Positions 1 to 64,000 of a DNA stretch of 64,000 bases are shown in pieces. The notes below the pieces were generated by a model that saw nothing but the letters and a program-made list of their open reading frames with translations, was not told the origin of the DNA and ran no database searches. The translations under genes were made by a program, and so were the position numbers. Within the stretch, counting starts at the first letter, position 1. Each line of letters starts with the position of its first letter. The DNA is from Sulfurimonas sp. (lineage in GTDB: Bacteria > Campylobacterota > Campylobacteria > Campylobacterales > Sulfurimonadaceae): positions 1 to 64,000 of the forward strand of contig NZ_JALSKT010000085.1 in NCBI RefSeq assembly GCF_026988655.1. Reading direction: 5' to 3'.

Positions 1-2
1 AT

Positions 3-110
3 ATTAAAGAAGATATCACATATACTACAAATCAGCTTGAAAAAAATAAAAATTCAAGACGTTATAAAAAAGATAAACACTCCCAGTCAAAATTTAGTGA
101 CTGGGAATAG
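3..110 (+). CDS. 3' end of a CDS truncated by the window start (C-terminus ...IKEDITYTTNQLEKNKNSRRYKKDKHSQSKFSDWE*)
   Basis: Open frame from base 3 to TAG at 108-110, lysine-rich tail; no homology recognisable. Confidence 0.4.
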   Translation: MKEDITYTTNQLEKNKNSRRYKKDKHSQSKFSDWE

Positions 111-113
111 TCT

Positions 114-2024
114 TTATCCCTCTGTATGAACTTCTTCTAACATAGCATCAAGTAAAACGAAAAGTTTTTGAGATGCTTCTTCCATATCATCAAAGTTATG
201 AATAATTTTATCCTGATTAGCAAGAACATTTTGTTCCGGATTTGCATTGTCAATAAAGGCGAGATTTGTATTTGCGTTTGTATGGACAATATTATGTGGC
301 TGTGCAACTTGAGGATAGCTCACGGTATTTCCAAAACGTTCTTTACCTTCTGAATCATACCATTTTCCTAAATTACATTGGTGAGAATTAACTGCTTTTA
401 GTACTTTTTTCAGTGATACGAGAGAGTTGTAAGCACGAGATTTGTAAAGTATATGGTCGATTTTAGCCAAAACAATAAAGACACTGTTTTCCATAAAGAC
501 TGATTGTGTGACAATCTTATTAGAGTTGTCGCTAAGCTCTACTAGGGTAGTTTCAAACTCCTCTATAGTTTGTGTTGAGGAATCAACAGTCTCTTTCATA
601 TTCTCAGAACTACTTTGAATATCGCTCATCCCTTGCTGCAGTGATTTGATTGAGATGGATATCTCACTTGTGGCTTTATGGGTTCTCTCAGCAAGTTTTC
701 TTACTTCATCTGCTACCACAGCAAATCCACGTCCATGTTCACCAGCGCGTGCTGCTTCAATTGCTGCGTTGAGAGCAAGAAGATTTGTTTGGTCAGCGAT
801 GTCAGTTATGAGTTCTATAACTGAAGTAATATCCCCAGCCTGAGTTGCTAGTTCTTCTATATTGGTATTATTATTATTATTTACCTGCTCATGAAGCTCA
901 TGAAGATTATCCACAACAGTATTGATGTTCTGTCTTGAATCATTTGCAAGTTCTGCAGCAAATCTTGTTGAAGCAGACACTGTCTTAATGTTTTCAATAT
1001 TTGTTTTTAAATCTTTTTGAATAACAGTAAGAGATTCTGAGACGTTTACGCTACGAATACTAATTTGAGTATTAAAAGCATCTCGAAGAACTTTTTTGTA
1101 CTGTACTTCCATTATATCGATTGTGCTTGCCACATTGTCTATGGCAACTACAAAAGCACCATCAAGCCCTTGAGAAGAGATTTTTGTGCTAAAGTCACCT
1201 TTTGAAGCATTTGTAATAGTTGTATTGATTTGAGAAATGAGAGTGTTGATATGTTGGATAAGCTCATTGAGATTTTTTCCCATTGTTCCTAGTTCAGTCT
1301 CTAAAGAAGTGTTTGTAGACATATTGCTAAAGTCACCTTTTGCAGTACGTGAAATGATCATTGTAAATTCTTGGATACCTGTTATCACTGAGTTACTGAT
1401 TTTACTTGCAAAGATAAATACGACGACACCAACAAGTAGTCCTGCTAAGAAAACAAAATATTTGTAAAAAGATATTTTTGATTCTAGTTTGCTAGAAAAA
1501 GAATGAAGTTCTTCTTCTTTAATTTTGACAAGTTCTTTAAAATATTTTCTTGACTTTTCTGCATAAGGGGTTAATTCTGTTTTATATTTAGCATAAACAT
1601 TTATCTTATCGTTGGCAATTTCATCAGCAGTAAGGGTTTCCATCATCTTATAGGAGTTATCCAAAAAAAGGACTGTTGACTCTTTGGCTTGTTTTAGGAG
1701 GGGAAAGTGTTTATCTTCTTTCATAATAATTTCTAAAGCAGAAAAATCTTCTTTAATAGCATCTATGTTAGCGCGAAGTTTATGAAGATCTGTTTGATTG
1801 TTTCCTCCAATCATCAAGTCTCTTGTTGTTCTGCTCACATAATTGAGCCGTTTTTCTATATCTAGAACTTTAAATCCTGATTGCATAGGTGTTGTGTAGA
1901 TGATCATAATCATCTTCTATATCTGTCATTGCCCCAAAGACAAAAATTGTGGCAGCAAAGATTGCAAAAGTTGCCATCACAATAAGATAATTCATCTTCT
2001 TTTTAATACTGAGATTCTGAAACA
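114..2024 (-). pseudogene. Methyl-accepting chemotaxis protein with C-terminal CZB-like (zinc-binding) domain; apparent frameshift near 1885-1900
   Basis: ORF 114-1913 has the MCP signalling hairpin ([38 protein letters not shown]) and HQCNLGKWY (CZB). The upstream frame from ATG at 2024 reads [46 protein letters not shown] and then stops; the MCP continues in a shifted frame ([25 protein letters not shown]). Confidence 0.8.
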
Positions 2025-2212
2025 TACATATTCCTTTATGTGAAAATTTTAATATATTTTATCACATAATTATTCAGTATATATAAAAAATTATAATATA
2101 TCAAAAATATATAATACTTCTGTGATAAAAGATTTTAGAACATTGGAATAGGTTGTGGTACAATTCATATACAAAAAGAGAAAAGTAAGTACAAGCTTAA
2201 AGGAAAATAAAT

Positions 2213-3568
2213 ATGACGATGGCAGAACAAGAGATTAAAAAATTTGAAAAAACGGACTGTGCAGAAAATTCTGTATTTTATCAAGCAATGGAGGAGGTGA
2301 TATATTCCATCGCTCCATTGTTAGAATCTGATGAAAAATATCTTAAATATGCAATCCTTGAACGTTTGGTAGTTCCTGATAGAATTATAAAATTTAAAGT
2401 GACTTGGTTGGATGACAATAATAATGTGCAGGTAAATACTGGTTATAGAGTGCAGTTTAATAATGCACTTGGACCATATAAAGGTGGACTTCGTTTCCAT
2501 CCAACGGTAAATGAAGGGGTATTAAAATTTTTAGGATTTGAGCAAATACTGAAGAACTCTTTGACGGGATTGCCTATCGGAGGAGGAAAGGGTGGCAGTG
2601 ATTTTGATCCAAAAGGAAAAAGTGATTTTGAGATAATGAAGTTTTGTACTGCGTTTATGAGTGAGCTTTATAAATATATAGGTCCTCGCATAGATGTTCC
2701 TGCTGGTGATATTGGTGTTGGTAGTCGTGAAATTGGTTATCTTTTTGGTGAATATAAAAAAATCACATCTTCTTATGAAGGCGCATTAACAGGGAAGCCA
2801 TACTTCTTTGGTGGCTCTCTTATGCGCCCTGAAGCTACAGGCTATGGTGCAGTTTATTTTACTGGGAGTATGCTTGAGATTGAAGGTAAAGAGCCATTGG
2901 ATGGAAAAATTTGTACGGTAAGTGGTGCTGGAAATGTTGCACTGCATGCGATTGAAAAGCTGCAACAAATTGGAGCTATTGTTGTGAGTTGTTCAGACTC
3001 GCACGGTACTATATATGATCCACGAGGTGTAGACTTAGAACTGTTAAAAACTCTCAAACTTGAGCGCAGAACTTCTTTAAAAGAGTATACTGAAGTACAT
3101 TCTGAAGCAGAATATATTCCAGTTGAGAATTATCCAGAGGGTGCACATGCAGTGTGGAATATTCCATGTTATGCAGCCTTTCCTTGCGCTACTCAAAATG
3201 AGCTTAATGAACTCGATGCGCAAAATCTTATAACTAATGGTTGTGTGAGTGTCACTGAAGGTGCAAATATGCCATCAACTCCTGAAGCAATAGCACTACT
3301 GCAAAGTCATAAGCTCTGCTTCGCTCCGGCTAAAGCCGCCAATGCAGGTGGGGTGGCTGTAAGTGAATTTGAAATGAGTCAAAATGCTTCCATGACAAAA
3401 TGGAGTTATGCAAAAGTAGATGAAAAACTCAAAGAGACTATGCAAATGATATGTAAACGGGTGGCGCTTACTGCCAAAGATTATGGCGTGGAAGGCAATT
3501 ATGTTGATGGTGCAAATATTGCAGGATTTAAAAAAGTTGCAGATGCTATGATAGCAGAAGGAATCTAA
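2213..3568 (+). CDS. gdhA: NADP-specific glutamate dehydrogenase
   Basis: Full-length 451 aa; GPYKGGLRFHPTVNEGVLKFLGFEQILKNSLTGLPIGGGKGGSDFDPKGKSDFE. Confidence 0.95.
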   Translation: MTMAEQEIKKFEKTDCAENSVFYQAMEEVIYSIAPLLESDEKYLKYAILERLVVPDRIIKFKVTWLDDNNNVQVNTGYRVQFNNALGPYKGGLRFHPTVNEGVLKFLGFEQILKNSLTGLPIGGGKGGSDFDPKGKSDFEIMKFCTAFMSELYKYIGPRIDVPAGDIGVGSREIGYLFGEYKKITSSYEGALTGKPYFFGGSLMRPEATGYGAVYFTGSMLEIEGKEPLDGKICTVSGAGNVALHAIEKLQQIGAIVVSCSDSHGTIYDPRGVDLELLKTLKLERRTSLKEYTEVHSEAEYIPVENYPEGAHAVWNIPCYAAFPCATQNELNELDAQNLITNGCVSVTEGANMPSTPEAIALLQSHKLCFAPAKAANAGGVAVSEFEMSQNASMTKWSYAKVDEKLKETMQMICKRVALTAKDYGVEGNYVDGANIAGFKKVADAMIAEGI

Positions 3569-3573
3569 ACGCA

Positions 3574-5424
3574 GTGAAACAGATACTAATAGCTTTTATA
3601 CTTTTTTTTCTTACACTTAATTTAAACGCAGCTGTTAAATACAGTCCATTTTTAGATAAACAAATAGAGCTTAATTTACAACTCAATGAAAACAATTTGT
3701 CCCAAGAGCGTATTCGTGAGTTGATTGAGAAACAGGAAAATTTATATGAAAAGCAACTCTACAAAATTATGTCTGACAAACAGAAATATATTGACAATGG
3801 CATGGTTGTACAAGATATAAATTCAAAAATCTTTTCACTCAAAAAAATAATAGCCATAAATAAACGAGCAGGAAATAGCTATGCTGTTTTACGTGATGAG
3901 GTGCAATTAAAATCTTATATCTTAGTAAAATATCAAAATAATTTGTTTAAGAATGTACTGATGGCACTTGATCTGCCAAGTTTAGAAGAATTTGAAAAAA
4001 AATTATCTTCTTATATTGTTGATGAGCAAAAGAGAGTTTTGCAGTTAACGAAGAGAGATTATGACAAATATTTGAACTTGCAAGAATCTTCGAGTGTAGT
4101 AAAAGCATTAAAGGAAAATATTAGAGAATTTCATGCTTTACAGGATATTCATAGTGATATGATAAGTTATATTTACAAGTTTGAAAACAAGATGTATAGA
4201 CTTAATAAATACTATACTTTTCATGTAATGGGTCTTGTAGTTTATCTTGAGTCTTTTCACTTTGTACAAAATATAAATTTTATTTTAGAACCTTATGGAT
4301 TGAGTATCATTAAAATCTTGATTATGATTTTTTTAACACTTATTATTTATGGCTTCAGAAAAGTTGTTTACGTTTCTATCCAAAGGGGCTTTTCAAAAAT
4401 TGATTTTTTAGAAGAATATTCTGACATTATTCTCTCTAAACTTAAAATCACTATTGAAACCTTGGTTATTGTTATAAATATAAATATGTTGATTTATGTC
4501 TACAATGATTTTAGTGCGGTAGATGTTCTCTCTCGTGCATTTAACATTATTTATGGTGTTTATTTTACGCTTATTGTTTATATTTTAGTAAATACTGTCG
4601 CTGCCATTAAGTTGAGTAGTTTTGATGCGGTATCTACCCCGATTAAAAGTGAACTTATTAACGTTGGTATTAAAATCATTAACTTTATTATTATTATTAT
4701 CGGGATATTGATTGCCCTTTATTTTGCAGGTGTTGATCTGACTGCAGTGCTATCAGGTCTTGGGATTGGTGGTTTTGCTGTTGCCTTTGCAGCAAAAGAT
4801 ACAATATCGAATTTTTTTGGAACGCTCTCTATACTTTTTAGTAATGTTTTCTCTCAAGGAGATTGGATAGAGATAGATGGGAATGAAGGGGTGGTTGTAG
4901 AGATTGGTTTGCGTGTAACAACGATACGGACTTTCGATAATGCACTTATAGCAATCCCAAATGGTACCTTTGCTTCTAAAGATGTAAAAAACTGGAACAA
5001 AAGAAAACTTGGACGACGCATTAAAATGAATCTTGGAGTCAAATATGATTCTAAAATAGAAGACATTAACAAGGCCATTGTTGAGATACGAGATATGCTA
5101 CAAGATCATCCTGATATTGCAACACAAAATACAAAATATGTACATCAAAATCCAGCTTATGGGCATAGTGTCAAGCTTGTGTCAAAAGATGACTTAGAAG
5201 GGGTGAAAAAGACTCTTTTAGTATACTTGGATGAGTTTAGTAGTTCAAGTATAAATATCTTAGTTTATTGTTTTTCAAAATCTGTTGCATGGGAAGAGTG
5301 GCTTGCCACAAAACAAGATATTATGGAAAAAATTATGGAAATAATGGAGAAAAACTCTTTAGAATTTGCTTTTCCTTCTTTATCTATTTATAACGAAACG
5401 CAGCAAAAGTCTATTGGCTCATAA
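3574..5424 (+). CDS. MscS-family mechanosensitive ion channel
   Basis: GLGIGGFAVAFAAKDTISNFFGTLSILFSNVFSQGDWIEIDGNEGVVVEIGLRVTTIRTFDNALIAIPNG. Confidence 0.9.
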   Translation: MKQILIAFILFFLTLNLNAAVKYSPFLDKQIELNLQLNENNLSQERIRELIEKQENLYEKQLYKIMSDKQKYIDNGMVVQDINSKIFSLKKIIAINKRAGNSYAVLRDEVQLKSYILVKYQNNLFKNVLMALDLPSLEEFEKKLSSYIVDEQKRVLQLTKRDYDKYLNLQESSSVVKALKENIREFHALQDIHSDMISYIYKFENKMYRLNKYYTFHVMGLVVYLESFHFVQNINFILEPYGLSIIKILIMIFLTLIIYGFRKVVYVSIQRGFSKIDFLEEYSDIILSKLKITIETLVIVININMLIYVYNDFSAVDVLSRAFNIIYGVYFTLIVYILVNTVAAIKLSSFDAVSTPIKSELINVGIKIINFIIIIIGILIALYFAGVDLTAVLSGLGIGGFAVAFAAKDTISNFFGTLSILFSNVFSQGDWIEIDGNEGVVVEIGLRVTTIRTFDNALIAIPNGTFASKDVKNWNKRKLGRRIKMNLGVKYDSKIEDINKAIVEIRDMLQDHPDIATQNTKYVHQNPAYGHSVKLVSKDDLEGVKKTLLVYLDEFSSSSINILVYCFSKSVAWEEWLATKQDIMEKIMEIMEKNSLEFAFPSLSIYNETQQKSIGS

Positions 5425-5481
5425 GAATTTCAGTATTTTGTGATAAAATCATTTTTCTAAATATTACTATAAAGAATTTTT

Positions 5482-6576
5482 ATGTTAAAACTAAATGCCG
5501 GTTTATGTGTACGTTCGCTTAGTGTAGAGAGCGAATGTAATAAATGTGAAGTAGTCTGTCCAACAAATGCTATCGTTATCACAAAAGGAACAGCACTTCC
5601 TGCAATTAACTTTTCAACTTGTGTGACTTGTGGAGCTTGTGGTGGAGTTTGTCCAAGTGAAGCACTGACACTTGAAGAATTTTCTCCTACTGATTTCTTT
5701 TTTGACTTTATTGAAGATGAAGATAATCTGATCTCTTGTCGTAAAAATGTACCTTGTATCTCTGCTTTAAGTGTTGAGCATATTCTCTCAATGGTAACAC
5801 TTAAAAAAGAGATAGTTTTTGACATGGGGTATTGTAATGAGTGTGATATTGCCTCAACATGCCATAAGCAAATTTTAGAAAATTATGAAGAAGCGACATA
5901 TATTCTTGAAGCTATGGAAAATGATGCCACAATTAAACTTGAAGATGTGAAGTACAATAGTGAGAATGAAGCGACAACAGACAGAAGAGATTTTTTAAAC
6001 AATCTAAATCTTAAAAGTGTTGCAAAAGTCAAAAAAAGTTTTGAAGATGAAGTGCAAAAGGCAAGTGATGAACTCATCGAGCACTCATTGGCAAAAACAG
6101 ATATTGCGCTCCTTCGTAAAAAAACACTTCCTAATAAGCGAAAAATTCTCTTTACTGCACTAAAAAGAGTCGAGAAGCCTTCTACTTTTCATATTATTGA
6201 TGCAACTGAAATTAGTTTTACTTCCCAAAAATTGATGAATGAGGAGAGTTGTACAGCATGTCAAATGTGTTATAGAGTTTGTCCAACTGGGGCATTGACA
6301 TCTGACTTGAAAAATTCTAAGATTGATTTTGATCCATTTTTATGTATCAAATGTCATATTTGTCATGATGTATGTGAACCCGATGCCATAACACTTTCAA
6401 GCTCTTATAAAATGAAAGAGTTTTTTGAGCCTGAAGCGGTTAATTTGATCTCTTTTAATGTAAGAAGATGTGATGAGTGTGGCAGTATTTTTAGTTCAAA
6501 CAGCAATGATACTATGTGTTATAGATGTAAAATAGAAGAAGAAGAAGCAAAAGCTTTGTGGGGGATAGAAGAATGA
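5482..6576 (+). CDS. 4Fe-4S ferredoxin-type iron-sulfur protein
   Basis: Repeated CxxCxxxCP clusters (CVTCGACGGVCP, CTACQMCYRVCP, CIKCHICHDVCEP). Confidence 0.85.
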   Translation: MLKLNAGLCVRSLSVESECNKCEVVCPTNAIVITKGTALPAINFSTCVTCGACGGVCPSEALTLEEFSPTDFFFDFIEDEDNLISCRKNVPCISALSVEHILSMVTLKKEIVFDMGYCNECDIASTCHKQILENYEEATYILEAMENDATIKLEDVKYNSENEATTDRRDFLNNLNLKSVAKVKKSFEDEVQKASDELIEHSLAKTDIALLRKKTLPNKRKILFTALKRVEKPSTFHIIDATEISFTSQKLMNEESCTACQMCYRVCPTGALTSDLKNSKIDFDPFLCIKCHICHDVCEPDAITLSSSYKMKEFFEPEAVNLISFNVRRCDECGSIFSSNSNDTMCYRCKIEEEEAKALWGIEE

Positions 6577-7340
6577 TGAATAATGAAAACCAAATATCTA
6601 AACAAACGAAACTGTTTGGATATATAGGTGAACATGCGGGCAATAGTAGTTTTAGTGCAAAACTGAACAAAACGTTTAAGCAAAACAGTGATGATACAAT
6701 GATAATTCCTATGAATATTAGAGCAGATGATCTTTATTTTACTTTTTCAAATATGAAAAAATCCCATGTAAATGGTGCTGTTATATCGAGTGAATATGTA
6801 GCAGATGTAGTAGATACTTTAGATGATGCTTCTTCCTTAGTCAAACGCAGTGGCATGTGCGATATTATCTATAAAGAGGGAGAAACCTTACGTGGTGATA
6901 TATTTAGCATACGTGTATTAACTGAAAAACTCAAAGATATGTTTATCTCAAAAATTGCTATCATTGGAATAAATCATTACGCAAAAGCATTTTCATTTTT
7001 AGCTTGTGGTTTTCATCTGAGTTATTTTCATGATAATCTAGAAGAGTTGATGCGTTTTACTAAAGATGTAGAGCTTTCAAAGGCAGATATAAATAGAATA
7101 GCTGAAGATATGCATGTTGATTTATCAGCCTATGATGCAGTTCTAGATTTCTCAGATATGGGTGCGCTTAGTATGGTAGATAGATTACCAAAATTTGCAT
7201 TTGATATGAAAAATAAAAAACAATTTTCTCCTTTAAAGCAAAGAGCATTAGAACTTGGAAGTGAGTATATCGCTTATGATGATATGCTAGAAGATTTAAC
7301 ACAAAAAGCATATAGTGAAATTACGAGGTTTAAAATATAA
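6573..7340 (+). CDS. Shikimate-dehydrogenase-like (AroE-fold) protein lacking recognisable catalytic motifs
   Basis: N-terminus KLFGYIGEHAGNSSFSAKLNKTF resembles AroE KxFGVIGxPxxHSxSPxxHN; ORF called from 6558, ATG at 6573 more likely. Confidence 0.5.
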   Translation: MMNNENQISKQTKLFGYIGEHAGNSSFSAKLNKTFKQNSDDTMIIPMNIRADDLYFTFSNMKKSHVNGAVISSEYVADVVDTLDDASSLVKRSGMCDIIYKEGETLRGDIFSIRVLTEKLKDMFISKIAIIGINHYAKAFSFLACGFHLSYFHDNLEELMRFTKDVELSKADINRIAEDMHVDLSAYDAVLDFSDMGALSMVDRLPKFAFDMKNKKQFSPLKQRALELGSEYIAYDDMLEDLTQKAYSEITRFKI

Positions 7341-7534
7341 TGCGAAGTGGTCAAAAACGAGCAGACATTAAGCATGGTGATTCTGTTGCTATTGTCTTAA
7401 AACAAGATCAAGACACAGGATACCTGACTGATGGAATTGTTAGAGATATCTTAACAAAATCGGCTACACATCCTCACGGTATAAAAGTACGACTTATGAG
7501 TGGTGAAGTAGGGCGTGTAAAAGAAATATACTAG
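7340..7534 (+). CDS. YwbE family protein
   Basis: 64 aa, RSGQKRADIKHGDSVAIVLKQDQDTGYLTDGIVRDILTKSATHPHGIKVRL matches the YwbE pattern. Confidence 0.8.
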   Translation: MRSGQKRADIKHGDSVAIVLKQDQDTGYLTDGIVRDILTKSATHPHGIKVRLMSGEVGRVKEIY

Positions 7535-7634
7535 TTGTATATACTATAATGAGCAAAGCCCATTATAACGGCAGGGACATTATGTCCCTACAACCCCCTA
7601 AAGCTATAAAAGTAAACTTTTTAAGAACTCTACA

Positions 7635-8141
7635 TTATAGTATTTTAGCGAGGTAAAGCCAGCCTTGCCAAAGAACAGCAGAAGAGATTCCTGCTGCAAA
7701 ACCAGCAATGATGTCATCACCCATAACTCCTACACCACCTTTAGCTTCACGGTCAATCCTTCCAATAATAGACGGTTTTGTAATATCGAAATATCGAAAT
7801 AGTACGAAAGAGAGTAGTGCTTGAACTAAAAAGCCATTTTGTAAGTCTAATACATTGTCAAATGCCACACCAGCAGCAGGGGCAACACTAAGTGCAAACC
7901 ACATACCTGCAAGCTCATCAATGACTATACGTTGGTCATCATGGTTATTTGTCTCTTCTTCGTATGTATTAATAATTTTTATAGCAATAAGCGAGATAAG
8001 TAAAGCAGCTAAAAAAAGTGTTGTAGCATCAAGGTAGATTAAGATAACCATACCAAGTGGTAAAGATACGAGTGTTCCCATCGTTCCAGGTGCTTTGGGA
8101 GAAAGCCCGCTATAGCCAAGCGTTAGAAAAAACCAGTGCAT
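7635..8141 (-). CDS. pgpA: Phosphatidylglycerophosphatase A
   Basis: GYSGLSPKAPGTMGTLVSLP and VIDELAGMW motifs. Confidence 0.9.
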   Translation of the reverse strand: MHWFFLTLGYSGLSPKAPGTMGTLVSLPLGMVILIYLDATTLFLAALLISLIAIKIINTYEEETNNHDDQRIVIDELAGMWFALSVAPAAGVAFDNVLDLQNGFLVQALLSFVLFRYFDITKPSIIGRIDREAKGGVGVMGDDIIAGFAAGISSAVLWQGWLYLAKIL

Positions 8142-8149
8142 TTGTTTCC

Positions 8150-9340
8150 TTATGTTAATGATGTAGTTTGATATAGCTTCATAAGCTCAAGATAAAAATC
8201 TTTTTCGGAGTGCTCTTCTAGAAGTCCTTTTACGGGAAAAGTATCATAATAGAGTTTTTCAAGATTTTTAAATCTATTTGGAAAAAGTTTTGAGAGTAAA
8301 AATGAGGAAATCTCTTTTCTCATAAGAACAGCAGGAGGTAAAATCCCCGCTTCAAGCAGTGCTAAAATAGAATCAGCATGATAAGATATTTGATGGTGTT
8401 GTCCGTGTGGACAGGTGTTTTTGCTCACTAATGTTTTACATTCGTCGCAATAAACATACTCACTTGCAACTGTAATTTCTATGTTTATGCCAGTAACCTT
8501 GTCTATGATAGACTTATTGGAATTACAATCATAAAACATTCCAAGTCCAGCATGATTCCGTCCGATAGTTAGACGATTGCAGCCGTAGTTTTTTGCAACA
8601 ATAGCATCAATAATAATCTCGTTATAGCCTGCAAAGATATAACTATTTTCAAGTGGTACAATGATGACACGATTTTTTGGTAGAAAGTTGTTGATAAAGT
8701 ACTCAAGTGCCTCTTTTCGTATTTCAAATTTTAAGTTTGCACTATCATATGGTTTAAGTAGGAAAATTACGAGTAAATCAGTGTTTTCAAGACTTTGTCT
8801 GATAAGTCGCTCATGCGCACGGTGGAGTGGATTTGCTCCCATCATTAAAGAGCTTGTATGCTTTGCACCTATGCGCTCTTTGGCTTTTTCTATAAGTATT
8901 TTGTTCTTATTTTTTATCCCATGAAGAATTTTATATTCTCCACTCAAAGCCCAATTACCTATGCGTTTTATTGTTGCCATAACTCCGGGATGTGTCAAAT
9001 CATCAGTACCGTAGATATGTTTGACACGTTCTTTGGGATCAATCTGAAATGTTTCTTCTGTAGTTAATGTAGCAAACTCTTGCCCATCACAAAGAATTGT
9101 GATCTCATCTCCAGCTTGTAAAGACTTGATGGTCTCTTCATTTTTTTTTCCAGATGGAGCTAAAACAAAAGGGAAAGGAAATGACTGCCCATCAATCAGT
9201 CCTGTTTTTAAGACCTCTTGAGACTCCTCTTCATTCATCAGTTTTGTGACAGGTTTTAAAAGAGAGTTGGCTACAAGTTCTAAAACTGATGCAGCTTCTT
9301 TATCTATATAAAGTGTCTTATTTTTTCTTGATGATGTCAT
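8150..9340 (-). CDS. ATP-sulfurylase-like nucleotidyltransferase
   Basis: MGANPLHRAHERL, GRNHAGLGMFYD, YCDECKTLVSKNTCPHGQHHQIS align with Sat motifs but with substitutions. Confidence 0.75.
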   Translation of the reverse strand: MTSSRKNKTLYIDKEAASVLELVANSLLKPVTKLMNEEESQEVLKTGLIDGQSFPFPFVLAPSGKKNEETIKSLQAGDEITILCDGQEFATLTTEETFQIDPKERVKHIYGTDDLTHPGVMATIKRIGNWALSGEYKILHGIKNKNKILIEKAKERIGAKHTSSLMMGANPLHRAHERLIRQSLENTDLLVIFLLKPYDSANLKFEIRKEALEYFINNFLPKNRVIIVPLENSYIFAGYNEIIIDAIVAKNYGCNRLTIGRNHAGLGMFYDCNSNKSIIDKVTGINIEITVASEYVYCDECKTLVSKNTCPHGQHHQISYHADSILALLEAGILPPAVLMRKEISSFLLSKLFPNRFKNLEKLYYDTFPVKGLLEEHSEKDFYLELMKLYQTTSLT

Positions 9341-10205
9341 ATTTTTTTCTTTTTTCCCATAAACTTTTACGACTAATACCTAATTTTTTAGAAAGTTCAG
9401 TGTCTGGATATTTGTCTTGGTAGTTTAGAACAATAAATTTTACATAATCTTCAATAGGTAAGATTTCACCTTTGTCAAAAACATTGTTTTCACTTTTTAT
9501 TTCAATAACTGGGAAATGAACATCTTCTATTTTATCATTACTCGCAACTATCGCTTTTTTCCCATCTATAAGTTCACAAAAGAGTTCTTTATCTGCTTTT
9601 TTAAGTGCTTGATAATCTACGATATAGGCTATAGAGTTCTGAGGTAAAGAGTCAATCTGACTCATAGCTTTAGAGCTCGTAAGCGTTATGAAATGGATTG
9701 GTAAATTTTCTTTTTTTGCATATTCAAAGGCAAAAGCATCGCTATATTTTTGAAAATTTGAGGAGACAAAGATAGGAAGGTTTAAATCTTCAAGAGAGTG
9801 ACCATGCTTTGTTGCAGCAAAGTTATATTCGATGTATTTTTCATATGCTTCATTACGTTTTTTGAGTCTTTCATAATCTTGATAATGGTCGATTTTTCTG
9901 ACGAGCTCTTCTATCATAAAAGGTTTTAGGATGTAGTCCTTTGCCCCTGCACTCAGTGGTTTTGAAACAGTATCATTACTAATGTAAGAAACCATGAGAA
10001 TGACGATTGAATTTTTAAAAGTCTCGATGACAGGAATAAAGTCTTGGCCATTTATGTTTGTTGAGAGCAAGACTGCATCATAGTTGTTACTTCTAATGGC
10101 ATCTTTTGTAGAAGTACACATCTCACAGACATGTCCAAGCTCTCCGAGTTTTGTTGCTATACTTTGTGCTAAATAAACTTCGTTTTCTATAATTAATATT
10201 TTCAT
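9318..10205 (-). CDS. Response regulator with Fis-type C-terminal helix-turn-helix
   Basis: Receiver domain (MKILIIENEVYLAQSIATKLGELGHVCEM...AGAKDYILKPF) and DTELSKKLGISRKSLWEKRKKYDI. Confidence 0.8.
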   Translation of the reverse strand: MKILIIENEVYLAQSIATKLGELGHVCEMCTSTKDAIRSNNYDAVLLSTNINGQDFIPVIETFKNSIVILMVSYISNDTVSKPLSAGAKDYILKPFMIEELVRKIDHYQDYERLKKRNEAYEKYIEYNFAATKHGHSLEDLNLPIFVSSNFQKYSDAFAFEYAKKENLPIHFITLTSSKAMSQIDSLPQNSIAYIVDYQALKKADKELFCELIDGKKAIVASNDKIEDVHFPVIEIKSENNVFDKGEILPIEDYVKFIVLNYQDKYPDTELSKKLGISRKSLWEKRKKYDIIKKK

Positions 10206-10211
10206 GTTGTC

Positions 10212-11330
10212 CTATCGTTTCCAGTTATAATATTTTAAATTTGCATTTGCCAATACACCAACACCTTCTGCTCGGCCAATAAAGCCAAGTTTTTCAGTAG
10301 TAGTTGCTTTGACATTCACTCTTGCTTTATCTATATGTAAAAGCTCTGCGATCACTTTTCTCATTTCATTTTTGTACTTAGCAATTCTTGGTTTTTGTGC
10401 TGCTATTGTGATATCTACATTCACAATAATAAAACCATAATTGTAAAGTTTATTGACTACACGTGAAAGAAGTTCTTTTGAATCTATTCCCTTATATGCG
10501 TCATCATTGTCAGGAAATAACATCCCAATGTCACCCATTCCCGCAGCACCTAAAAGTGCATCTATAAGAGAATGAAGTGCTACATCCCCATCACTATGGG
10601 CTTTAAATCCAAACTCACTCTCTATCTTCACGCCGCCAAGAAACATTTCACCTTTATCATCAAAAGCATGCACATCAAAGCCATTACCACTTAAAATATC
10701 AGATGATGGTGCTTCAAGACATGGTAATTTATTGAGATCATGTGTGTATGTGATTTTATGCGCCTCTTCATCGCCTGTAACAAATACTCTTGTTCCTCCA
10801 AACGCAGTGATTGCACTACTTTCATCTGTGAACTCTTCTTTTGTTTGTAATGATGATTTTAAAATGGAAGTTTTTGAGAGTTGAGGGGTTTGGATACGTT
10901 TTACTTTATCTCTATCTATTGTTTTATCTTCATAAACTATAGTATCTGTTACTTTTAAAAAAGGAACAATAGAATCAGCATCATTTTTACAGCTAATGAT
11001 TCTGTTTAAGAGCTCTTTGTTAATACAAGCTCTTGCAACATCACTTACTAAAACATAATCACTCTCTACTGCGTTTAAAGCATTTTTAAGGGATTGTTGT
11101 CGCGTATTTCCACCTGTAATAAAGGTATAGTCTGCATAATTTTGCATAAAAGGAATTTCATCTGCCGTCGAGACGATGATAATCTTAGTAAAGAGTTTAG
11201 TGCTGTAAAAATTGTCTGCCACATACTGCCATAAAGGCTTGTGAGCGATTCGGAGCCACTGTTTTTTAACATTCATGTCAAAACGACTAGAGCTACCTGC
11301 TGCTAAGAGTACAAGTGTTAAATCGGGCAA
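10212..11330 (-). CDS. ispDF: Bifunctional IspD/IspF isoprenoid biosynthesis enzyme
   Basis: IspD (LVLLAAGSSSRF) fused to IspF (GNGFDVHAF...GGVKIESEFGFKAHSDGDVALHSLIDALLGAAGMGDIGMLFPD). Confidence 0.95.
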   Translation of the reverse strand: MPDLTLVLLAAGSSSRFDMNVKKQWLRIAHKPLWQYVADNFYSTKLFTKIIIVSTADEIPFMQNYADYTFITGGNTRQQSLKNALNAVESDYVLVSDVARACINKELLNRIISCKNDADSIVPFLKVTDTIVYEDKTIDRDKVKRIQTPQLSKTSILKSSLQTKEEFTDESSAITAFGGTRVFVTGDEEAHKITYTHDLNKLPCLEAPSSDILSGNGFDVHAFDDKGEMFLGGVKIESEFGFKAHSDGDVALHSLIDALLGAAGMGDIGMLFPDNDDAYKGIDSKELLSRVVNKLYNYGFIIVNVDITIAAQKPRIAKYKNEMRKVIAELLHIDKARVNVKATTTEKLGFIGRAEGVGVLANANLKYYNWKR

Positions 11331-11527
11331 ATAGTCTCCTCATCCTTAAAAGTGTTACGAAATTATACACCCAAAAAGCTTTTTTTTATCTTGAATGTGT
11401 AAATTAGTGCCTAGATAGAGTCAAATATTGCATAAATAATCTTATCAATATGTTTACTTTATGTTAGATTAACTTTATTTGATTATATTTCCATCATATA
11501 TAAAAGAATCTAAAATATAATAAATAG

Positions 11528-12934
<1,407 letters not shown>

Positions 12935-13035
12935 AGTAATTTTTGAAAAAAGTAGATTCTAAACAAGACAATATTTGTCTTATTTAGATATACTATAATT
13001 CAAAAATTATTTCTTTGTAAAAAGAGATAAAAATG

Positions 13036-13200
13036 ATAGAAGGGAATGAAAAGATTCCCTTAAATTTATGAAACACAAACGAAAAGGCACAAAGTGCCGT
13101 GGACTTCCTGTCGAGGGAAACCAAGCGTTAACGTAGCTAAAGGGACTTGTTCCTTTGGCGTGAGAAAAAGGGAATGAAAAAGGTTCCCTTAAATTTTATA
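13036..13200. repeat. Intergenic array of short stem-loops flanked by two similar hairpins (GGGAATGAAAAGATTCCCTTAAATTT / GGGAATGAAAAAGGTTCCCTTAAATTT)
   Basis: GGGAAT-loop-ATTCCC near 13042, GGCAC-AAA-GTGCC near 13088, AAAGGGA-CTTG-TTCCTTT near 13139, GGGAA-loop-TTCCC near 13170. Confidence 0.55.
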
Positions 13201-13227
13201 AAATAAAATTAAAGGAAAATAGACAAT

Positions 13228-14397
13228 ATGACTGAAGAAAATGTAAAATCAGCACTTTCAAAAGTAATGTATCCTGGTTTCACCAAAGATATCGTAACTT
13301 TTGGTTTTGTAAAAGATATAGTAGTAAATGGAAATGATGTTAGCTTGAGCGTTGAAATCACTTCATCAGCTCCAGAAGTTGCACAACAAATTAAAGATGA
13401 AGCAACTGCTGAACTTATGAGAGAGGGTTTTGAAGGTATTACTATTAATGTAAAAGCTCCTCAAATGCCAAGAGAAAGTTCTTCTCAAGGGAAAAATATA
13501 GCACCGCAAATCAAAAACTTTCTTATGGTAAGTTCTGGTAAGGGTGGGGTTGGTAAATCAACTACTGCAGTAAATGTAGCGATTGCACTTGCAGCTCAAG
13601 GGAAAAAAGTCGGTCTTTTAGATGCAGATATCTATGGTCCAAATATCCCTCGTATGCTTGGGATTTCTGACATAAAACCTGAAGTAAATGGCAACAAAGT
13701 CCTTCCAATTAAGGCCTATGGTCTTGAAGTAATGTCTATGGGTTCATTAATGGAAGAAGGTCAGTCATTAATCTGGCGTGGTGCAATGATCATGAAAGCA
13801 ATTGAACAATTTTTACGTGATATCTTATGGTCAGAACTAGATGTTTTAGTTATCGATATGCCACCGGGAACTGGTGATGCACAACTTACACTTGCTCAAG
13901 CTGTTCCAGTAACTGCAGGTCTAACAGTGACAACGCCACAAAGCGTTTCTCTTGATGATTCACGTCGTTCATTAGATATGTTTAAAAAACTGAACATTCC
14001 TATCGCTGGAATTGTTGAAAATATGAGTGGATTTATTGCTCCAGATACTGGTGTTGAGTATGACATCTTTGGAAAAGGAACATCACAACCAATGGCCGAT
14101 GAGTTTGATACAAAAATCATTGCTGAAATTCCAATCGAGCCTGCTATCAGAACTGGTGGTGATGAGGGTAAACCTATCACTTTTGTAGCTCCAACAAGTG
14201 AAACAGCAAAACGCTATATGCAAGCTGCTGAGTCTATTTGGACAACGATAGAAGAGATCAATGCAAACGGTGGAGTAGATAACCAAGCTGTACAACCGAC
14301 TACACCTCCAGGTGTAAGTGCATGTTCAACTGGTGCTGCTGCTCCTAAAGCACAAAGTAGTGACGAGAGTTGCGGTACAGGATGTGGCTGCCACTAG
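13228..14397 (+). CDS. mrp: Mrp/NBP35 family P-loop ATPase (Fe-S carrier)
   Basis: SSGKGGVGKSTTAVNVAIALAAQGKKVGLLDADIYGPNIPRMLG. Confidence 0.93.
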   Translation: MTEENVKSALSKVMYPGFTKDIVTFGFVKDIVVNGNDVSLSVEITSSAPEVAQQIKDEATAELMREGFEGITINVKAPQMPRESSSQGKNIAPQIKNFLMVSSGKGGVGKSTTAVNVAIALAAQGKKVGLLDADIYGPNIPRMLGISDIKPEVNGNKVLPIKAYGLEVMSMGSLMEEGQSLIWRGAMIMKAIEQFLRDILWSELDVLVIDMPPGTGDAQLTLAQAVPVTAGLTVTTPQSVSLDDSRRSLDMFKKLNIPIAGIVENMSGFIAPDTGVEYDIFGKGTSQPMADEFDTKIIAEIPIEPAIRTGGDEGKPITFVAPTSETAKRYMQAAESIWTTIEEINANGGVDNQAVQPTTPPGVSACSTGAAAPKAQSSDESCGTGCGCH

Positions 14398-14407
14398 TAG
14401 CTTCATC

Positions 14408-14430
14408 TTCTTCGGGATTTTCCCGAAGAA
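14408..14430. terminator. Bidirectional hairpin between convergent mrp and glmS
   Basis: TTCTTCGGGA-TTT-TCCCGAAGAA, perfect 10-bp stem. Confidence 0.75.
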
Positions 14431-14458
14431 ATCAAATTTATTATTCTTTCAATTTTAT

Positions 14459-16273
14459 TTATTCTACAGTAACACTTTTAGCAAGATTTCTAGGCATATC
14501 AACATCATTCCCAAGTCTTACAGAAATTTCAAGTGACAATATTTGTACTACAACCATCATCTCAAAAAATTCTAACATATAATGACTTTGTGGCTGCGTT
14601 TGAATATAATCATCTGCCTTATCAAATACTAAAGGAGAGATGGCACAGATAGTTGCATCTCTTGCACTTAGCTCTTCTACATTACTTTTTGATTTTTCAT
14701 ATAATAAATGCTCGGGAAGTAGGGCAATAGTGAACAACTCAGGATCAGCAAGTGCGATTGGACCATGCTTCATCTCACCACTTGGATAGCCCTCAGCATG
14801 CAAGTATGATATCTCTTTAAGTTTTAGGGCACCCTCAAGTGCAAGTGGATAAAAAAGATCTCTTCCTATAAAAAAGAAACCATGTCCATGAAGATATCTT
14901 TTTGATAAACGCTTGATACGTTCATGCATAGAGTCTTCAACTTTTACACTTCTAGGAACTTCTCGAAGAAGAGCTATCTGTTTTGCTATCTCTTGGGCAT
15001 CAAGTGTATTTCTTAGTTTTGCTACATAGAGTGAAAGCATCCAAAAAACCACAACTTGTGTAGCAAATGCTTTGGTAGAAGCCACACCTTTTTCAATCCC
15101 TGCACGAGTTAATATACTTGCATCTGCGATGCGAACCATAGAAGAGTTGTCAACATTACAGATTACAAGAGTTTTCAAACCTGCATTTTTTGCCATCTTT
15201 AAAGTCTCTAAAGTATCGGCTGTCTCACCACTTTGTGAGATAACGACAAAAAGGGTATCTTTTGTCATAATAGGTTCACGGTAACGAAACTCAGAAGCAA
15301 CTTCAACGGAGGTTTTTACTTTTGAGTAGCGTTCAAACATATATGAAGCTGTAAGTGCTGAGTGATACGAAGTACCACAAGCACAAAGTTTGATTTCATT
15401 GATACCATCAAAAAGTGAGCTGTCTATTTCATCTAAAATGATTTCATTTTCGCTCAGACGTCCAAGGAGTGTATCAACAATCACATCACTTTGTTCATAT
15501 ATCTCTTTTTCCATGAAGAAACGGTAGCCATCTTTTTGTGCAGAGAGTTTGTTTGTTGAGAGTTTTGTAAAGATAGGCTCTCTTTGTGTATCATTTTTGT
15601 CAAATATAACAATTTTCTCAGGAGTAACATAACCGTAATCTCCATCTTCAAAGTAGTTAACATCACTACAATGCCCAATAAGAGGTGTGTCTGATGAAGC
15701 AAAGTATTTTTCATTTTCTGTGTTGATACCAACAAGCATTGGTGAACCGTTTTTTGCAAAAAAGATTCTTTCATCTTCACCTTTTGTTACAAGTAAGATA
15801 GCGTACGCACCTTCAAGCTCAGAGATAGTTTCTTTAAAGGCTTCAAAAGCATCAGCACTCTTCTTTAATTTTTCCTCAAAGAGATGTACTATAACTTCTG
15901 TATCTGTTTGACTTAAAAAGTGAACACCTTTTTCTTGTAACTCTTTTTTAAGTTCTGCATAGTTTTCAATGATACCATTGTGGACAACATAAGAGCTGCT
16001 TCCAACATGAGGATGCGCATTAAGTTCTGTAGGTTTTCCATGTGTAGCCCATCTTGTATGTCCAATACCGACAGCGAATTTATCAGTTACAAAATCTTTT
16101 GTTTTGTCTTCGAGATTAACGAGTTTTCCGACAGCTTTAAAGCTTGAGAAATTGTTATCGCTTAAAATGGCGATACCTGCTGAATCATAGCCTCTATATT
16201 CGAGCTCTTTAAGCCCCTCTAATAAAATCTCTTTTGTGTTCTTTTTTCCTAAATAACCGACAATTCCGCACAT
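14459..16273 (-). CDS. glmS: Glutamine-fructose-6-phosphate aminotransferase (isomerizing)
   Basis: MCGIVGYLGKKN N-terminus and C-terminal LAKSVTVE. Confidence 0.97.
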   Translation of the reverse strand: MCGIVGYLGKKNTKEILLEGLKELEYRGYDSAGIAILSDNNFSSFKAVGKLVNLEDKTKDFVTDKFAVGIGHTRWATHGKPTELNAHPHVGSSSYVVHNGIIENYAELKKELQEKGVHFLSQTDTEVIVHLFEEKLKKSADAFEAFKETISELEGAYAILLVTKGEDERIFFAKNGSPMLVGINTENEKYFASSDTPLIGHCSDVNYFEDGDYGYVTPEKIVIFDKNDTQREPIFTKLSTNKLSAQKDGYRFFMEKEIYEQSDVIVDTLLGRLSENEIILDEIDSSLFDGINEIKLCACGTSYHSALTASYMFERYSKVKTSVEVASEFRYREPIMTKDTLFVVISQSGETADTLETLKMAKNAGLKTLVICNVDNSSMVRIADASILTRAGIEKGVASTKAFATQVVVFWMLSLYVAKLRNTLDAQEIAKQIALLREVPRSVKVEDSMHERIKRLSKRYLHGHGFFFIGRDLFYPLALEGALKLKEISYLHAEGYPSGEMKHGPIALADPELFTIALLPEHLLYEKSKSNVEELSARDATICAISPLVFDKADDYIQTQPQSHYMLEFFEMMVVVQILSLEISVRLGNDVDMPRNLAKSVTVE

Positions 16274-16289
16274 AAATTTTCCTTATTTT

Positions 16290-18803
16290 TTATTGTGGTC
16301 TAGCACTTAATACTTCATAAATATTTTCAACATTATTACATATTTTGTTTTGTTTTTCCATTAAAAAACTATCTCTTACTTTGTGTTTGCTTGAATGTAT
16401 TTTTGCTGTGATGATATTGATTCCAAGTTCTTCAAACTTGTACATAACATAAGCAAGTAATCCTGTTTGATTAGCTGTATGAATGGTGAGTTCCGCATGG
16501 GTGAGTGAGTGTTCACAGTCAATATTGATCTCATTTTTTAAAATAGTAATCTTTTTGAGAGGGACCTTTTTGCTCATATCAAAAGCATTGTCAATGATAT
16601 CTTGAACTTCAACTAAAATATTTTCATCAACATTTTGGATAAATTCAATTTTAAAATATTTTAGCCCATCAAAAAGTGTAAAAATCTCCATAGAACCTAC
16701 TTGCAAATGTGCCAAAGTTGCTAAAAGATAGCTGATATTGAGAGGAATATGTCTAAATATTTCTATGCTAAGAGAGTTTTCGTGTTTGACACTAAAACTG
16801 TACTCTTTTGTCTCTCTAGCAATTTTAGCAATATGAATAATATCCTGAGGGGAGTGTTTAAAGAAGAAAAGACTAGACTCTATTGTGAGTATTTTTTTCT
16901 GTAATAGACTTGGCAGCTCTTTAAACTCTGCTAGGTTTTTTACTCTTGTTTCAATCAAAAGACGTTTTTTTGCATCGGTGATTCTTCCTTTATTTTCGGC
17001 AACTTCTAAGGCATTTTGATATAAATCAAAAAGAAGTTTAGCGTTAAATGAGTTATAAATATCTCCTCCAACACCACTAATATCTGCATAGGTTAGTAGA
17101 TAAAGTAGCTTGAGGTTTTTTGTATCTTCGATTTTTGACATAAATTTATACAATGTTTTTTCATTATGAATATTTTCTTTAAACGCAACACTACTCATAA
17201 GCACATGGTGGCGTGTTAATGTCACTGCCCGCTTGATATTTTCTTCACTTATATTGATTTTTTTAGTAAATTGTGCAACAAGTTTAGCACCAACTTCACT
17301 GTGGTCTTGCACTCTTCCTTTTCCACTGTCATGGAAAAAGACAACTATTTTAAGTAAAAGCTTTTCATCCCCATTAAGGGCTTGATAGAGTGTTTTCAAA
17401 AATGGATCACTGATATTTTCTAAGGCTTCAACACATTTGATAGAGTGCACATCAACAGGGTACTGATGGTATCCGTCAAACTGTGGAAGATGCATGACTT
17501 TTTTGAAGTTAGGAAAGAGTTCTTCAAGTATTCCTGCATCATAAAAAAGTTCTAAAAAACAAGCAATATGTTCTTTTTTCATTAGCTCTTTGAGAAGTAT
17601 GTAGATTTTACCACTTAATGGATGTATGATTTTTGCTGTAGTAAATTGATATAAAAATCCAGCATCAAAACGGTAGTGTTTATCTTCTAAGTCTATAAGT
17701 AATTGTAAAAGTACCTTTATATCCTGCTTTGGCAGATGAAAGGAAGCATACAGTCTTGAGTCGTTTAAGTAAAAGCCTTTTTGGATTCTACCGCGTTTAA
17801 AGGTCATGATATTATTTGTATCGTATATAAATTGGCGTACCATTTTTTTGACAAATATTTGTACGAAATTATTGATACGCCACTCAGCTTCTAAGACTTT
17901 TGAAGCTAGCTTTTTTTGCTCTTTAAACCCAAGAAGTTTACTCACTTCTGGAATATATTCGAGCAAGAGCCTGTCTTCTTGCTTTTTGGTGATGAGATGC
18001 AGAGCGCTTCGTACACGGTACAATAATTCTAATGCTATACGGTATTCTTTATATTCATCTTCACTAAAAACTGTTCCACTTAACTCTTTAATAGTATCAA
18101 TCCCATAAATGGTTTTTGCAATCCAAAAAATCAAATGCGTATCACGCAGCCCTCCAACACTCTCTTTGATATTTGGCTGCATTGTGCTTGGGTATTTTTT
18201 TCGCCTTATTTGGGCTTCTTCAATCTTGGCTATGATAAACTCTTTTTGTTTATCAAGTCTAATTTTATTTAGCTCTCTTTGGGTTGCATGCCAGGTAAAA
18301 GGAGAACCTGTAATCAAGCGTGATTCCATTAAAGAGGTCTTGATGGTAACATCCTCCGTACTAGCTTGATAAAGATCCGCTACTTCATGCACTCTATGTC
18401 CGAGCTTCATCCCTGCATCGAGTGCCAGATAGAAAAGTTTTTCTATGATGAGTTTGGTGTTATAGCCCTCAACATCTTTATAAACGATAAGTAAGTCGAT
18501 ATCACTTTGCACGCTAAGCTGCTCACGTCCATAACTGCCAAGTGCGACAATGGCTATGGGGATAGAGCTTCGCATTGGGAGATAGTTGCCAAAGACTCTA
18601 CGCAAGACCGTTTTATACATCAGGTCTATGATGGAGTCAAGTTTTTTTGTATGGCGAACAAGAAAATCTTTTCCTTGGTTCTTTGTAAAAAGCTCAGGAA
18701 GCGATTCTTTATACTCTTTGATATATTGTCTAAAGAGTTTTGAAAGTTCAAAGTCTGAACCATTTTTTTCAATGATATTTTCTATTTCTAGTAGTAAGTT
18801 CAT
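16290..18803 (-). CDS. glnD: [Protein-PII] uridylyltransferase / uridylyl-removing enzyme
   Basis: ALGSYGREQLSVQSDIDLLIVY nucleotidyltransferase motif, HD domain (FFHDSGKGRVQDHSEVGA), C-terminal ACT. Confidence 0.92.
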   Translation of the reverse strand: MNLLLEIENIIEKNGSDFELSKLFRQYIKEYKESLPELFTKNQGKDFLVRHTKKLDSIIDLMYKTVLRRVFGNYLPMRSSIPIAIVALGSYGREQLSVQSDIDLLIVYKDVEGYNTKLIIEKLFYLALDAGMKLGHRVHEVADLYQASTEDVTIKTSLMESRLITGSPFTWHATQRELNKIRLDKQKEFIIAKIEEAQIRRKKYPSTMQPNIKESVGGLRDTHLIFWIAKTIYGIDTIKELSGTVFSEDEYKEYRIALELLYRVRSALHLITKKQEDRLLLEYIPEVSKLLGFKEQKKLASKVLEAEWRINNFVQIFVKKMVRQFIYDTNNIMTFKRGRIQKGFYLNDSRLYASFHLPKQDIKVLLQLLIDLEDKHYRFDAGFLYQFTTAKIIHPLSGKIYILLKELMKKEHIACFLELFYDAGILEELFPNFKKVMHLPQFDGYHQYPVDVHSIKCVEALENISDPFLKTLYQALNGDEKLLLKIVVFFHDSGKGRVQDHSEVGAKLVAQFTKKINISEENIKRAVTLTRHHVLMSSVAFKENIHNEKTLYKFMSKIEDTKNLKLLYLLTYADISGVGGDIYNSFNAKLLFDLYQNALEVAENKGRITDAKKRLLIETRVKNLAEFKELPSLLQKKILTIESSLFFFKHSPQDIIHIAKIARETKEYSFSVKHENSLSIEIFRHIPLNISYLLATLAHLQVGSMEIFTLFDGLKYFKIEFIQNVDENILVEVQDIIDNAFDMSKKVPLKKITILKNEINIDCEHSLTHAELTIHTANQTGLLAYVMYKFEELGINIITAKIHSSKHKVRDSFLMEKQNKICNNVENIYEVLSARPQ

Positions 18804-18865
18804 GGTATTTATCTCAAATTTTTATTAAATTATAGTATAGTAATCTTTATTAGCTATAATATTTT

Positions 18866-18922
18866 AAGTGCTTGACAAGAATAAATGTCATAAATTATGT
18901 CATTTATTCTTGTCAGGCACTT
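18866..18922. repeat. 57-nt near-perfect palindrome between divergent glnD and the ABM-domain gene
   Basis: AAGTGCTTGACAAGAATAAATGTCATAA-A-TTATGTCATTTATTCTTGTCAGGCACTT; 28-nt arms with about two non-Watson-Crick positions. Confidence 0.9.
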
Positions 18923-18940
18923 ATGTATAACTTATAAACA

Positions 18941-19246
18941 ATGAGTAAAGGGATAGATATGATGATAACAAAAAGTGTAACATTTATTGCAAAAGAGGGG
19001 TCTGAAGCGAAAATGAAAGAACTTTTATCTGCGATGGTGCAACCAAGTAAGGCTGAAAAGGGGTGCCTGTTTTATGAGATCTTTCAATATGAAAATGAGA
19101 GAAGAAGATTTATGGCGGTAGAGACTTGGGAGAATGAAGCTGCTCTTGAGGGTCATAAGGCTTCGGCACATTATGCTGTATATAAAGCATCTTATGAGCC
19201 ATATTGTGAAGATAAGTACTCAGATGAATTAGAAGTTTTAGGATAA
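18941..19246 (+). CDS. ABM (antibiotic biosynthesis monooxygenase) family protein, quinol monooxygenase/LsrG-like
   Basis: KAEKGCLFYEIFQYENERRRFMAVETWENEAALEGHKASAHYAVY. Confidence 0.8.
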   Translation: MSKGIDMMITKSVTFIAKEGSEAKMKELLSAMVQPSKAEKGCLFYEIFQYENERRRFMAVETWENEAALEGHKASAHYAVYKASYEPYCEDKYSDELEVLG

Positions 19247-19248
19247 AA

Positions 19249-20424
19249 ATGGAAAATTTATTTAATGATAAAAAAGCACAAGCCTGCAAGGATGATTTGG
19301 ATTTACGAGTATATACTTCTAATCTTTTAGGACAGGATAATGAGCTTGTTTTACATGGTGGTGGCAATACATCTCTCAAAAGTAAGGTTGGGGGAGAAGA
19401 TATTTTATTTGTCAAAGGAAGCGGTTGGGATCTCTCAGAAATTCAAAGAGAAGGTTTTTCTCCTGTAAGACTTGATGCACTTTTAGAGATGGCAAAAAGA
19501 GAAAGTTTAAGTGATTCTGAGATGGTAAAACTTCAGCGTGAAGCGATGATAGATGAAAAGGCTCCAAATCCTTCTGTTGAAGCCATACTGCATGCTTTAA
19601 TACCATATAAATTTATAGATCATACCCATGCTGATGCTGTGGTGACTATCTCAAACGCAGTAACGGGGAAAGAAAATATCGCAAAACTGTATCCTGATTT
19701 TTTGATAGTTGATTATGTTATGCCTGGCTTTGAGCTTGCACACAGAATTTACGAGATGACAAAAGATCTTGATTGGAAATCTATTGAGGGTATTATCTTA
19801 CATAATCATGGGATCTTTACCTTTGATGATGATGCAAAAATATCCTATGAGAAAATGATAAACGCAGTAGCAAGAGCAGAAAAGTTTTTAGATGAAAATG
19901 CTCTTGTACATATAGAACATAATTATGTACACAGTGAGTGTGACATAGCAAAGATAACGCGTATTTTTTCAGAGATAAAGGGATATGATGTCTCTATTAA
20001 CATCAATCAGTCTCCTTTAGCTGGATTTTATGCCTCTCAGCCTAATCTTAGAGAATTTGCATCACGTGGAGTTTTGACACCTGAGCATATCATCCGCACA
20101 AAAAGAGTTCCTCTTATTATGGAAGATACAGATTTAGAGGGTGGCATCATGAAGTATGCTGAGGCTTATCAAGCTTACTTTAAAGAATTTGCGACTGATG
20201 AAGTGATGCTCAATCCTGCACCAAATTATATGATCATTAAAAATCTTGCACTGATCTCTTTTGGAAAAGATAAACGTGAGGCAGCAATTGTTAATGATAT
20301 AGTAGAACATACTATGCTAGCAGTTTTACGAGCTGATAAGTTAGGTGGTTACAAAAGTATTAGCTTAAAAGATAGTTTTGCGATGGAGTACTGGGAACTA
20401 GAACAGGCTAAATTGAAAAAATAA
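19249..20424 (+). CDS. Class II aldolase/adducin family protein
   Basis: LHGGGNTSLK, FIDHTHADAVVTISNA, IEGIILHNHGIFTF metal-site histidines. Confidence 0.85.
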   Translation: MENLFNDKKAQACKDDLDLRVYTSNLLGQDNELVLHGGGNTSLKSKVGGEDILFVKGSGWDLSEIQREGFSPVRLDALLEMAKRESLSDSEMVKLQREAMIDEKAPNPSVEAILHALIPYKFIDHTHADAVVTISNAVTGKENIAKLYPDFLIVDYVMPGFELAHRIYEMTKDLDWKSIEGIILHNHGIFTFDDDAKISYEKMINAVARAEKFLDENALVHIEHNYVHSECDIAKITRIFSEIKGYDVSININQSPLAGFYASQPNLREFASRGVLTPEHIIRTKRVPLIMEDTDLEGGIMKYAEAYQAYFKEFATDEVMLNPAPNYMIIKNLALISFGKDKREAAIVNDIVEHTMLAVLRADKLGGYKSISLKDSFAMEYWELEQAKLKK

Positions 20425-21831
20425 TAATGAATAAATACCTTATGGCAATAGACGCGGGAACAGGCAGTATCCGCGTTGTTATTTTTGATACACTGGGCAA
20501 TCAAATCACAGCAGCACAAAAAGAGTGGACACACCTAGAAGAAGAGGGTGTGCGTGATTCTATGCGTTTTGACTTTGAAAACAACTGGATTTTAGTGTGT
20601 CAATGTATACAAGAAGCCTTAAACGCAGTAAGCCTAAACGCAGTAGATATTTTAGCTGTGAGTGCAACAAGTATGCGTGAGGGGATTGTGCTTTATGATA
20701 TAGAGGGTCATGAACTCTGGGCTGTAGCCAATGTAGATGCAAGAGCTGCCCAAGAAGTAAAATATCTCAAAGAACATTGTAGTGGTTTGGAAGAAGAATT
20801 TTACCAAATATCGGGTCAAACTTTTGCACTTGGTGCTCTACCGCGTTTGTTATGGCTTAAAAACAATCGTCCTAAGATATATAAAAAAGTCGCACAACTC
20901 TCAATGATAGGTGATTGGATTTTAGCAAAACTCTCAGGTGTCATCGCAAGTGATCCAAGTAATGGCGGCACAACGGGTGTATTTTCCCTTTCTAAACGCA
21001 GCTTTATGAGCGAAATGGCAAAGCAAGTTGGATTAAAAACAGATATCTTCCCTCAAGTTTTAGAAGTAGGGACTCCGATGGGCTTTGTGACATCTAGTGC
21101 GGCTCAAGTAACTGGACTTAGTACAAAAACTCAAGTTGTTATGGGTGGCGGTGATGTGCAGCTGGGTTCTGCTGGACTAGGTGTGGTTGGGGTAAATCAA
21201 GTAGCCATTTTAGGTGGTTCTTTTTGGCAACAAGTCGTCAATATTCCTTCTCAAACGCAGCCACCAAAAGATATGGGCATACGAATAAATCCACATGTTA
21301 TTGCAGGTTTAAGTCAAGCAGAGGGAATTACTTTTTTTAGTGGTTTGGTGATGCGTTGGTTTCGCGATGCTTTTTGTGAACTTGAAAAGCATGAAGCTAC
21401 TAAACGCAGTTGTGATGTATATGAAATTTTAGAAGAAAAAGCCAAAGAAGTTCCCGTAGGTTCCTATGATATTTTGCCAATATTTTCAGACACTATGAAA
21501 TATGGCAAATGGTACCACGCCGCACCAAGCTTTTTAAATCTCAATCTAAACGCAGCAGAGTGTAATCGTGCGGCAATGTTTCGAAGCCTAGAAGAAAATG
21601 CAGCGATAGTTTCAAGTTTAAACCTTCAAAAGATTCAAAAATTTAGTGGCATTGAGATACAAGAGATAGTTTTTGCAGGTGGGGCAAGTAAAGGCGCATT
21701 ATGGTCACAGATACTTGCAGATGTGACTGGCTATAAAGTGAAAATTCCAAAAGTAACTGAAGCGACAGCTTTGGGTGCGGCAATGGCTGCTGGAGTAGGC
21801 TGTGGGATATATACAAGCCTTGCAAACGCAG
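19653..21831 (+). repeat. Dense cluster of AAACGCAG octamers (9 copies inside the aldolase/kinase genes)
   Basis: Copies at 19653, 19860, 20621, 20636, 20994, 21253, 21402, 21548, 21824. Confidence 0.9.
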
Positions 21832-21992
21832 CAAATGAGCTTGTAGTCTGGGATAAAGTTTACACGCCAAATCTTGAGAATAAGAAAGTTTATGACAGAC
21901 TAAAAGTCAAATGGCAAAAGGCTTATGAAGTGCAATTAAAGCTTGTTGATGATAATATCACGAATTCAATGTGGAAAGCCCCCGGATTATAA
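20427..21992 (+). CDS. FGGY-family carbohydrate kinase, autoinducer-2 kinase (LsrK)-like
   Basis: N-terminus MNKYLMAIDAGTGSIRVVIFDTLGNQITAAQKEW closely resembles LsrK; FGGY core FAGGASKGALWSQILADVTG. Confidence 0.8.
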   Translation: MNKYLMAIDAGTGSIRVVIFDTLGNQITAAQKEWTHLEEEGVRDSMRFDFENNWILVCQCIQEALNAVSLNAVDILAVSATSMREGIVLYDIEGHELWAVANVDARAAQEVKYLKEHCSGLEEEFYQISGQTFALGALPRLLWLKNNRPKIYKKVAQLSMIGDWILAKLSGVIASDPSNGGTTGVFSLSKRSFMSEMAKQVGLKTDIFPQVLEVGTPMGFVTSSAAQVTGLSTKTQVVMGGGDVQLGSAGLGVVGVNQVAILGGSFWQQVVNIPSQTQPPKDMGIRINPHVIAGLSQAEGITFFSGLVMRWFRDAFCELEKHEATKRSCDVYEILEEKAKEVPVGSYDILPIFSDTMKYGKWYHAAPSFLNLNLNAAECNRAAMFRSLEENAAIVSSLNLQKIQKFSGIEIQEIVFAGGASKGALWSQILADVTGYKVKIPKVTEATALGAAMAAGVGCGIYTSLANAANELVVWDKVYTPNLENKKVYDRLKVKWQKAYEVQLKLVDDNITNSMWKAPGL

Positions 21993-22000
21993 GGTAAAAT

Positions 22001-23038
22001 ATGAAAAATAGAATAAATTTTGAAGATGCGTTAAAACTTTACGATATGGATTTTTTTGAACTTGGTGACCTTGCAGATGCAAAGCGTAGAGAGTTACATG
22101 GTGATAAAACATACTTTAATATCAACCGTCATATAAATCCGACCAATATTTGTGCAGATGTGTGTAAGTTTTGTGCTTATGCTGCAAACAGAAAAAACCC
22201 CAACCCTTATACTATGAGTCATGAAGATATTATGGAGATAGTCAAAGAAGTAGAGAGTCACGGTGCTAAAGAAGTGCATATCGTCTCTGCACACAATCCT
22301 GATGTAACCCTAGACTGGTATATCACTATATTTCAAAAGATAAAAGCTGCGTATCCTCATCTTCATGTCAAAGCCTTAACAGCTGCTGAGGTTGATTTTT
22401 TATCTCGCCATCATGGACTGACGTATGATGAAGTACTTGACTTGATGGTGGAAAATGGAGTGGACTCTATGCCCGGTGGTGGTGCTGAGATATTTGATGA
22501 GAAAGTACGTGACTTTATCTGTAAAGGAAAAGTGACATCAGATCAGTGGTTTGAGATTCATCGTAAATGGCATGAGCGAGGCAAAAAATCAAATGTCACG
22601 ATGCTTTTTGGACACATAGAATCTCGTGAAAATCGCATAGATCATATGATGAGAATTCGTGAACTTCAAGATATTACAGGTGGTTTTAACTGCTTTATTC
22701 CTCTTGTGTATCAAACAGAAAATAATTATCTCAAAATAGATAAACCTGTGACAGCAAACGAGGTACTAAAAACAATGGCAGTAGCAAGATTAGTGCTTGA
22801 TAACGTACCAAATCTTAAAGCTTATTGGGTTACTTCAACGGTTAATCTTGCACTTGTCGCACAAGAGTTTGGAGCAAACGATCTCGATGGTACGATAGAA
22901 AAAGAGTCGATAAACTCAGCTGCAGGTGCAAAAAGTGCCAATGGTGTTGTACTTGAAGATTTTACAGCATTGATAAAAAACAGCGGATTTACTCCAGTTG
23001 AGAGAGATAGCCTCTATAATGAGATAAAAGTCTGGTAA
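22001..23038 (+). CDS. mqnE: Aminofutalosine synthase (radical SAM)
   Basis: NPTNICADVCKFCAYAANRKNPNPYTMS radical-SAM cluster; futalosine-pathway architecture. Confidence 0.93.
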   Translation: MKNRINFEDALKLYDMDFFELGDLADAKRRELHGDKTYFNINRHINPTNICADVCKFCAYAANRKNPNPYTMSHEDIMEIVKEVESHGAKEVHIVSAHNPDVTLDWYITIFQKIKAAYPHLHVKALTAAEVDFLSRHHGLTYDEVLDLMVENGVDSMPGGGAEIFDEKVRDFICKGKVTSDQWFEIHRKWHERGKKSNVTMLFGHIESRENRIDHMMRIRELQDITGGFNCFIPLVYQTENNYLKIDKPVTANEVLKTMAVARLVLDNVPNLKAYWVTSTVNLALVAQEFGANDLDGTIEKESINSAAGAKSANGVVLEDFTALIKNSGFTPVERDSLYNEIKVW

Positions 23039-23039
23039 A

Positions 23040-23855
23040 TTGATGCATATCACTGTTGTAATTCCCACTTACAATAGATATGAATTTTTAAGACGTGCAC
23101 TCTACTCTGTACTCGATCAAAGCTATGCAGCATCTGAAATCATTGTCGTTGATGATGGTTCTACAGATAATACGGCTTCCATCAAAGAAGAATTTCCACA
23201 AGTAAAATACATCTATCAAAATAACGCTGGAGTCTCTCGTGCACGAAATCTTGGCATTGTAAACGCAGTGCATGAGTGGATAGCGTTTTTAGATTCTGAT
23301 GATACTTGGCAGAGAGATAAACTCAAAGAACAAGTAAACTTTCACCTACAAAACCCTACTATTTTGATGAGTTTTACAGATGAGAAGTGGATTCGTGATG
23401 ATAAGGAAGTGAAAATTCCTAAGAAATTTAAAAAGTATGGTGGAGAGATATTTGAAAAATCTCTCTCTTATTGTAATATTGCCCCTTCTTCTACCCTTAT
23501 CCAGAAAAATCTTTTGGATGAAGTAGGGTTTTTTGATGAGAGTTTAGAAGTTTGTGAAGATTATGATTTATGGCTTCGTATTGCGATGAATTACACTATA
23601 GGTCTTGTGGATAAAAAACTCATCACAAAATATGCAGGACATAATGACCAACTCAGTTTTAAATACTGGGGGATGGATAGATTTCGCGTTTTGGCACTAG
23701 AAAAACTTTTATCTACTTGTGATAATGCTCAGCAAGTTGCACTTATTAAAAAAGAAGCACAGAAAAAGTATACACTCTTACTCAAAGGTGCACAGAAATA
23801 TGATAAAATACTAGAGATTAAAAATTATGAAAAAAAAATAGAGAGCTTTCAATGA
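23040..23855 (+). CDS. Family 2 glycosyltransferase
   Basis: ITVVIPTYNRYEFLRRALYSVLDQSYAASEIIVVDDGSTDNT. Confidence 0.92.
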   Translation: MMHITVVIPTYNRYEFLRRALYSVLDQSYAASEIIVVDDGSTDNTASIKEEFPQVKYIYQNNAGVSRARNLGIVNAVHEWIAFLDSDDTWQRDKLKEQVNFHLQNPTILMSFTDEKWIRDDKEVKIPKKFKKYGGEIFEKSLSYCNIAPSSTLIQKNLLDEVGFFDESLEVCEDYDLWLRIAMNYTIGLVDKKLITKYAGHNDQLSFKYWGMDRFRVLALEKLLSTCDNAQQVALIKKEAQKKYTLLLKGAQKYDKILEIKNYEKKIESFQ

Positions 23856-25063
23856 CATATGCACACAACTTTAACCCGACAATTTCAGATGAGACAGTTT
23901 TTCAAGCAATTTTGGATGAAAAAGATGATATAGGTTACTATAATTTACCATTTCAAGATACTACTGCGTTTAAAGAGTACGCAAAAACGGTACAACAAAA
24001 TAACATCGTTGTTATCGGTATAGGTGGGAGTAGTTTAGGTACTTATGCTATTTATAAATTTTTAAAACATAGCAAAAATTTACAAAAGAAGTTGTTTTTT
24101 CTTGAGACAACAGATCCTATAGATATTCAGTCTAAAATCCAAATGATAGATTTAAAAGATACACTTTTTATAGTAATCTCAAAGTCGGGTACTACCGTTG
24201 AGACAGTTTCCATATTTAAGTACATTAACTCTCTTATAAAATGTGATAAAAATAATACTGTGGTTATCACAGAAAATGATTCTAAACTCAATACATACGC
24301 TAAAATGCATGGCATGACTGCGTTTGAAATTCCTAAAAATGTAGGTGGAAGATTTTCTGTATTTTCTGCAGTAGGACTTTTACCTTTGGCGATTGTTGGC
24401 ATAGATATTGATGAACTTATGCGTGGCACAAAACGCATTTATGATGGCTTTTTTAGTGCAAATAAAACTGCTATTAAAGAGAGATTGCTCAATAAGGCAC
24501 GTTTTTTAGTAGAGTATAAAAATAAATTTAATATAAATGTTATTTTCTCATACTCTTCACGACTAGAAGGCTTTAACAAGTGGTATATTCAGCTTTGGGG
24601 AGAGAGTCTTGGAAAGATTGATGTCAATGGCTCAAGAGCTGGACTGACACCTGTTGGTATCATTGGACCCATAGATCAGCATTCATTTTTACAGCTTATC
24701 ATAGAGGGAAGACGAGATAAAACAGTTACGGTAATTAAAGTAGAAAATTTTGAAAATGATTTACAAATACCAGATATCACCCTTGAAGGTTTAGAAGAGT
24801 TAGACTATCTCAATAACATGGAATTTTCTTCACTGATTAAAAACCAAGCTGATGCAACAATCGAGTCAATCAATAATCTTAAAGATATTCCTTGTGATGT
24901 TATGACCATAGATGGAGTGTGTGAAACTGCCATTTCAAGTTTGATGTATGAATATGAACTTTTAACTTCACTATGTGCAAAATTTATGTATATAGATGCT
25001 TATAATCAGCCCGGTGTAGAGAGTGGAAAAATCATTTTGAAGAAGAAGCTTCAAGGCAAATAA
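23852..25063 (+). CDS. pgi: Glucose-6-phosphate isomerase
   Basis: GIGGSSLGTYAIYKFL, FIVISKSGTTVET, WGESLGKIDVNGSRAGLTPVGIIGPIDQHSFLQL. Confidence 0.93.
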   Translation: MTYAHNFNPTISDETVFQAILDEKDDIGYYNLPFQDTTAFKEYAKTVQQNNIVVIGIGGSSLGTYAIYKFLKHSKNLQKKLFFLETTDPIDIQSKIQMIDLKDTLFIVISKSGTTVETVSIFKYINSLIKCDKNNTVVITENDSKLNTYAKMHGMTAFEIPKNVGGRFSVFSAVGLLPLAIVGIDIDELMRGTKRIYDGFFSANKTAIKERLLNKARFLVEYKNKFNINVIFSYSSRLEGFNKWYIQLWGESLGKIDVNGSRAGLTPVGIIGPIDQHSFLQLIIEGRRDKTVTVIKVENFENDLQIPDITLEGLEELDYLNNMEFSSLIKNQADATIESINNLKDIPCDVMTIDGVCETAISSLMYEYELLTSLCAKFMYIDAYNQPGVESGKIILKKKLQGK

Positions 25064-25136
25064 AATATCGTAATTTTAAAGAAAAATCTGTATAATAGTA
25101 TCAATAATAATTTAAAATTTTAGGTAATAATATAAT

Positions 25137-26306
25137 ATGAAAATAGCAATAGCAGGAACAGGATACGTAGGTCTCTCAAACGGAATTCTTCTTTCTCAAA
25201 AGAATGAAGTAGTCGCCCTAGATATCATCCCAGAAAAAGTAGAAATGCTTAATAAAAAAATATCTCCTATAGAAGATAAAGAGATACAAGAGTATCTCCA
25301 AAGAGATGATCTAAACTTTAAAGCAACGCTTGATAAAGAAGAAGCATATAAAAATGCAGACTTTATCATCATAGCAACACCTACTGACTATGACACTGAG
25401 ACAAACTACTTTAACACTAAAAGCATTGAGTATGTCATAGCAGATGTACTAGAGATAAATCCAGATGCAACAATGGTTATAAAGTCAACGGTACCTGTAG
25501 GCTACACCAAAGAGATCAGTAAAAAATTTAACACAAACAACATTATCTTCTCTCCAGAATTTCTAAGAGAAGGAAAAGCCCTTCACGATAACCTCTACCC
25601 AAGTAGAATAATTGTAGGTGAAAGATCTGAGCGTGCGCAAACATTTGCCAATCTTTTAGCTGGTGGTGCTAAAAAAGAAAATATAGACATCCTCTTTACT
25701 GACTCAACAGAAGCAGAAGCTGTCAAACTCTTTTCAAACACTTACCTTGCAATGCGTGTAGCATATTTTAACGAGCTAGATTCTTATGCACAAGCACATA
25801 ATCTTAATGCAAGACAAATCATTGAAGGTGTAGGATTAGATCCAAGAATAGGAACACACTACAATAACCCAAGCTTTGGTTATGGAGGTTATTGTCTTCC
25901 AAAAGATACGAAACAACTTCGTGCTAACTATGCAGATGTACCATGTAATATGATAAGTGCCATAGTAGAAGCAAACAGTACACGTAAAGACTTCATAGCA
26001 GATTCTATACTCAATCGCCATCCAAAAATAGTAGGGATTTATAGACTCACAATGAAATCAGGCTCAGATAACTTTAGAAGTTCTGCTATTCAAGGCATTA
26101 TGAAACGTATAAAAGCCAAAGGTGTAGAAGTAGTTATCTACGAACCAACATATAATGAAGATGAGTTTTTTAACTCTAAAGTTATAAAGGATCTTGATGA
26201 GTTTAAAAAGATGAGTGATGTCATAGTGGCAAATAGACTCTCAGATGAGATTAGGGATGTAGTAGATAAAGTATATACGAGAGATATTTTCGAGTCAGAT
26301 AGTTAG
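25137..26306 (+). CDS. Nucleotide-sugar (UDP-glucose-type) 6-dehydrogenase
   Basis: [54 protein letters not shown]. Confidence 0.93.
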
Positions 26307-26317
26307 AGATAAATATT

Positions 26318-26349
26318 TTTCATAGCTAAGAAAAATCTTCGCTATGAAA
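26318..26349. terminator. Hairpin between the convergent nucleotide-sugar dehydrogenase and glutathionylspermidine synthase-like genes
   Basis: TTTCATAGC ... GCTATGAAA, 9-bp perfect stem. Confidence 0.7.
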
Positions 26350-27523
26350 CTATCACATGTCCTACAAATTTACTCATATTATCTAAAATATCTCCACCTT
26401 TTCTAAAACTTAGTCCACAAGCTTCATAAGCAAAAAATACTCCTGCTTGGTACTTCGCACCTTTTGCATCTTTTGGAAATTCTACAAACTCCTGATAAAC
26501 TTTTTTATAATTGTCATATGGACCCGCAGTCGCTAGACTTGTAGTGCCATCAGCTTCAATTATTTTTGTATTTGCACCTTCTCTACCAAAAACAGGTTTT
26601 TCTACCTGTTTAACACCTTGAAGTGGCTCAAATGATGTTTGTAATAAGTAAGGAGAATCAGGAAATAATTTACTCAAAATTGCCATCATCCCTTTAGATT
26701 GAAAGAGTAGGGTATAGGCTGGATTAAGTATAATGGCTTTTTGATTCTCAATGATATTTGTGAGCGTCGTTGCCAACTCTGGTTCTTCTATGGCGATATC
26801 TTCCCATGGATAAAGTTTAAACCAGTATTCGTATTGGTTGCCCTCACTATCATAGATACCATTTTCATCAAAATGAACATTATGCAAAAACTCAAAACTC
26901 GTGACAAATCCCGCATCGGTTGCCATTTGTTGTAAAAGTCTTACTGTACTCTCTTCTTCATCATTGCCCTCTACGGAGGAAAAAAGTATCTTCCATCCAT
27001 CATAATTTGCATCAAAAGTATCTGTATCATCAAAGAGTGTTATAAGTCTTTTAAAGTTGTTAGATATGGCTTCATATACATTGTTAAATTGACTCTCTTC
27101 GTCCATATCATTGGACTTGAGTATTGCCCATTGGAGTAGAGCAGTCTCAAAAAGTGCTGTCGGTGTATCAGCATTAAACTCAATGAGTTTGATCTCTTGA
27201 GCATCTATGCCACCAGCTAAATCAAAGCGACTGTAGATATGCCAATGTACATCATTTTCCCAACTTTTTTTGATAGTCTCAATAAGGTTAAACGGGATGC
27301 CTAAATCAAAAAAAAGATTGTTTTTAATTACATACTCAGCGGCTTCAACATACATATCATACAGAGTATTAGCCGCTTCATAATAAGCTTCTGCTTCTTG
27401 AGGCGTTATGGTAACTAGTTCATCGCTTATATATTTACTGCCATCACTATCTGTATGCCATGAAAAACCTATCTCATCTAAGGTGTCATCATCTACTGCG
27501 TTTACTTTTGTTGTTAGTATCAT
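26342..27523 (-). CDS. Glutathionylspermidine synthase family protein (YgiC-like)
   Basis: ATP-grasp features: HWHIYSRFDLAGG, LIEFNADTPTALFETALLQW, VFGREGANTKI, YQAGVFFAYEACGLSFR. Confidence 0.88.
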   Translation of the reverse strand: MILTTKVNAVDDDTLDEIGFSWHTDSDGSKYISDELVTITPQEAEAYYEAANTLYDMYVEAAEYVIKNNLFFDLGIPFNLIETIKKSWENDVHWHIYSRFDLAGGIDAQEIKLIEFNADTPTALFETALLQWAILKSNDMDEESQFNNVYEAISNNFKRLITLFDDTDTFDANYDGWKILFSSVEGNDEEESTVRLLQQMATDAGFVTSFEFLHNVHFDENGIYDSEGNQYEYWFKLYPWEDIAIEEPELATTLTNIIENQKAIILNPAYTLLFQSKGMMAILSKLFPDSPYLLQTSFEPLQGVKQVEKPVFGREGANTKIIEADGTTSLATAGPYDNYKKVYQEFVEFPKDAKGAKYQAGVFFAYEACGLSFRKGGDILDNMSKFVGHVIVS

Positions 27524-27525
27524 GA

Positions 27526-28116
27526 TTAACCTCCGAAGAACCCTCCGCTACTTCTACTAGAAGAAGAGCTTTTACTGCCTCCACCAAAGAAGCTTTTTCT
27601 ACTTGAACCACTCTTAGCTGCTTTACCTGCGGCTGAGCGACTATAGGCACTTCTGTTTGTGTTTGTTGAATTTCTTGAAAAGTTTTTGTTGTTCATAAGT
27701 GCATTACCTATCATATTTCCAAGAAGACTCCCCGCAGCAACGGCAAGTATAGTGCCAGCTAGTCCCATTCCTGCACTTCCTGCATTATCTTGTATGGTTT
27801 CACTTGTACCATTTTCTACTTTTTGATATTCTTGTTCTGCAAGCTTTTTCATTTCATCTTCATTCATAAAACGCTCAGTGACTCGTCCATCGGCATCTCT
27901 TTCACGAATAATCGCGCGAGAAGGACCATCAGTAGGCATCTCTTCAACAACAATATATTTGCCATTAGGCTGTTGTTCGATGACAAGAAATTTGTTTTGA
28001 GCTTGTTGTTCTTGTTTTTGCTCGCAACCACTTAATGTACTCATCATTGCTACTCCGGCAGCTCCAAGTGCAACACCACTTGCAATTGATGATAATTGTA
28101 ATTTTGTTTTTATCAT
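27526..28116 (-). CDS. UPF0323 family lipoprotein (YgiB-like)
   Basis: Lipobox LSGC; C-terminal Ser/Gly-rich tail SSSSSRSSGGFFGG; adjacent to the YgiC-like gene. Confidence 0.82.
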   Translation of the reverse strand: MIKTKLQLSSIASGVALGAAGVAMMSTLSGCEQKQEQQAQNKFLVIEQQPNGKYIVVEEMPTDGPSRAIIRERDADGRVTERFMNEDEMKKLAEQEYQKVENGTSETIQDNAGSAGMGLAGTILAVAAGSLLGNMIGNALMNNKNFSRNSTNTNRSAYSRSAAGKAAKSGSSRKSFFGGGSKSSSSSRSSGGFFGG

Positions 28117-28563
28117 TTAATATTCACCTACTATTTTATTTTTGTCCAGAATTATAACTTGTTTTAGTTTATAATCATAAAATGTTACTTTTTTTCGTCC
28201 ATCATAATAGATGTCTCCATGATAGAAAAATTTATCTGTTTTAATATTTACATTTTTTTTCATTAAAAGTAGCTCACCAAAAGTATTTCCTATAGGAGGA
28301 ATGAGTGTGCTAAAAGCGAGAATAAAGAGTATACCTATACTTACAAGGGCTATTTTTGTATTTGCATATATTACTAAATAACCCAATATAAAAGTAAAAA
28401 ATAAAAAAAGAAATATATTTTGATGATCAACAAATAAAATGTTGTAGTAGACATCTATGTTATGCACATCTATGTAGTTTTCTTTTATGCCAAGGATGAT
28501 AAAAAAGTCTAAAATAAAAGTGAAAAATAATCCACTAAGGAATGCTTGAAACAGTTTACTCAT
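28117..28563 (-). CDS. Hypothetical membrane protein
   Basis: Several hydrophobic helices; 4-nt overlap with the upstream gene. Confidence 0.65.
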   Translation of the reverse strand: MSKLFQAFLSGLFFTFILDFFIILGIKENYIDVHNIDVYYNILFVDHQNIFLFLFFTFILGYLVIYANTKIALVSIGILFILAFSTLIPPIGNTFGELLLMKKNVNIKTDKFFYHGDIYYDGRKKVTFYDYKLKQVIILDKNKIVGEY

Positions 28564-29033
28564 CGTAATCTCCTTATCTTCGTGCTATTTATTTTATACA
28601 GTCTTGAAGGCTTTCCCTCATAGAGACCATTTTTATCTTCTATGATTATATCAGCTTTTTTCTCACAAAAGTCACGACAAAAATGTTCTCCTGATTTATT
28701 CGCTGAAGTGGAGTAGTTCCAAGTTGCATTTCTAAGTATTGCAGATGATAAAGTCTCTTTTGCTACTCTAAAGGAAAGATTTTTGACTATAAAAGTTGTT
28801 TTAGTAGAGCGTCTTACACGGTTTTTATATTTTTGAGGGATTCGTTTATTGTCTTTTTGTAGTGCTTTAAAACTTTTTAAAACTTTGATAAATGATTTGT
28901 TAGATGGTCGTGATTTTATATCTTGAAGTTTTGCTTCATTTTGAGATAAAAAACCAACTGTTGTATCAGTTTGAACGAGTATAACCTGAGAGGTTATACT
29001 AGAAAGTCTTGAAGTGCTGTTGCGTTTGACCAT
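28560..29033 (-). CDS. Short Sua5/YciO/YrdC-domain protein
   Basis: [32 protein letters not shown]; 157 aa, start inside the carB 3' end. Confidence 0.75.
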
Positions 29034-32000
29034 TGCTCATCTTTCATTTCATCAAGCGCTAAGATAAGTGCTCTTGCTGCACTGAGCGTTGTGAAGTAGG
29101 GGATACTGCGTTTGAGAACTTCTTGACGGATCACAACGGCATCTTTTTTGCTGGTGTTATTATCTGAGGTATTAATCGCCATTGAAATTTCATCATTTTT
29201 CATACTATCTTCAATATTTGGACGACCCTCAGAAATTTTCAATACAAGTTCACAAGCAATGCCAGCTTCTTCAATAATTTTTTGTGTTCCTTTTGTCGCT
29301 ACGAGTTTAAACCCATGTCTGATGAGACCGCTAGCAATCTCGGCAGCATGTTGTTTATCTGTATCGACAAAAGAGAGAAAACAAGTCCCAGTTGTTGGAA
29401 TCTTATTTCCAGCACTCAGTTGTGCTTTTGCAAAACTTACACCAAAGTTTTTACTGATTCCCATAACTTCACCAGTTGATTTCATTTCAGGAGAAAGAAC
29501 TAAATCTGCACCGTAGAGTTTATGGAAAGGAAATACTGCTTCTTTTACAGAAACATGCCCTTTTAAACGAGGACGACGTAGACCATTGACCTCTTCTACA
29601 ATATTGTACTTATCATAAAAATCCAGAGAATCAACGAGTTTTTCTCCCATCATGACGCGTGTAGCAACTTTTGCAAGAGGCATACCTGTTGCTTTACTTA
29701 CAAAAGGTACAGTACGAGAAGCTCGTGGGTTAACTTCTATAAGGTAAATTTCATCTTGATAGATTGCATATTGAACATTCACAAGACCCACTACACCAAG
29801 ACCAAGTGCAATAGTTTTCGTTTGTTGTTCAACTTTTTCTATCATTTGTTTACTTAAGTTCATTGGAGGAAGTGAACAAGCAGAGTCACCAGAATGAATT
29901 CCAGCTTCTTCTATGTGTTGCATAACAGAACCAATATAAACCTCTTTGCCATCAGAGATACAATCAACATCCAGCTCAATAGCTTGGTCAAGGAACTTAT
30001 CAATAAGTACAGGAGCTTCATTTGAAACACTAATCGCTAGAGCCATGTATTCATTTAACTCGTCATGGCTGTAAACAATCTTCATACCACGTCCACCTAA
30101 AACAAATGAAGGACGCACAAGAACAGGAAAACCAATTTTTTCAGCGATTGGACCAGCTTCTTCTTTTTTGCGCGCTAAACCATTTTCAGGTTGTCTTAGA
30201 CCATGTTTTTTTACAAAATCAGAAAACTGCTCTCTATCTTCAGCTAAATCAATAATTGCTGATGGTGTTCCAGAAATTTTAGCACCAATTTTGGTGAGCG
30301 AATCTGCAAGTTTTAGTGGTGTTTGTCCACCGAAATGTACGATAATTCCATCTGGTTGTTCATTTTCAATTACCTCTCTTACATGCTCAAAATCTATAGG
30401 CTCAAAGTAAAGCACATCAGAAGTATCATAGTCAGTAGAGACTGTTTCAGGGTTACAGTTATACATAATCGTCTCTATATCCATCTCTTTAAGGGCAAAG
30501 GCAGCATGGACACAACAGTAATCAAATTCAATCCCTTGTCCAATACGGTTAGGACCACCACCTAAGATAAGTACTTTTTTCTTCTCACTACTGCGTTTAG
30601 AAACATTTGGTATTTTAGTAATGTTTGTTGTTGAGTAGAGATATGGTGTAAGTGCTTCAAATTCTGCTGCACAGGTATCGACTTCATTATACTCTAGATG
30701 TACTGAGAGTTTTTTTCTTGCATCATAAACTTCGTTTTCATGTACTTGATGATCTGAGTTTTTTGTTATAAGTTGAGCTATACGTTTATCTGAAAAACCA
30801 TCTACTTTTACATTTCTCATAAAGTCTGCATCAAAAAGGATTTTATCTGTAATAGTAGACTCTTTGTCTATCATCTCTTGCAATTGATATAAGAACCATG
30901 GGTCAATCGCACAAGTGTCAAACATATCTTCAACACTCATACCACGACGGAAACCCTCAGCAACATAGAGAATTCTTTCTGCATTTGGACGACGAATTTC
31001 ATGGCGAATAAACTCATCATCAGCATCTATCTCGTCAAAGCCACATAGACCAGTCTCAAGTGAGCAGAGTGCTTTTTGGACTGACTCTTTAAAAGTACGC
31101 CCTATAGCCATAACTTCACCAACAGATTTCATAGAAGTGCTAAGTGTACTTTGTGCTTCAGGGAATTTTTCAAATGTAAAACGAGGTATCTTTGTAACAA
31201 CATAATCAATGACCGGCTCAAACGCAGCAGGTGTCCCTGTAATATCATTTGTAATCTCATCAAGTGTAAAACCAACAGCTAAAAGTGTTGCAACTTTTGC
31301 TATAGGGTAGCCCGTGGCTTTCGATGCTAGAGCGGAAGAGCGTGAAACACGAGGATTCATCTCGATAACAATCATACGACCAGTTTTAGGATCAATAGAA
31401 AACTGAACATTTGAGCCTCCAGTATCAACACCAACCTCACGTAAAATTGCAAAAGAAGCGTCACGCATTCTTTGGTACTCTTTATCTGTAAGTGTAAGGG
31501 CAGGTGCTACTGTAATACTATCACCAGTATGTACACCCATAGGGTCAAAGTTTTCAATAGAGCAGACGATGATACAGTTGTCAGCTTTGTCACGAATAAC
31601 TTCCATCTCATACTCTTTCCAGCCGAGCATAGATTCCATGATTTCGATTTCATTGACTGGAGATGCAGAGATTCCTTCTTGTGCGAGTTTTTTGAACTCT
31701 TCCATATTGTATGCTACACCAGAACCACCGCCAGCAAGTGTAAAAGAAGCGCGAGAAATTACAGGAAAACCAATCTCTTTGACAACTTCTATGGCCTCTT
31801 CAACACTGTAAGCATTTCTACTTTTTGGTAAATCCATACCAATTTTTATCATTGCTTCATTAAAGAGATGTCTATCTTCACCTTTATTGATAGCTTTTGG
31901 ATCTGCACCTAAAAACTCTATCCCTTCAAGCATACCTTTTTCATGCATACTCATAGCAACATTAAGGGCTGTTTGTCCACCCATGGTAGGTAAAACAGCA

Positions 32001-32251
32001 TCTACATTTTCATCTTTAATGATTTTTGCGATGATCTCTTCTTTGATAGGCTCTATGTAAGTTCTGTCTGCAAATTCAGGGTCAGTCATAATCGTTGCAG
32101 GATTAGAGTTGATAAGCACAACGCGGTAACCTAACTCTTTTAGTGTTTTAACAGCTTGAGTCCCAGAGTAGTCAAACTCACAAGCTTGACCGATTATAAT
32201 CGGACCAGAACCTATAAGTAAAATAGTTTTTATGTCGGTGCGTTTTGGCAT
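28994..32251 (-). CDS. carB: Carbamoyl-phosphate synthase large subunit
   Basis: [33 protein letters not shown]; 1085 aa with duplicated ATP-grasp. Confidence 0.98.
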
Positions 32252-32334
32252 TTGTTACCTCTTGAAAAATGTATATAAAAAATTTGTTTATTATACACAA
32301 GAGGTACTTAATATTTGATGAGTTTGAGAGAGCC

Positions 32335-33081
32335 TTAGTACTTGAAAGTATAGATAAGCGAGAGCAGTCCCGAATAGATATATTTATCCTTGACTATAGG
32401 ACTATTATAAGCAGTTTGCGGGATATAATCTGCCCGTATATTTGCGAGTGTTGATAGGTTCTTGGTCAATGGATAGTTAATGTATGTTTGCAAACCTAAA
32501 AGTAAACCATCACTTGGAGTATAGGCTGGTCGTTGAGCCGTTGCCTCAGAGGTTTTTACACCATAATAATAATCCAAAAATTTTTGAGATTGGTAGATGG
32601 CTATAAGGCTTGGATAAAAACTAAAATCTCCTAAATGATACTCATCACCGATTTCTGTTTTAACTATTAAGGAGTTGTATCTTCCAAGCATATCCGTGAG
32701 TAACATCGTTTCAATATAGGCATCATGAAAGCTTGCACTAAAAGCAATACCGCCTTCAAAAGTAGTTTTTCGCTCATCCATGCCTTCTAAAGTTTTAGAA
32801 TCACTAGCTTTATAGCCATATGTTCTAGGCTGAGCAGTAAGAGAGAAACCCCAAGCATATGTATCCTCTTTCGCACCTAAAAAGTACATTCCAAAACGGC
32901 TCCAGCGAATATAAAAAAGAGAGTTATCAAAAAATATAACAGGAGAAGGAACAAAAATAGGCTTCGCACCTTCATAAGGCTGCGTTTGGATATAAGGTCC
33001 TAAACCTAGTGTTACTTTTTGTTTTGACTCTTGGGCGTTGAGACTTAGTATGATAAGCATGAAAATGAGAATATACTTCAT
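32335..33081 (-). CDS. MipA/OmpV family outer membrane protein
   Basis: Signal peptide, GLGPYIQTQPYEGAKPIFVPSPVIFFDNSLFYIRWSRFG pattern, aromatic C-terminus. Confidence 0.75.
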   Translation of the reverse strand: MKYILIFMLIILSLNAQESKQKVTLGLGPYIQTQPYEGAKPIFVPSPVIFFDNSLFYIRWSRFGMYFLGAKEDTYAWGFSLTAQPRTYGYKASDSKTLEGMDERKTTFEGGIAFSASFHDAYIETMLLTDMLGRYNSLIVKTEIGDEYHLGDFSFYPSLIAIYQSQKFLDYYYGVKTSEATAQRPAYTPSDGLLLGLQTYINYPLTKNLSTLANIRADYIPQTAYNSPIVKDKYIYSGLLSLIYTFKY

Positions 33082-33845
33082 TTTACTCTCCTAATTAGAT
33101 GAAAATAGTTTGGTTCATTTGATTTATAATAGGGCTCTACTACAGCATTTTGGTAGCCTTGTAGCGTTTTTACAGAAAGGACTTTTCCTACTTTTAATCC
33201 TTTAAAAAAGATATTATCAAGTCCAGAAGTTGTTACTTCATCACCTTTTTTGATACTAATCCAGCCTGAAATATAACTAACAATAATATTTTCATCATTA
33301 TTTCCATGCGCAATTCCAGGTGCTTTGTTCTCTCCGATATTTACTGAGTAAGAACTCTGTATATCGTTGTTCATCAAAGCGAGAGCTCTGCCATTTTTTG
33401 GTATTACGATTCCGGCTACAAATTCCTTATAGGTAAGTCCATAAATTTTTGAAGCATTATAGTCTGGTATCTCTATCCAAAGCCTATTTAAGTTGCCAAA
33501 TTGCTCGTAAGCAATGGTACGTACAAGCTCAACTTGTGGATTAAATGTCAGGGTAGAATTGTTTTCTTTATAGAGATCAGCAAGCTCAGTTGCAAGTTGC
33601 TGTGATTGTAGATGTGAATTTTCGTAAGTTTGCAGTTGCTCTTTAAGTTCTTGAATCTGGGAAGCTTGAAAAAAATGTTTTTCAATTGTAGTGCTGATGT
33701 AGTTAGTAGTGTTGTGATAAGTAGTTTTTACTGCGTTTAGCGTAGAAATGATAGGGGGTTGCAATGTGTTTGAATAATAAATAGCACCCACAAAGAGTGC
33801 TACTATAAGAGAAAAATAGCTAAATACTTGTTTATTCATTCTCAA
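33078..33845 (-). CDS. mreC: Rod shape-determining protein MreC
   Basis: Downstream of mreB; coiled coil plus beta domain; ISIKKGDEVTTSGLDNIFFKGLKVGKV. Confidence 0.9.
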   Translation of the reverse strand: MRMNKQVFSYFSLIVALFVGAIYYSNTLQPPIISTLNAVKTTYHNTTNYISTTIEKHFFQASQIQELKEQLQTYENSHLQSQQLATELADLYKENNSTLTFNPQVELVRTIAYEQFGNLNRLWIEIPDYNASKIYGLTYKEFVAGIVIPKNGRALALMNNDIQSSYSVNIGENKAPGIAHGNNDENIIVSYISGWISIKKGDEVTTSGLDNIFFKGLKVGKVLSVKTLQGYQNAVVEPYYKSNEPNYFHLIRRVK

Positions 33846-34869
33846 ATAGTTCTTGAAGTAAGTCTATCTCTTCTAAGGCACGTCCCGTTCCTCTTGCAAC
33901 TGCTAAAAGTGGTTCATCTGCTACAAAAACAGGAATTTTAACAATGTCAGAGAGGTACTTGTCAAGTTGACGAATAAGAGCGCCACCACCCGTTAAGATA
34001 ATACCATGATTGACGATATCTCCTGCCAAATCTGGTGGCATTTGTTCTAAAACATCACGAAGAGCTTCTGCAACCTCTTTGAGTGGCTCTTTCATGGCTT
34101 CTCTTGCATCTTCACTTGTGAGTTCTACTGAGCTAAGAAGTCCTTCAACCTGATCGCGTCCATTAATAACCATAGTCAAATCTTGATCAAGACTAACAGC
34201 TGTACCGATATTGATTTTAATCTCTTCGGCAACTCTTTCACCTATAAGTAGATTGTATTTTTTTCTAACATAGTTGACGATATTTTGATCTATTTTATCG
34301 CCTGCAGTACGGATAGACTTTGAAAGAACAAGTCCACCAAGGGAGACAACACCTATCTCAGTTGTCCCTCCACCGATGTCAACTACAAGATGTCCTTGTG
34401 GTTCACGGATGTCAACACCCGCTCCAATAGCTGCAGCCATAGGCTCTTCTATAAGAAAAACCTCACGAGCACCAGCGCTTAGAGCTGATTCACGAACAGC
34501 TTTACGCTCCACCTGAGTAAGACCATAGGGAACACAGATAATGATACGTGGAGAGATTAAAGAAGTACGTCCATGTGCTTTTTCAATGAATTTACGTATC
34601 ATTTTTTCAGTCATATCAAAATCAGCAATGACACCATCACGCATTGGACGAATTGCCTTGATATTTCCTGGAGTTTTCCCGACCATATCTTTTGCTTCAT
34701 GTCCAACAGCTAAAACACGTTGTTGTCCATATTTTTCAGTTTTGACAGCAACAACAGAAGGCTCATTTATAATGATACCTTTACCTTTTGCAATTACAAT
34801 TGTATTTGCAGTCCCGAGGTCAATAGATAAATCATTTGAAAATAATCCTACAATTTTGTTAAATATCAT
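33832..34869 (-). CDS. mreB: Rod shape-determining protein MreB
   Basis: DLSIDLGTANTIVIAKGKGIIINEPSVVAV; HGIILTGGGALIRQLD. Confidence 0.98.
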   Translation of the reverse strand: MIFNKIVGLFSNDLSIDLGTANTIVIAKGKGIIINEPSVVAVKTEKYGQQRVLAVGHEAKDMVGKTPGNIKAIRPMRDGVIADFDMTEKMIRKFIEKAHGRTSLISPRIIICVPYGLTQVERKAVRESALSAGAREVFLIEEPMAAAIGAGVDIREPQGHLVVDIGGGTTEIGVVSLGGLVLSKSIRTAGDKIDQNIVNYVRKKYNLLIGERVAEEIKINIGTAVSLDQDLTMVINGRDQVEGLLSSVELTSEDAREAMKEPLKEVAEALRDVLEQMPPDLAGDIVNHGIILTGGGALIRQLDKYLSDIVKIPVFVADEPLLAVARGTGRALEEIDLLQELFENE

Positions 34870-34878
34870 ATACTTGCC

Positions 34879-36123
34879 TTATGCAGTTTTTTTTGAAGTT
34901 TTTTTAATGTAGACAGGTTTTTCTCCGTCCTCAATAACTTCTTTGGTTATAAGTACTTCATATCCACTGTACTCTGGAAGTTCATACATGATATCTATCA
35001 TGCTTTCTTCTAAAATTGCACGTAATCCACGAGCACCAGTTTTTCTTTTGATAGCTTTTTGCGCAATTGCACGAAGAGAATCTTCTTCAAAGTTAAGCTC
35101 AACTTCATCAATAGCAAAAAGTTTTTTGTACTGCTTAACTAGAGAGTTTTTAGGTTCAGTTAAAATACGTACCATATCATCTTCACTTATTTCATCTAAT
35201 GATGCAATAATTGGAAGACGTCCAACAAGCTCAGGGATGAGACCATAATGAACAAGATCATCAGGTTCAACCATATCAAAAGTAGGTTTTTTCTCATCTT
35301 TAGTTTTTTTCTCGTGACCAAAACCTAAAACATTTTCACCTTGTTTACGTTTTAAAAGATCTTCAAGTCCATCAAATGCGCCACCACAGATAAATAAAAT
35401 ATTTGTAGTATCAATCGCTGTAAACTCTTGGTTTGGATGTTTTCTTCCACCTTTTGGCGGGATATTTACGGATGAACCTTCAATGATTTTAAGCAGAGCT
35501 TGCTGTACACCTTCCCCACTTACATCACGAGTAATAGAACGGTTTTCACTCATACGAGAGACTTTATCTACTTCATCTAAAAAGATGATACCTTTTTGTG
35601 CACGTTCAACATCACCATCTGCAGCTTGGATGAGTTTGGTTAAAATGTTTTCAACATCTTCACCAACATATCCTGCTTCTGTTAAGCTTGTTGCATCAGC
35701 GATGGCAAGAGGAACATTCAATACTCTTGCTATTGTTTGAGCCATAAGTGTTTTCCCTGAACCTGTTGGTCCTATAAGTAAAACATTAGATTTTGCAATC
35801 TCAGTATCATCATCTGTAATATTATGCATCTTAAAGATACGTTTATAATGATTATAAACAGCAACGCTTAAAAGCTTTCTTGCTCTTTCTTGACCGATGA
35901 TATACTCACCTAAAAAGGCATCAAGCTCTTTTGGTGTCATAAGCTGATGAACAGCATCGACTAACTCAGCATTTGACTCTTTTGCCAAATCTTTTTCATC
36001 ACCAAACATGATTTTATATGCAGAAACAACACAGTTTTTACAAATATAAACTCCATTGCCTGCTATGAGTGGATTGGATTCGCTCTCTTGCGCATCACAA
36101 AAACTACAGTGTCTATGTATCAT
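34879..36123 (-). CDS. clpX: ATP-dependent Clp protease ATP-binding subunit ClpX
   Basis: Zinc-binding CSFCDAQ...[31 protein letters not shown]. Confidence 0.97.
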
Positions 36124-36905
36124 ACACCCTTCCTTTCAAACGGAATACCGCGTTTAGTTTTTATTATAAAGTTACATAAGTCGATAACATGACGACTTTT
36201 TGTACTCTCAAGCAGTTGGCTTGCTACATCTTTGAGTGGTTTTCCAGACTCAAATAGTTCTCTATATGCAGACTTAAGTGCATTAATATCTTCTCTTTGG
36301 ATGTTTCTTCTAAGTCCTGTAAGATTAAGCCCACGTAATGTCGCTCTATTGCCCTCAGCCATACAAAATGGAGGCACATCTTGCGCTAAGGCACTTGCTC
36401 CGCCAATCATGGCATAGTCACCAATGTGAACAAACTGATGTATCGGTGTCATGCCACCAACAACAACATAATCACCAAGCTCAACATGACCTGCTAATGT
36501 CGCTGCGTTTGCTAGGATACAGTGGTTGCCTATGATGACATCATGACCTAAATGTACATAGCCCATAAAAAGGTTATGATTACCGATGATAGTTTTACCA
36601 CCACCACCTTTTGTTCCTGGATTGAAAAGTGTAAACTCACGAATAGTGTTGTCATCACCAATGATGAGTTCAACATCTTCTCCATTAAATTTTAAATCTT
36701 GAGGAATAGAACCTATAACGGCATGAGAAAATATTCTATTATTTTTACCAATGGTTGTTTTTCCGTAAACGCAGCTATTTTGGGCTATCGTTGTTCCATC
36801 ACCAATAGTCGCTTCACTTGAGATGAAACAAAATGGAGCGATTTCAACATCTTTTCCTATTACTGCACCATCTTCAATGACGGCTAATTCAGATATTTTT
36901 GACAA
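36120..36905 (-). CDS. lpxA: UDP-N-acetylglucosamine acyltransferase
   Basis: Hexapeptide repeats, [25 protein letters not shown]. Confidence 0.96.
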
Positions 36906-36914
36906 AATAAACTC

Positions 36915-37364
36915 TTATTTATCTACAATCATAGCTTTGAGTTCTGCTTCACTGACGAGTTTATCATCAACGTAAGCTTCACCTCTAAGCATCCAGATTG
37001 TACCTTTTTGTTTGATTACAGTAATTCTGTATTCTAGTTTATCTCCAGGTTTTACTGGTGTTCTAAATTTTGCTTTGTCGATACTCATAAAGTAAACAAC
37101 TTTATTTTGCACTTCTTCTTCTGTAAGGTCTCCCATACTTAAAAATGAGAGTACACCACCAGCTTGTGCCATACCTTCTAAGATCATAACACCAGGGTAG
37201 ATAGGATGACCCGGAAAGTGCCCTTGAAAAACTGGTTCTGAAATAGATACATTTTTGTAAGCAGTAATAGATTGACCCTTCACCAAGTCTGTAACTCTAT
37301 CAACAAGTAAGAAAGGATAGCGGTGTGGTAATATTTTTTGAATTTCTGTAACATCCATTAGCAT
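36915..37364 (-). CDS. fabZ: 3-hydroxyacyl-[ACP] dehydratase FabZ
   Basis: [39 protein letters not shown]. Confidence 0.97.
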
Positions 37365-37413
37365 TAAAATAGCCTTATAGTAATAATTTTATGCTATTTT
37401 ATCCAATTTATTG

Positions 37414-38499
37414 TTAAGAAAAGATAATAAGTTTTTCTTTAGTGTCCTCGTAAGTCTTTGCATCAAGATAAATAGTGAGCTTAGTTTGAGGGATTTCATC
37501 TACAACAATGATTGGTGTTAGGTCATAGTTGCTTTGAGTGATTTTCAAACGCAGTAATTGCTCTTGGTCGAAGTCTAAAGGTTTGTAGATGAGTTCATTA
37601 ATGTTCAAATAGCTTGAATTTGTCCACTCATTGTAGCTTTGAAGTGTGATAAATTTAACTTCTTCACGATTAAAATGGTGAATATCATTATAAGAAAATT
37701 CTATACGCCCTTGTGCTCTTTTTCTAGGTAGAGTAGAGTAACTTAAAGCATAAGCTTCTATGAGATCTTTTTTACCAGAGATAAGTTTAAAATTAAACTG
37801 TCTATAGTTTAAAAATTTTTGTTTTGTAATTTTATACTCTTTACCTTCATCTTCTAGGTTATTACGTTTCGTGTACATTTCTATACGCTCTTCAATGGAA
37901 GCAGGCAGAGTTTGTCCAGAAATAGGCGAAAACATCTCATCCATAAGTTTGTCTTGTTGTTCTCTTTGCATTGTGAGTCCAAAAATACAACCACAATAAT
38001 CTTGACGATACAGCTGTTCTTCTTTTGTGACACGGCTTTGATCTTGTGTTCCACCACCACTTCTGTAATCAACTGCAATAAACTCAACACCATGAGAAGC
38101 ATAAAACTCATCTCCGACACGTTTGAGTTGTTCTTGAGACTTTAAAGGACTTACAAGCAGAGTAGTTGTGATTTTTTTCTCACCAAGTTCGAGTGCTTTT
38201 TTTGCGCTTGTTGTAAAACGTTTGTCAAAACAGACTTCACAGCGAGCGCCTTTTTCAGGCTCACGTTCTAGTCCACGAACAGCTTCTAGCCAGCTTTCAT
38301 AGTCATATTCACCTTCAATCAAGTCTATCCCGAGCATTTTACAGCTGCGTTTGACATCAAGTAAACGCAGTTGATATTCAGAATATGGATGAATATTTGG
38401 ATCATAAAAAAAACCAGTAAGTTTTTCTTCTGGATAATCCTTTTGGAGTTTTTCTAAAAAAAAGTGTGAGTCAACACTACAACAGATATGTACTAAAAT
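37414..38499 (-). CDS. queH: Epoxyqueuosine reductase QueH, probable ATT start at 38499
   Basis: ORF track starts at internal Met (38337); upstream frame reads (I/M)LVHICCSVDSHFFLEKLQKDYPEEKLTGFFYDPNIHPYSEYQLRLLDVKRSCKMLGIDL, containing the HICC motif. No ATG/GTG/TTG lies upstream before a stop; an AGGA SD-like sequence precedes ATT. Confidence 0.8.
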   Translation of the reverse strand: MLVHICCSVDSHFFLEKLQKDYPEEKLTGFFYDPNIHPYSEYQLRLLDVKRSCKMLGIDLIEGEYDYESWLEAVRGLEREPEKGARCEVCFDKRFTTSAKKALELGEKKITTTLLVSPLKSQEQLKRVGDEFYASHGVEFIAVDYRSGGGTQDQSRVTKEEQLYRQDYCGCIFGLTMQREQQDKLMDEMFSPISGQTLPASIEERIEMYTKRNNLEDEGKEYKITKQKFLNYRQFNFKLISGKKDLIEAYALSYSTLPRKRAQGRIEFSYNDIHHFNREEVKFITLQSYNEWTNSSYLNINELIYKPLDFDQEQLLRLKITQSNYDLTPIIVVDEIPQTKLTIYLDAKTYEDTKEKLIIFS

Positions 38500-38507
38500 A
38501 TTTTTTC

Positions 38508-39005
38508 CTAGTCTCTTTTTTCTACTACAGAGATAGAGTTAATCGCATCTTGACCTTCAATAGAGTCTAAAACTGCGAAGCTCTCTGCATCATCTTCTTC
38601 AATTCCACCAAAAACTGTGTGAACACCATCAAGATGAGGACATGGAACAAAACAGATAAAAAATTGACTACCACCAGTGTTTGGTCCAGCGTGTGCCATT
38701 GAAAGTGTACCTTTTACATGTTTATGTACATTTTTGTCAGTTTCACATGCTATTGCCCAGTCTGGTCCGCCAGTTCCAGTACCTTGTGGACAACCACCTT
38801 GAGCCATAAAACCAGGAATTACACGGTGAAAGTTTAAGTTGTCGTAAAAACCACTGTTTGCTAAGTGTGCAAAGTTTGCAACTGTATTTGGCGCTTCTTC
38901 AGGATAAAGTTTAATCCAGATATCACCTTTACTTGTAGAGAATTTCGCGTATTGATCTTTTGCTACATTTGTTAAGTCGTATTCTTTTAATTGTTTTGTA
39001 AACAT
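38508..39005 (-). CDS. ppiB: Cyclophilin-type peptidyl-prolyl cis-trans isomerase
   Basis: [25 protein letters not shown]; likely start [10 protein letters not shown] at 39005, not the extended ORF start at 39134. Confidence 0.9.
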
Positions 39006-39128
39006 TTTATACCTCTTGTATTTTATTTTTGAAATTATAGTGAAATTTTTATAAATATGTCTTGTACTTTTAAAATTAAGTTTGTGATTAAAATAGGTAT
39101 AATTTGGATAAGAAAAAGGGACTGAAAA

Positions 39129-40322
39129 ATGCAAAAACTAAAATTTAAATCTTTGACTATCAATCAGGCAAATACGATTACAACTATTTTTATGTTAATT
39201 TTTGTTCTTGTCTTCGCTTATTTATTGATAAAAGAAAATTATCAGGATTACGAAAGAGCACTCTACAAACAAGAACATGTTGTTTCTCAAAAAGGCGATA
39301 CACAGAAACAGTTGAAAGGACTTCTGATAAAAAATACTTTGGCAATTGCGACTCTTTCTTTTATACTTTTTGCAATAATGCTTGGATTATATAAAATATT
39401 TTATGCATCAATACAAAATGATATTCATGCATTTTTGCATTTTTTTAAGAATGCAGCGCATACTGATGAGTTATTGCATTCAGATACAATTTATTTTAAG
39501 GAATTTAAAGAGATGGTTGTCTATGCCAATGATATGGTAGAAACAATAAAAAAGCAAAAAGCATCGCTTAGAGAGATAAATACTATTCTTGAAAAAAAAG
39601 TACAAAAGAAAACATTGTATTTAGAACAAGTTAATGCAAAACTTTTAGAAGAAAAAAAGTTTTCTGAGGAGATACTTTTAGCACAAAAAGAGTTTTTGCG
39701 TTACACTGTGCATGAAACAAGCACTCCTCTTAGTGTTATCTTAACAAGTATTGAATTGTATGAAATGAAAAATAAAAAAGATAGACAGCTTGCTAAAATT
39801 GAGGCAGCTGCAAAAAATATATTTAATATATATGATGATTTAAGTTATTTGGTAAAAAAAGATCAGGTGCCTTATCCGAAAATGTCTATTGAACTGGTTT
39901 CTTATCTTAATACACGGATAGAATTTTTTAGAGATGTCGCCAATCTTTCTAAAGTGAATTTTTCATATAATAGCGATTTAGATAAGGTTTACATCTATTT
40001 TAATGAAACAAAACTACAACGTATTGTAGACAATACAATAACAAATGCAATCAAATATACCTTGGCAGAAGAAACAGTCTTTGTGTATCTAAAGCAAAGA
40101 GGAGCAGATGTGACTTTTAGTGTATCAAGCAGGTCTAATATTATTAAAAATCCAGAGAAAATTTTTGATGCATATTATAGGGAAAATGAGAATGTAAAAG
40201 GGTTTGGCTTGGGCTTACAGCTGGTGAAAAATATTTGTCAAGAGGATAATGTGAGTATAGAAATCGATTCAAGCGATAAGTTGACTACTTTCACGTATAA
40301 ATTTAAAATGATGGGTCTATAA
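39129..40322 (+). CDS. Membrane sensor histidine kinase
   Basis: Two TM segments, [19 protein letters not shown]-box, [11 protein letters not shown]-box, [14 protein letters not shown]-box. Confidence 0.85.
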
Positions 40323-40975
40323 TGAAGCTTCTTTTACTCGAAGATGAAATAATGTTAAATGAGTCTATACAAGAGTATCTTCAAGAGCAGGGCCATATAA
40401 TAGTAAGTTTTATAGACGGTTTTGAAGCATTCCAAAGTTTACAAAATGATGTCTATGATTTACTGATTCTGGATATAAATGTCCCAAATATAGATGGATT
40501 GACGCTTTTGGAAAAATTGCATGAGCGTAAAATACATATACCTACAATTTATATTAGTGCTCTTGTAGATATAGAAGATATATCCCGTGCCTATGATTTA
40601 GGCTGTTATGATTACTTAAAAAAGCCTTTTCATCTAAAGGAACTCGCTTTAAAAATAGACAGGATATTGATAGATAGAGATGTCCCTTTAGTTTTTTTAA
40701 GGCTTTCAAAAAATTATACCTATGATCAGGAGAGTAATACACTCTTGTTTAACAATACCCCACAGATTCTTACAAAAAGACAAGCACAAATTATAGATAT
40801 CTTAGCAAGAAACAGAGGGCGAATAGTAGACTTTGAACAGCTCCGTATCTATATATGGGATGAGCAAATTATAGATAATGCAACTATAAGAGCAGAGGTC
40901 AACAGACTGAAAAAAAGTTTAAAAGAAGATATCATCAGTAATGTCCGTGGAATGGGATATATGATAGAAAAGTAA
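40322..40975 (+). CDS. OmpR-family response regulator
   Basis: Receiver plus winged-helix (LTKRQAQIIDILARNRGRIVDFEQLRIYIWDEQIIDNATIRAEVNRLKKSL). Confidence 0.88.
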   Translation: MKLLLLEDEIMLNESIQEYLQEQGHIIVSFIDGFEAFQSLQNDVYDLLILDINVPNIDGLTLLEKLHERKIHIPTIYISALVDIEDISRAYDLGCYDYLKKPFHLKELALKIDRILIDRDVPLVFLRLSKNYTYDQESNTLLFNNTPQILTKRQAQIIDILARNRGRIVDFEQLRIYIWDEQIIDNATIRAEVNRLKKSLKEDIISNVRGMGYMIEK

Positions 40976-41102
40976 GTAAGGTACTTAGAGTCTTTGTTGT
41001 TACTTTTTGATACACAGTAAAAATAAGATTGCAATTTTATGCTAAAAATATGAATTGCTACGTTCATGCTATGTTTTGGATTTATGATTAGCCTATCAAA
41101 AA

Positions 41103-42548
41103 GTGGAGGTATTTATGAAAAAAATTGTATTAAGTATGTTTGTTACAGCATTGCTGACAAATGTATATGCTGATTACGATGGTGTAAATATAAAGTTAAA
41201 ACATGGTGTTACGGAAACACCAGAGGTGCATGTTCTTTCTGATGATATTAAAGAGATGTTTGGCAAAGGAAAAACAAGTGGACAGATAAGAATGTTCTAT
41301 GTAGATAGAGAGTATCAAGGTGGTTCAGGAGCAGATACGCATAGAGATGCTACTGTTTTGGGTGGGCATCTTAAGTATGAGACAGCTACACTTAATGGTA
41401 TTCGATTAGCTACTGCATTTTATACAGTTCAAAACTTAGGACTGCAACAACATGCTACACAATCACCAGCACTCCTTGGAACTGGATATAAATCATATTC
41501 AATCCTTGGGGAGGGCTATCTTGGATATAACTTCAGTGAAGTTGGACTAAAGAGTGATGCAAAGCTTGGTTATCAGAGATATGATTCTTTGATGATGGGA
41601 TCAGATGATGCAAGAACACTTCCTAATACTTTTAGAGCATATAAATTTGTAAGTAAGGATATAGAAAATACTACTATACAAATAGCACATGTAGATAAAA
41701 TCGCATATGGAACATTTGCAAATATCTATTCAACAGGCGGAATACTTGCTGCTACTTCAGGGTATACTTCAAGAGGGATTAATGATACAACTGGAGTACA
41801 AACGGGAGAATACTTGAATTTGGGGAGTGCAACAACAGGAAGAAAAACTGCCGGTGTTACAAATATTCAACTGAAATATACAGCGAAGAATTTCCATATA
41901 GATCTCTCAAATGATTATGCCTGGGACCTTTATAATACACTCTATGCTGATGCTGGTATCTCTTGGAATTGTTTGCTAAACAGTGATGTAAAACCATTTG
42001 TAAAACTGCAGATGATTAAACAAAACAGTGTTGGCGGAAAATATATGCAGTACTCTCCACTTGGGGGAACTGGTGAGATAGACTCTTTTTACTGGGCGGG
42101 TAAAGTTGGGGTAAAATATGAAGGTTTTGCTGCATATCTAGCGTATTCACAAACATCTTCAAATGCAGCTGGAGATGATTCTTATAAAAATGCCATACTC
42201 ACACAGTTTGGTGGTATGCCGGCATATACGCAGGGTATGGTGACTCGTCATATGTTTTTAGCTGGAACAAAGGCAACAAAGGTTGCTGCTGTATATAATT
42301 TTAAAAAACACGGAGTAAGTCTTTCAACAGCTGCTTATTATGCCTCTTTTGATACAGATGCAAACTCTGGATACGGTATACAAAGAACAGCAACAGAGGC
42401 TGGATTTGATATTAAATACTATCCAAAAACAATTGAAAAACTGCAGCTTCGTTTTCGTGGAAATTTTCCTAGAAAATTTGCGGAAGCAACTCCAGGAAAT
42501 GACACTGGTTGGAATGAGTACAGACTTATTGCAAACTATAACTTTTAA
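41103..42548 (+). CDS. Outer-membrane porin (OprD-like)
   Basis: Signal peptide, beta-barrel-like alternation, C-terminal YRLIANYNF. Confidence 0.75.
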   Translation: MEVFMKKIVLSMFVTALLTNVYADYDGVNIKLKHGVTETPEVHVLSDDIKEMFGKGKTSGQIRMFYVDREYQGGSGADTHRDATVLGGHLKYETATLNGIRLATAFYTVQNLGLQQHATQSPALLGTGYKSYSILGEGYLGYNFSEVGLKSDAKLGYQRYDSLMMGSDDARTLPNTFRAYKFVSKDIENTTIQIAHVDKIAYGTFANIYSTGGILAATSGYTSRGINDTTGVQTGEYLNLGSATTGRKTAGVTNIQLKYTAKNFHIDLSNDYAWDLYNTLYADAGISWNCLLNSDVKPFVKLQMIKQNSVGGKYMQYSPLGGTGEIDSFYWAGKVGVKYEGFAAYLAYSQTSSNAAGDDSYKNAILTQFGGMPAYTQGMVTRHMFLAGTKATKVAAVYNFKKHGVSLSTAAYYASFDTDANSGYGIQRTATEAGFDIKYYPKTIEKLQLRFRGNFPRKFAEATPGNDTGWNEYRLIANYNF

Positions 42549-42562
42549 GAAAAGGAACGATT

Positions 42563-42886
42563 ATGACTAAAGAACAAATACAACAGGTGAAAGCAGATCC
42601 TGATTATCAAAAACTTGTAAAAACAAGACAGGGTTTTGCTCTGAAATTAACGGTAGCTATGCTTGTAGTTTATTTTGCATTTATACTTACGATAGCTTTT
42701 GATCCTTCAGCATTGGCTGTAACACTTTCTAGCGAGACAGTTACAACTATAGGTATCCCTATCGGTATGGTGATAATTGTATTTGCTTTCATATTGACAG
42801 GTATATATACAAAAAGAGCCAACAGCGAGTTTGATGATCTCGCAGAAAAGGTAAAAAACAAATTAAAGGAACGTTTAGATGTTTAA
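42563..42886 (+). CDS. DUF485 family membrane protein
   Basis: Two-TM protein immediately upstream of act[17 protein letters not shown]. Confidence 0.85.
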
Positions 42887-44546
42887 CAGAATATTTTTAT
42901 TTTTAATTTTTGGCAGTATCGTAGCTTTTGCTTCTGGAACTATCAGCGGTGAGATTCAAAAACAGCCACTGAATGTGCCAGCAATTGTGATGTTTGTTAT
43001 TTTTGTCGGCGCTACTTTGGGAATAACATACTGGGCAGCCAAAAGAACAAAATCTGCAAAAGATTTTTATACTGCGGGTGGTGGCATCACAGGACTGCAA
43101 AACGGTATGGCTATTGCAGGTGATTATATGTCTGCAGCGTCATTTTTGGGAATTTCAGGACTTGTTTATCTTAAAGGATATGATGGTCTTATCTACTCTA
43201 TAGGATTTTTAGTTGGTTGGCCGATTATTCTTTTTATAATTGCAGAACCATTGCGAAATCTGGGAAAATATACCTTTGCTGATGTTGCTTCGTACAGACT
43301 GCGTCAAAAACCTATTCGTATATTGGCAGCTTTTGGTTCTATTGCAACTGTTATTTTATATCTTATTGCACAAATGGTCGGTTCAGGAAAGCTGATACAG
43401 CTTCTGTTTGGTTTGCAGTATGAAGTCGCGGTTATCTTGGTCGGCGTTTTAATGATTTTGTATGTAACATTTGGCGGTATGCTTGCAACAACATGGGTAC
43501 AGATTATTAAGGCATTTTTACTACTTTCAGGTGCTACTTTTATGGCTATTGCTGTTATGGCACACTATGACTTTAGTTTTGGTGCACTCTTTGCACATGC
43601 AACAGAATTAAAAGGGGTAGAAATCATGTCTCCGGGGGGACTTGTCTCAGACCCTGTTTCTGCAATATCTTTGGCAATCGCCTTGATGTTTGGTACAGCC
43701 GGTCTGCCACATATACTTATGAGATTTTTTACAGTTGGAAATGCCAAAGAAGCACGTAAATCAGTCTTTTATGCAACAGGTTTTATCGGATATTTTTACA
43801 TATTGACATTTATCATCGGTTTTGGTGCTATCGTTATGGTGTTTAAAAACCCTCAGTATCTGGATCTGGCAAAACAGGCAATAAGCGGTGGTTTTCCAAT
43901 TCTTGGCGGAAACAATATGGCAGCTATTCACTTGTCACATGCTGTTGGCGGTGACTTTTTTCTGGGCTTTATATCAGCTGTAGCATTTGCAACGATTTTA
44001 GCTGTTGTTTCAGGTTTGACACTTGCCGGTGCTTCTGCAATTTCTCATGATCTTTATGCTTCTGTATATAAAAAAGGAGAAGTTGACGGACTTAAAGAGA
44101 TGAAAGTTTCAAAAATTGCAACTGTAGTTTTAGGAATAGTAGCTATTATCATGGGTATTGCCTTTGAGAAACAAAATATCGCTTTTGTTGTCGGTCTTGC
44201 TTTTGCTATTGCGGCGTCTGCAAACTTTCCTGTACTGTTACTTTCAATGTACTGGAAAAAACTTACAACTCGCGGTGCTGTTATCGGTGGAACTTTAGGA
44301 TTGGCAACTGCTGTAATGCTTGTTATTCTTGGTCCGATTGTCTGGGTACAGATCTTTGGCAATGCTGAAGCGATTTTCCCGTATAAATACCCGGCACTCT
44401 TTTCTGTAACAGTTGCCTTTGTCGGAATCTGGTTCTTCTCAGTAACTGACAAATCAAATGCTGCCAAAGAAGAGATGGAAGCCTTTGAAGCACAATACAT
44501 CAGAAGTCAAACTGGTATTGGCGCTGAGGGTGCATCCGAGCATTAA
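42879..44546 (+). CDS. actP: Cation/acetate symporter
   Basis: SSS family; [56 protein letters not shown]. Confidence 0.93.
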
Positions 44547-44548
44547 TC

Positions 44549-46363
44549 ATGAGTATTTTAGACCAAAAAAAACTTATTGAGTCTATTCACCCCTTTGAGT
44601 TACTTAGTTCAAAAGAACTGAGTAGCCTGATGCAAAAAATCGACATTGCATACTATCCTAAAGATACACTGCTTATCAGCAAAAACCTTCCATCTGTTGC
44701 TTTTTATATCATTATAAAAGGATATGTGTCCGAATATATTGATGATACTTTGTATACGGTTTACGGTGAAGGGGACAGTTTTGATGCAGATGCTCTGATT
44801 TATAGTACAACGCAGAGCAAGTTTGTTGTCAGCGAAGATTTGATTTGTTATGAGATTCAAAAAGATGACTTTCTTGACTTGATACAAAACAAACGCATAC
44901 AAGAGTATTTTTTACAAGACTTCGTCACAAGACACCAGCATTTAAAAGAACATTCACAGCAGAGTCAATTAACCCCGTTTTTAGTCTCCAAAGTAGGAGA
45001 TATTTATCTTCATGAGGCTTATATAGTTGAGGCAGATGTAAGCATTATTGATGCACTCAAAGAGATGAAAAAGAAAAAAGCAACATGTATCATTGTTGCA
45101 GATAATGATGAGTACAGTATCGTTACAGATACGGACTTGAGAGAAAATGTCTTGATGGGCTCATTTAATGTGAGTGATGCTATTGTAAATATAGCATCTA
45201 AAAATATTATTAGCATAGAGATAAATGATTTTTTATTTAATGCTTTGGTTCTTATGACACATAATGCGATTAAGCGTTTGGTTGTAAAAGACGGAGATAA
45301 AATTGTCGGAATATTGGAACAGTTGGATTTATTGAGCTATTTTGCAAATCACTCCTATTTGATTTCTGTTCAAATAGACAAAGCAGAGTCTCTTGATGAT
45401 TTAAAAGAGATTCAAAATGGTTTGAAAAATCTTGTAACTACACTTGATTCCAATGGTGTAAAGGTACGCTATATAAGTAAGCTTGTTGCAACATTAAATC
45501 AAAAAATTTATGCGAAAGTTTTTGAAATCTATGTTGATGAGTCTTTACAGGACAAATGTGCTCTAATTATAATGGGTTCTGAGGGCAGAGAAGAGCAGAT
45601 ACTCAAAACTGATCAAGATAATGCCCTTATTATTACCGATGATATTGATACAGAACTGTTTACAGAGCCTATGAAAAAGCTCAATAGTGCTCTTTTGGAA
45701 ATTGGCTTTGCAAAATGTGAAGGCAATGTGATGGTCAGTAATGCATACTGGCGTCGTAATATGCAGAGTTTCAAAAAGGAAATAGATAACTGGATCGCGA
45801 GTTTTGAAACAGGAAGTCTGCAAAATTTGAGTATCTTTTTAGATGCAAAGTGTGTTGCAGGCGATTGTGCTTTACTTGATGAAACAAAAAAGTATTTGTT
45901 TGAGGGTTTTGAGAAAAGAAATGATGTCTTGGCACATCTTGCAAAAGCAACACTTTTTTTTGAAACACCGATTTCTCTTTTTAGCGGTTTTAAGCTTGAA
46001 AAAGAGCATGAAAACAAACTGGATTTGAAAAAAGGCGGCATCTTTGCAATTGTTCACGGTATAAGATGTCTGGCACTTGAAAACAGAATCAAAACAACCA
46101 ATACAATAGAACGCATTAAAGAGTTGAACAACAGAGGTGTTTTTGACAAGGTTTTTGCAACAGAACTGATAGAAAGCTTTGATACGCTTTTATCTATAAG
46201 ACTCAAAGCGATGCTTCATGCCAACAATCAAAAAGAGTTGAATTACATCAATCCCAAAGATTTGGATAAGACCAGCAGAGACCTGTTAAAAGACAGTTTT
46301 AAAGTAGTAAACAGATTCAAAAAGTTTATTAGCTTTCATTTTCATTTAGAGATGGTTGCATAA
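44549..46363 (+). CDS. cNMP-binding/CBS/DUF294 nucleotidyltransferase-like protein
   Basis: N-terminal cyclic-nucleotide-binding fold, CBS repeats, IMGSEGREEQILKTDQDNALI. Confidence 0.88.
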   Translation: MSILDQKKLIESIHPFELLSSKELSSLMQKIDIAYYPKDTLLISKNLPSVAFYIIIKGYVSEYIDDTLYTVYGEGDSFDADALIYSTTQSKFVVSEDLICYEIQKDDFLDLIQNKRIQEYFLQDFVTRHQHLKEHSQQSQLTPFLVSKVGDIYLHEAYIVEADVSIIDALKEMKKKKATCIIVADNDEYSIVTDTDLRENVLMGSFNVSDAIVNIASKNIISIEINDFLFNALVLMTHNAIKRLVVKDGDKIVGILEQLDLLSYFANHSYLISVQIDKAESLDDLKEIQNGLKNLVTTLDSNGVKVRYISKLVATLNQKIYAKVFEIYVDESLQDKCALIIMGSEGREEQILKTDQDNALIITDDIDTELFTEPMKKLNSALLEIGFAKCEGNVMVSNAYWRRNMQSFKKEIDNWIASFETGSLQNLSIFLDAKCVAGDCALLDETKKYLFEGFEKRNDVLAHLAKATLFFETPISLFSGFKLEKEHENKLDLKKGGIFAIVHGIRCLALENRIKTTNTIERIKELNNRGVFDKVFATELIESFDTLLSIRLKAMLHANNQKELNYINPKDLDKTSRDLLKDSFKVVNRFKKFISFHFHLEMVA

Positions 46364-46974
46364 TGCTTTTTTCTGTGTTTGAAAAGATGAAAAAAAAGAG
46401 AAATCTCTCAATGCTTAAGGATAAATCTTTTTCTTCTCTTTTTGAACAAAGTGATGAAATTGTAGTTTTTGATACAGAAACTACAGGCTTAAACCCAAAA
46501 GAAGATGAAATACTTTCTATAGGTGCAGTTAAGATTAAAAATAATAAAATACTGACATCACAAACTTTTGAAGTGTATTTGAAAAATTTTGGTGATATTG
46601 ATGCTAAAAGCATAACAATACATGGTATCCGTCCATGTGATTTAGAGAATGCAAAAGAACCGTCGGAGGGAATTAAAGAGTTTTTGCATTATATCAAAGG
46701 TGCCACTTTGGTGGGGTACTATCTTGAGTTTGATGTTGCAATGATAAACAAATATATAAAGCCTATGCTCGGAATAACTTTGCCAAATAAAATGGTTGAA
46801 GTTTCTGAAATATATTTTGACAAAACGATAGCATTAATGCCTCAAGCTAATATTGATTTGCGTTTTGATACAATTTTAAAAAATTGTAATATTCCCAATA
46901 TGGGCGCACACAATGCTGTCAATGATGCCATTATGACAGCAATGATTTACTTAAAACTAACACAGGAGAAATAA
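46363..46974 (+). CDS. DnaQ-like 3'-5' exonuclease
   Basis: VVFDTETTGLNPKEDEILSIGAVKI; AHNAVNDAIMTAMIYLKL. Confidence 0.88.
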   Translation: MLFSVFEKMKKKRNLSMLKDKSFSSLFEQSDEIVVFDTETTGLNPKEDEILSIGAVKIKNNKILTSQTFEVYLKNFGDIDAKSITIHGIRPCDLENAKEPSEGIKEFLHYIKGATLVGYYLEFDVAMINKYIKPMLGITLPNKMVEVSEIYFDKTIALMPQANIDLRFDTILKNCNIPNMGAHNAVNDAIMTAMIYLKLTQEK

Positions 46975-48939
46975 ATGTCAGAAATAGAAAAAAAATCGAT
47001 TTTTAAACCAAACAAAGAGTTGGCAAAGACTGCCAGAATCAAAAACATGTGTGAATATCAGGATTTACAGGATGAAGCTACTGAGGACTATGAAGGATTT
47101 TGGGGCAGATTTGCCAAAGAAAAGCTGAGCTGGAAAGAACCGTTTACAAAGGTAATGGATGAGTCAAATTACCCTTTTGTCAAATGGTTTGAAGGTGGAA
47201 AGTTAAATGTTTCAGAACAGTGTATTGATCGTCATTTGGATCTGCGTAAAAATAAAGCTGCGATTATTTTTGAAGGTGATCGTGGAGACAAGCAGATTAT
47301 TACCTACTTGGAACTCTATTACAATGTTAATCGTTTTGCAAATTTACTCAAAAATGAGTTTGGGGTTAAAAAGGGAGACAGAGTTGTTATCTATATGCCG
47401 ATGATTCCTGAAGCTGCTTATGCAATGCTTGCCTGTGCGAGAATCGGTGCAATTCACTCTATAGTATTTGGCGGATTTTCTGCTGAAGCACTCAAAGACA
47501 GAATAGAAGATGCTGATGCGAAAGTTGTTATAACTGCTGATGGTGCATACAGAAAAGATAAACCATATATGTTAAAACCGGTAGTAGATGCAGCTTTGGC
47601 AGAAGGTGGTCCCGTTCAAAAAGTTCTTGTTGTTGAGCGAAACAATGAAGATATAAGATGGGTTGAAGGACGTGATTACTCTTATAATGAACTTATAAAG
47701 ATGCAGGACGTTACATGTAAAGCCGAAGTTATGGATAGCGAAGATCCGCTTTTCTTGCTTTACACATCTGGTTCGACAGGAAAACCAAAAGGAGTACAGC
47801 ACAACTCTGCGGGATATATTCTCTGGGCACAGATGACAATGGAATGGGTGTTTGATGTAAAAGAGAATGATACATACTGGTGTACTGCGGATATTGGCTG
47901 GATTACAGGACATACATATATAGTGTATGGACCTTTGGCAATGGGTGCTACAACTATCATGTTTGAAGGTGTACCGACGTACCCTGATGCGGGTCGTCCA
48001 TGGAAAATGGTGGAAGAGTATAAAATCAATCAGTTTTATACTGCTCCGACTGCTATTAGAGTGCTGCATAAAATGGGTGAAGATGAACCGGCTAAGTATG
48101 ACCTCTCAAGCCTGAAAGTACTTGGAACTGTTGGTGAGCCTATTGACCCGCCTGCGTGGAAATGGTACTATGAAGAGGTAGGGGGAAGCAAATGTGCTAT
48201 CGTTGATACATACTGGCAGACTGAGACAGGAGGGCATATAGTCTCTCCTCTTCCGGGAGCTACGCCTATTAAACCGGGATGCGCAACATTCCCTCTTCCT
48301 GGAATAATGGCAGAGATACTTGACCCTGCTACGGGTGAGAAAGTTGAAGTCGGAGAGGGTGGTTACATGTGTGTAACGCGTCCTTGGCCTTCGATGATTC
48401 GCGGTGTGTGGGGAGATGAAGAGAGATTTGTAAAATCTTACTTTGGTGATGTAAAAAAAGATGGTAAAGCGGTCTACTTTACAGGTGATGGCGCAAACTA
48501 TGATGAAGATGGGTATATCACAATCACAGGTCGTACTGATGATGTCATCAATGTAAGTGGACATAGAATGGGAACTGCAGAAGTTGAAGCAGCTATCAAA
48601 AAACATCCAAACGTTGCTGAAGTTGCTGTTGTTGGGAAACCACATGAACTCAAAGGAGAAGGAATCTTCGCTTATGTTGTTTTAAAAGATGATGAAGGTG
48701 TAGCAGATGAGGTTGAAGAGGCAAAAATCATCAACAACATCATCAAAAAAGAGATAGGAAATATCGCTTTATGTGATGATATCCTTTTCGCTCCAGGACT
48801 TCCAAAAACAAGAAGTGGAAAAATCATGCGTCGTATTTTACGCTCAATCGCTAAAGGTGAGCCAATTACGCAAGATATCTCAACACTTGAAGACCCTTCA
48901 ATCGTTGCAAAAATTGAAGCTATGGTCAAGTCTAAATAG
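46975..48939 (+). CDS. acs: Acetate-CoA ligase
   Basis: [69 protein letters not shown]. Confidence 0.96.
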
Positions 48940-48993
48940 TTCTACCGCGTAAAAATGCTATAATTTCATAATTAAATTACTAAGAGAATTATT

Positions 48994-49677
48994 ATGGAAT
49001 TATGCGTTGCCCTTGATTTACCCACAAAAGAAGAAAATTTAGCACTTATTGAAAAAATAAAAGATTATGATGTTTGGCTTAAAGTTGGACTTCGTACATA
49101 TATCCGTGATGGAGAGAGTTTTCTTCAAGCTATCAAACAAATCAATCCAGATTTTAAAATTTTTTTAGACCTTAAACTTTATGATATACCAAATACTATG
49201 GCAGATGCTGCAGAGTCTATCATGGGGCTTGGTGTGGATATGTTTAATGTACATGCAAGTGCTGGTCGTCGTGCTATGACGACTGTAATGCAAAGATTAG
49301 AGAAGTATGAAAACCGTCCTATTGTTTTAGCAGTGACAGCGCTTACTTCATTTAGCGAGGAAGAATTTCATGCAGTATATGAGTCTAGTATTTCGCAAAA
49401 AGCTGATCAATTTGCAAAAGATGCTATGCAAAGTGGACTTGATGGTGTTGTTTGCTCTGCATTTGAAAGTGCGAGCATTAAAAATATAACAAATGAAGAT
49501 TTTATGACTTTAACTCCTGGTATCCGCCCATTTGGTGAAGACGCAGGTGATCAAAAACGTGTTGCAGATGTAAACTTTGCAAAGAATGCTCTTGTAGATT
49601 TTATCGTTGTAGGACGTCCAATTTATCAGGCAAAAAAACCTGCAGAGGTAATTGCAAAGATATTAGCACAAATTTAA
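48994..49677 (+). CDS. pyrF: Orotidine 5'-phosphate decarboxylase
   Basis: VALDLPTKEENLALI; FLDLKLYDIPNTMADAAES; VVGRPIYQAKKP. Confidence 0.95.
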   Translation: MELCVALDLPTKEENLALIEKIKDYDVWLKVGLRTYIRDGESFLQAIKQINPDFKIFLDLKLYDIPNTMADAAESIMGLGVDMFNVHASAGRRAMTTVMQRLEKYENRPIVLAVTALTSFSEEEFHAVYESSISQKADQFAKDAMQSGLDGVVCSAFESASIKNITNEDFMTLTPGIRPFGEDAGDQKRVADVNFAKNALVDFIVVGRPIYQAKKPAEVIAKILAQI

Positions 49678-49720
49678 GCTAATTGTTATGAAACTCTGAC
49701 TATAATCTCACTCTTCAAAC

Positions 49721-49810
49721 GGACGAGTGGGTGAGTGGCTGAAACCACATCCCTGCTAAGGATGCGTACTGGTAACGGTACCGAGAGTTCGAATCTCTCC
49801 TCGTCCACCA
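49721..49810 (+). tRNA. tRNA-Ser (anticodon GCU), encoded CCA
   Basis: Acceptor GGACGAG/CTCGTCC, anticodon loop CTGCTAA, long variable arm, T-arm GAGAGTTCGAATCTCTC, terminal CCA. Confidence 0.95.
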
Positions 49811-49910
49811 CCAAAACAATCCCCAAAATTCATACTGTACCTAAGTACAATACCAATAAATTTTTCATTGTCCTATAATTTTCCTAATTCAATAGTTTTA
49901 GGAGTTTTTT

Positions 49911-52900
49911 ATGTCAAAAGTAATCGGAACAGTTTCAAGTATAGATGGTACATTCTATGTAAAAGCAGCAGACGGATCTTTACGTGAATTGTCAGAAGGC
50001 GATAAAATTCATGAAGGTGAAGTAGTTGTTGGAGCCGACTCTAATACTCCTAGAGATAGCCTAATCTTGGCAATGGCTGATGGTACAGACCTTATCCTTC
50101 TTGGAAATAATCAACAGTTATTTGATGCTTCTTTAGCCCCTGATATTTTTGCAGAAGATGAAGTCGTTAGCAATATTGATTCAATTGAAACTCTTGTAAA
50201 TGATGATGCTTTTAATGAAGATAATATAGAAACATCTTATGGTAACGACACTAAATCAGTTTCAACTCTTGATGCAGCTACCGAATTTGACACAATAAAT
50301 ACACACACAGAGACTCTTAATACAACATTACGTAATATAGAACAGGATACAAGTACGGTTGCAACTGCAATTGGAAGTGAAAATATTATTTTAGATGTCA
50401 ATAGAGAACATTTACTTAGTGAGCTTTCTATTGTTCAGAAAAACGTAGCAGACCTAACAGAGGCAGCAAACACTGCAGCCCAAACAGCAACAGATGCAGC
50501 CCAAGCAGCCGATCAAGCCGCAACTACAGCAGCAACAAACCCAACTCCAGCAAACCTAGCAGCCGCAGAAGATGCACAAGCTACAGCAACTGAGGCAGCC
50601 ACAGCAGCCACAAACGCAGCCAATACCCTAGATGCCGCAATTAATACTCTTAGCGTTGCAGCAGATGCAGCAAACGAAACAGTAGATACAAGAGATGCAA
50701 GCCAAGCAGTAGAAGCTGCAACTACAGCAGCAACAACAGCCACAGATGCAGCAGATAACTCTGAAACAAGAATAGACTCAGTAATAGCAACTGATATCCA
50801 AAACGTAGCCGACCTAACAGAGGCAGCAAACACTGCAGCCCAAACAGCAAATGATGCAGCAACAGCAGCAGATCAAGCAGCACAAACAGCACAAGAAAAT
50901 CCAACAGAAGAAAATTTAGCACTTGCTCAGTCTGCGCAAGTAGCTGCAGATAGTGCAGCTGTGAATGCTACAAATGCAGCTTCAACGCTTAGTGCGGCCA
51001 TTGAGACAACAAGTGCTGCTGCAGATGCGGCTGGTGAGAGTGTGAATTTTGATGATGCAAAAGATGCGGTTACACTTGCTACAAATGCGAGTGCTACTGC
51101 AACAGAGTCAGGTACTGCTGTAAATAATAGGATTTCAAATGTTAGCGATAGTGATACAACAGCAAACGCAGTAGATGAGAACGTAGCTGATGGAACATAC
51201 ACAGGAGTAACACTTAGTGCAACAGATGTTGATGGTGATGCGATTACATATTCTCTCCCTGATGATGTTCCATTTAGAGTTGAAGATGATGGTAGAGTTG
51301 TCGTAGATGGTAATAATGCAATAGACTTTGAAGCACAAGACAGTTATACATTTACAGCAACTGCTACGAGTGCAGATGGAACGAGCTCTACGCAAGAAGT
51401 TAGTGTAAGTGTGCATGATATTGTAGAAAATGTTGCTCCAGTTGCTGCAGATGATACGACTACGGCAACTATCGAAATACATTCATCAGGTTATGATGAT
51501 GCATCTTTTAGAACAGAAAATCGAGGTGTAACAATTGATGGTGAGCATGTTGGGGGTAACTACAGAGGTATCACAGTGACAGTTTTAGACGAAGACAACT
51601 CTTTAGTATCTACGCAAACCTTTGATACTTATGGGGATGCATCTGCATCAACAAATTTAGTAGATGCCATTTCAAATTTAGACAATGTGGAAGATGCTTC
51701 TAAAGTAATTATTACAACATCAGATGAATGGACACGTCAACTTAGTGATGATGCAAAAGATGCTTTAGTAAGTATTGGTGCTGATAGAGAGGTATTAGAT
51801 AGTGCAGATTTTAGAAGTTCTTTCCTTTTAGAAAGTGAGCATGAAGGAGATAGCTGGAGTGTAAAAGATCAAGAGTATGCACCAAGATATGATGATAATG
51901 GACTTTCAACTACTTTAGGTAGTTTAGAAACTGATGAAGATAGTGCAATAACTATAGATGTCCTAGCAAATGATACAGATGCAGATGGAGATACCTTAAG
52001 TATCACAAAAATTGAAGGTCAAGATGTAAGTGATGGTAAAGAAGCAACTATAAAAGACAGTGATGGTAACGAACTAGGAACTGCAAAACTTACAGATGAT
52101 GGAAAAGTCTCTTTTACTCCAAGCGAACATCTCCAAGAGATGAATGATGGAGAGAATCAAGATGTAACATTTAGCTATACGGTGAGTGATGGTCAGGCAG
52201 AATCAACTGCGAATGTTACTGTTAATGTTACTGGAAGTACGGATAATTATGCTCCTGAAGCAAGTGATGATGTAACAAGTGCTATTAAAGTAAATAGTAC
52301 AGGAACTGATGGTGCTTTAGTATTGGATAGCAGAGGTGATAATCCTGATTTACTTGGTGGAGCAACTTCTGTTGATCTTACTATAAGTCTAACTGGTGAA
52401 GCAGATCAAGGTCAAGCATCAGTATTCTCATATGCTTCTGAAGGAAATACAGGTAATGAGTTCTTAGTATTTAGTGATGGTAATAATGTAAAATTATATA
52501 TCGATGGAGCTAATGTAAATACAGGTATTACAAGTAATGAACTTTTTGATGATGAGCAACATGAATTTAGTGTTTCATGGGATAGTGCAACAGGTGAAGC
52601 AAAGTTTTATCTTGATGGAAATTTAGAGGGAACACAGACTATAGGACAAGGTCACACTATCGATAGTGATGGTGTTCTTATGTTGGGTCAAGAACAAGAT
52701 AGTGTTGGTGGAGGATTGGATACTAATCAAATATTTCAAGGTGAATATCAAGATGTAGCTATCTCAGTAGATGGTTCACCAGTTGCTCATTGGGATATGA
52801 ATGGTGTAGCCTCTGATGGAAGCATAAAAGACAGTGTAGGCAATTTTGATTTAACCACTACAGGTGATGTAACAGCTGCAGGTCAAAATATCACAACTGA

Positions 52901-55547
52901 TGAAGACAGTGCAATAACCATAGATGTTTTAGCAAACGACACGGATGCAGATGGAGATACCTTAAGTATCACAAAAATTGAAGGTCAAGATGTAAGTGAT
53001 GGTAAAGAAGCAACTATAAAAGACAGTGATGGTAACGAACTAGGAACTGCAAAACTTACAGATGATGGAAAAGTCTCTTTTACTCCAAGCGAACATCTCC
53101 AAGAGATGAATGATGGAGAGAATCAAGATGTAACATTTAGCTATACGGTGAGTGATGGTCAGGCAGAATCAACTGCGAATGTTACTGTTAATGTTACTGG
53201 AAGTACGGATAATTATGCTCCAGTTGCTGCAGATGATGCGCATACGTCATCTACTGAAACTGTATTTAGTGATAATTTTAATGATAATAATACTGATGGC
53301 TGGCAAGAGATAAGTTTTAATAATCGAGATACTGGGCATTGGGAAGCTGATAATGGTACTGTTGGTGAAAAAAGTAATTTCGCAGATGGTATCATCGCGC
53401 ATGATATGGGTGATAATGCTCATATGAGTGATTATAACATTACGGTTGATGTTGATGCAAATACTGGGAATACATACAACAATGATGTTGGGGTTACTTT
53501 TGGATACGAAGATGCACAAAATTATTATACTGTGCAATGGGTTGATTATTCTACTAGTTATGAAAATAATATGGCTAATACACATAAAGATTTTAACTTA
53601 GTTAAAGTAGAAGATGGGCATAAAACCATATTAGATACCATTGATAAAGCAGAGTTAGGTGATAAGTTTACTCTTTCTGTTGATGTTTCTCAGGATGGCG
53701 GTATAGTTGTAAGCGTAGATGGCGAAGAAAAACTTACAGCTCCAAATGAACACCCAGAAATAGGTACTTTTGGTTTAAATACTGGAGATAATGATGGTGG
53801 CGTTCACTATGATAATGTTGTCGTACAAAATACGAATGTAGCGAATAGTATTGAAATAGACGAAGATAGCTCCATAACAATAGATGTCCTAGCAAACGAT
53901 ACAGATGCAGATGGAGATGCTCTAAGTATCACACAAATCCAAGGTCAAGATGTAAGTGATGGACAAACTGTAAAAGTAACTGATGGGGATGAAATTTTAG
54001 GAACTGCAAGGGTAGTTGATGGCAAAGTAGAATTTACTCCAAGCCAACATCTTCAAGCAATGAATGATGGAGAGAATCAAGATGTAACATTTAGCTATAC
54101 AGTAAGTGATGGTCAGGCAGAGTCTACTGCAAATGTCACTCTTAATGTTACGGGAAATAATGATTATGTTCAAGTCGTAGATACAGAAGCTATGCAGGCA
54201 CAAGGTATTATACAAAATGATGATGGAACTTACTCAAAACCTATTTATGAAGAAACTGCAAAACTGACGAAAACTGAGACTATAGAAGTTGGAAAAGCTG
54301 AACATATTCATCTTGATGATGCTCCAGAACATGGTACTATTGAAATTAAAGACTCCAATGGTGAATGGCAAACTATGGAAGTTGGCAAAGAATATAAAGC
54401 TGACTCTGAAGTTCGTTTTACACCTGATGAGAGTGCTGTAGAGGCTACCAAAGATGTGAAAATTGGTACTTTTGGAGATAATGAGGGAACGAAACATTTT
54501 ACAGAACATGCAGATGTTAGTGACTGGGGTGAAGTTAGTAAAGATGGAAAAAGTGTCACATTTAATGAAGATGGAACAATAAACGAGAACTTCGTAAATG
54601 ATACAGTAGTAACAGGCGATACAGATGATGTAATTAGAGCAGGTTCAGGTGATGATACAATAAATATCACAGAGGGTGATTCCAGAGCAGAATATGAAGT
54701 AGTTCGAGGTGGTGATGGAAATGACACTGTTGTCTTGGACGGAAATAGAGCTGATTACACAGTAAATCATGAAGATAATAATGGAAGATTTACAGTTGAA
54801 AATATTGATACTCAAGAGATTCAATACATATATGATGATGTTGAAAACATTCAGTTTGCAGATACAACTGTATCAAATGTCGATTTAGTAGCAGGAAATT
54901 CTAAAAAAGATGAGTCAGTCAAAAATGATGAAAATCATGACAAAAAAGATGAGTCAGTCAAACAAGATGAATCTGACAAGAAAGATGAGTTAGTCAAAAA
55001 AGATGAATCTGACAAGAAAGATGAATCTGACAAAAAAGATGAGTCAGTCAAACAAGATGAGTCAGTCAAAAATGATGAAAATCATGACAAAAAAGATGAA
55101 GAGCATGAGAAAGGAGATGATAGACAACATGATGATGAAGATAAAGGTCACCATGGCATAGAATCTGATAACGATGATGATAGCCACAATAATATAGATG
55201 ATTCTGATTCACTTATTGGATCTGATAATCATATGAATATAGATTTAGGAGCTTTCCTTAATGATAATAGTGCACACTCTGATATAAAAAATCTCAATGG
55301 AACTGATAATGAACATACAAATATTAATCTCGAAGATGTTGTAACTATTACTGATGATGATATTTTAAGACTTGAAAATGAGAACACAGAAGAAGAAGAC
55401 AATACAGAAGGAAAAGACACTGAATTTATTTTAGGTAATCATAAAACAACTGATGAAATGACTAGTGAAACACATGATGTATATACAAATGAGGATCAAA
55501 CAGTAATATTAGAGGTAAATACAGAAATAAACGTTGATCAAAGTTGA
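49911..55547 (+). CDS. Giant secreted adhesin: LapA-type N-terminal retention module, Ala-rich repeats, Ig/cadherin-like and LamG-like domains, short RTX region, highly charged tail; T1SS substrate
   Basis: VIGTVSSIDGTFYVKAADGSLRELSEGDKIHEGEVVVGAD...LILAMADGTDLILLGNNQ; repeated DEDSAITIDVLANDTDADGDTLSITKIEGQDVSDGK; AGSGDDTINI, GGDGNDTVVL; convergent T1SS operon. Confidence 0.88.
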   Translation: MSKVIGTVSSIDGTFYVKAADGSLRELSEGDKIHEGEVVVGADSNTPRDSLILAMADGTDLILLGNNQQLFDASLAPDIFAEDEVVSNIDSIETLVNDDAFNEDNIETSYGNDTKSVSTLDAATEFDTINTHTETLNTTLRNIEQDTSTVATAIGSENIILDVNREHLLSELSIVQKNVADLTEAANTAAQTATDAAQAADQAATTAATNPTPANLAAAEDAQATATEAATAATNAANTLDAAINTLSVAADAANETVDTRDASQAVEAATTAATTATDAADNSETRIDSVIATDIQNVADLTEAANTAAQTANDAATAADQAAQTAQENPTEENLALAQSAQVAADSAAVNATNAASTLSAAIETTSAAADAAGESVNFDDAKDAVTLATNASATATESGTAVNNRISNVSDSDTTANAVDENVADGTYTGVTLSATDVDGDAITYSLPDDVPFRVEDDGRVVVDGNNAIDFEAQDSYTFTATATSADGTSSTQEVSVSVHDIVENVAPVAADDTTTATIEIHSSGYDDASFRTENRGVTIDGEHVGGNYRGITVTVLDEDNSLVSTQTFDTYGDASASTNLVDAISNLDNVEDASKVIITTSDEWTRQLSDDAKDALVSIGADREVLDSADFRSSFLLESEHEGDSWSVKDQEYAPRYDDNGLSTTLGSLETDEDSAITIDVLANDTDADGDTLSITKIEGQDVSDGKEATIKDSDGNELGTAKLTDDGKVSFTPSEHLQEMNDGENQDVTFSYTVSDGQAESTANVTVNVTGSTDNYAPEASDDVTSAIKVNSTGTDGALVLDSRGDNPDLLGGATSVDLTISLTGEADQGQASVFSYASEGNTGNEFLVFSDGNNVKLYIDGANVNTGITSNELFDDEQHEFSVSWDSATGEAKFYLDGNLEGTQTIGQGHTIDSDGVLMLGQEQDSVGGGLDTNQIFQGEYQDVAISVDGSPVAHWDMNGVASDGSIKDSVGNFDLTTTGDVTAAGQNITTDEDSAITIDVLANDTDADGDTLSITKIEGQDVSDGKEATIKDSDGNELGTAKLTDDGKVSFTPSEHLQEMNDGENQDVTFSYTVSDGQAESTANVTVNVTGSTDNYAPVAADDAHTSSTETVFSDNFNDNNTDGWQEISFNNRDTGHWEADNGTVGEKSNFADGIIAHDMGDNAHMSDYNITVDVDANTGNTYNNDVGVTFGYEDAQNYYTVQWVDYSTSYENNMANTHKDFNLVKVEDGHKTILDTIDKAELGDKFTLSVDVSQDGGIVVSVDGEEKLTAPNEHPEIGTFGLNTGDNDGGVHYDNVVVQNTNVANSIEIDEDSSITIDVLANDTDADGDALSITQIQGQDVSDGQTVKVTDGDEILGTARVVDGKVEFTPSQHLQAMNDGENQDVTFSYTVSDGQAESTANVTLNVTGNNDYVQVVDTEAMQAQGIIQNDDGTYSKPIYEETAKLTKTETIEVGKAEHIHLDDAPEHGTIEIKDSNGEWQTMEVGKEYKADSEVRFTPDESAVEATKDVKIGTFGDNEGTKHFTEHADVSDWGEVSKDGKSVTFNEDGTINENFVNDTVVTGDTDDVIRAGSGDDTINITEGDSRAEYEVVRGGDGNDTVVLDGNRADYTVNHEDNNGRFTVENIDTQEIQYIYDDVENIQFADTTVSNVDLVAGNSKKDESVKNDENHDKKDESVKQDESDKKDELVKKDESDKKDESDKKDESVKQDESVKNDENHDKKDEEHEKGDDRQHDDEDKGHHGIESDNDDDSHNNIDDSDSLIGSDNHMNIDLGAFLNDNSAHSDIKNLNGTDNEHTNINLEDVVTITDDDILRLENENTEEEDNTEGKDTEFILGNHKTTDEMTSETHDVYTNEDQTVILEVNTEINVDQS
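50441..51160 (+). repeat. Two tandem 360-bp (120-aa) Ala/Thr-rich repeats in the adhesin
   Basis: Units begin AAACGTAGC(A/C)GACCTAACAGAGGCAGCAAACACTGCAGCCCAAACAGC at 50441 and 50801. Confidence 0.85.
51978..52255 (+). repeat. 278-bp segment identical to 52944-53221 (Ig-like domain repeat)
   Basis: Base-by-base reading shows identity at offset 966. Confidence 0.9.
52944..53221 (+). repeat. Second copy of the 278-bp identical repeat; a third, diverged copy at about 53890-54160
   Basis: Base-by-base reading. Confidence 0.9.
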
Positions 55548-55568
55548 TAGAGTTTTTTTAGCTCTATC
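55546..55568. terminator. Bidirectional terminator between adhesin and convergent regulator
   Basis: GATAGAG-TTTTTTTAG-CTCTATC. Confidence 0.7.
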
Positions 55569-56190
55569 TTAAAAGTAAAATAAGAGAAACTCTATCATTA
55601 ACGTGAAGTTTTGAAAAGACAGAACCTATGTGGGCTTTTACGGTTCTTGGAGTGATGTGAAGCTCATTGGCTATAGCATCGTTTGTCAGACCCTGAAGCA
55701 CAGCATAAACTACTTCTTGTTCTTTAGCTGTTAGTCTGCGTTGTATCAAACTTTGTGCTTCTTGAGAGATGTTTTGTTGGCGTAGATTCTTTGTGAGGGC
55801 TAGTGTCAGCTCGGGGTAGGTCCATACTTTATCATCTTCAACTGCTTCTATCATTTGTTCATAATGCATTTTTAACATTCTGGAATTTCCATAGGCTTTT
55901 ACACCTTTAGATATAAGCATTTTTCCTGTAATAATTTCAGGAACTCTCTCTAAAACTATTACTCTTTGTGGCAACAAGTTTGCAGCTATCATTTTGTTGA
56001 TACTGTGTGATACAGTGTCATAATCCGCCACTATGATATATTTATCTAGTTCTTTTACTGCGTTTAGAAGTGCATCACACTCATCAAAATCTAAAGTATT
56101 GTCAAGCCCATGACGCATTTTCCATTCACTTATCATATCCATATCTGTACTTAAAAATATAGTTTGCATCTTATCTCTCCGAAAAGACAT
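55564..56190 (-). CDS. LuxR-family transcriptional regulator
   Basis: LTAKEQEVVYAVLQGLTNDAIANELHITPRTVKAHIGSVFSKLHVNDR. Confidence 0.88.
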   Translation of the reverse strand: MSFRRDKMQTIFLSTDMDMISEWKMRHGLDNTLDFDECDALLNAVKELDKYIIVADYDTVSHSINKMIAANLLPQRVIVLERVPEIITGKMLISKGVKAYGNSRMLKMHYEQMIEAVEDDKVWTYPELTLALTKNLRQQNISQEAQSLIQRRLTAKEQEVVYAVLQGLTNDAIANELHITPRTVKAHIGSVFSKLHVNDRVSLILLLR

Positions 56191-57508
56191 ACTGTTTTGA
56201 TTTGAGTATAGGTTTTAGGATGTATTGCATTACCGTTTTCTTCCCTGTTACTATGTCAGCACTTGCAGTCATTCCAGGAATGATTTTGAGTGGGTGTGTA
56301 TCTGAACCAAGATGGTTTTTTTGGGTTGCGACATGAATAATGTAGTAAGTACTGTCTTTTTTATCTGTTATGGTATCTGGAGATATATCAACTACCTTCC
56401 CTTTAAGCCCACCATGAATAGCAAAGTCATAAGCCGATATCTTTATCATAGCTTCCGCCCCAGGATGAATAAAAGCAATATCGCTTGGTTTGATTTTTAT
56501 CTCAACATACAGCTTTTTACTCGTAGGTACGATCTCAACTAAGTCTTGTCCTGGTTTTACAACCCCACCGACGGTATTGACAAAAAGTTTTTGAACGATT
56601 CCCTCGACTGGTGACTTGACTACAGTTCGGTTGACTTGGTCTGTGTAAGCAATCTGCTGCGTTTGAATTCTTGAGAGTTCTGCTGTTACTTTATTCAACT
56701 CTTTTTTTGCTTTATTGATGAACTCTTGTTTGGATTCTATACGTTTGCTTCTGTACTCTTGTATAGCAGACTGTAGTCTTGGGAGTGATAGCTTGGCAGC
56801 TTCGATGTCATTTTCGATGCCATTGGCTTCGCGTTTTAGTTTGAGAAAATCTACTTTTGATTTTACACCTTCACGTACCATAGGAGCAGTCATAGCTATC
56901 TCTTCTGTAACATATTCTAATGATTTTTCAAGAGATTTGATCTTAGCTTTTGCCTCTTTAAGCTCTTGTTTTCTTTGCTCTATTTGGTTGACTATAGCAT
57001 TGTCTTTTGCCAAGATTTCTATCTTGTCAGATTCATACAGCTGTTTTGCTAACTTCATTTGTCTCTTTAGCTCTTCATCTTGTGTTTTTATCTCTTTAAA
57101 GTTGAAGTTATTTGCTTCTGCAGAGAGTCTAGCCTTTTTAGCGAAAAGCTCAGCATATTTCATTTGGTTTGTTTCGCTACTTGAGAGTGATTTTGCATTG
57201 TTTATTTTTAGAAGTACTTGTCCTTTTTTAACAGCTTCTCCCTCTCTGACTAAGATTGATTCAACGATTCCCCCTTCAAGATTTTGTATAACTTGGTTTT
57301 GACCATAAGGCACTACTTTACCATTGCCTCTTGTTACTTCATCTATCTCGGCAAAAGAAGCCCATATGATTGCTACTAAAAGTGTAAAGAGCCATATCTT
57401 AAGAACAATGCTCATACGTGAAGGTGACTGTTGCAACAGCGCAGCGCTCATTGAATTCATAAACTCATAATCTTTTTCATCGAATTTTGCAGGTTTATTT
57501 TTTGCCAT
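56171..57508 (-). CDS. HlyD/LapC-type T1SS periplasmic adaptor
   Basis: GNGKVVPYGQNQVIQNLEGGIVESILVREGEAVKKGQVLLKI; VKSPVEGIVQKL; likely start MAKNKPAKF at 57508. Confidence 0.92.
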   Translation of the reverse strand: MAKNKPAKFDEKDYEFMNSMSAALLQQSPSRMSIVLKIWLFTLLVAIIWASFAEIDEVTRGNGKVVPYGQNQVIQNLEGGIVESILVREGEAVKKGQVLLKINNAKSLSSSETNQMKYAELFAKKARLSAEANNFNFKEIKTQDEELKRQMKLAKQLYESDKIEILAKDNAIVNQIEQRKQELKEAKAKIKSLEKSLEYVTEEIAMTAPMVREGVKSKVDFLKLKREANGIENDIEAAKLSLPRLQSAIQEYRSKRIESKQEFINKAKKELNKVTAELSRIQTQQIAYTDQVNRTVVKSPVEGIVQKLFVNTVGGVVKPGQDLVEIVPTSKKLYVEIKIKPSDIAFIHPGAEAMIKISAYDFAIHGGLKGKVVDISPDTITDKKDSTYYIIHVATQKNHLGSDTHPLKIIPGMTASADIVTGKKTVMQYILKPILKSKQYVFSER

Positions 57509-59666
57509 TTTCGTTACCTCCAGCTTGAAGTTTGAGTATGGCTTCTTCTTTAGGTGCATCAATGATGATTTTTCCTTCATTTATGACCATAACTCTATCT
57601 GCTATTTTTAAAAGATTCATTTTTTGAGTAACTAAGATGAAAGTTTTATTTTTTAAGTATGTTTCAAGATTTGAGAGAAGTTTCGTTTCAGTGACCTGAT
57701 CCATCGAGCTACTCGGCTCATCCATCATAACAACAGGTGTTTCAAGAAGAAGTGCGCGTGCGATACCTATACTCTGTTTTTGTCCTCCTGACATTCCTTG
57801 TCCTCTTTCACCTACTGGCATTTCATAGCCTTTAGGATGCTTTTTGATAAATTCGGATGCTGTACTTATTTGTGCAGCTCGTATCATTGCACCATCTGTT
57901 GCATGAGAAGCTCTAAAAGTGATGTTCTCTTTTACTGTTCCACGGAAAAGTAAAATGTCTTGAGAAACATAACTCATGTGTCTTCTGAGGTCTGCAGGGT
58001 CTATCTGGTTGATGTCAATGCCATCCACGAGAATTTGTCCGGCATCTGGTTCATACAAGCCTAAGATGAGTTTTTGAATAGTACTTTTTCCAGAACCAAT
58101 ACGACCAATAATAGCGACATGTTCCCCATGACGAATAGTAAAAGAGACGTTTTTAAGAGCAGGGACATCAGAACCTGGGTAAGTAAAAGTAACATCTACA
58201 AATTCTATTTGACCATCAAATTTTGGTGCTTCAACAAAATGTTTTCCTAGAGGTTTTTCGCTTGGTTGCTCTATGATGTTGTTGATAGTCTCAAAAGATG
58301 CTTTAGCATCTTCGTAGTTTGTTATAAGTGAGGCTATCTGTCCCATAGGCGCTAAAGTTCTTCCTGTTAAGATGACTATGGCGATAAGTCCCCCCATAGA
58401 TAGCTCAAAACTTTGTATCTTATAAACACCAAATACGATAATGACAACAGTGTTCAACTGGATAAGCAACTGTGTAATAGTTGGAATAGAAGCAGAAAGC
58501 ATACGAGAGTTAAAACTTTTATTTGCAATTTCTCCTGTGGATTCTTCCCATTTCCATTGAATTTGATTGAGAACACCTAATGTTTTTAAGGTCTCTATAT
58601 TGCTTAATGTTTCAATGAGGATAGAACTTTTGTTCGCACTTGCTTGATGTGTTGACTCTATACTTGCACGAAGAGGTTTTTTGATAAAAAATGAGTAACC
58701 GATAATGAAGAGCATCGTAAGCATAGGAAAGATAACGATAGAGCCACCTATGTAGCCGATAACAGCTAAAAATATCACAGCAAAAGGCAGGTCAATCAAA
58801 GCAGCCATGGTAGCATTGGTTAAAAATCCTCTGATATTGTCAAAATCTTTAATATTACTTGCAAAAGAACCAACTGAAGCTGGAATATTTGCCATCTTCA
58901 GTGATAAAACTTTTTCAAAAATTATGGAAGACATGATGACATCACTCTTTTTTGCAGCCGTTTCAAGTAGATAGTTTCGCGAAAATTTAGCAAAACTATC
59001 TATAAGATAGACTATAACGACTCCAATAGCAAAAACCCAAAGTGTTTCTATGGCATTGTTTGGGATAACTCTATCATAAACATTCATGGTAAAAAGTGGC
59101 GTTGCAATAACAAACAAGTTTATAAGTAAAGAGGCAAAAAGAACATCTTTATAGATACCTGCTGAGAGCTTAATGGTACTCCAAAACCAATGTTTTTGTT
59201 TTAAATTTAATGTTTTTTTCGTATCATCTGCATATTCGTAAGCTTTTTTTATCATAAAGCCATAGCCAATATACTCATCTTCAAGATCTTCTAAATCAAC
59301 CCACTGCTCAATCGCTTCTTCTGCAGGCATAATGATTTTGACCTGTTTTTTATCTTCACTAAATCTGTCTAAAATACAAGAGTTCTGATTTGACAAAAGT
59401 ATAATCATTGGAAGTTGCAGGGGTGATATTTGTGAGAGTGGACGATGAATAAGTGATGATTTTAATCCAGCACGAGATGCTGCACGAGAGAACAAACCTT
59501 TTGAATTTTTAATAGAAAAAAGTTCGGGAGCTTCATTACCTGGTTCAATTGGTAAACCATCAACTAGGGCTTCAGGAGAAAAAGGTTTATGGTAAAGCTT
59601 TGTAAACAAGACTAAGGAGTCCAAAAGTGAATCCATTCTAACATTTTCAACATTTTCTAAAAACAT
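57495..59666 (-). CDS. Type I secretion system permease/ATPase (LapB-like)
   Basis: Degenerate C39-like N-terminus, ABC TM domain, IIGRIGSGKSTIQKLILGLYEPD, MSGGQKQSIGIARALL. Confidence 0.95.
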   Translation of the reverse strand: MFLENVENVRMDSLLDSLVLFTKLYHKPFSPEALVDGLPIEPGNEAPELFSIKNSKGLFSRAASRAGLKSSLIHRPLSQISPLQLPMIILLSNQNSCILDRFSEDKKQVKIIMPAEEAIEQWVDLEDLEDEYIGYGFMIKKAYEYADDTKKTLNLKQKHWFWSTIKLSAGIYKDVLFASLLINLFVIATPLFTMNVYDRVIPNNAIETLWVFAIGVVIVYLIDSFAKFSRNYLLETAAKKSDVIMSSIIFEKVLSLKMANIPASVGSFASNIKDFDNIRGFLTNATMAALIDLPFAVIFLAVIGYIGGSIVIFPMLTMLFIIGYSFFIKKPLRASIESTHQASANKSSILIETLSNIETLKTLGVLNQIQWKWEESTGEIANKSFNSRMLSASIPTITQLLIQLNTVVIIVFGVYKIQSFELSMGGLIAIVILTGRTLAPMGQIASLITNYEDAKASFETINNIIEQPSEKPLGKHFVEAPKFDGQIEFVDVTFTYPGSDVPALKNVSFTIRHGEHVAIIGRIGSGKSTIQKLILGLYEPDAGQILVDGIDINQIDPADLRRHMSYVSQDILLFRGTVKENITFRASHATDGAMIRAAQISTASEFIKKHPKGYEMPVGERGQGMSGGQKQSIGIARALLLETPVVMMDEPSSSMDQVTETKLLSNLETYLKNKTFILVTQKMNLLKIADRVMVINEGKIIIDAPKEEAILKLQAGGNENGKK

Positions 59667-61022
59667 TTACTTACTTCCTTTTGTTGTTGTAGCTTGTTTG
59701 ATGACTTTCAATCCTACTTTTGCATATACATTAGCATCATCTTGCATTAAAGTATTTACTAAAATTCCCATCGTGTCTAGGATTTTATACTTAGATGAGA
59801 GGATGCTGTACTTTGCCGTAATGATCTGTTCTTGCGAGCGAATCAGGTCATTTTGCGTTGAAAGTAAGTCGAGCAGTGAACGACGACCAAGAGAATATTC
59901 TTTATTGTATAAATCAAGTGTTTGAATTGAAAATTTGTTATATTCTTGTAAGTGCATCAATTGCTCTTGTACTTTTTCATTGGATGCCCATGCTAAGCTC
60001 AGTGTCTCGATAATTTGTCTTTTTGCATTGTTTTTATTTTGTGCTTCTTGTTGCACTTGATAAAAACTTTTTGCTATGGCTGACTTGTCAGAAAAACCAT
60101 TAAAGATATTGTAAGAGAGATAAGCCATCGCACGAAACGCATCATTGTTACCTTCTATGCCACTGAGGTTTTTATTCATAGATTGTGAGATTTCTATATC
60201 TATTCTAGGATAGTAATATGATTTTTTCTCTTTATTTGTCGCTTGGGCAAGTTTGATATTGAGTTCACTGACTAAAAGGGAAGGGTTGTTTTGTAAAGCA
60301 AACTCAAGTGCATCCTTTTTTGATTTGGGGATTTTGACATTCATATCAGGCTTTGTCATTTTTGTATGATCAAGTGTATGACCTAAAAGTTTTTGCAATG
60401 CAAAAGACTTTTCTAAAATAGTATTTTCTTGCACAACAAGGTTAGCTTTTGCAAGGGCTAGTGATGATTCTATCTTACTGACTTCAGAAAGAGTTGTAAG
60501 ACCTGATTTGTAAATCTTTCGTACTTTGCTCAGTATATCTTCATCTATTTGTACATTTTTTTGTGCTGTTTTTAAAAGTTCTTCATTTTTTAATACTTCA
60601 AGGTAAGCATTAGCAACCTCGTAAGTAGTGTTATTCACTTTTTCTACGTAACTATAGGCTGCAGCTAGAGTTCTGTACTCTTGTTCTTCGAGTTGGTAGG
60701 TCGTAGAGAAACCATCAAAGAGGTTTTGTGTAAGTTTGAGGGAGTTTTGATATACAGTAAAATTATATGTTTGATCATCTGTTCCACCAGCTTGATTACT
60801 GCGTTTGGTTCTCTCATACCCAGCACCAAGATTTAAGTCTAGTTTAGGGTAGTAGCCAGATTTCGCACTTTGAATATCTTGCTTTGTTGCTTGAAAATTG
60901 TTTAGTCTTTCTAATACAATAGGATTTGTTGACAATGCTTCACTAATGGTACTTTTTATATCTTGGGCTTGCAAAGATACTAACAGTGAAAGGGTTAAAA
61001 ATATATTTCTTTTCATTCTCAC
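59667..61022 (-). CDS. TolC-family outer-membrane efflux/secretion protein
   Basis: Signal peptide, SGYYPKLDLNLGAGYE, two OEP repeats. Confidence 0.93.
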   Translation of the reverse strand: MRMKRNIFLTLSLLVSLQAQDIKSTISEALSTNPIVLERLNNFQATKQDIQSAKSGYYPKLDLNLGAGYERTKRSNQAGGTDDQTYNFTVYQNSLKLTQNLFDGFSTTYQLEEQEYRTLAAAYSYVEKVNNTTYEVANAYLEVLKNEELLKTAQKNVQIDEDILSKVRKIYKSGLTTLSEVSKIESSLALAKANLVVQENTILEKSFALQKLLGHTLDHTKMTKPDMNVKIPKSKKDALEFALQNNPSLLVSELNIKLAQATNKEKKSYYYPRIDIEISQSMNKNLSGIEGNNDAFRAMAYLSYNIFNGFSDKSAIAKSFYQVQQEAQNKNNAKRQIIETLSLAWASNEKVQEQLMHLQEYNKFSIQTLDLYNKEYSLGRRSLLDLLSTQNDLIRSQEQIITAKYSILSSKYKILDTMGILVNTLMQDDANVYAKVGLKVIKQATTTKGSK

Positions 61023-61149
61023 TCACTTTTTACTTATTTAATAGACAACGATTATATCACGTTCATATTGCAAATACAATACAAATAAGTGACTTATGTT
61101 ATAATAATAGTAAATTAATCATCAAATTTAAACTGGAAATCAAAACTAT

Positions 61150-64000
61150 ATGCAAGCATCTGAAATTAATCAAATATTAAATAACAAAGATAAACTTTTA
61201 ACGCAAGTTTATTTTGATTTACAGCGATTTTTTGAAACGAAGTACGGGCATGACACTGTTGTTTTTATGGAAATAGGCACATTTTATGAAGTTTATGAAG
61301 TAAATAATGAAGAACAACAGATAGGAAAAGCCAAAGAGATAGCAGAACTCTTAAACATTCAACTGACCAAAAAAAATAAAAAAATCATCGACAACTCTGA
61401 GAAAAATCCACTTTTAGCAGGTGTTCCTGCAGTTTCGTTTGAGCGTTATCTTAGCCGTCTTATTCAAGAGCAAAAATATACAGTTATTGTAGTGAGACAA
61501 AAAGGAAATCCTCCTAAAATTAGCCGTTATATCTCTCAAATAGTTTCACCCGGAACAAATTTTGATCATATAGTAGATAATGACGATAACTACATTGTCT
61601 CACTCTTAGTTGATAAGTTTCGTGATATTTATACGGTTGGTTATTCAGCCATTGATGTCACGACTGGGAAAACTTGGCTTTATGAAACACATGGAACAAG
61701 TGAAGACCCCGCGTATGCTTTGGATGAAATATTTAATCTTTTAAATGTTTACAGAACGAGTGAAATCGTAGTGACATTTTTAGAAGGCATAGATGATCAA
61801 CGTCATATTATGCAGTATCTTGAAATCCCTGAACATTATCACTACTCAGTCAATAACAAACGCGTGAGAGTTGACTTTCAAAATGAGCTTTTTAAAGAGG
61901 TGTATCAAATACAGTCTTTACTCTCCCCAATAGAGCATTTAGATCTTGAGCGCTCACCTATGATAACTGAGTCACTTGCGATATTGGTAAACTTTGTTAT
62001 TGAGCATGATTATCACATCATACAAAAGATGGCAATGCCTCGTATCATAGATAATCGTCGTTTTATGTATCTTGGAAACAATGCCCTAGAGCAGATGGGT
62101 ATCATCTCAAAAGATAGAAAAGAGTTTACACTTTTAAAAATGATGGACAAAAGTTCTACGGCGATAGGAAGACGGCTTTTAAAAGAGAGACTGCTTAACC
62201 CCATTATGGAGGTTGGCGAGCTTGAACGTCGATACAACCTTATAGAGAGAGTTTCGTCTCATGTGCGTTATCTTGATGAGATGATGCGTGGTGTGTATGA
62301 CCTTGAGAGATTAGCAAGAAGACTCAATCTAGGAAGATTGCATCCATTTGAGATGAACCATGTTTATGACTCTATGTTGAGTGTTAAAGAGTTGATGCAG
62401 TATGTTAAAAAGTATAAGATTCAAAAAACACCTTTTCATGAGAGTGAAGTTGAAGAATTTTTGCGAGACATTGCAAAAACAATAGACTTGGATGTCTCTC
62501 GAAGATTTACAAACGCAACAGTAGATGAAAACTTTTTGATGAGTGGCGTTGATGAAGCCATAGATACTTTAGTAGAAGAAAATAGTGTTATGTTAGTTGC
62601 TTTTGAAGATATCATCGCTAAGATTAATGCGATGCTTCAGAGTGTAAACGCAGGAAGTGCCAACAAAGTTGTCACACTTGGACTTTTAGAAAAAGAGGGT
62701 TATTACATATCTATAACCAAAAATAGATACGCACTTATAGAGAGTGAATTTAAAAAGAGTGAAGAGTTTGCTGCGTTTAATGTAAAAAAACTAACAAACA
62801 ATGTCAAAATAACCTCTGCTTTTACTGACACACTCTCTGACAATATTATGAAAAACAGACGTAAAATAGTCTCTTTAGTAAAAGAGCGATACATCAAACT
62901 CCAAGCTGTGTATGAACGCCGTTATTCTCTTCTTTTTGATAGAGTCATTAACTATGTAGCAGATTTAGATGTGGGAGTGAGCTCTTCAAAAGTAGCACAA
63001 GCGTACAAACACTCACGTCCGATGGTAGTCGAAGTCAATGAAGATGAAAATTTTATGCAGATCATGCAGCTACGTCATCCACTCATAGAAGTACAAGAAA
63101 GAGGTGGACTCTATGTACCAAATGATATAGTTATGGGCAATCGTGACTATATGGACTTACCACATCCTAAAACTGTTATGCTTGATGTTGGGGTACATGA
63201 TGGGCATGAGATAAATGGCGTACTTTTGTATGGTATCAACTCAAGTGGTAAATCTTCTTTGATGAAAAGTATCGGCATAGCTACCTTGATGGCGCAGTCT
63301 GGATTTTTTGTCAGTGCTGCTGTTATGAAGTTTAGCATTTTTGATTCGCTTTTTACTCGGATAGTTTCAAAAGACAATCTGGCTAAAGGACTTTCAACCT
63401 TTGCGGTTGAAATGCTTGAACTCAAAAATATCTTCAACCGCTCAACTGTGCGTTCATTAGTTCTTGGTGATGAGATAAGTCACGGAACAGAGACACTCTC
63501 TGGTGTAGCCATAGTCGCTTCAGCTATACAAAAACTTGCCGACACTCGTTGTCTGTTTTTGTTTGCAACGCATCTGCATCAACTCTCCTCAATGCAAGAG
63601 ATAAGCGTACTTGATAATGTTGTAAATTTGCATCTAAGTGTTGAGTATGATGAAGAGAGTGATAAATTGATTTTTAACCGTGTCCTACAATCTGGAAGTG
63701 GAAGTAGTATATATGGGCTTGAGTTCGCAAAATCATTGCATATGGACAGTGAGTTTTTAGATAATGCAAACGCAATAAGAAAACGTCTTGCTAATGACTA
63801 TGATGAACTTGAACTTTTAGTGAAAAAGAAAAAGTCTAAATACAACAAAGATTTGTATGTGACGAAGTGTATTATCTGTGGTGCTGTAGCCGAAGATGTG
63901 CATCATATATCACAAAAATCTTTGGCAGATAGTGCAGGGTTTATTGGGCATTTTCATAAAGACAACAAACATAACCTCGTTCCTTTATGTAAAGAACATC
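61150..64000 (+). CDS. MutS7-type MutS homologue with C-terminal HNH nuclease domain (3' end beyond window)
   Basis: FFETKYGHDTVVFMEIGTFYEVYEVN; Walker A GINSSGKSSLMKSIG; LGDEISHGTETLSG; FATHLHQLSSM; terminal CIICGAVAEDVHHISQK...HNLVPLCKEH. Not in the supplied ORF track because no stop falls inside the window. Confidence 0.88.
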   Translation, partial: MQASEINQILNNKDKLLTQVYFDLQRFFETKYGHDTVVFMEIGTFYEVYEVNNEEQQIGKAKEIAELLNIQLTKKNKKIIDNSEKNPLLAGVPAVSFERYLSRLIQEQKYTVIVVRQKGNPPKISRYISQIVSPGTNFDHIVDNDDNYIVSLLVDKFRDIYTVGYSAIDVTTGKTWLYETHGTSEDPAYALDEIFNLLNVYRTSEIVVTFLEGIDDQRHIMQYLEIPEHYHYSVNNKRVRVDFQNELFKEVYQIQSLLSPIEHLDLERSPMITESLAILVNFVIEHDYHIIQKMAMPRIIDNRRFMYLGNNALEQMGIISKDRKEFTLLKMMDKSSTAIGRRLLKERLLNPIMEVGELERRYNLIERVSSHVRYLDEMMRGVYDLERLARRLNLGRLHPFEMNHVYDSMLSVKELMQYVKKYKIQKTPFHESEVEEFLRDIAKTIDLDVSRRFTNATVDENFLMSGVDEAIDTLVEENSVMLVAFEDIIAKINAMLQSVNAGSANKVVTLGLLEKEGYYISITKNRYALIESEFKKSEEFAAFNVKKLTNNVKITSAFTDTLSDNIMKNRRKIVSLVKERYIKLQAVYERRYSLLFDRVINYVADLDVGVSSSKVAQAYKHSRPMVVEVNEDENFMQIMQLRHPLIEVQERGGLYVPNDIVMGNRDYMDLPHPKTVMLDVGVHDGHEINGVLLYGINSSGKSSLMKSIGIATLMAQSGFFVSAAVMKFSIFDSLFTRIVSKDNLAKGLSTFAVEMLELKNIFNRSTVRSLVLGDEISHGTETLSGVAIVASAIQKLADTRCLFLFATHLHQLSSMQEISVLDNVVNLHLSVEYDEESDKLIFNRVLQSGSGSSIYGLEFAKSLHMDSEFLDNANAIRKRLANDYDELELLVKKKKSKYNKDLYVTKCIICGAVAEDVHHISQKSLADSAGFIGHFHKDNKHNLVPLCKEH

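What the first reader, a model, noticed from the sequence alone, without database searches (positions are those of the whole stretch)
2649..62778. Strongly over-represented octamer AAACGCAG (YAAACGCAGY) that looks like a genome-wide DNA signal
Seen by eye: 39 exact copies, 23 as AAACGCAG (3567, 3624, 5396, 6843, 10800, 12574, 19653, 19860, 20621, 20636, 20994, 21253, 21402, 21548, 21824, 23261, 31220, 36767, 37547, 38363, 50612, 51164, 62646) and 16 as CTGCGTTT (2649, 11069, 14594, 23964, 24318, 27496, 29106, 30591, 32980, 33731, 36503, 38345, 56058, 56657, 60799, 62771). An i.i.d. model at about 35% GC predicts only 1-2 copies in 64 kb on both strands. The flanks are also constrained: a pyrimidine precedes in 38/39 and follows in 37/39. 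The word is read in at least six peptide contexts: NAV/NAA, KRS, QTQ, TAF/AAF, LRL and SCVY. That argues for selection or drive on DNA, not on codons or protein. Uptake sequences (Neisseria DUS, Haemophilus USS), cyanobacterial HIP1 and Chi are precedents. I know of no described signal with this sequence in Campylobacterota.
Basis: partly seen in the sequence, partly recalled or inferred. Interest (0 to 1): 0.93.

Follow-up and report, generated by a model that had tools for sequence, protein, structure and literature searches.

The report
Genome-wide self-DNA word in Sulfurimonas
Some sulfur-oxidising Sulfurimonas bacteria carry one exact 8-letter DNA word more than a thousand times, and related species carry different words in its place, which looks like a self-recognition label for DNA uptake of a kind not reported, in the literature searched, for this branch of bacteria.

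Summary
It is genome-wide: 1,207 copies in 1.97 Mb against 29 for the reversed word. In coding DNA, 400 sites against 27 after synonymous-codon shuffling, raised 9-37x in all six frames, with no leading-strand bias (290 vs 304). The organism is a Sulfurimonas MAG. The word is one of several dialects: AAACGCAG, TCACGCAG, CCACATGCC and the palindrome TTACATGTAA each reach hundreds of copies or more in different species; AAACGCAG-rich genomes have background counts of the others. TTACATGTAA also marks other genera and a second family (probably Sulfurospirillaceae, up to 1,496 copies). Sites are conserved at orthologous positions within a dialect (mostly 31-75% intact vs 5-15% for control words) and nearly absent outside it. 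This is the fingerprint of DNA-uptake sequences (Neisseria DUS, Haemophilus USS); ComEC and secretin/pilus genes are present. Uptake and the receptor are not shown; a pilin near comEC did not track dialect. It differs from DUS/USS in coding preference, scarce intergenic hairpins, no near-miss halo and a palindromic dialect. No earlier report was found in the papers searched.

The parts
2649..2656 (-). word, in glutamate dehydrogenase gene, antisense
3567..3574 (+). word, at the junction of glutamate dehydrogenase and MscS genes
3624..3631 (+). word, in MscS-type channel gene
5396..5403 (+). word, in MscS-type channel gene
6843..6850 (+). word, in ORF 6558-7340
10800..10807 (+). word, in ispDF gene, antisense
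11069..11076 (-). word, in ispDF gene
12574..12581 (+). word, in ORF 11537-12934 (A at +1, exception to Y)
14594..14601 (-). word, in glmS-like gene
19653..19660 (+). word, in aldolase-like gene
19860..19867 (+). word, in aldolase-like gene
20621..20628 (+). word, in FGGY kinase gene, the most word-rich gene in the 974 kb examined (7 sites)
20636..20643 (+). word, in FGGY kinase gene
20994..21001 (+). word, in FGGY kinase gene
21253..21260 (+). word, in FGGY kinase gene
21402..21409 (+). word, in FGGY kinase gene
21548..21555 (+). word, in FGGY kinase gene
21824..21831 (+). word, in FGGY kinase gene
23261..23268 (+). word, in ORF 23040-23855
23964..23971 (-). word, in pgi gene, antisense
24318..24325 (-). 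word, in pgi gene, antisense
27496..27503 (-). word, in glutathionylspermidine-synthase-like gene
29106..29113 (-). word, in carB gene
30591..30598 (-). word, in carB gene
31220..31227 (+). word, in carB gene, antisense
32980..32987 (-). word, in ORF 32335-33081
33731..33738 (-). word, in ORF 33078-33845
36503..36510 (-). word, in ORF 36120-36905
36767..36774 (+). word, in ORF 36120-36905, antisense
37547..37554 (+). word, in ORF 37414-38337, antisense
38345..38352 (-). word, intergenic, left arm of an inverted pair
38363..38370 (+). word, intergenic, right arm of the inverted pair; hairpin -11.7 kcal/mol, z -2.6, no T tract
50612..50619 (+). word, in giant repeat-protein gene
51164..51171 (+). 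word, in giant repeat-protein gene
56058..56065 (-). word, in luxR-type regulator gene
56657..56664 (-). word, in HlyD-family gene
60799..60806 (-). word, in tolC gene
62646..62653 (+). word, outside the ORFs considered (G at +1, exception to Y)
62771..62778 (-). word, outside the ORFs considered

Best explanation
AAACGCAG (about YYAAACGCAGYAA) is most likely a self-DNA uptake word of naturally competent Sulfurimonas. Inferred mechanism: a surface component of the competence pseudopilus binds DNA carrying the word; bound DNA is pulled in, enters through ComEC and recombines. Fragments with the word are taken up more often, so recombination keeps restoring and spreading intact words and biases the genome towards them, wherever the protein tolerates it. 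When the receptor changes specificity the genome slowly changes dialect. Shown here: the word is genome-wide, codon-independent, without replichore polarity, conserved in place within a dialect and replaced by other words in sister species, in genomes that encode ComEC and pilus/secretin genes. Inferred: uptake preference, the receptor, and drive by recombination.
For: Whole genome 634+573 copies vs 16+13 for the reversed word. 400 coding sites vs 27.4 +/- 4.4 after synonymous shuffling, all six frames 9-37x. Orientation 290 vs 304 relative to GC skew. Dialects across 200 family genomes: AAACGCAG high in about 20 Sulfurimonas genomes (up to 1187/1144) and at background in nearly all the rest; CCACATGCC high in 8 others (up to 703/724); ACATGTAAG in others and in three further genera; TCACGCAG in 5 genomes, three of which have background AAACGCAG. 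AAACGCAG-high genomes have background counts of the other words. Dialects are clustered on an mqnE tree (16 changes vs 25.5 shuffled). Sites intact at orthologous positions in same-dialect relatives: 8/14, 6/8, 5/16, 8/16, 6/15, 8/16 vs control words 5-15%; in nine other-dialect or wordless relatives of similar distance, none intact in eight and 1/11 in one. Same result for the other two words. comEC present in 60/60 high-quality genus genomes; secretin, T2SSE ATPases and about 10 pilin-like genes in this genome. Precedents: eight DUS dialects with a shared core that follow phylogeny (PMC3630211); C. jejuni limits uptake to DNA methylated by CtsM (PMC8468864).
Against: No uptake or transformation data. 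comEC is universal in the genus, so its presence does not discriminate word genomes from wordless ones. The one candidate receptor tested, a basic pilin between priA and flgB, does not track dialect (partial r -0.11, p 0.89). One-mismatch words in this genome are at background (0.735/kb vs 0.752 in wordless relatives), whereas Neisseriaceae dialects have degenerate copies in excess. Intergenic density is lower than coding (0.30 vs 0.66/kb) and only one intergenic inverted pair was found in 660 kb, unlike DUS/USS. One dialect is a perfect palindrome, for which I know no uptake precedent. One same-dialect relative (L052, 5.8 kb) kept 0 of 6 sites.
Confidence: 0.68

Rival explanations
1. HIP1-like word: the octamer is maintained by an unknown chromosomal process (repair, methylation, folding, replication restart) unrelated to DNA uptake, and sister lineages use other words because the reading protein changed.
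For: One dialect is a palindrome, like cyanobacterial HIP1. Distribution is mostly coding and near random for AAACGCAG (var/mean 1.15-1.34). PriA, the replication-restart helicase, showed a weak tendency to track dialect in 20 genomes (p about 0.008, then 0.03 with a better species control, 9 genes tested).
Against: Rapid dialect turnover between sister species with strict word specificity is typical of self/non-self recognition rather than of a housekeeping site. The PriA signal does not survive correction for the number of genes and could not be replicated.
Confidence: 0.17
2. Methylated self mark: the word is the target of an orphan methyltransferase and uptake (or escape from restriction) requires the methylated form, as CtsM does in Campylobacter jejuni.
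For: Same phylum precedent: C. jejuni takes up DNA with CtsM-methylated sites. Specificities of methyltransferases change quickly, which would give dialects.
Against: 8-10 bp contiguous non-palindromic words, and a 10-14 bp palindrome, are longer than usual methyltransferase sites. Restriction-modification normally causes avoidance, not strong enrichment. No methylome was available.
Confidence: 0.1
3. Chi-like or KOPS-like polar recombination or segregation signal.
For: Octamer, many copies.
Against: No polarity: 290 vs 304 relative to GC skew in this genome, and balanced along a complete genome with the palindromic dialect. Such signals are not expected to differ between sister species.
Confidence: 0.02
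4. By-product of codon usage, a protein motif or a dispersed repeat.
For: Two frames (NA[VA], [TA]AF) hold most coding sites.
Against: All six frames are enriched against synonymous shuffles; flanks beyond about 3 bp carry no information over 414 sites; absent from relatives with similar proteins.
Confidence: 0.01

Closest known systems
DNA uptake sequence (DUS) of Neisseriaceae, with dialects read by the minor pilin ComP (PMC3630211, PMC3868556)
   Same: About 10-bp non-palindromic word, hundreds to thousands of copies, both strands, in and out of genes; dialects that follow phylogeny and differ by a few bases around a shared core (AAACGCAG vs TCACGCAG share ACGCAG).
   Different: Different phylum and sequence; no ComP identified; few intergenic inverted pairs; no near-miss halo for AAACGCAG; other dialects (CCACATGCC, TTACATGTAA) are not simple variants of AAACGCAG.
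Uptake signal sequence (USS) of Pasteurellaceae
   Same: Short word of 9 bp with about one copy per 1-2 kb, two main variants between clades (from general knowledge).
   Different: No downstream flanking T-tract motif seen over 414 sites; strict at one mismatch.
CtsM-methylated sites of Campylobacter jejuni (PMC8468864)
   Same: Same phylum; [quoted passage not shown]
   Different: There a short degenerate motif is read through methylation; here a long exact word is enriched. Methylation could not be tested.
HIP1 octamer of cyanobacteria
   Same: Genome-wide octamer enriched mainly in coding DNA; the TTACATGTAA dialect is also a palindrome (HIP1 from general knowledge).
   Different: AAACGCAG, TCACGCAG and CCACATGCC are not palindromes; several near-exclusive words within one genus.
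Chi / KOPS
   Same: Octamer with many copies.
   Different: No strand polarity relative to replication.

Membership tests
DUS/USS-type DNA uptake sequence | Exact short word over-represented genome-wide, both strands | tested here: met
   1,207 copies vs 29 control; 634 forward, 573 reverse
DUS/USS-type DNA uptake sequence | Enrichment independent of codon frame and peptide | tested here: met
   All six frames 9-37x over synonymous shuffles
DUS/USS-type DNA uptake sequence | Lineage-specific dialects | tested here: met
   Four words with near-exclusive distribution, clustered on a tree
DUS/USS-type DNA uptake sequence | Carrier is naturally competent; competence machinery encoded | tested here: inconclusive
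   ComEC, secretins, T2SSE ATPases and pilin-like proteins encoded; competence itself not known
DUS/USS-type DNA uptake sequence | Word increases DNA binding, uptake or transformation | not testable with these tools
   Needs experiment
Neisseriaceae DUS | Conserved CTG core and ComP receptor | tested here: not met
   AAACGCAG/TCACGCAG share ACGCAG, CCACATGCC and TTACATGTAA share ACATG, neither contains the DUS core in context; the pilin next to comEC does not track dialect; ComP itself was not searched for
DUS/USS-type DNA uptake sequence | Frequent intergenic inverted pairs acting as terminators (typical, not essential) | tested here: not met
   Intergenic density 0.30 vs coding 0.66/kb; one intergenic inverted pair in 660 kb, without T tract
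HIP1 | Palindromic octamer GCGATCGC | tested here: not met
   AAACGCAG is not palindromic; only the TTACATGTAA dialect is a palindrome
Chi / KOPS | Polar orientation relative to replication | tested here: not met
   290 vs 304
C. jejuni CtsM-type methylated mark | Word methylated by an orphan methyltransferase | not testable with these tools
   No methylome data

The most novel reading that the evidence does not exclude
Two families of Campylobacterota, independently of Neisseriaceae and Pasteurellaceae, evolved a dialect system of genome-wide words, including a palindromic one with up to about 1,500 copies, that is read by a so far unknown protein, and not necessarily for DNA uptake: a genome-labelling system of a kind without a characterised member.
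Probability: 0.2. Interest if true: 0.93.

Novelty: new variant of a known kind. Interest (0 to 1): 0.84.

Why it matters
From general knowledge, sequence-specific DNA uptake words are established only in Neisseriaceae and Pasteurellaceae. A third, unrelated lineage with its own dialects would show that such words evolve repeatedly, would give many species pairs in which to find the receptor by comparing dialects, and would mean that gene exchange among abundant sulfur bacteria of sediments and vents is partitioned by word. It also offers a practical route to genetic tools for these environmental bacteria: add the right word to transforming DNA.

Tried and rejected
Polarity (Chi/KOPS): a listing that showed 20 plus-strand sites in a row proved to be listing order; slices of the same genome are balanced. 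Codon or peptide origin: rejected by synonymous shuffling. Terminator function: one intergenic inverted pair in the window, no T tract. Pilin between priA and flgB as receptor: does not track dialect. comEC presence as discriminator: universal. Words in loci L025, L042, L059 and L074 and in some f5, f7 and f11 genomes look like dispersed repeats or tandem arrays rather than dialects (not followed). Literature searches for uptake sequences with Sulfurimonas or Campylobacterota returned nothing; preprints and most subscription journals were not searchable.
Full report
OBSERVATION. AAACGCAG occurs 39 times in the window at the coordinates given; 100 dinucleotide shuffles give 1.74 on average and never more than 6. 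It is the most over-represented 8-mer under a third-order Markov model. A pyrimidine precedes it in 38/39 and follows it in 37/39. The window is contig C85 of a 1.97-Mb, 87-contig assembly (96% complete, 3.3% contamination), and the whole genome holds 634 forward and 573 reverse copies against 16 and 13 of the word read backwards. An mqnE search places it in Sulfurimonas.

ANATOMY. From 414 sites in 660 kb the information is confined to about 13 bp: YY-AAACGCAG-YAA, with T or C at -1 (93%) and at +1 (95%); beyond about three bases there is no signal, so the sites are not parts of a longer repeat. The best 12-mer, CTAAACGCAGTA, occurs 48 times against 0.3 expected. One-mismatch versions are not enriched (0.2-1.2x, one variant 2.1x with n=8), and their density equals that of wordless relatives (0.735 vs 0.752/kb).

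DNA-LEVEL, NOT CODON-LEVEL. Of 416 sites 400 lie in coding DNA, where synonymous shuffling predicts 27.4 +/- 4.4. All six frame/strand combinations are enriched, from 9x to 37x. Density is 0.66/kb in genes and 0.30/kb between them. Sites are spread nearly at random (var/mean 1.15-1.34). Fifteen oppositely and 17 equally oriented neighbour pairs lie within 60 bp; only one opposite pair is intergenic (window 38345/38363), folding to -11.7 kcal/mol but without a T tract. There is no replichore polarity (290 vs 304).

DIALECTS. The same count over 200 genomes of the family shows AAACGCAG at roughly 100-1187 copies per strand in about 20 Sulfurimonas genomes and at background (about 10-60 per strand) in nearly all others. 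K-mer scans of 80 Sulfurimonas loci with record titles revealed other words, confirmed by whole-genome counts: CCACATGCC (full form TTCCACATGCCAA) with 300-724 per strand in eight genomes and mostly 0-12 in others; ACATGTAAG/TTACATGTAA in other Sulfurimonas species and in three further genera; TCACGCAG with 190-300 per strand in five genomes, three of which have background AAACGCAG. AAACGCAG-high genomes have background counts of CCACATGCC and ACATGTAAG. CCACATGCC and ACATGTAAG share the core ACATG and do co-occur at low level in a few genomes (for example G125: 29/21 and 70/64; G069: 8/13 and 30/44), as expected of transitions. A phylum scan found TTACATGTAA at up to 1,496 copies (reversed control 1-9) in a second family, f10, and at background in the sampled genomes of the other families outside f1. 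Genome size suggests that f10 is Sulfurospirillaceae (one chromosome of 3,175,729 bp resembles, from memory, S. multivorans); this is unverified. Loci sampled from other families showed no comparable word, only local repeats.

CONSERVATION. Aligning the window with relatives at 72-78% nucleotide identity, its sites are intact in AAACGCAG relatives in 8/14, 6/8, 5/16, 8/16, 6/15 and 8/16 cases against 5-15% for other words of the same composition; one short relative (L052) kept 0/6. In the relatives of other or no dialect at similar distance none was intact, except 1/11 in one. The same holds for CCACATGCC (22-80% vs 10-35% in same-dialect pairs, 0 across dialects) and for ACATGTAA (50-100% in same-dialect pairs vs 8-51% for controls, 0 in the other two dialects). 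In one close pair (L054-L058, 90% identity) site and control conservation are similar (11/17 vs 0.51). On an mqnE tree of 70 loci dialects are clustered but switch repeatedly (16 changes, shuffled mean 25.5).

MACHINERY. This genome encodes ComEC, an MshE-type ATPase with secretin and T2SSF protein on C3, a type II secretion-like cluster on C74 with pseudopilins, and a trio of pilins between priA and flgB about 8 kb from comEC. The comEC-priA-pilin-flgB segment is syntenic in the genus. ComEC is in 60/60 high-quality genomes, so the pathway is available everywhere but does not distinguish dialects. The pilin next to priA is a mosaic and does not follow dialect. PriA showed a tendency to follow dialect which weakened under better controls and could not be replicated; I treat it as a lead only.

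INTERPRETATION. Shown: a genome-wide, codon-independent, non-polar, strictly recognised word that is maintained in place within a dialect and replaced by other words in sister species. Inferred: a self-DNA uptake word with a co-evolving receptor. The closest precedents are the DUS dialects of Neisseriaceae (eight dialects following phylogeny, with a common core; PMC3630211) and, in the same phylum, methylation-based self-recognition in C. jejuni (PMC8468864). Differences from DUS/USS are real: coding preference, scarce intergenic hairpins, no near-miss halo for AAACGCAG (CCACATGCC has one, about 4.6x, and TTACATGTAA about 2x), and a palindromic dialect that is denser between genes (0.75 vs 0.11/kb). 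I therefore call it a new variant of a known kind in function, with membership in the DUS or USS families not claimed.

LIMITS. No experiment, no methylome, no population data. Only about half of the focal genome was read base by base; counts for the rest come from the search tool. Genome handles are anonymous, so most dialect carriers are unnamed; among named loci, Sulfurimonas indica NW8N carries TCACGCAG five times in 11.9 kb. No earlier report was found, but preprints and many journals were not searchable.

Noticed in passing
G-handles of family f10 (G449, G437, G322, G464, G270, G409 and others); loci L227-L230: Palindrome CTTTACATGTAAAG / TTACATGTAA occurs about 1,000-1,500 times per genome in many sampled genomes of the main genus of a second Campylobacterota family (probably Sulfurospirillum), about 7 times denser outside genes than inside.
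   Followed up: partly
G001 (locus L197): Sulfurimonas chromosome with 111 forward but only 30 reverse AAACGCAG: strand-asymmetric, unlike the others; possibly a tandem array.
   Followed up: no
L096:12091-14574 (G000 contig C55): dnaB carries an intein-like insert with Hint and LAGLIDADG homing endonuclease domains (Pfam PF05203, PF05204, PF14528); dnaB of most relatives is about 345 aa shorter, G146 has a similarly long dnaB.
   Followed up: partly
priA-flgB interval, e.g. L106:2889-4312 and L278-L296: Two to three tandem pilin genes, highly variable and apparently mosaic between species, next to flagellar rod genes and about 8 kb from comEC.
   Followed up: partly
L106:637-2511 and orthologues: PriA distances are smaller than expected between same-dialect clades (p about 0.03 after species control, nine genes tested); unreplicated.
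   Followed up: partly
window 38371-50611: 12-kb stretch without any AAACGCAG, holding a histidine kinase, an OprD-type porin, an SSF symporter and an acetyl-CoA synthetase-like gene; possibly a recently acquired acetate-use cluster.
   Followed up: no
window 49911-61022: 1,878-aa Ig/cadherin-repeat protein beside an HlyD, ABC transporter and TolC set: looks like a type I secreted adhesin with its exporter.
   Followed up: no
G000 C22 vs C55: Two very similar comEC copies on different contigs (both with several AAACGCAG sites): probably a second strain in the MAG.
   Followed up: no
loci L059, L074, L057: Over-represented CGTCATTC/GAATGACG in Sulfurimonas loci, resembling terminal repeats of a miniature transposable element.
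   Followed up: no
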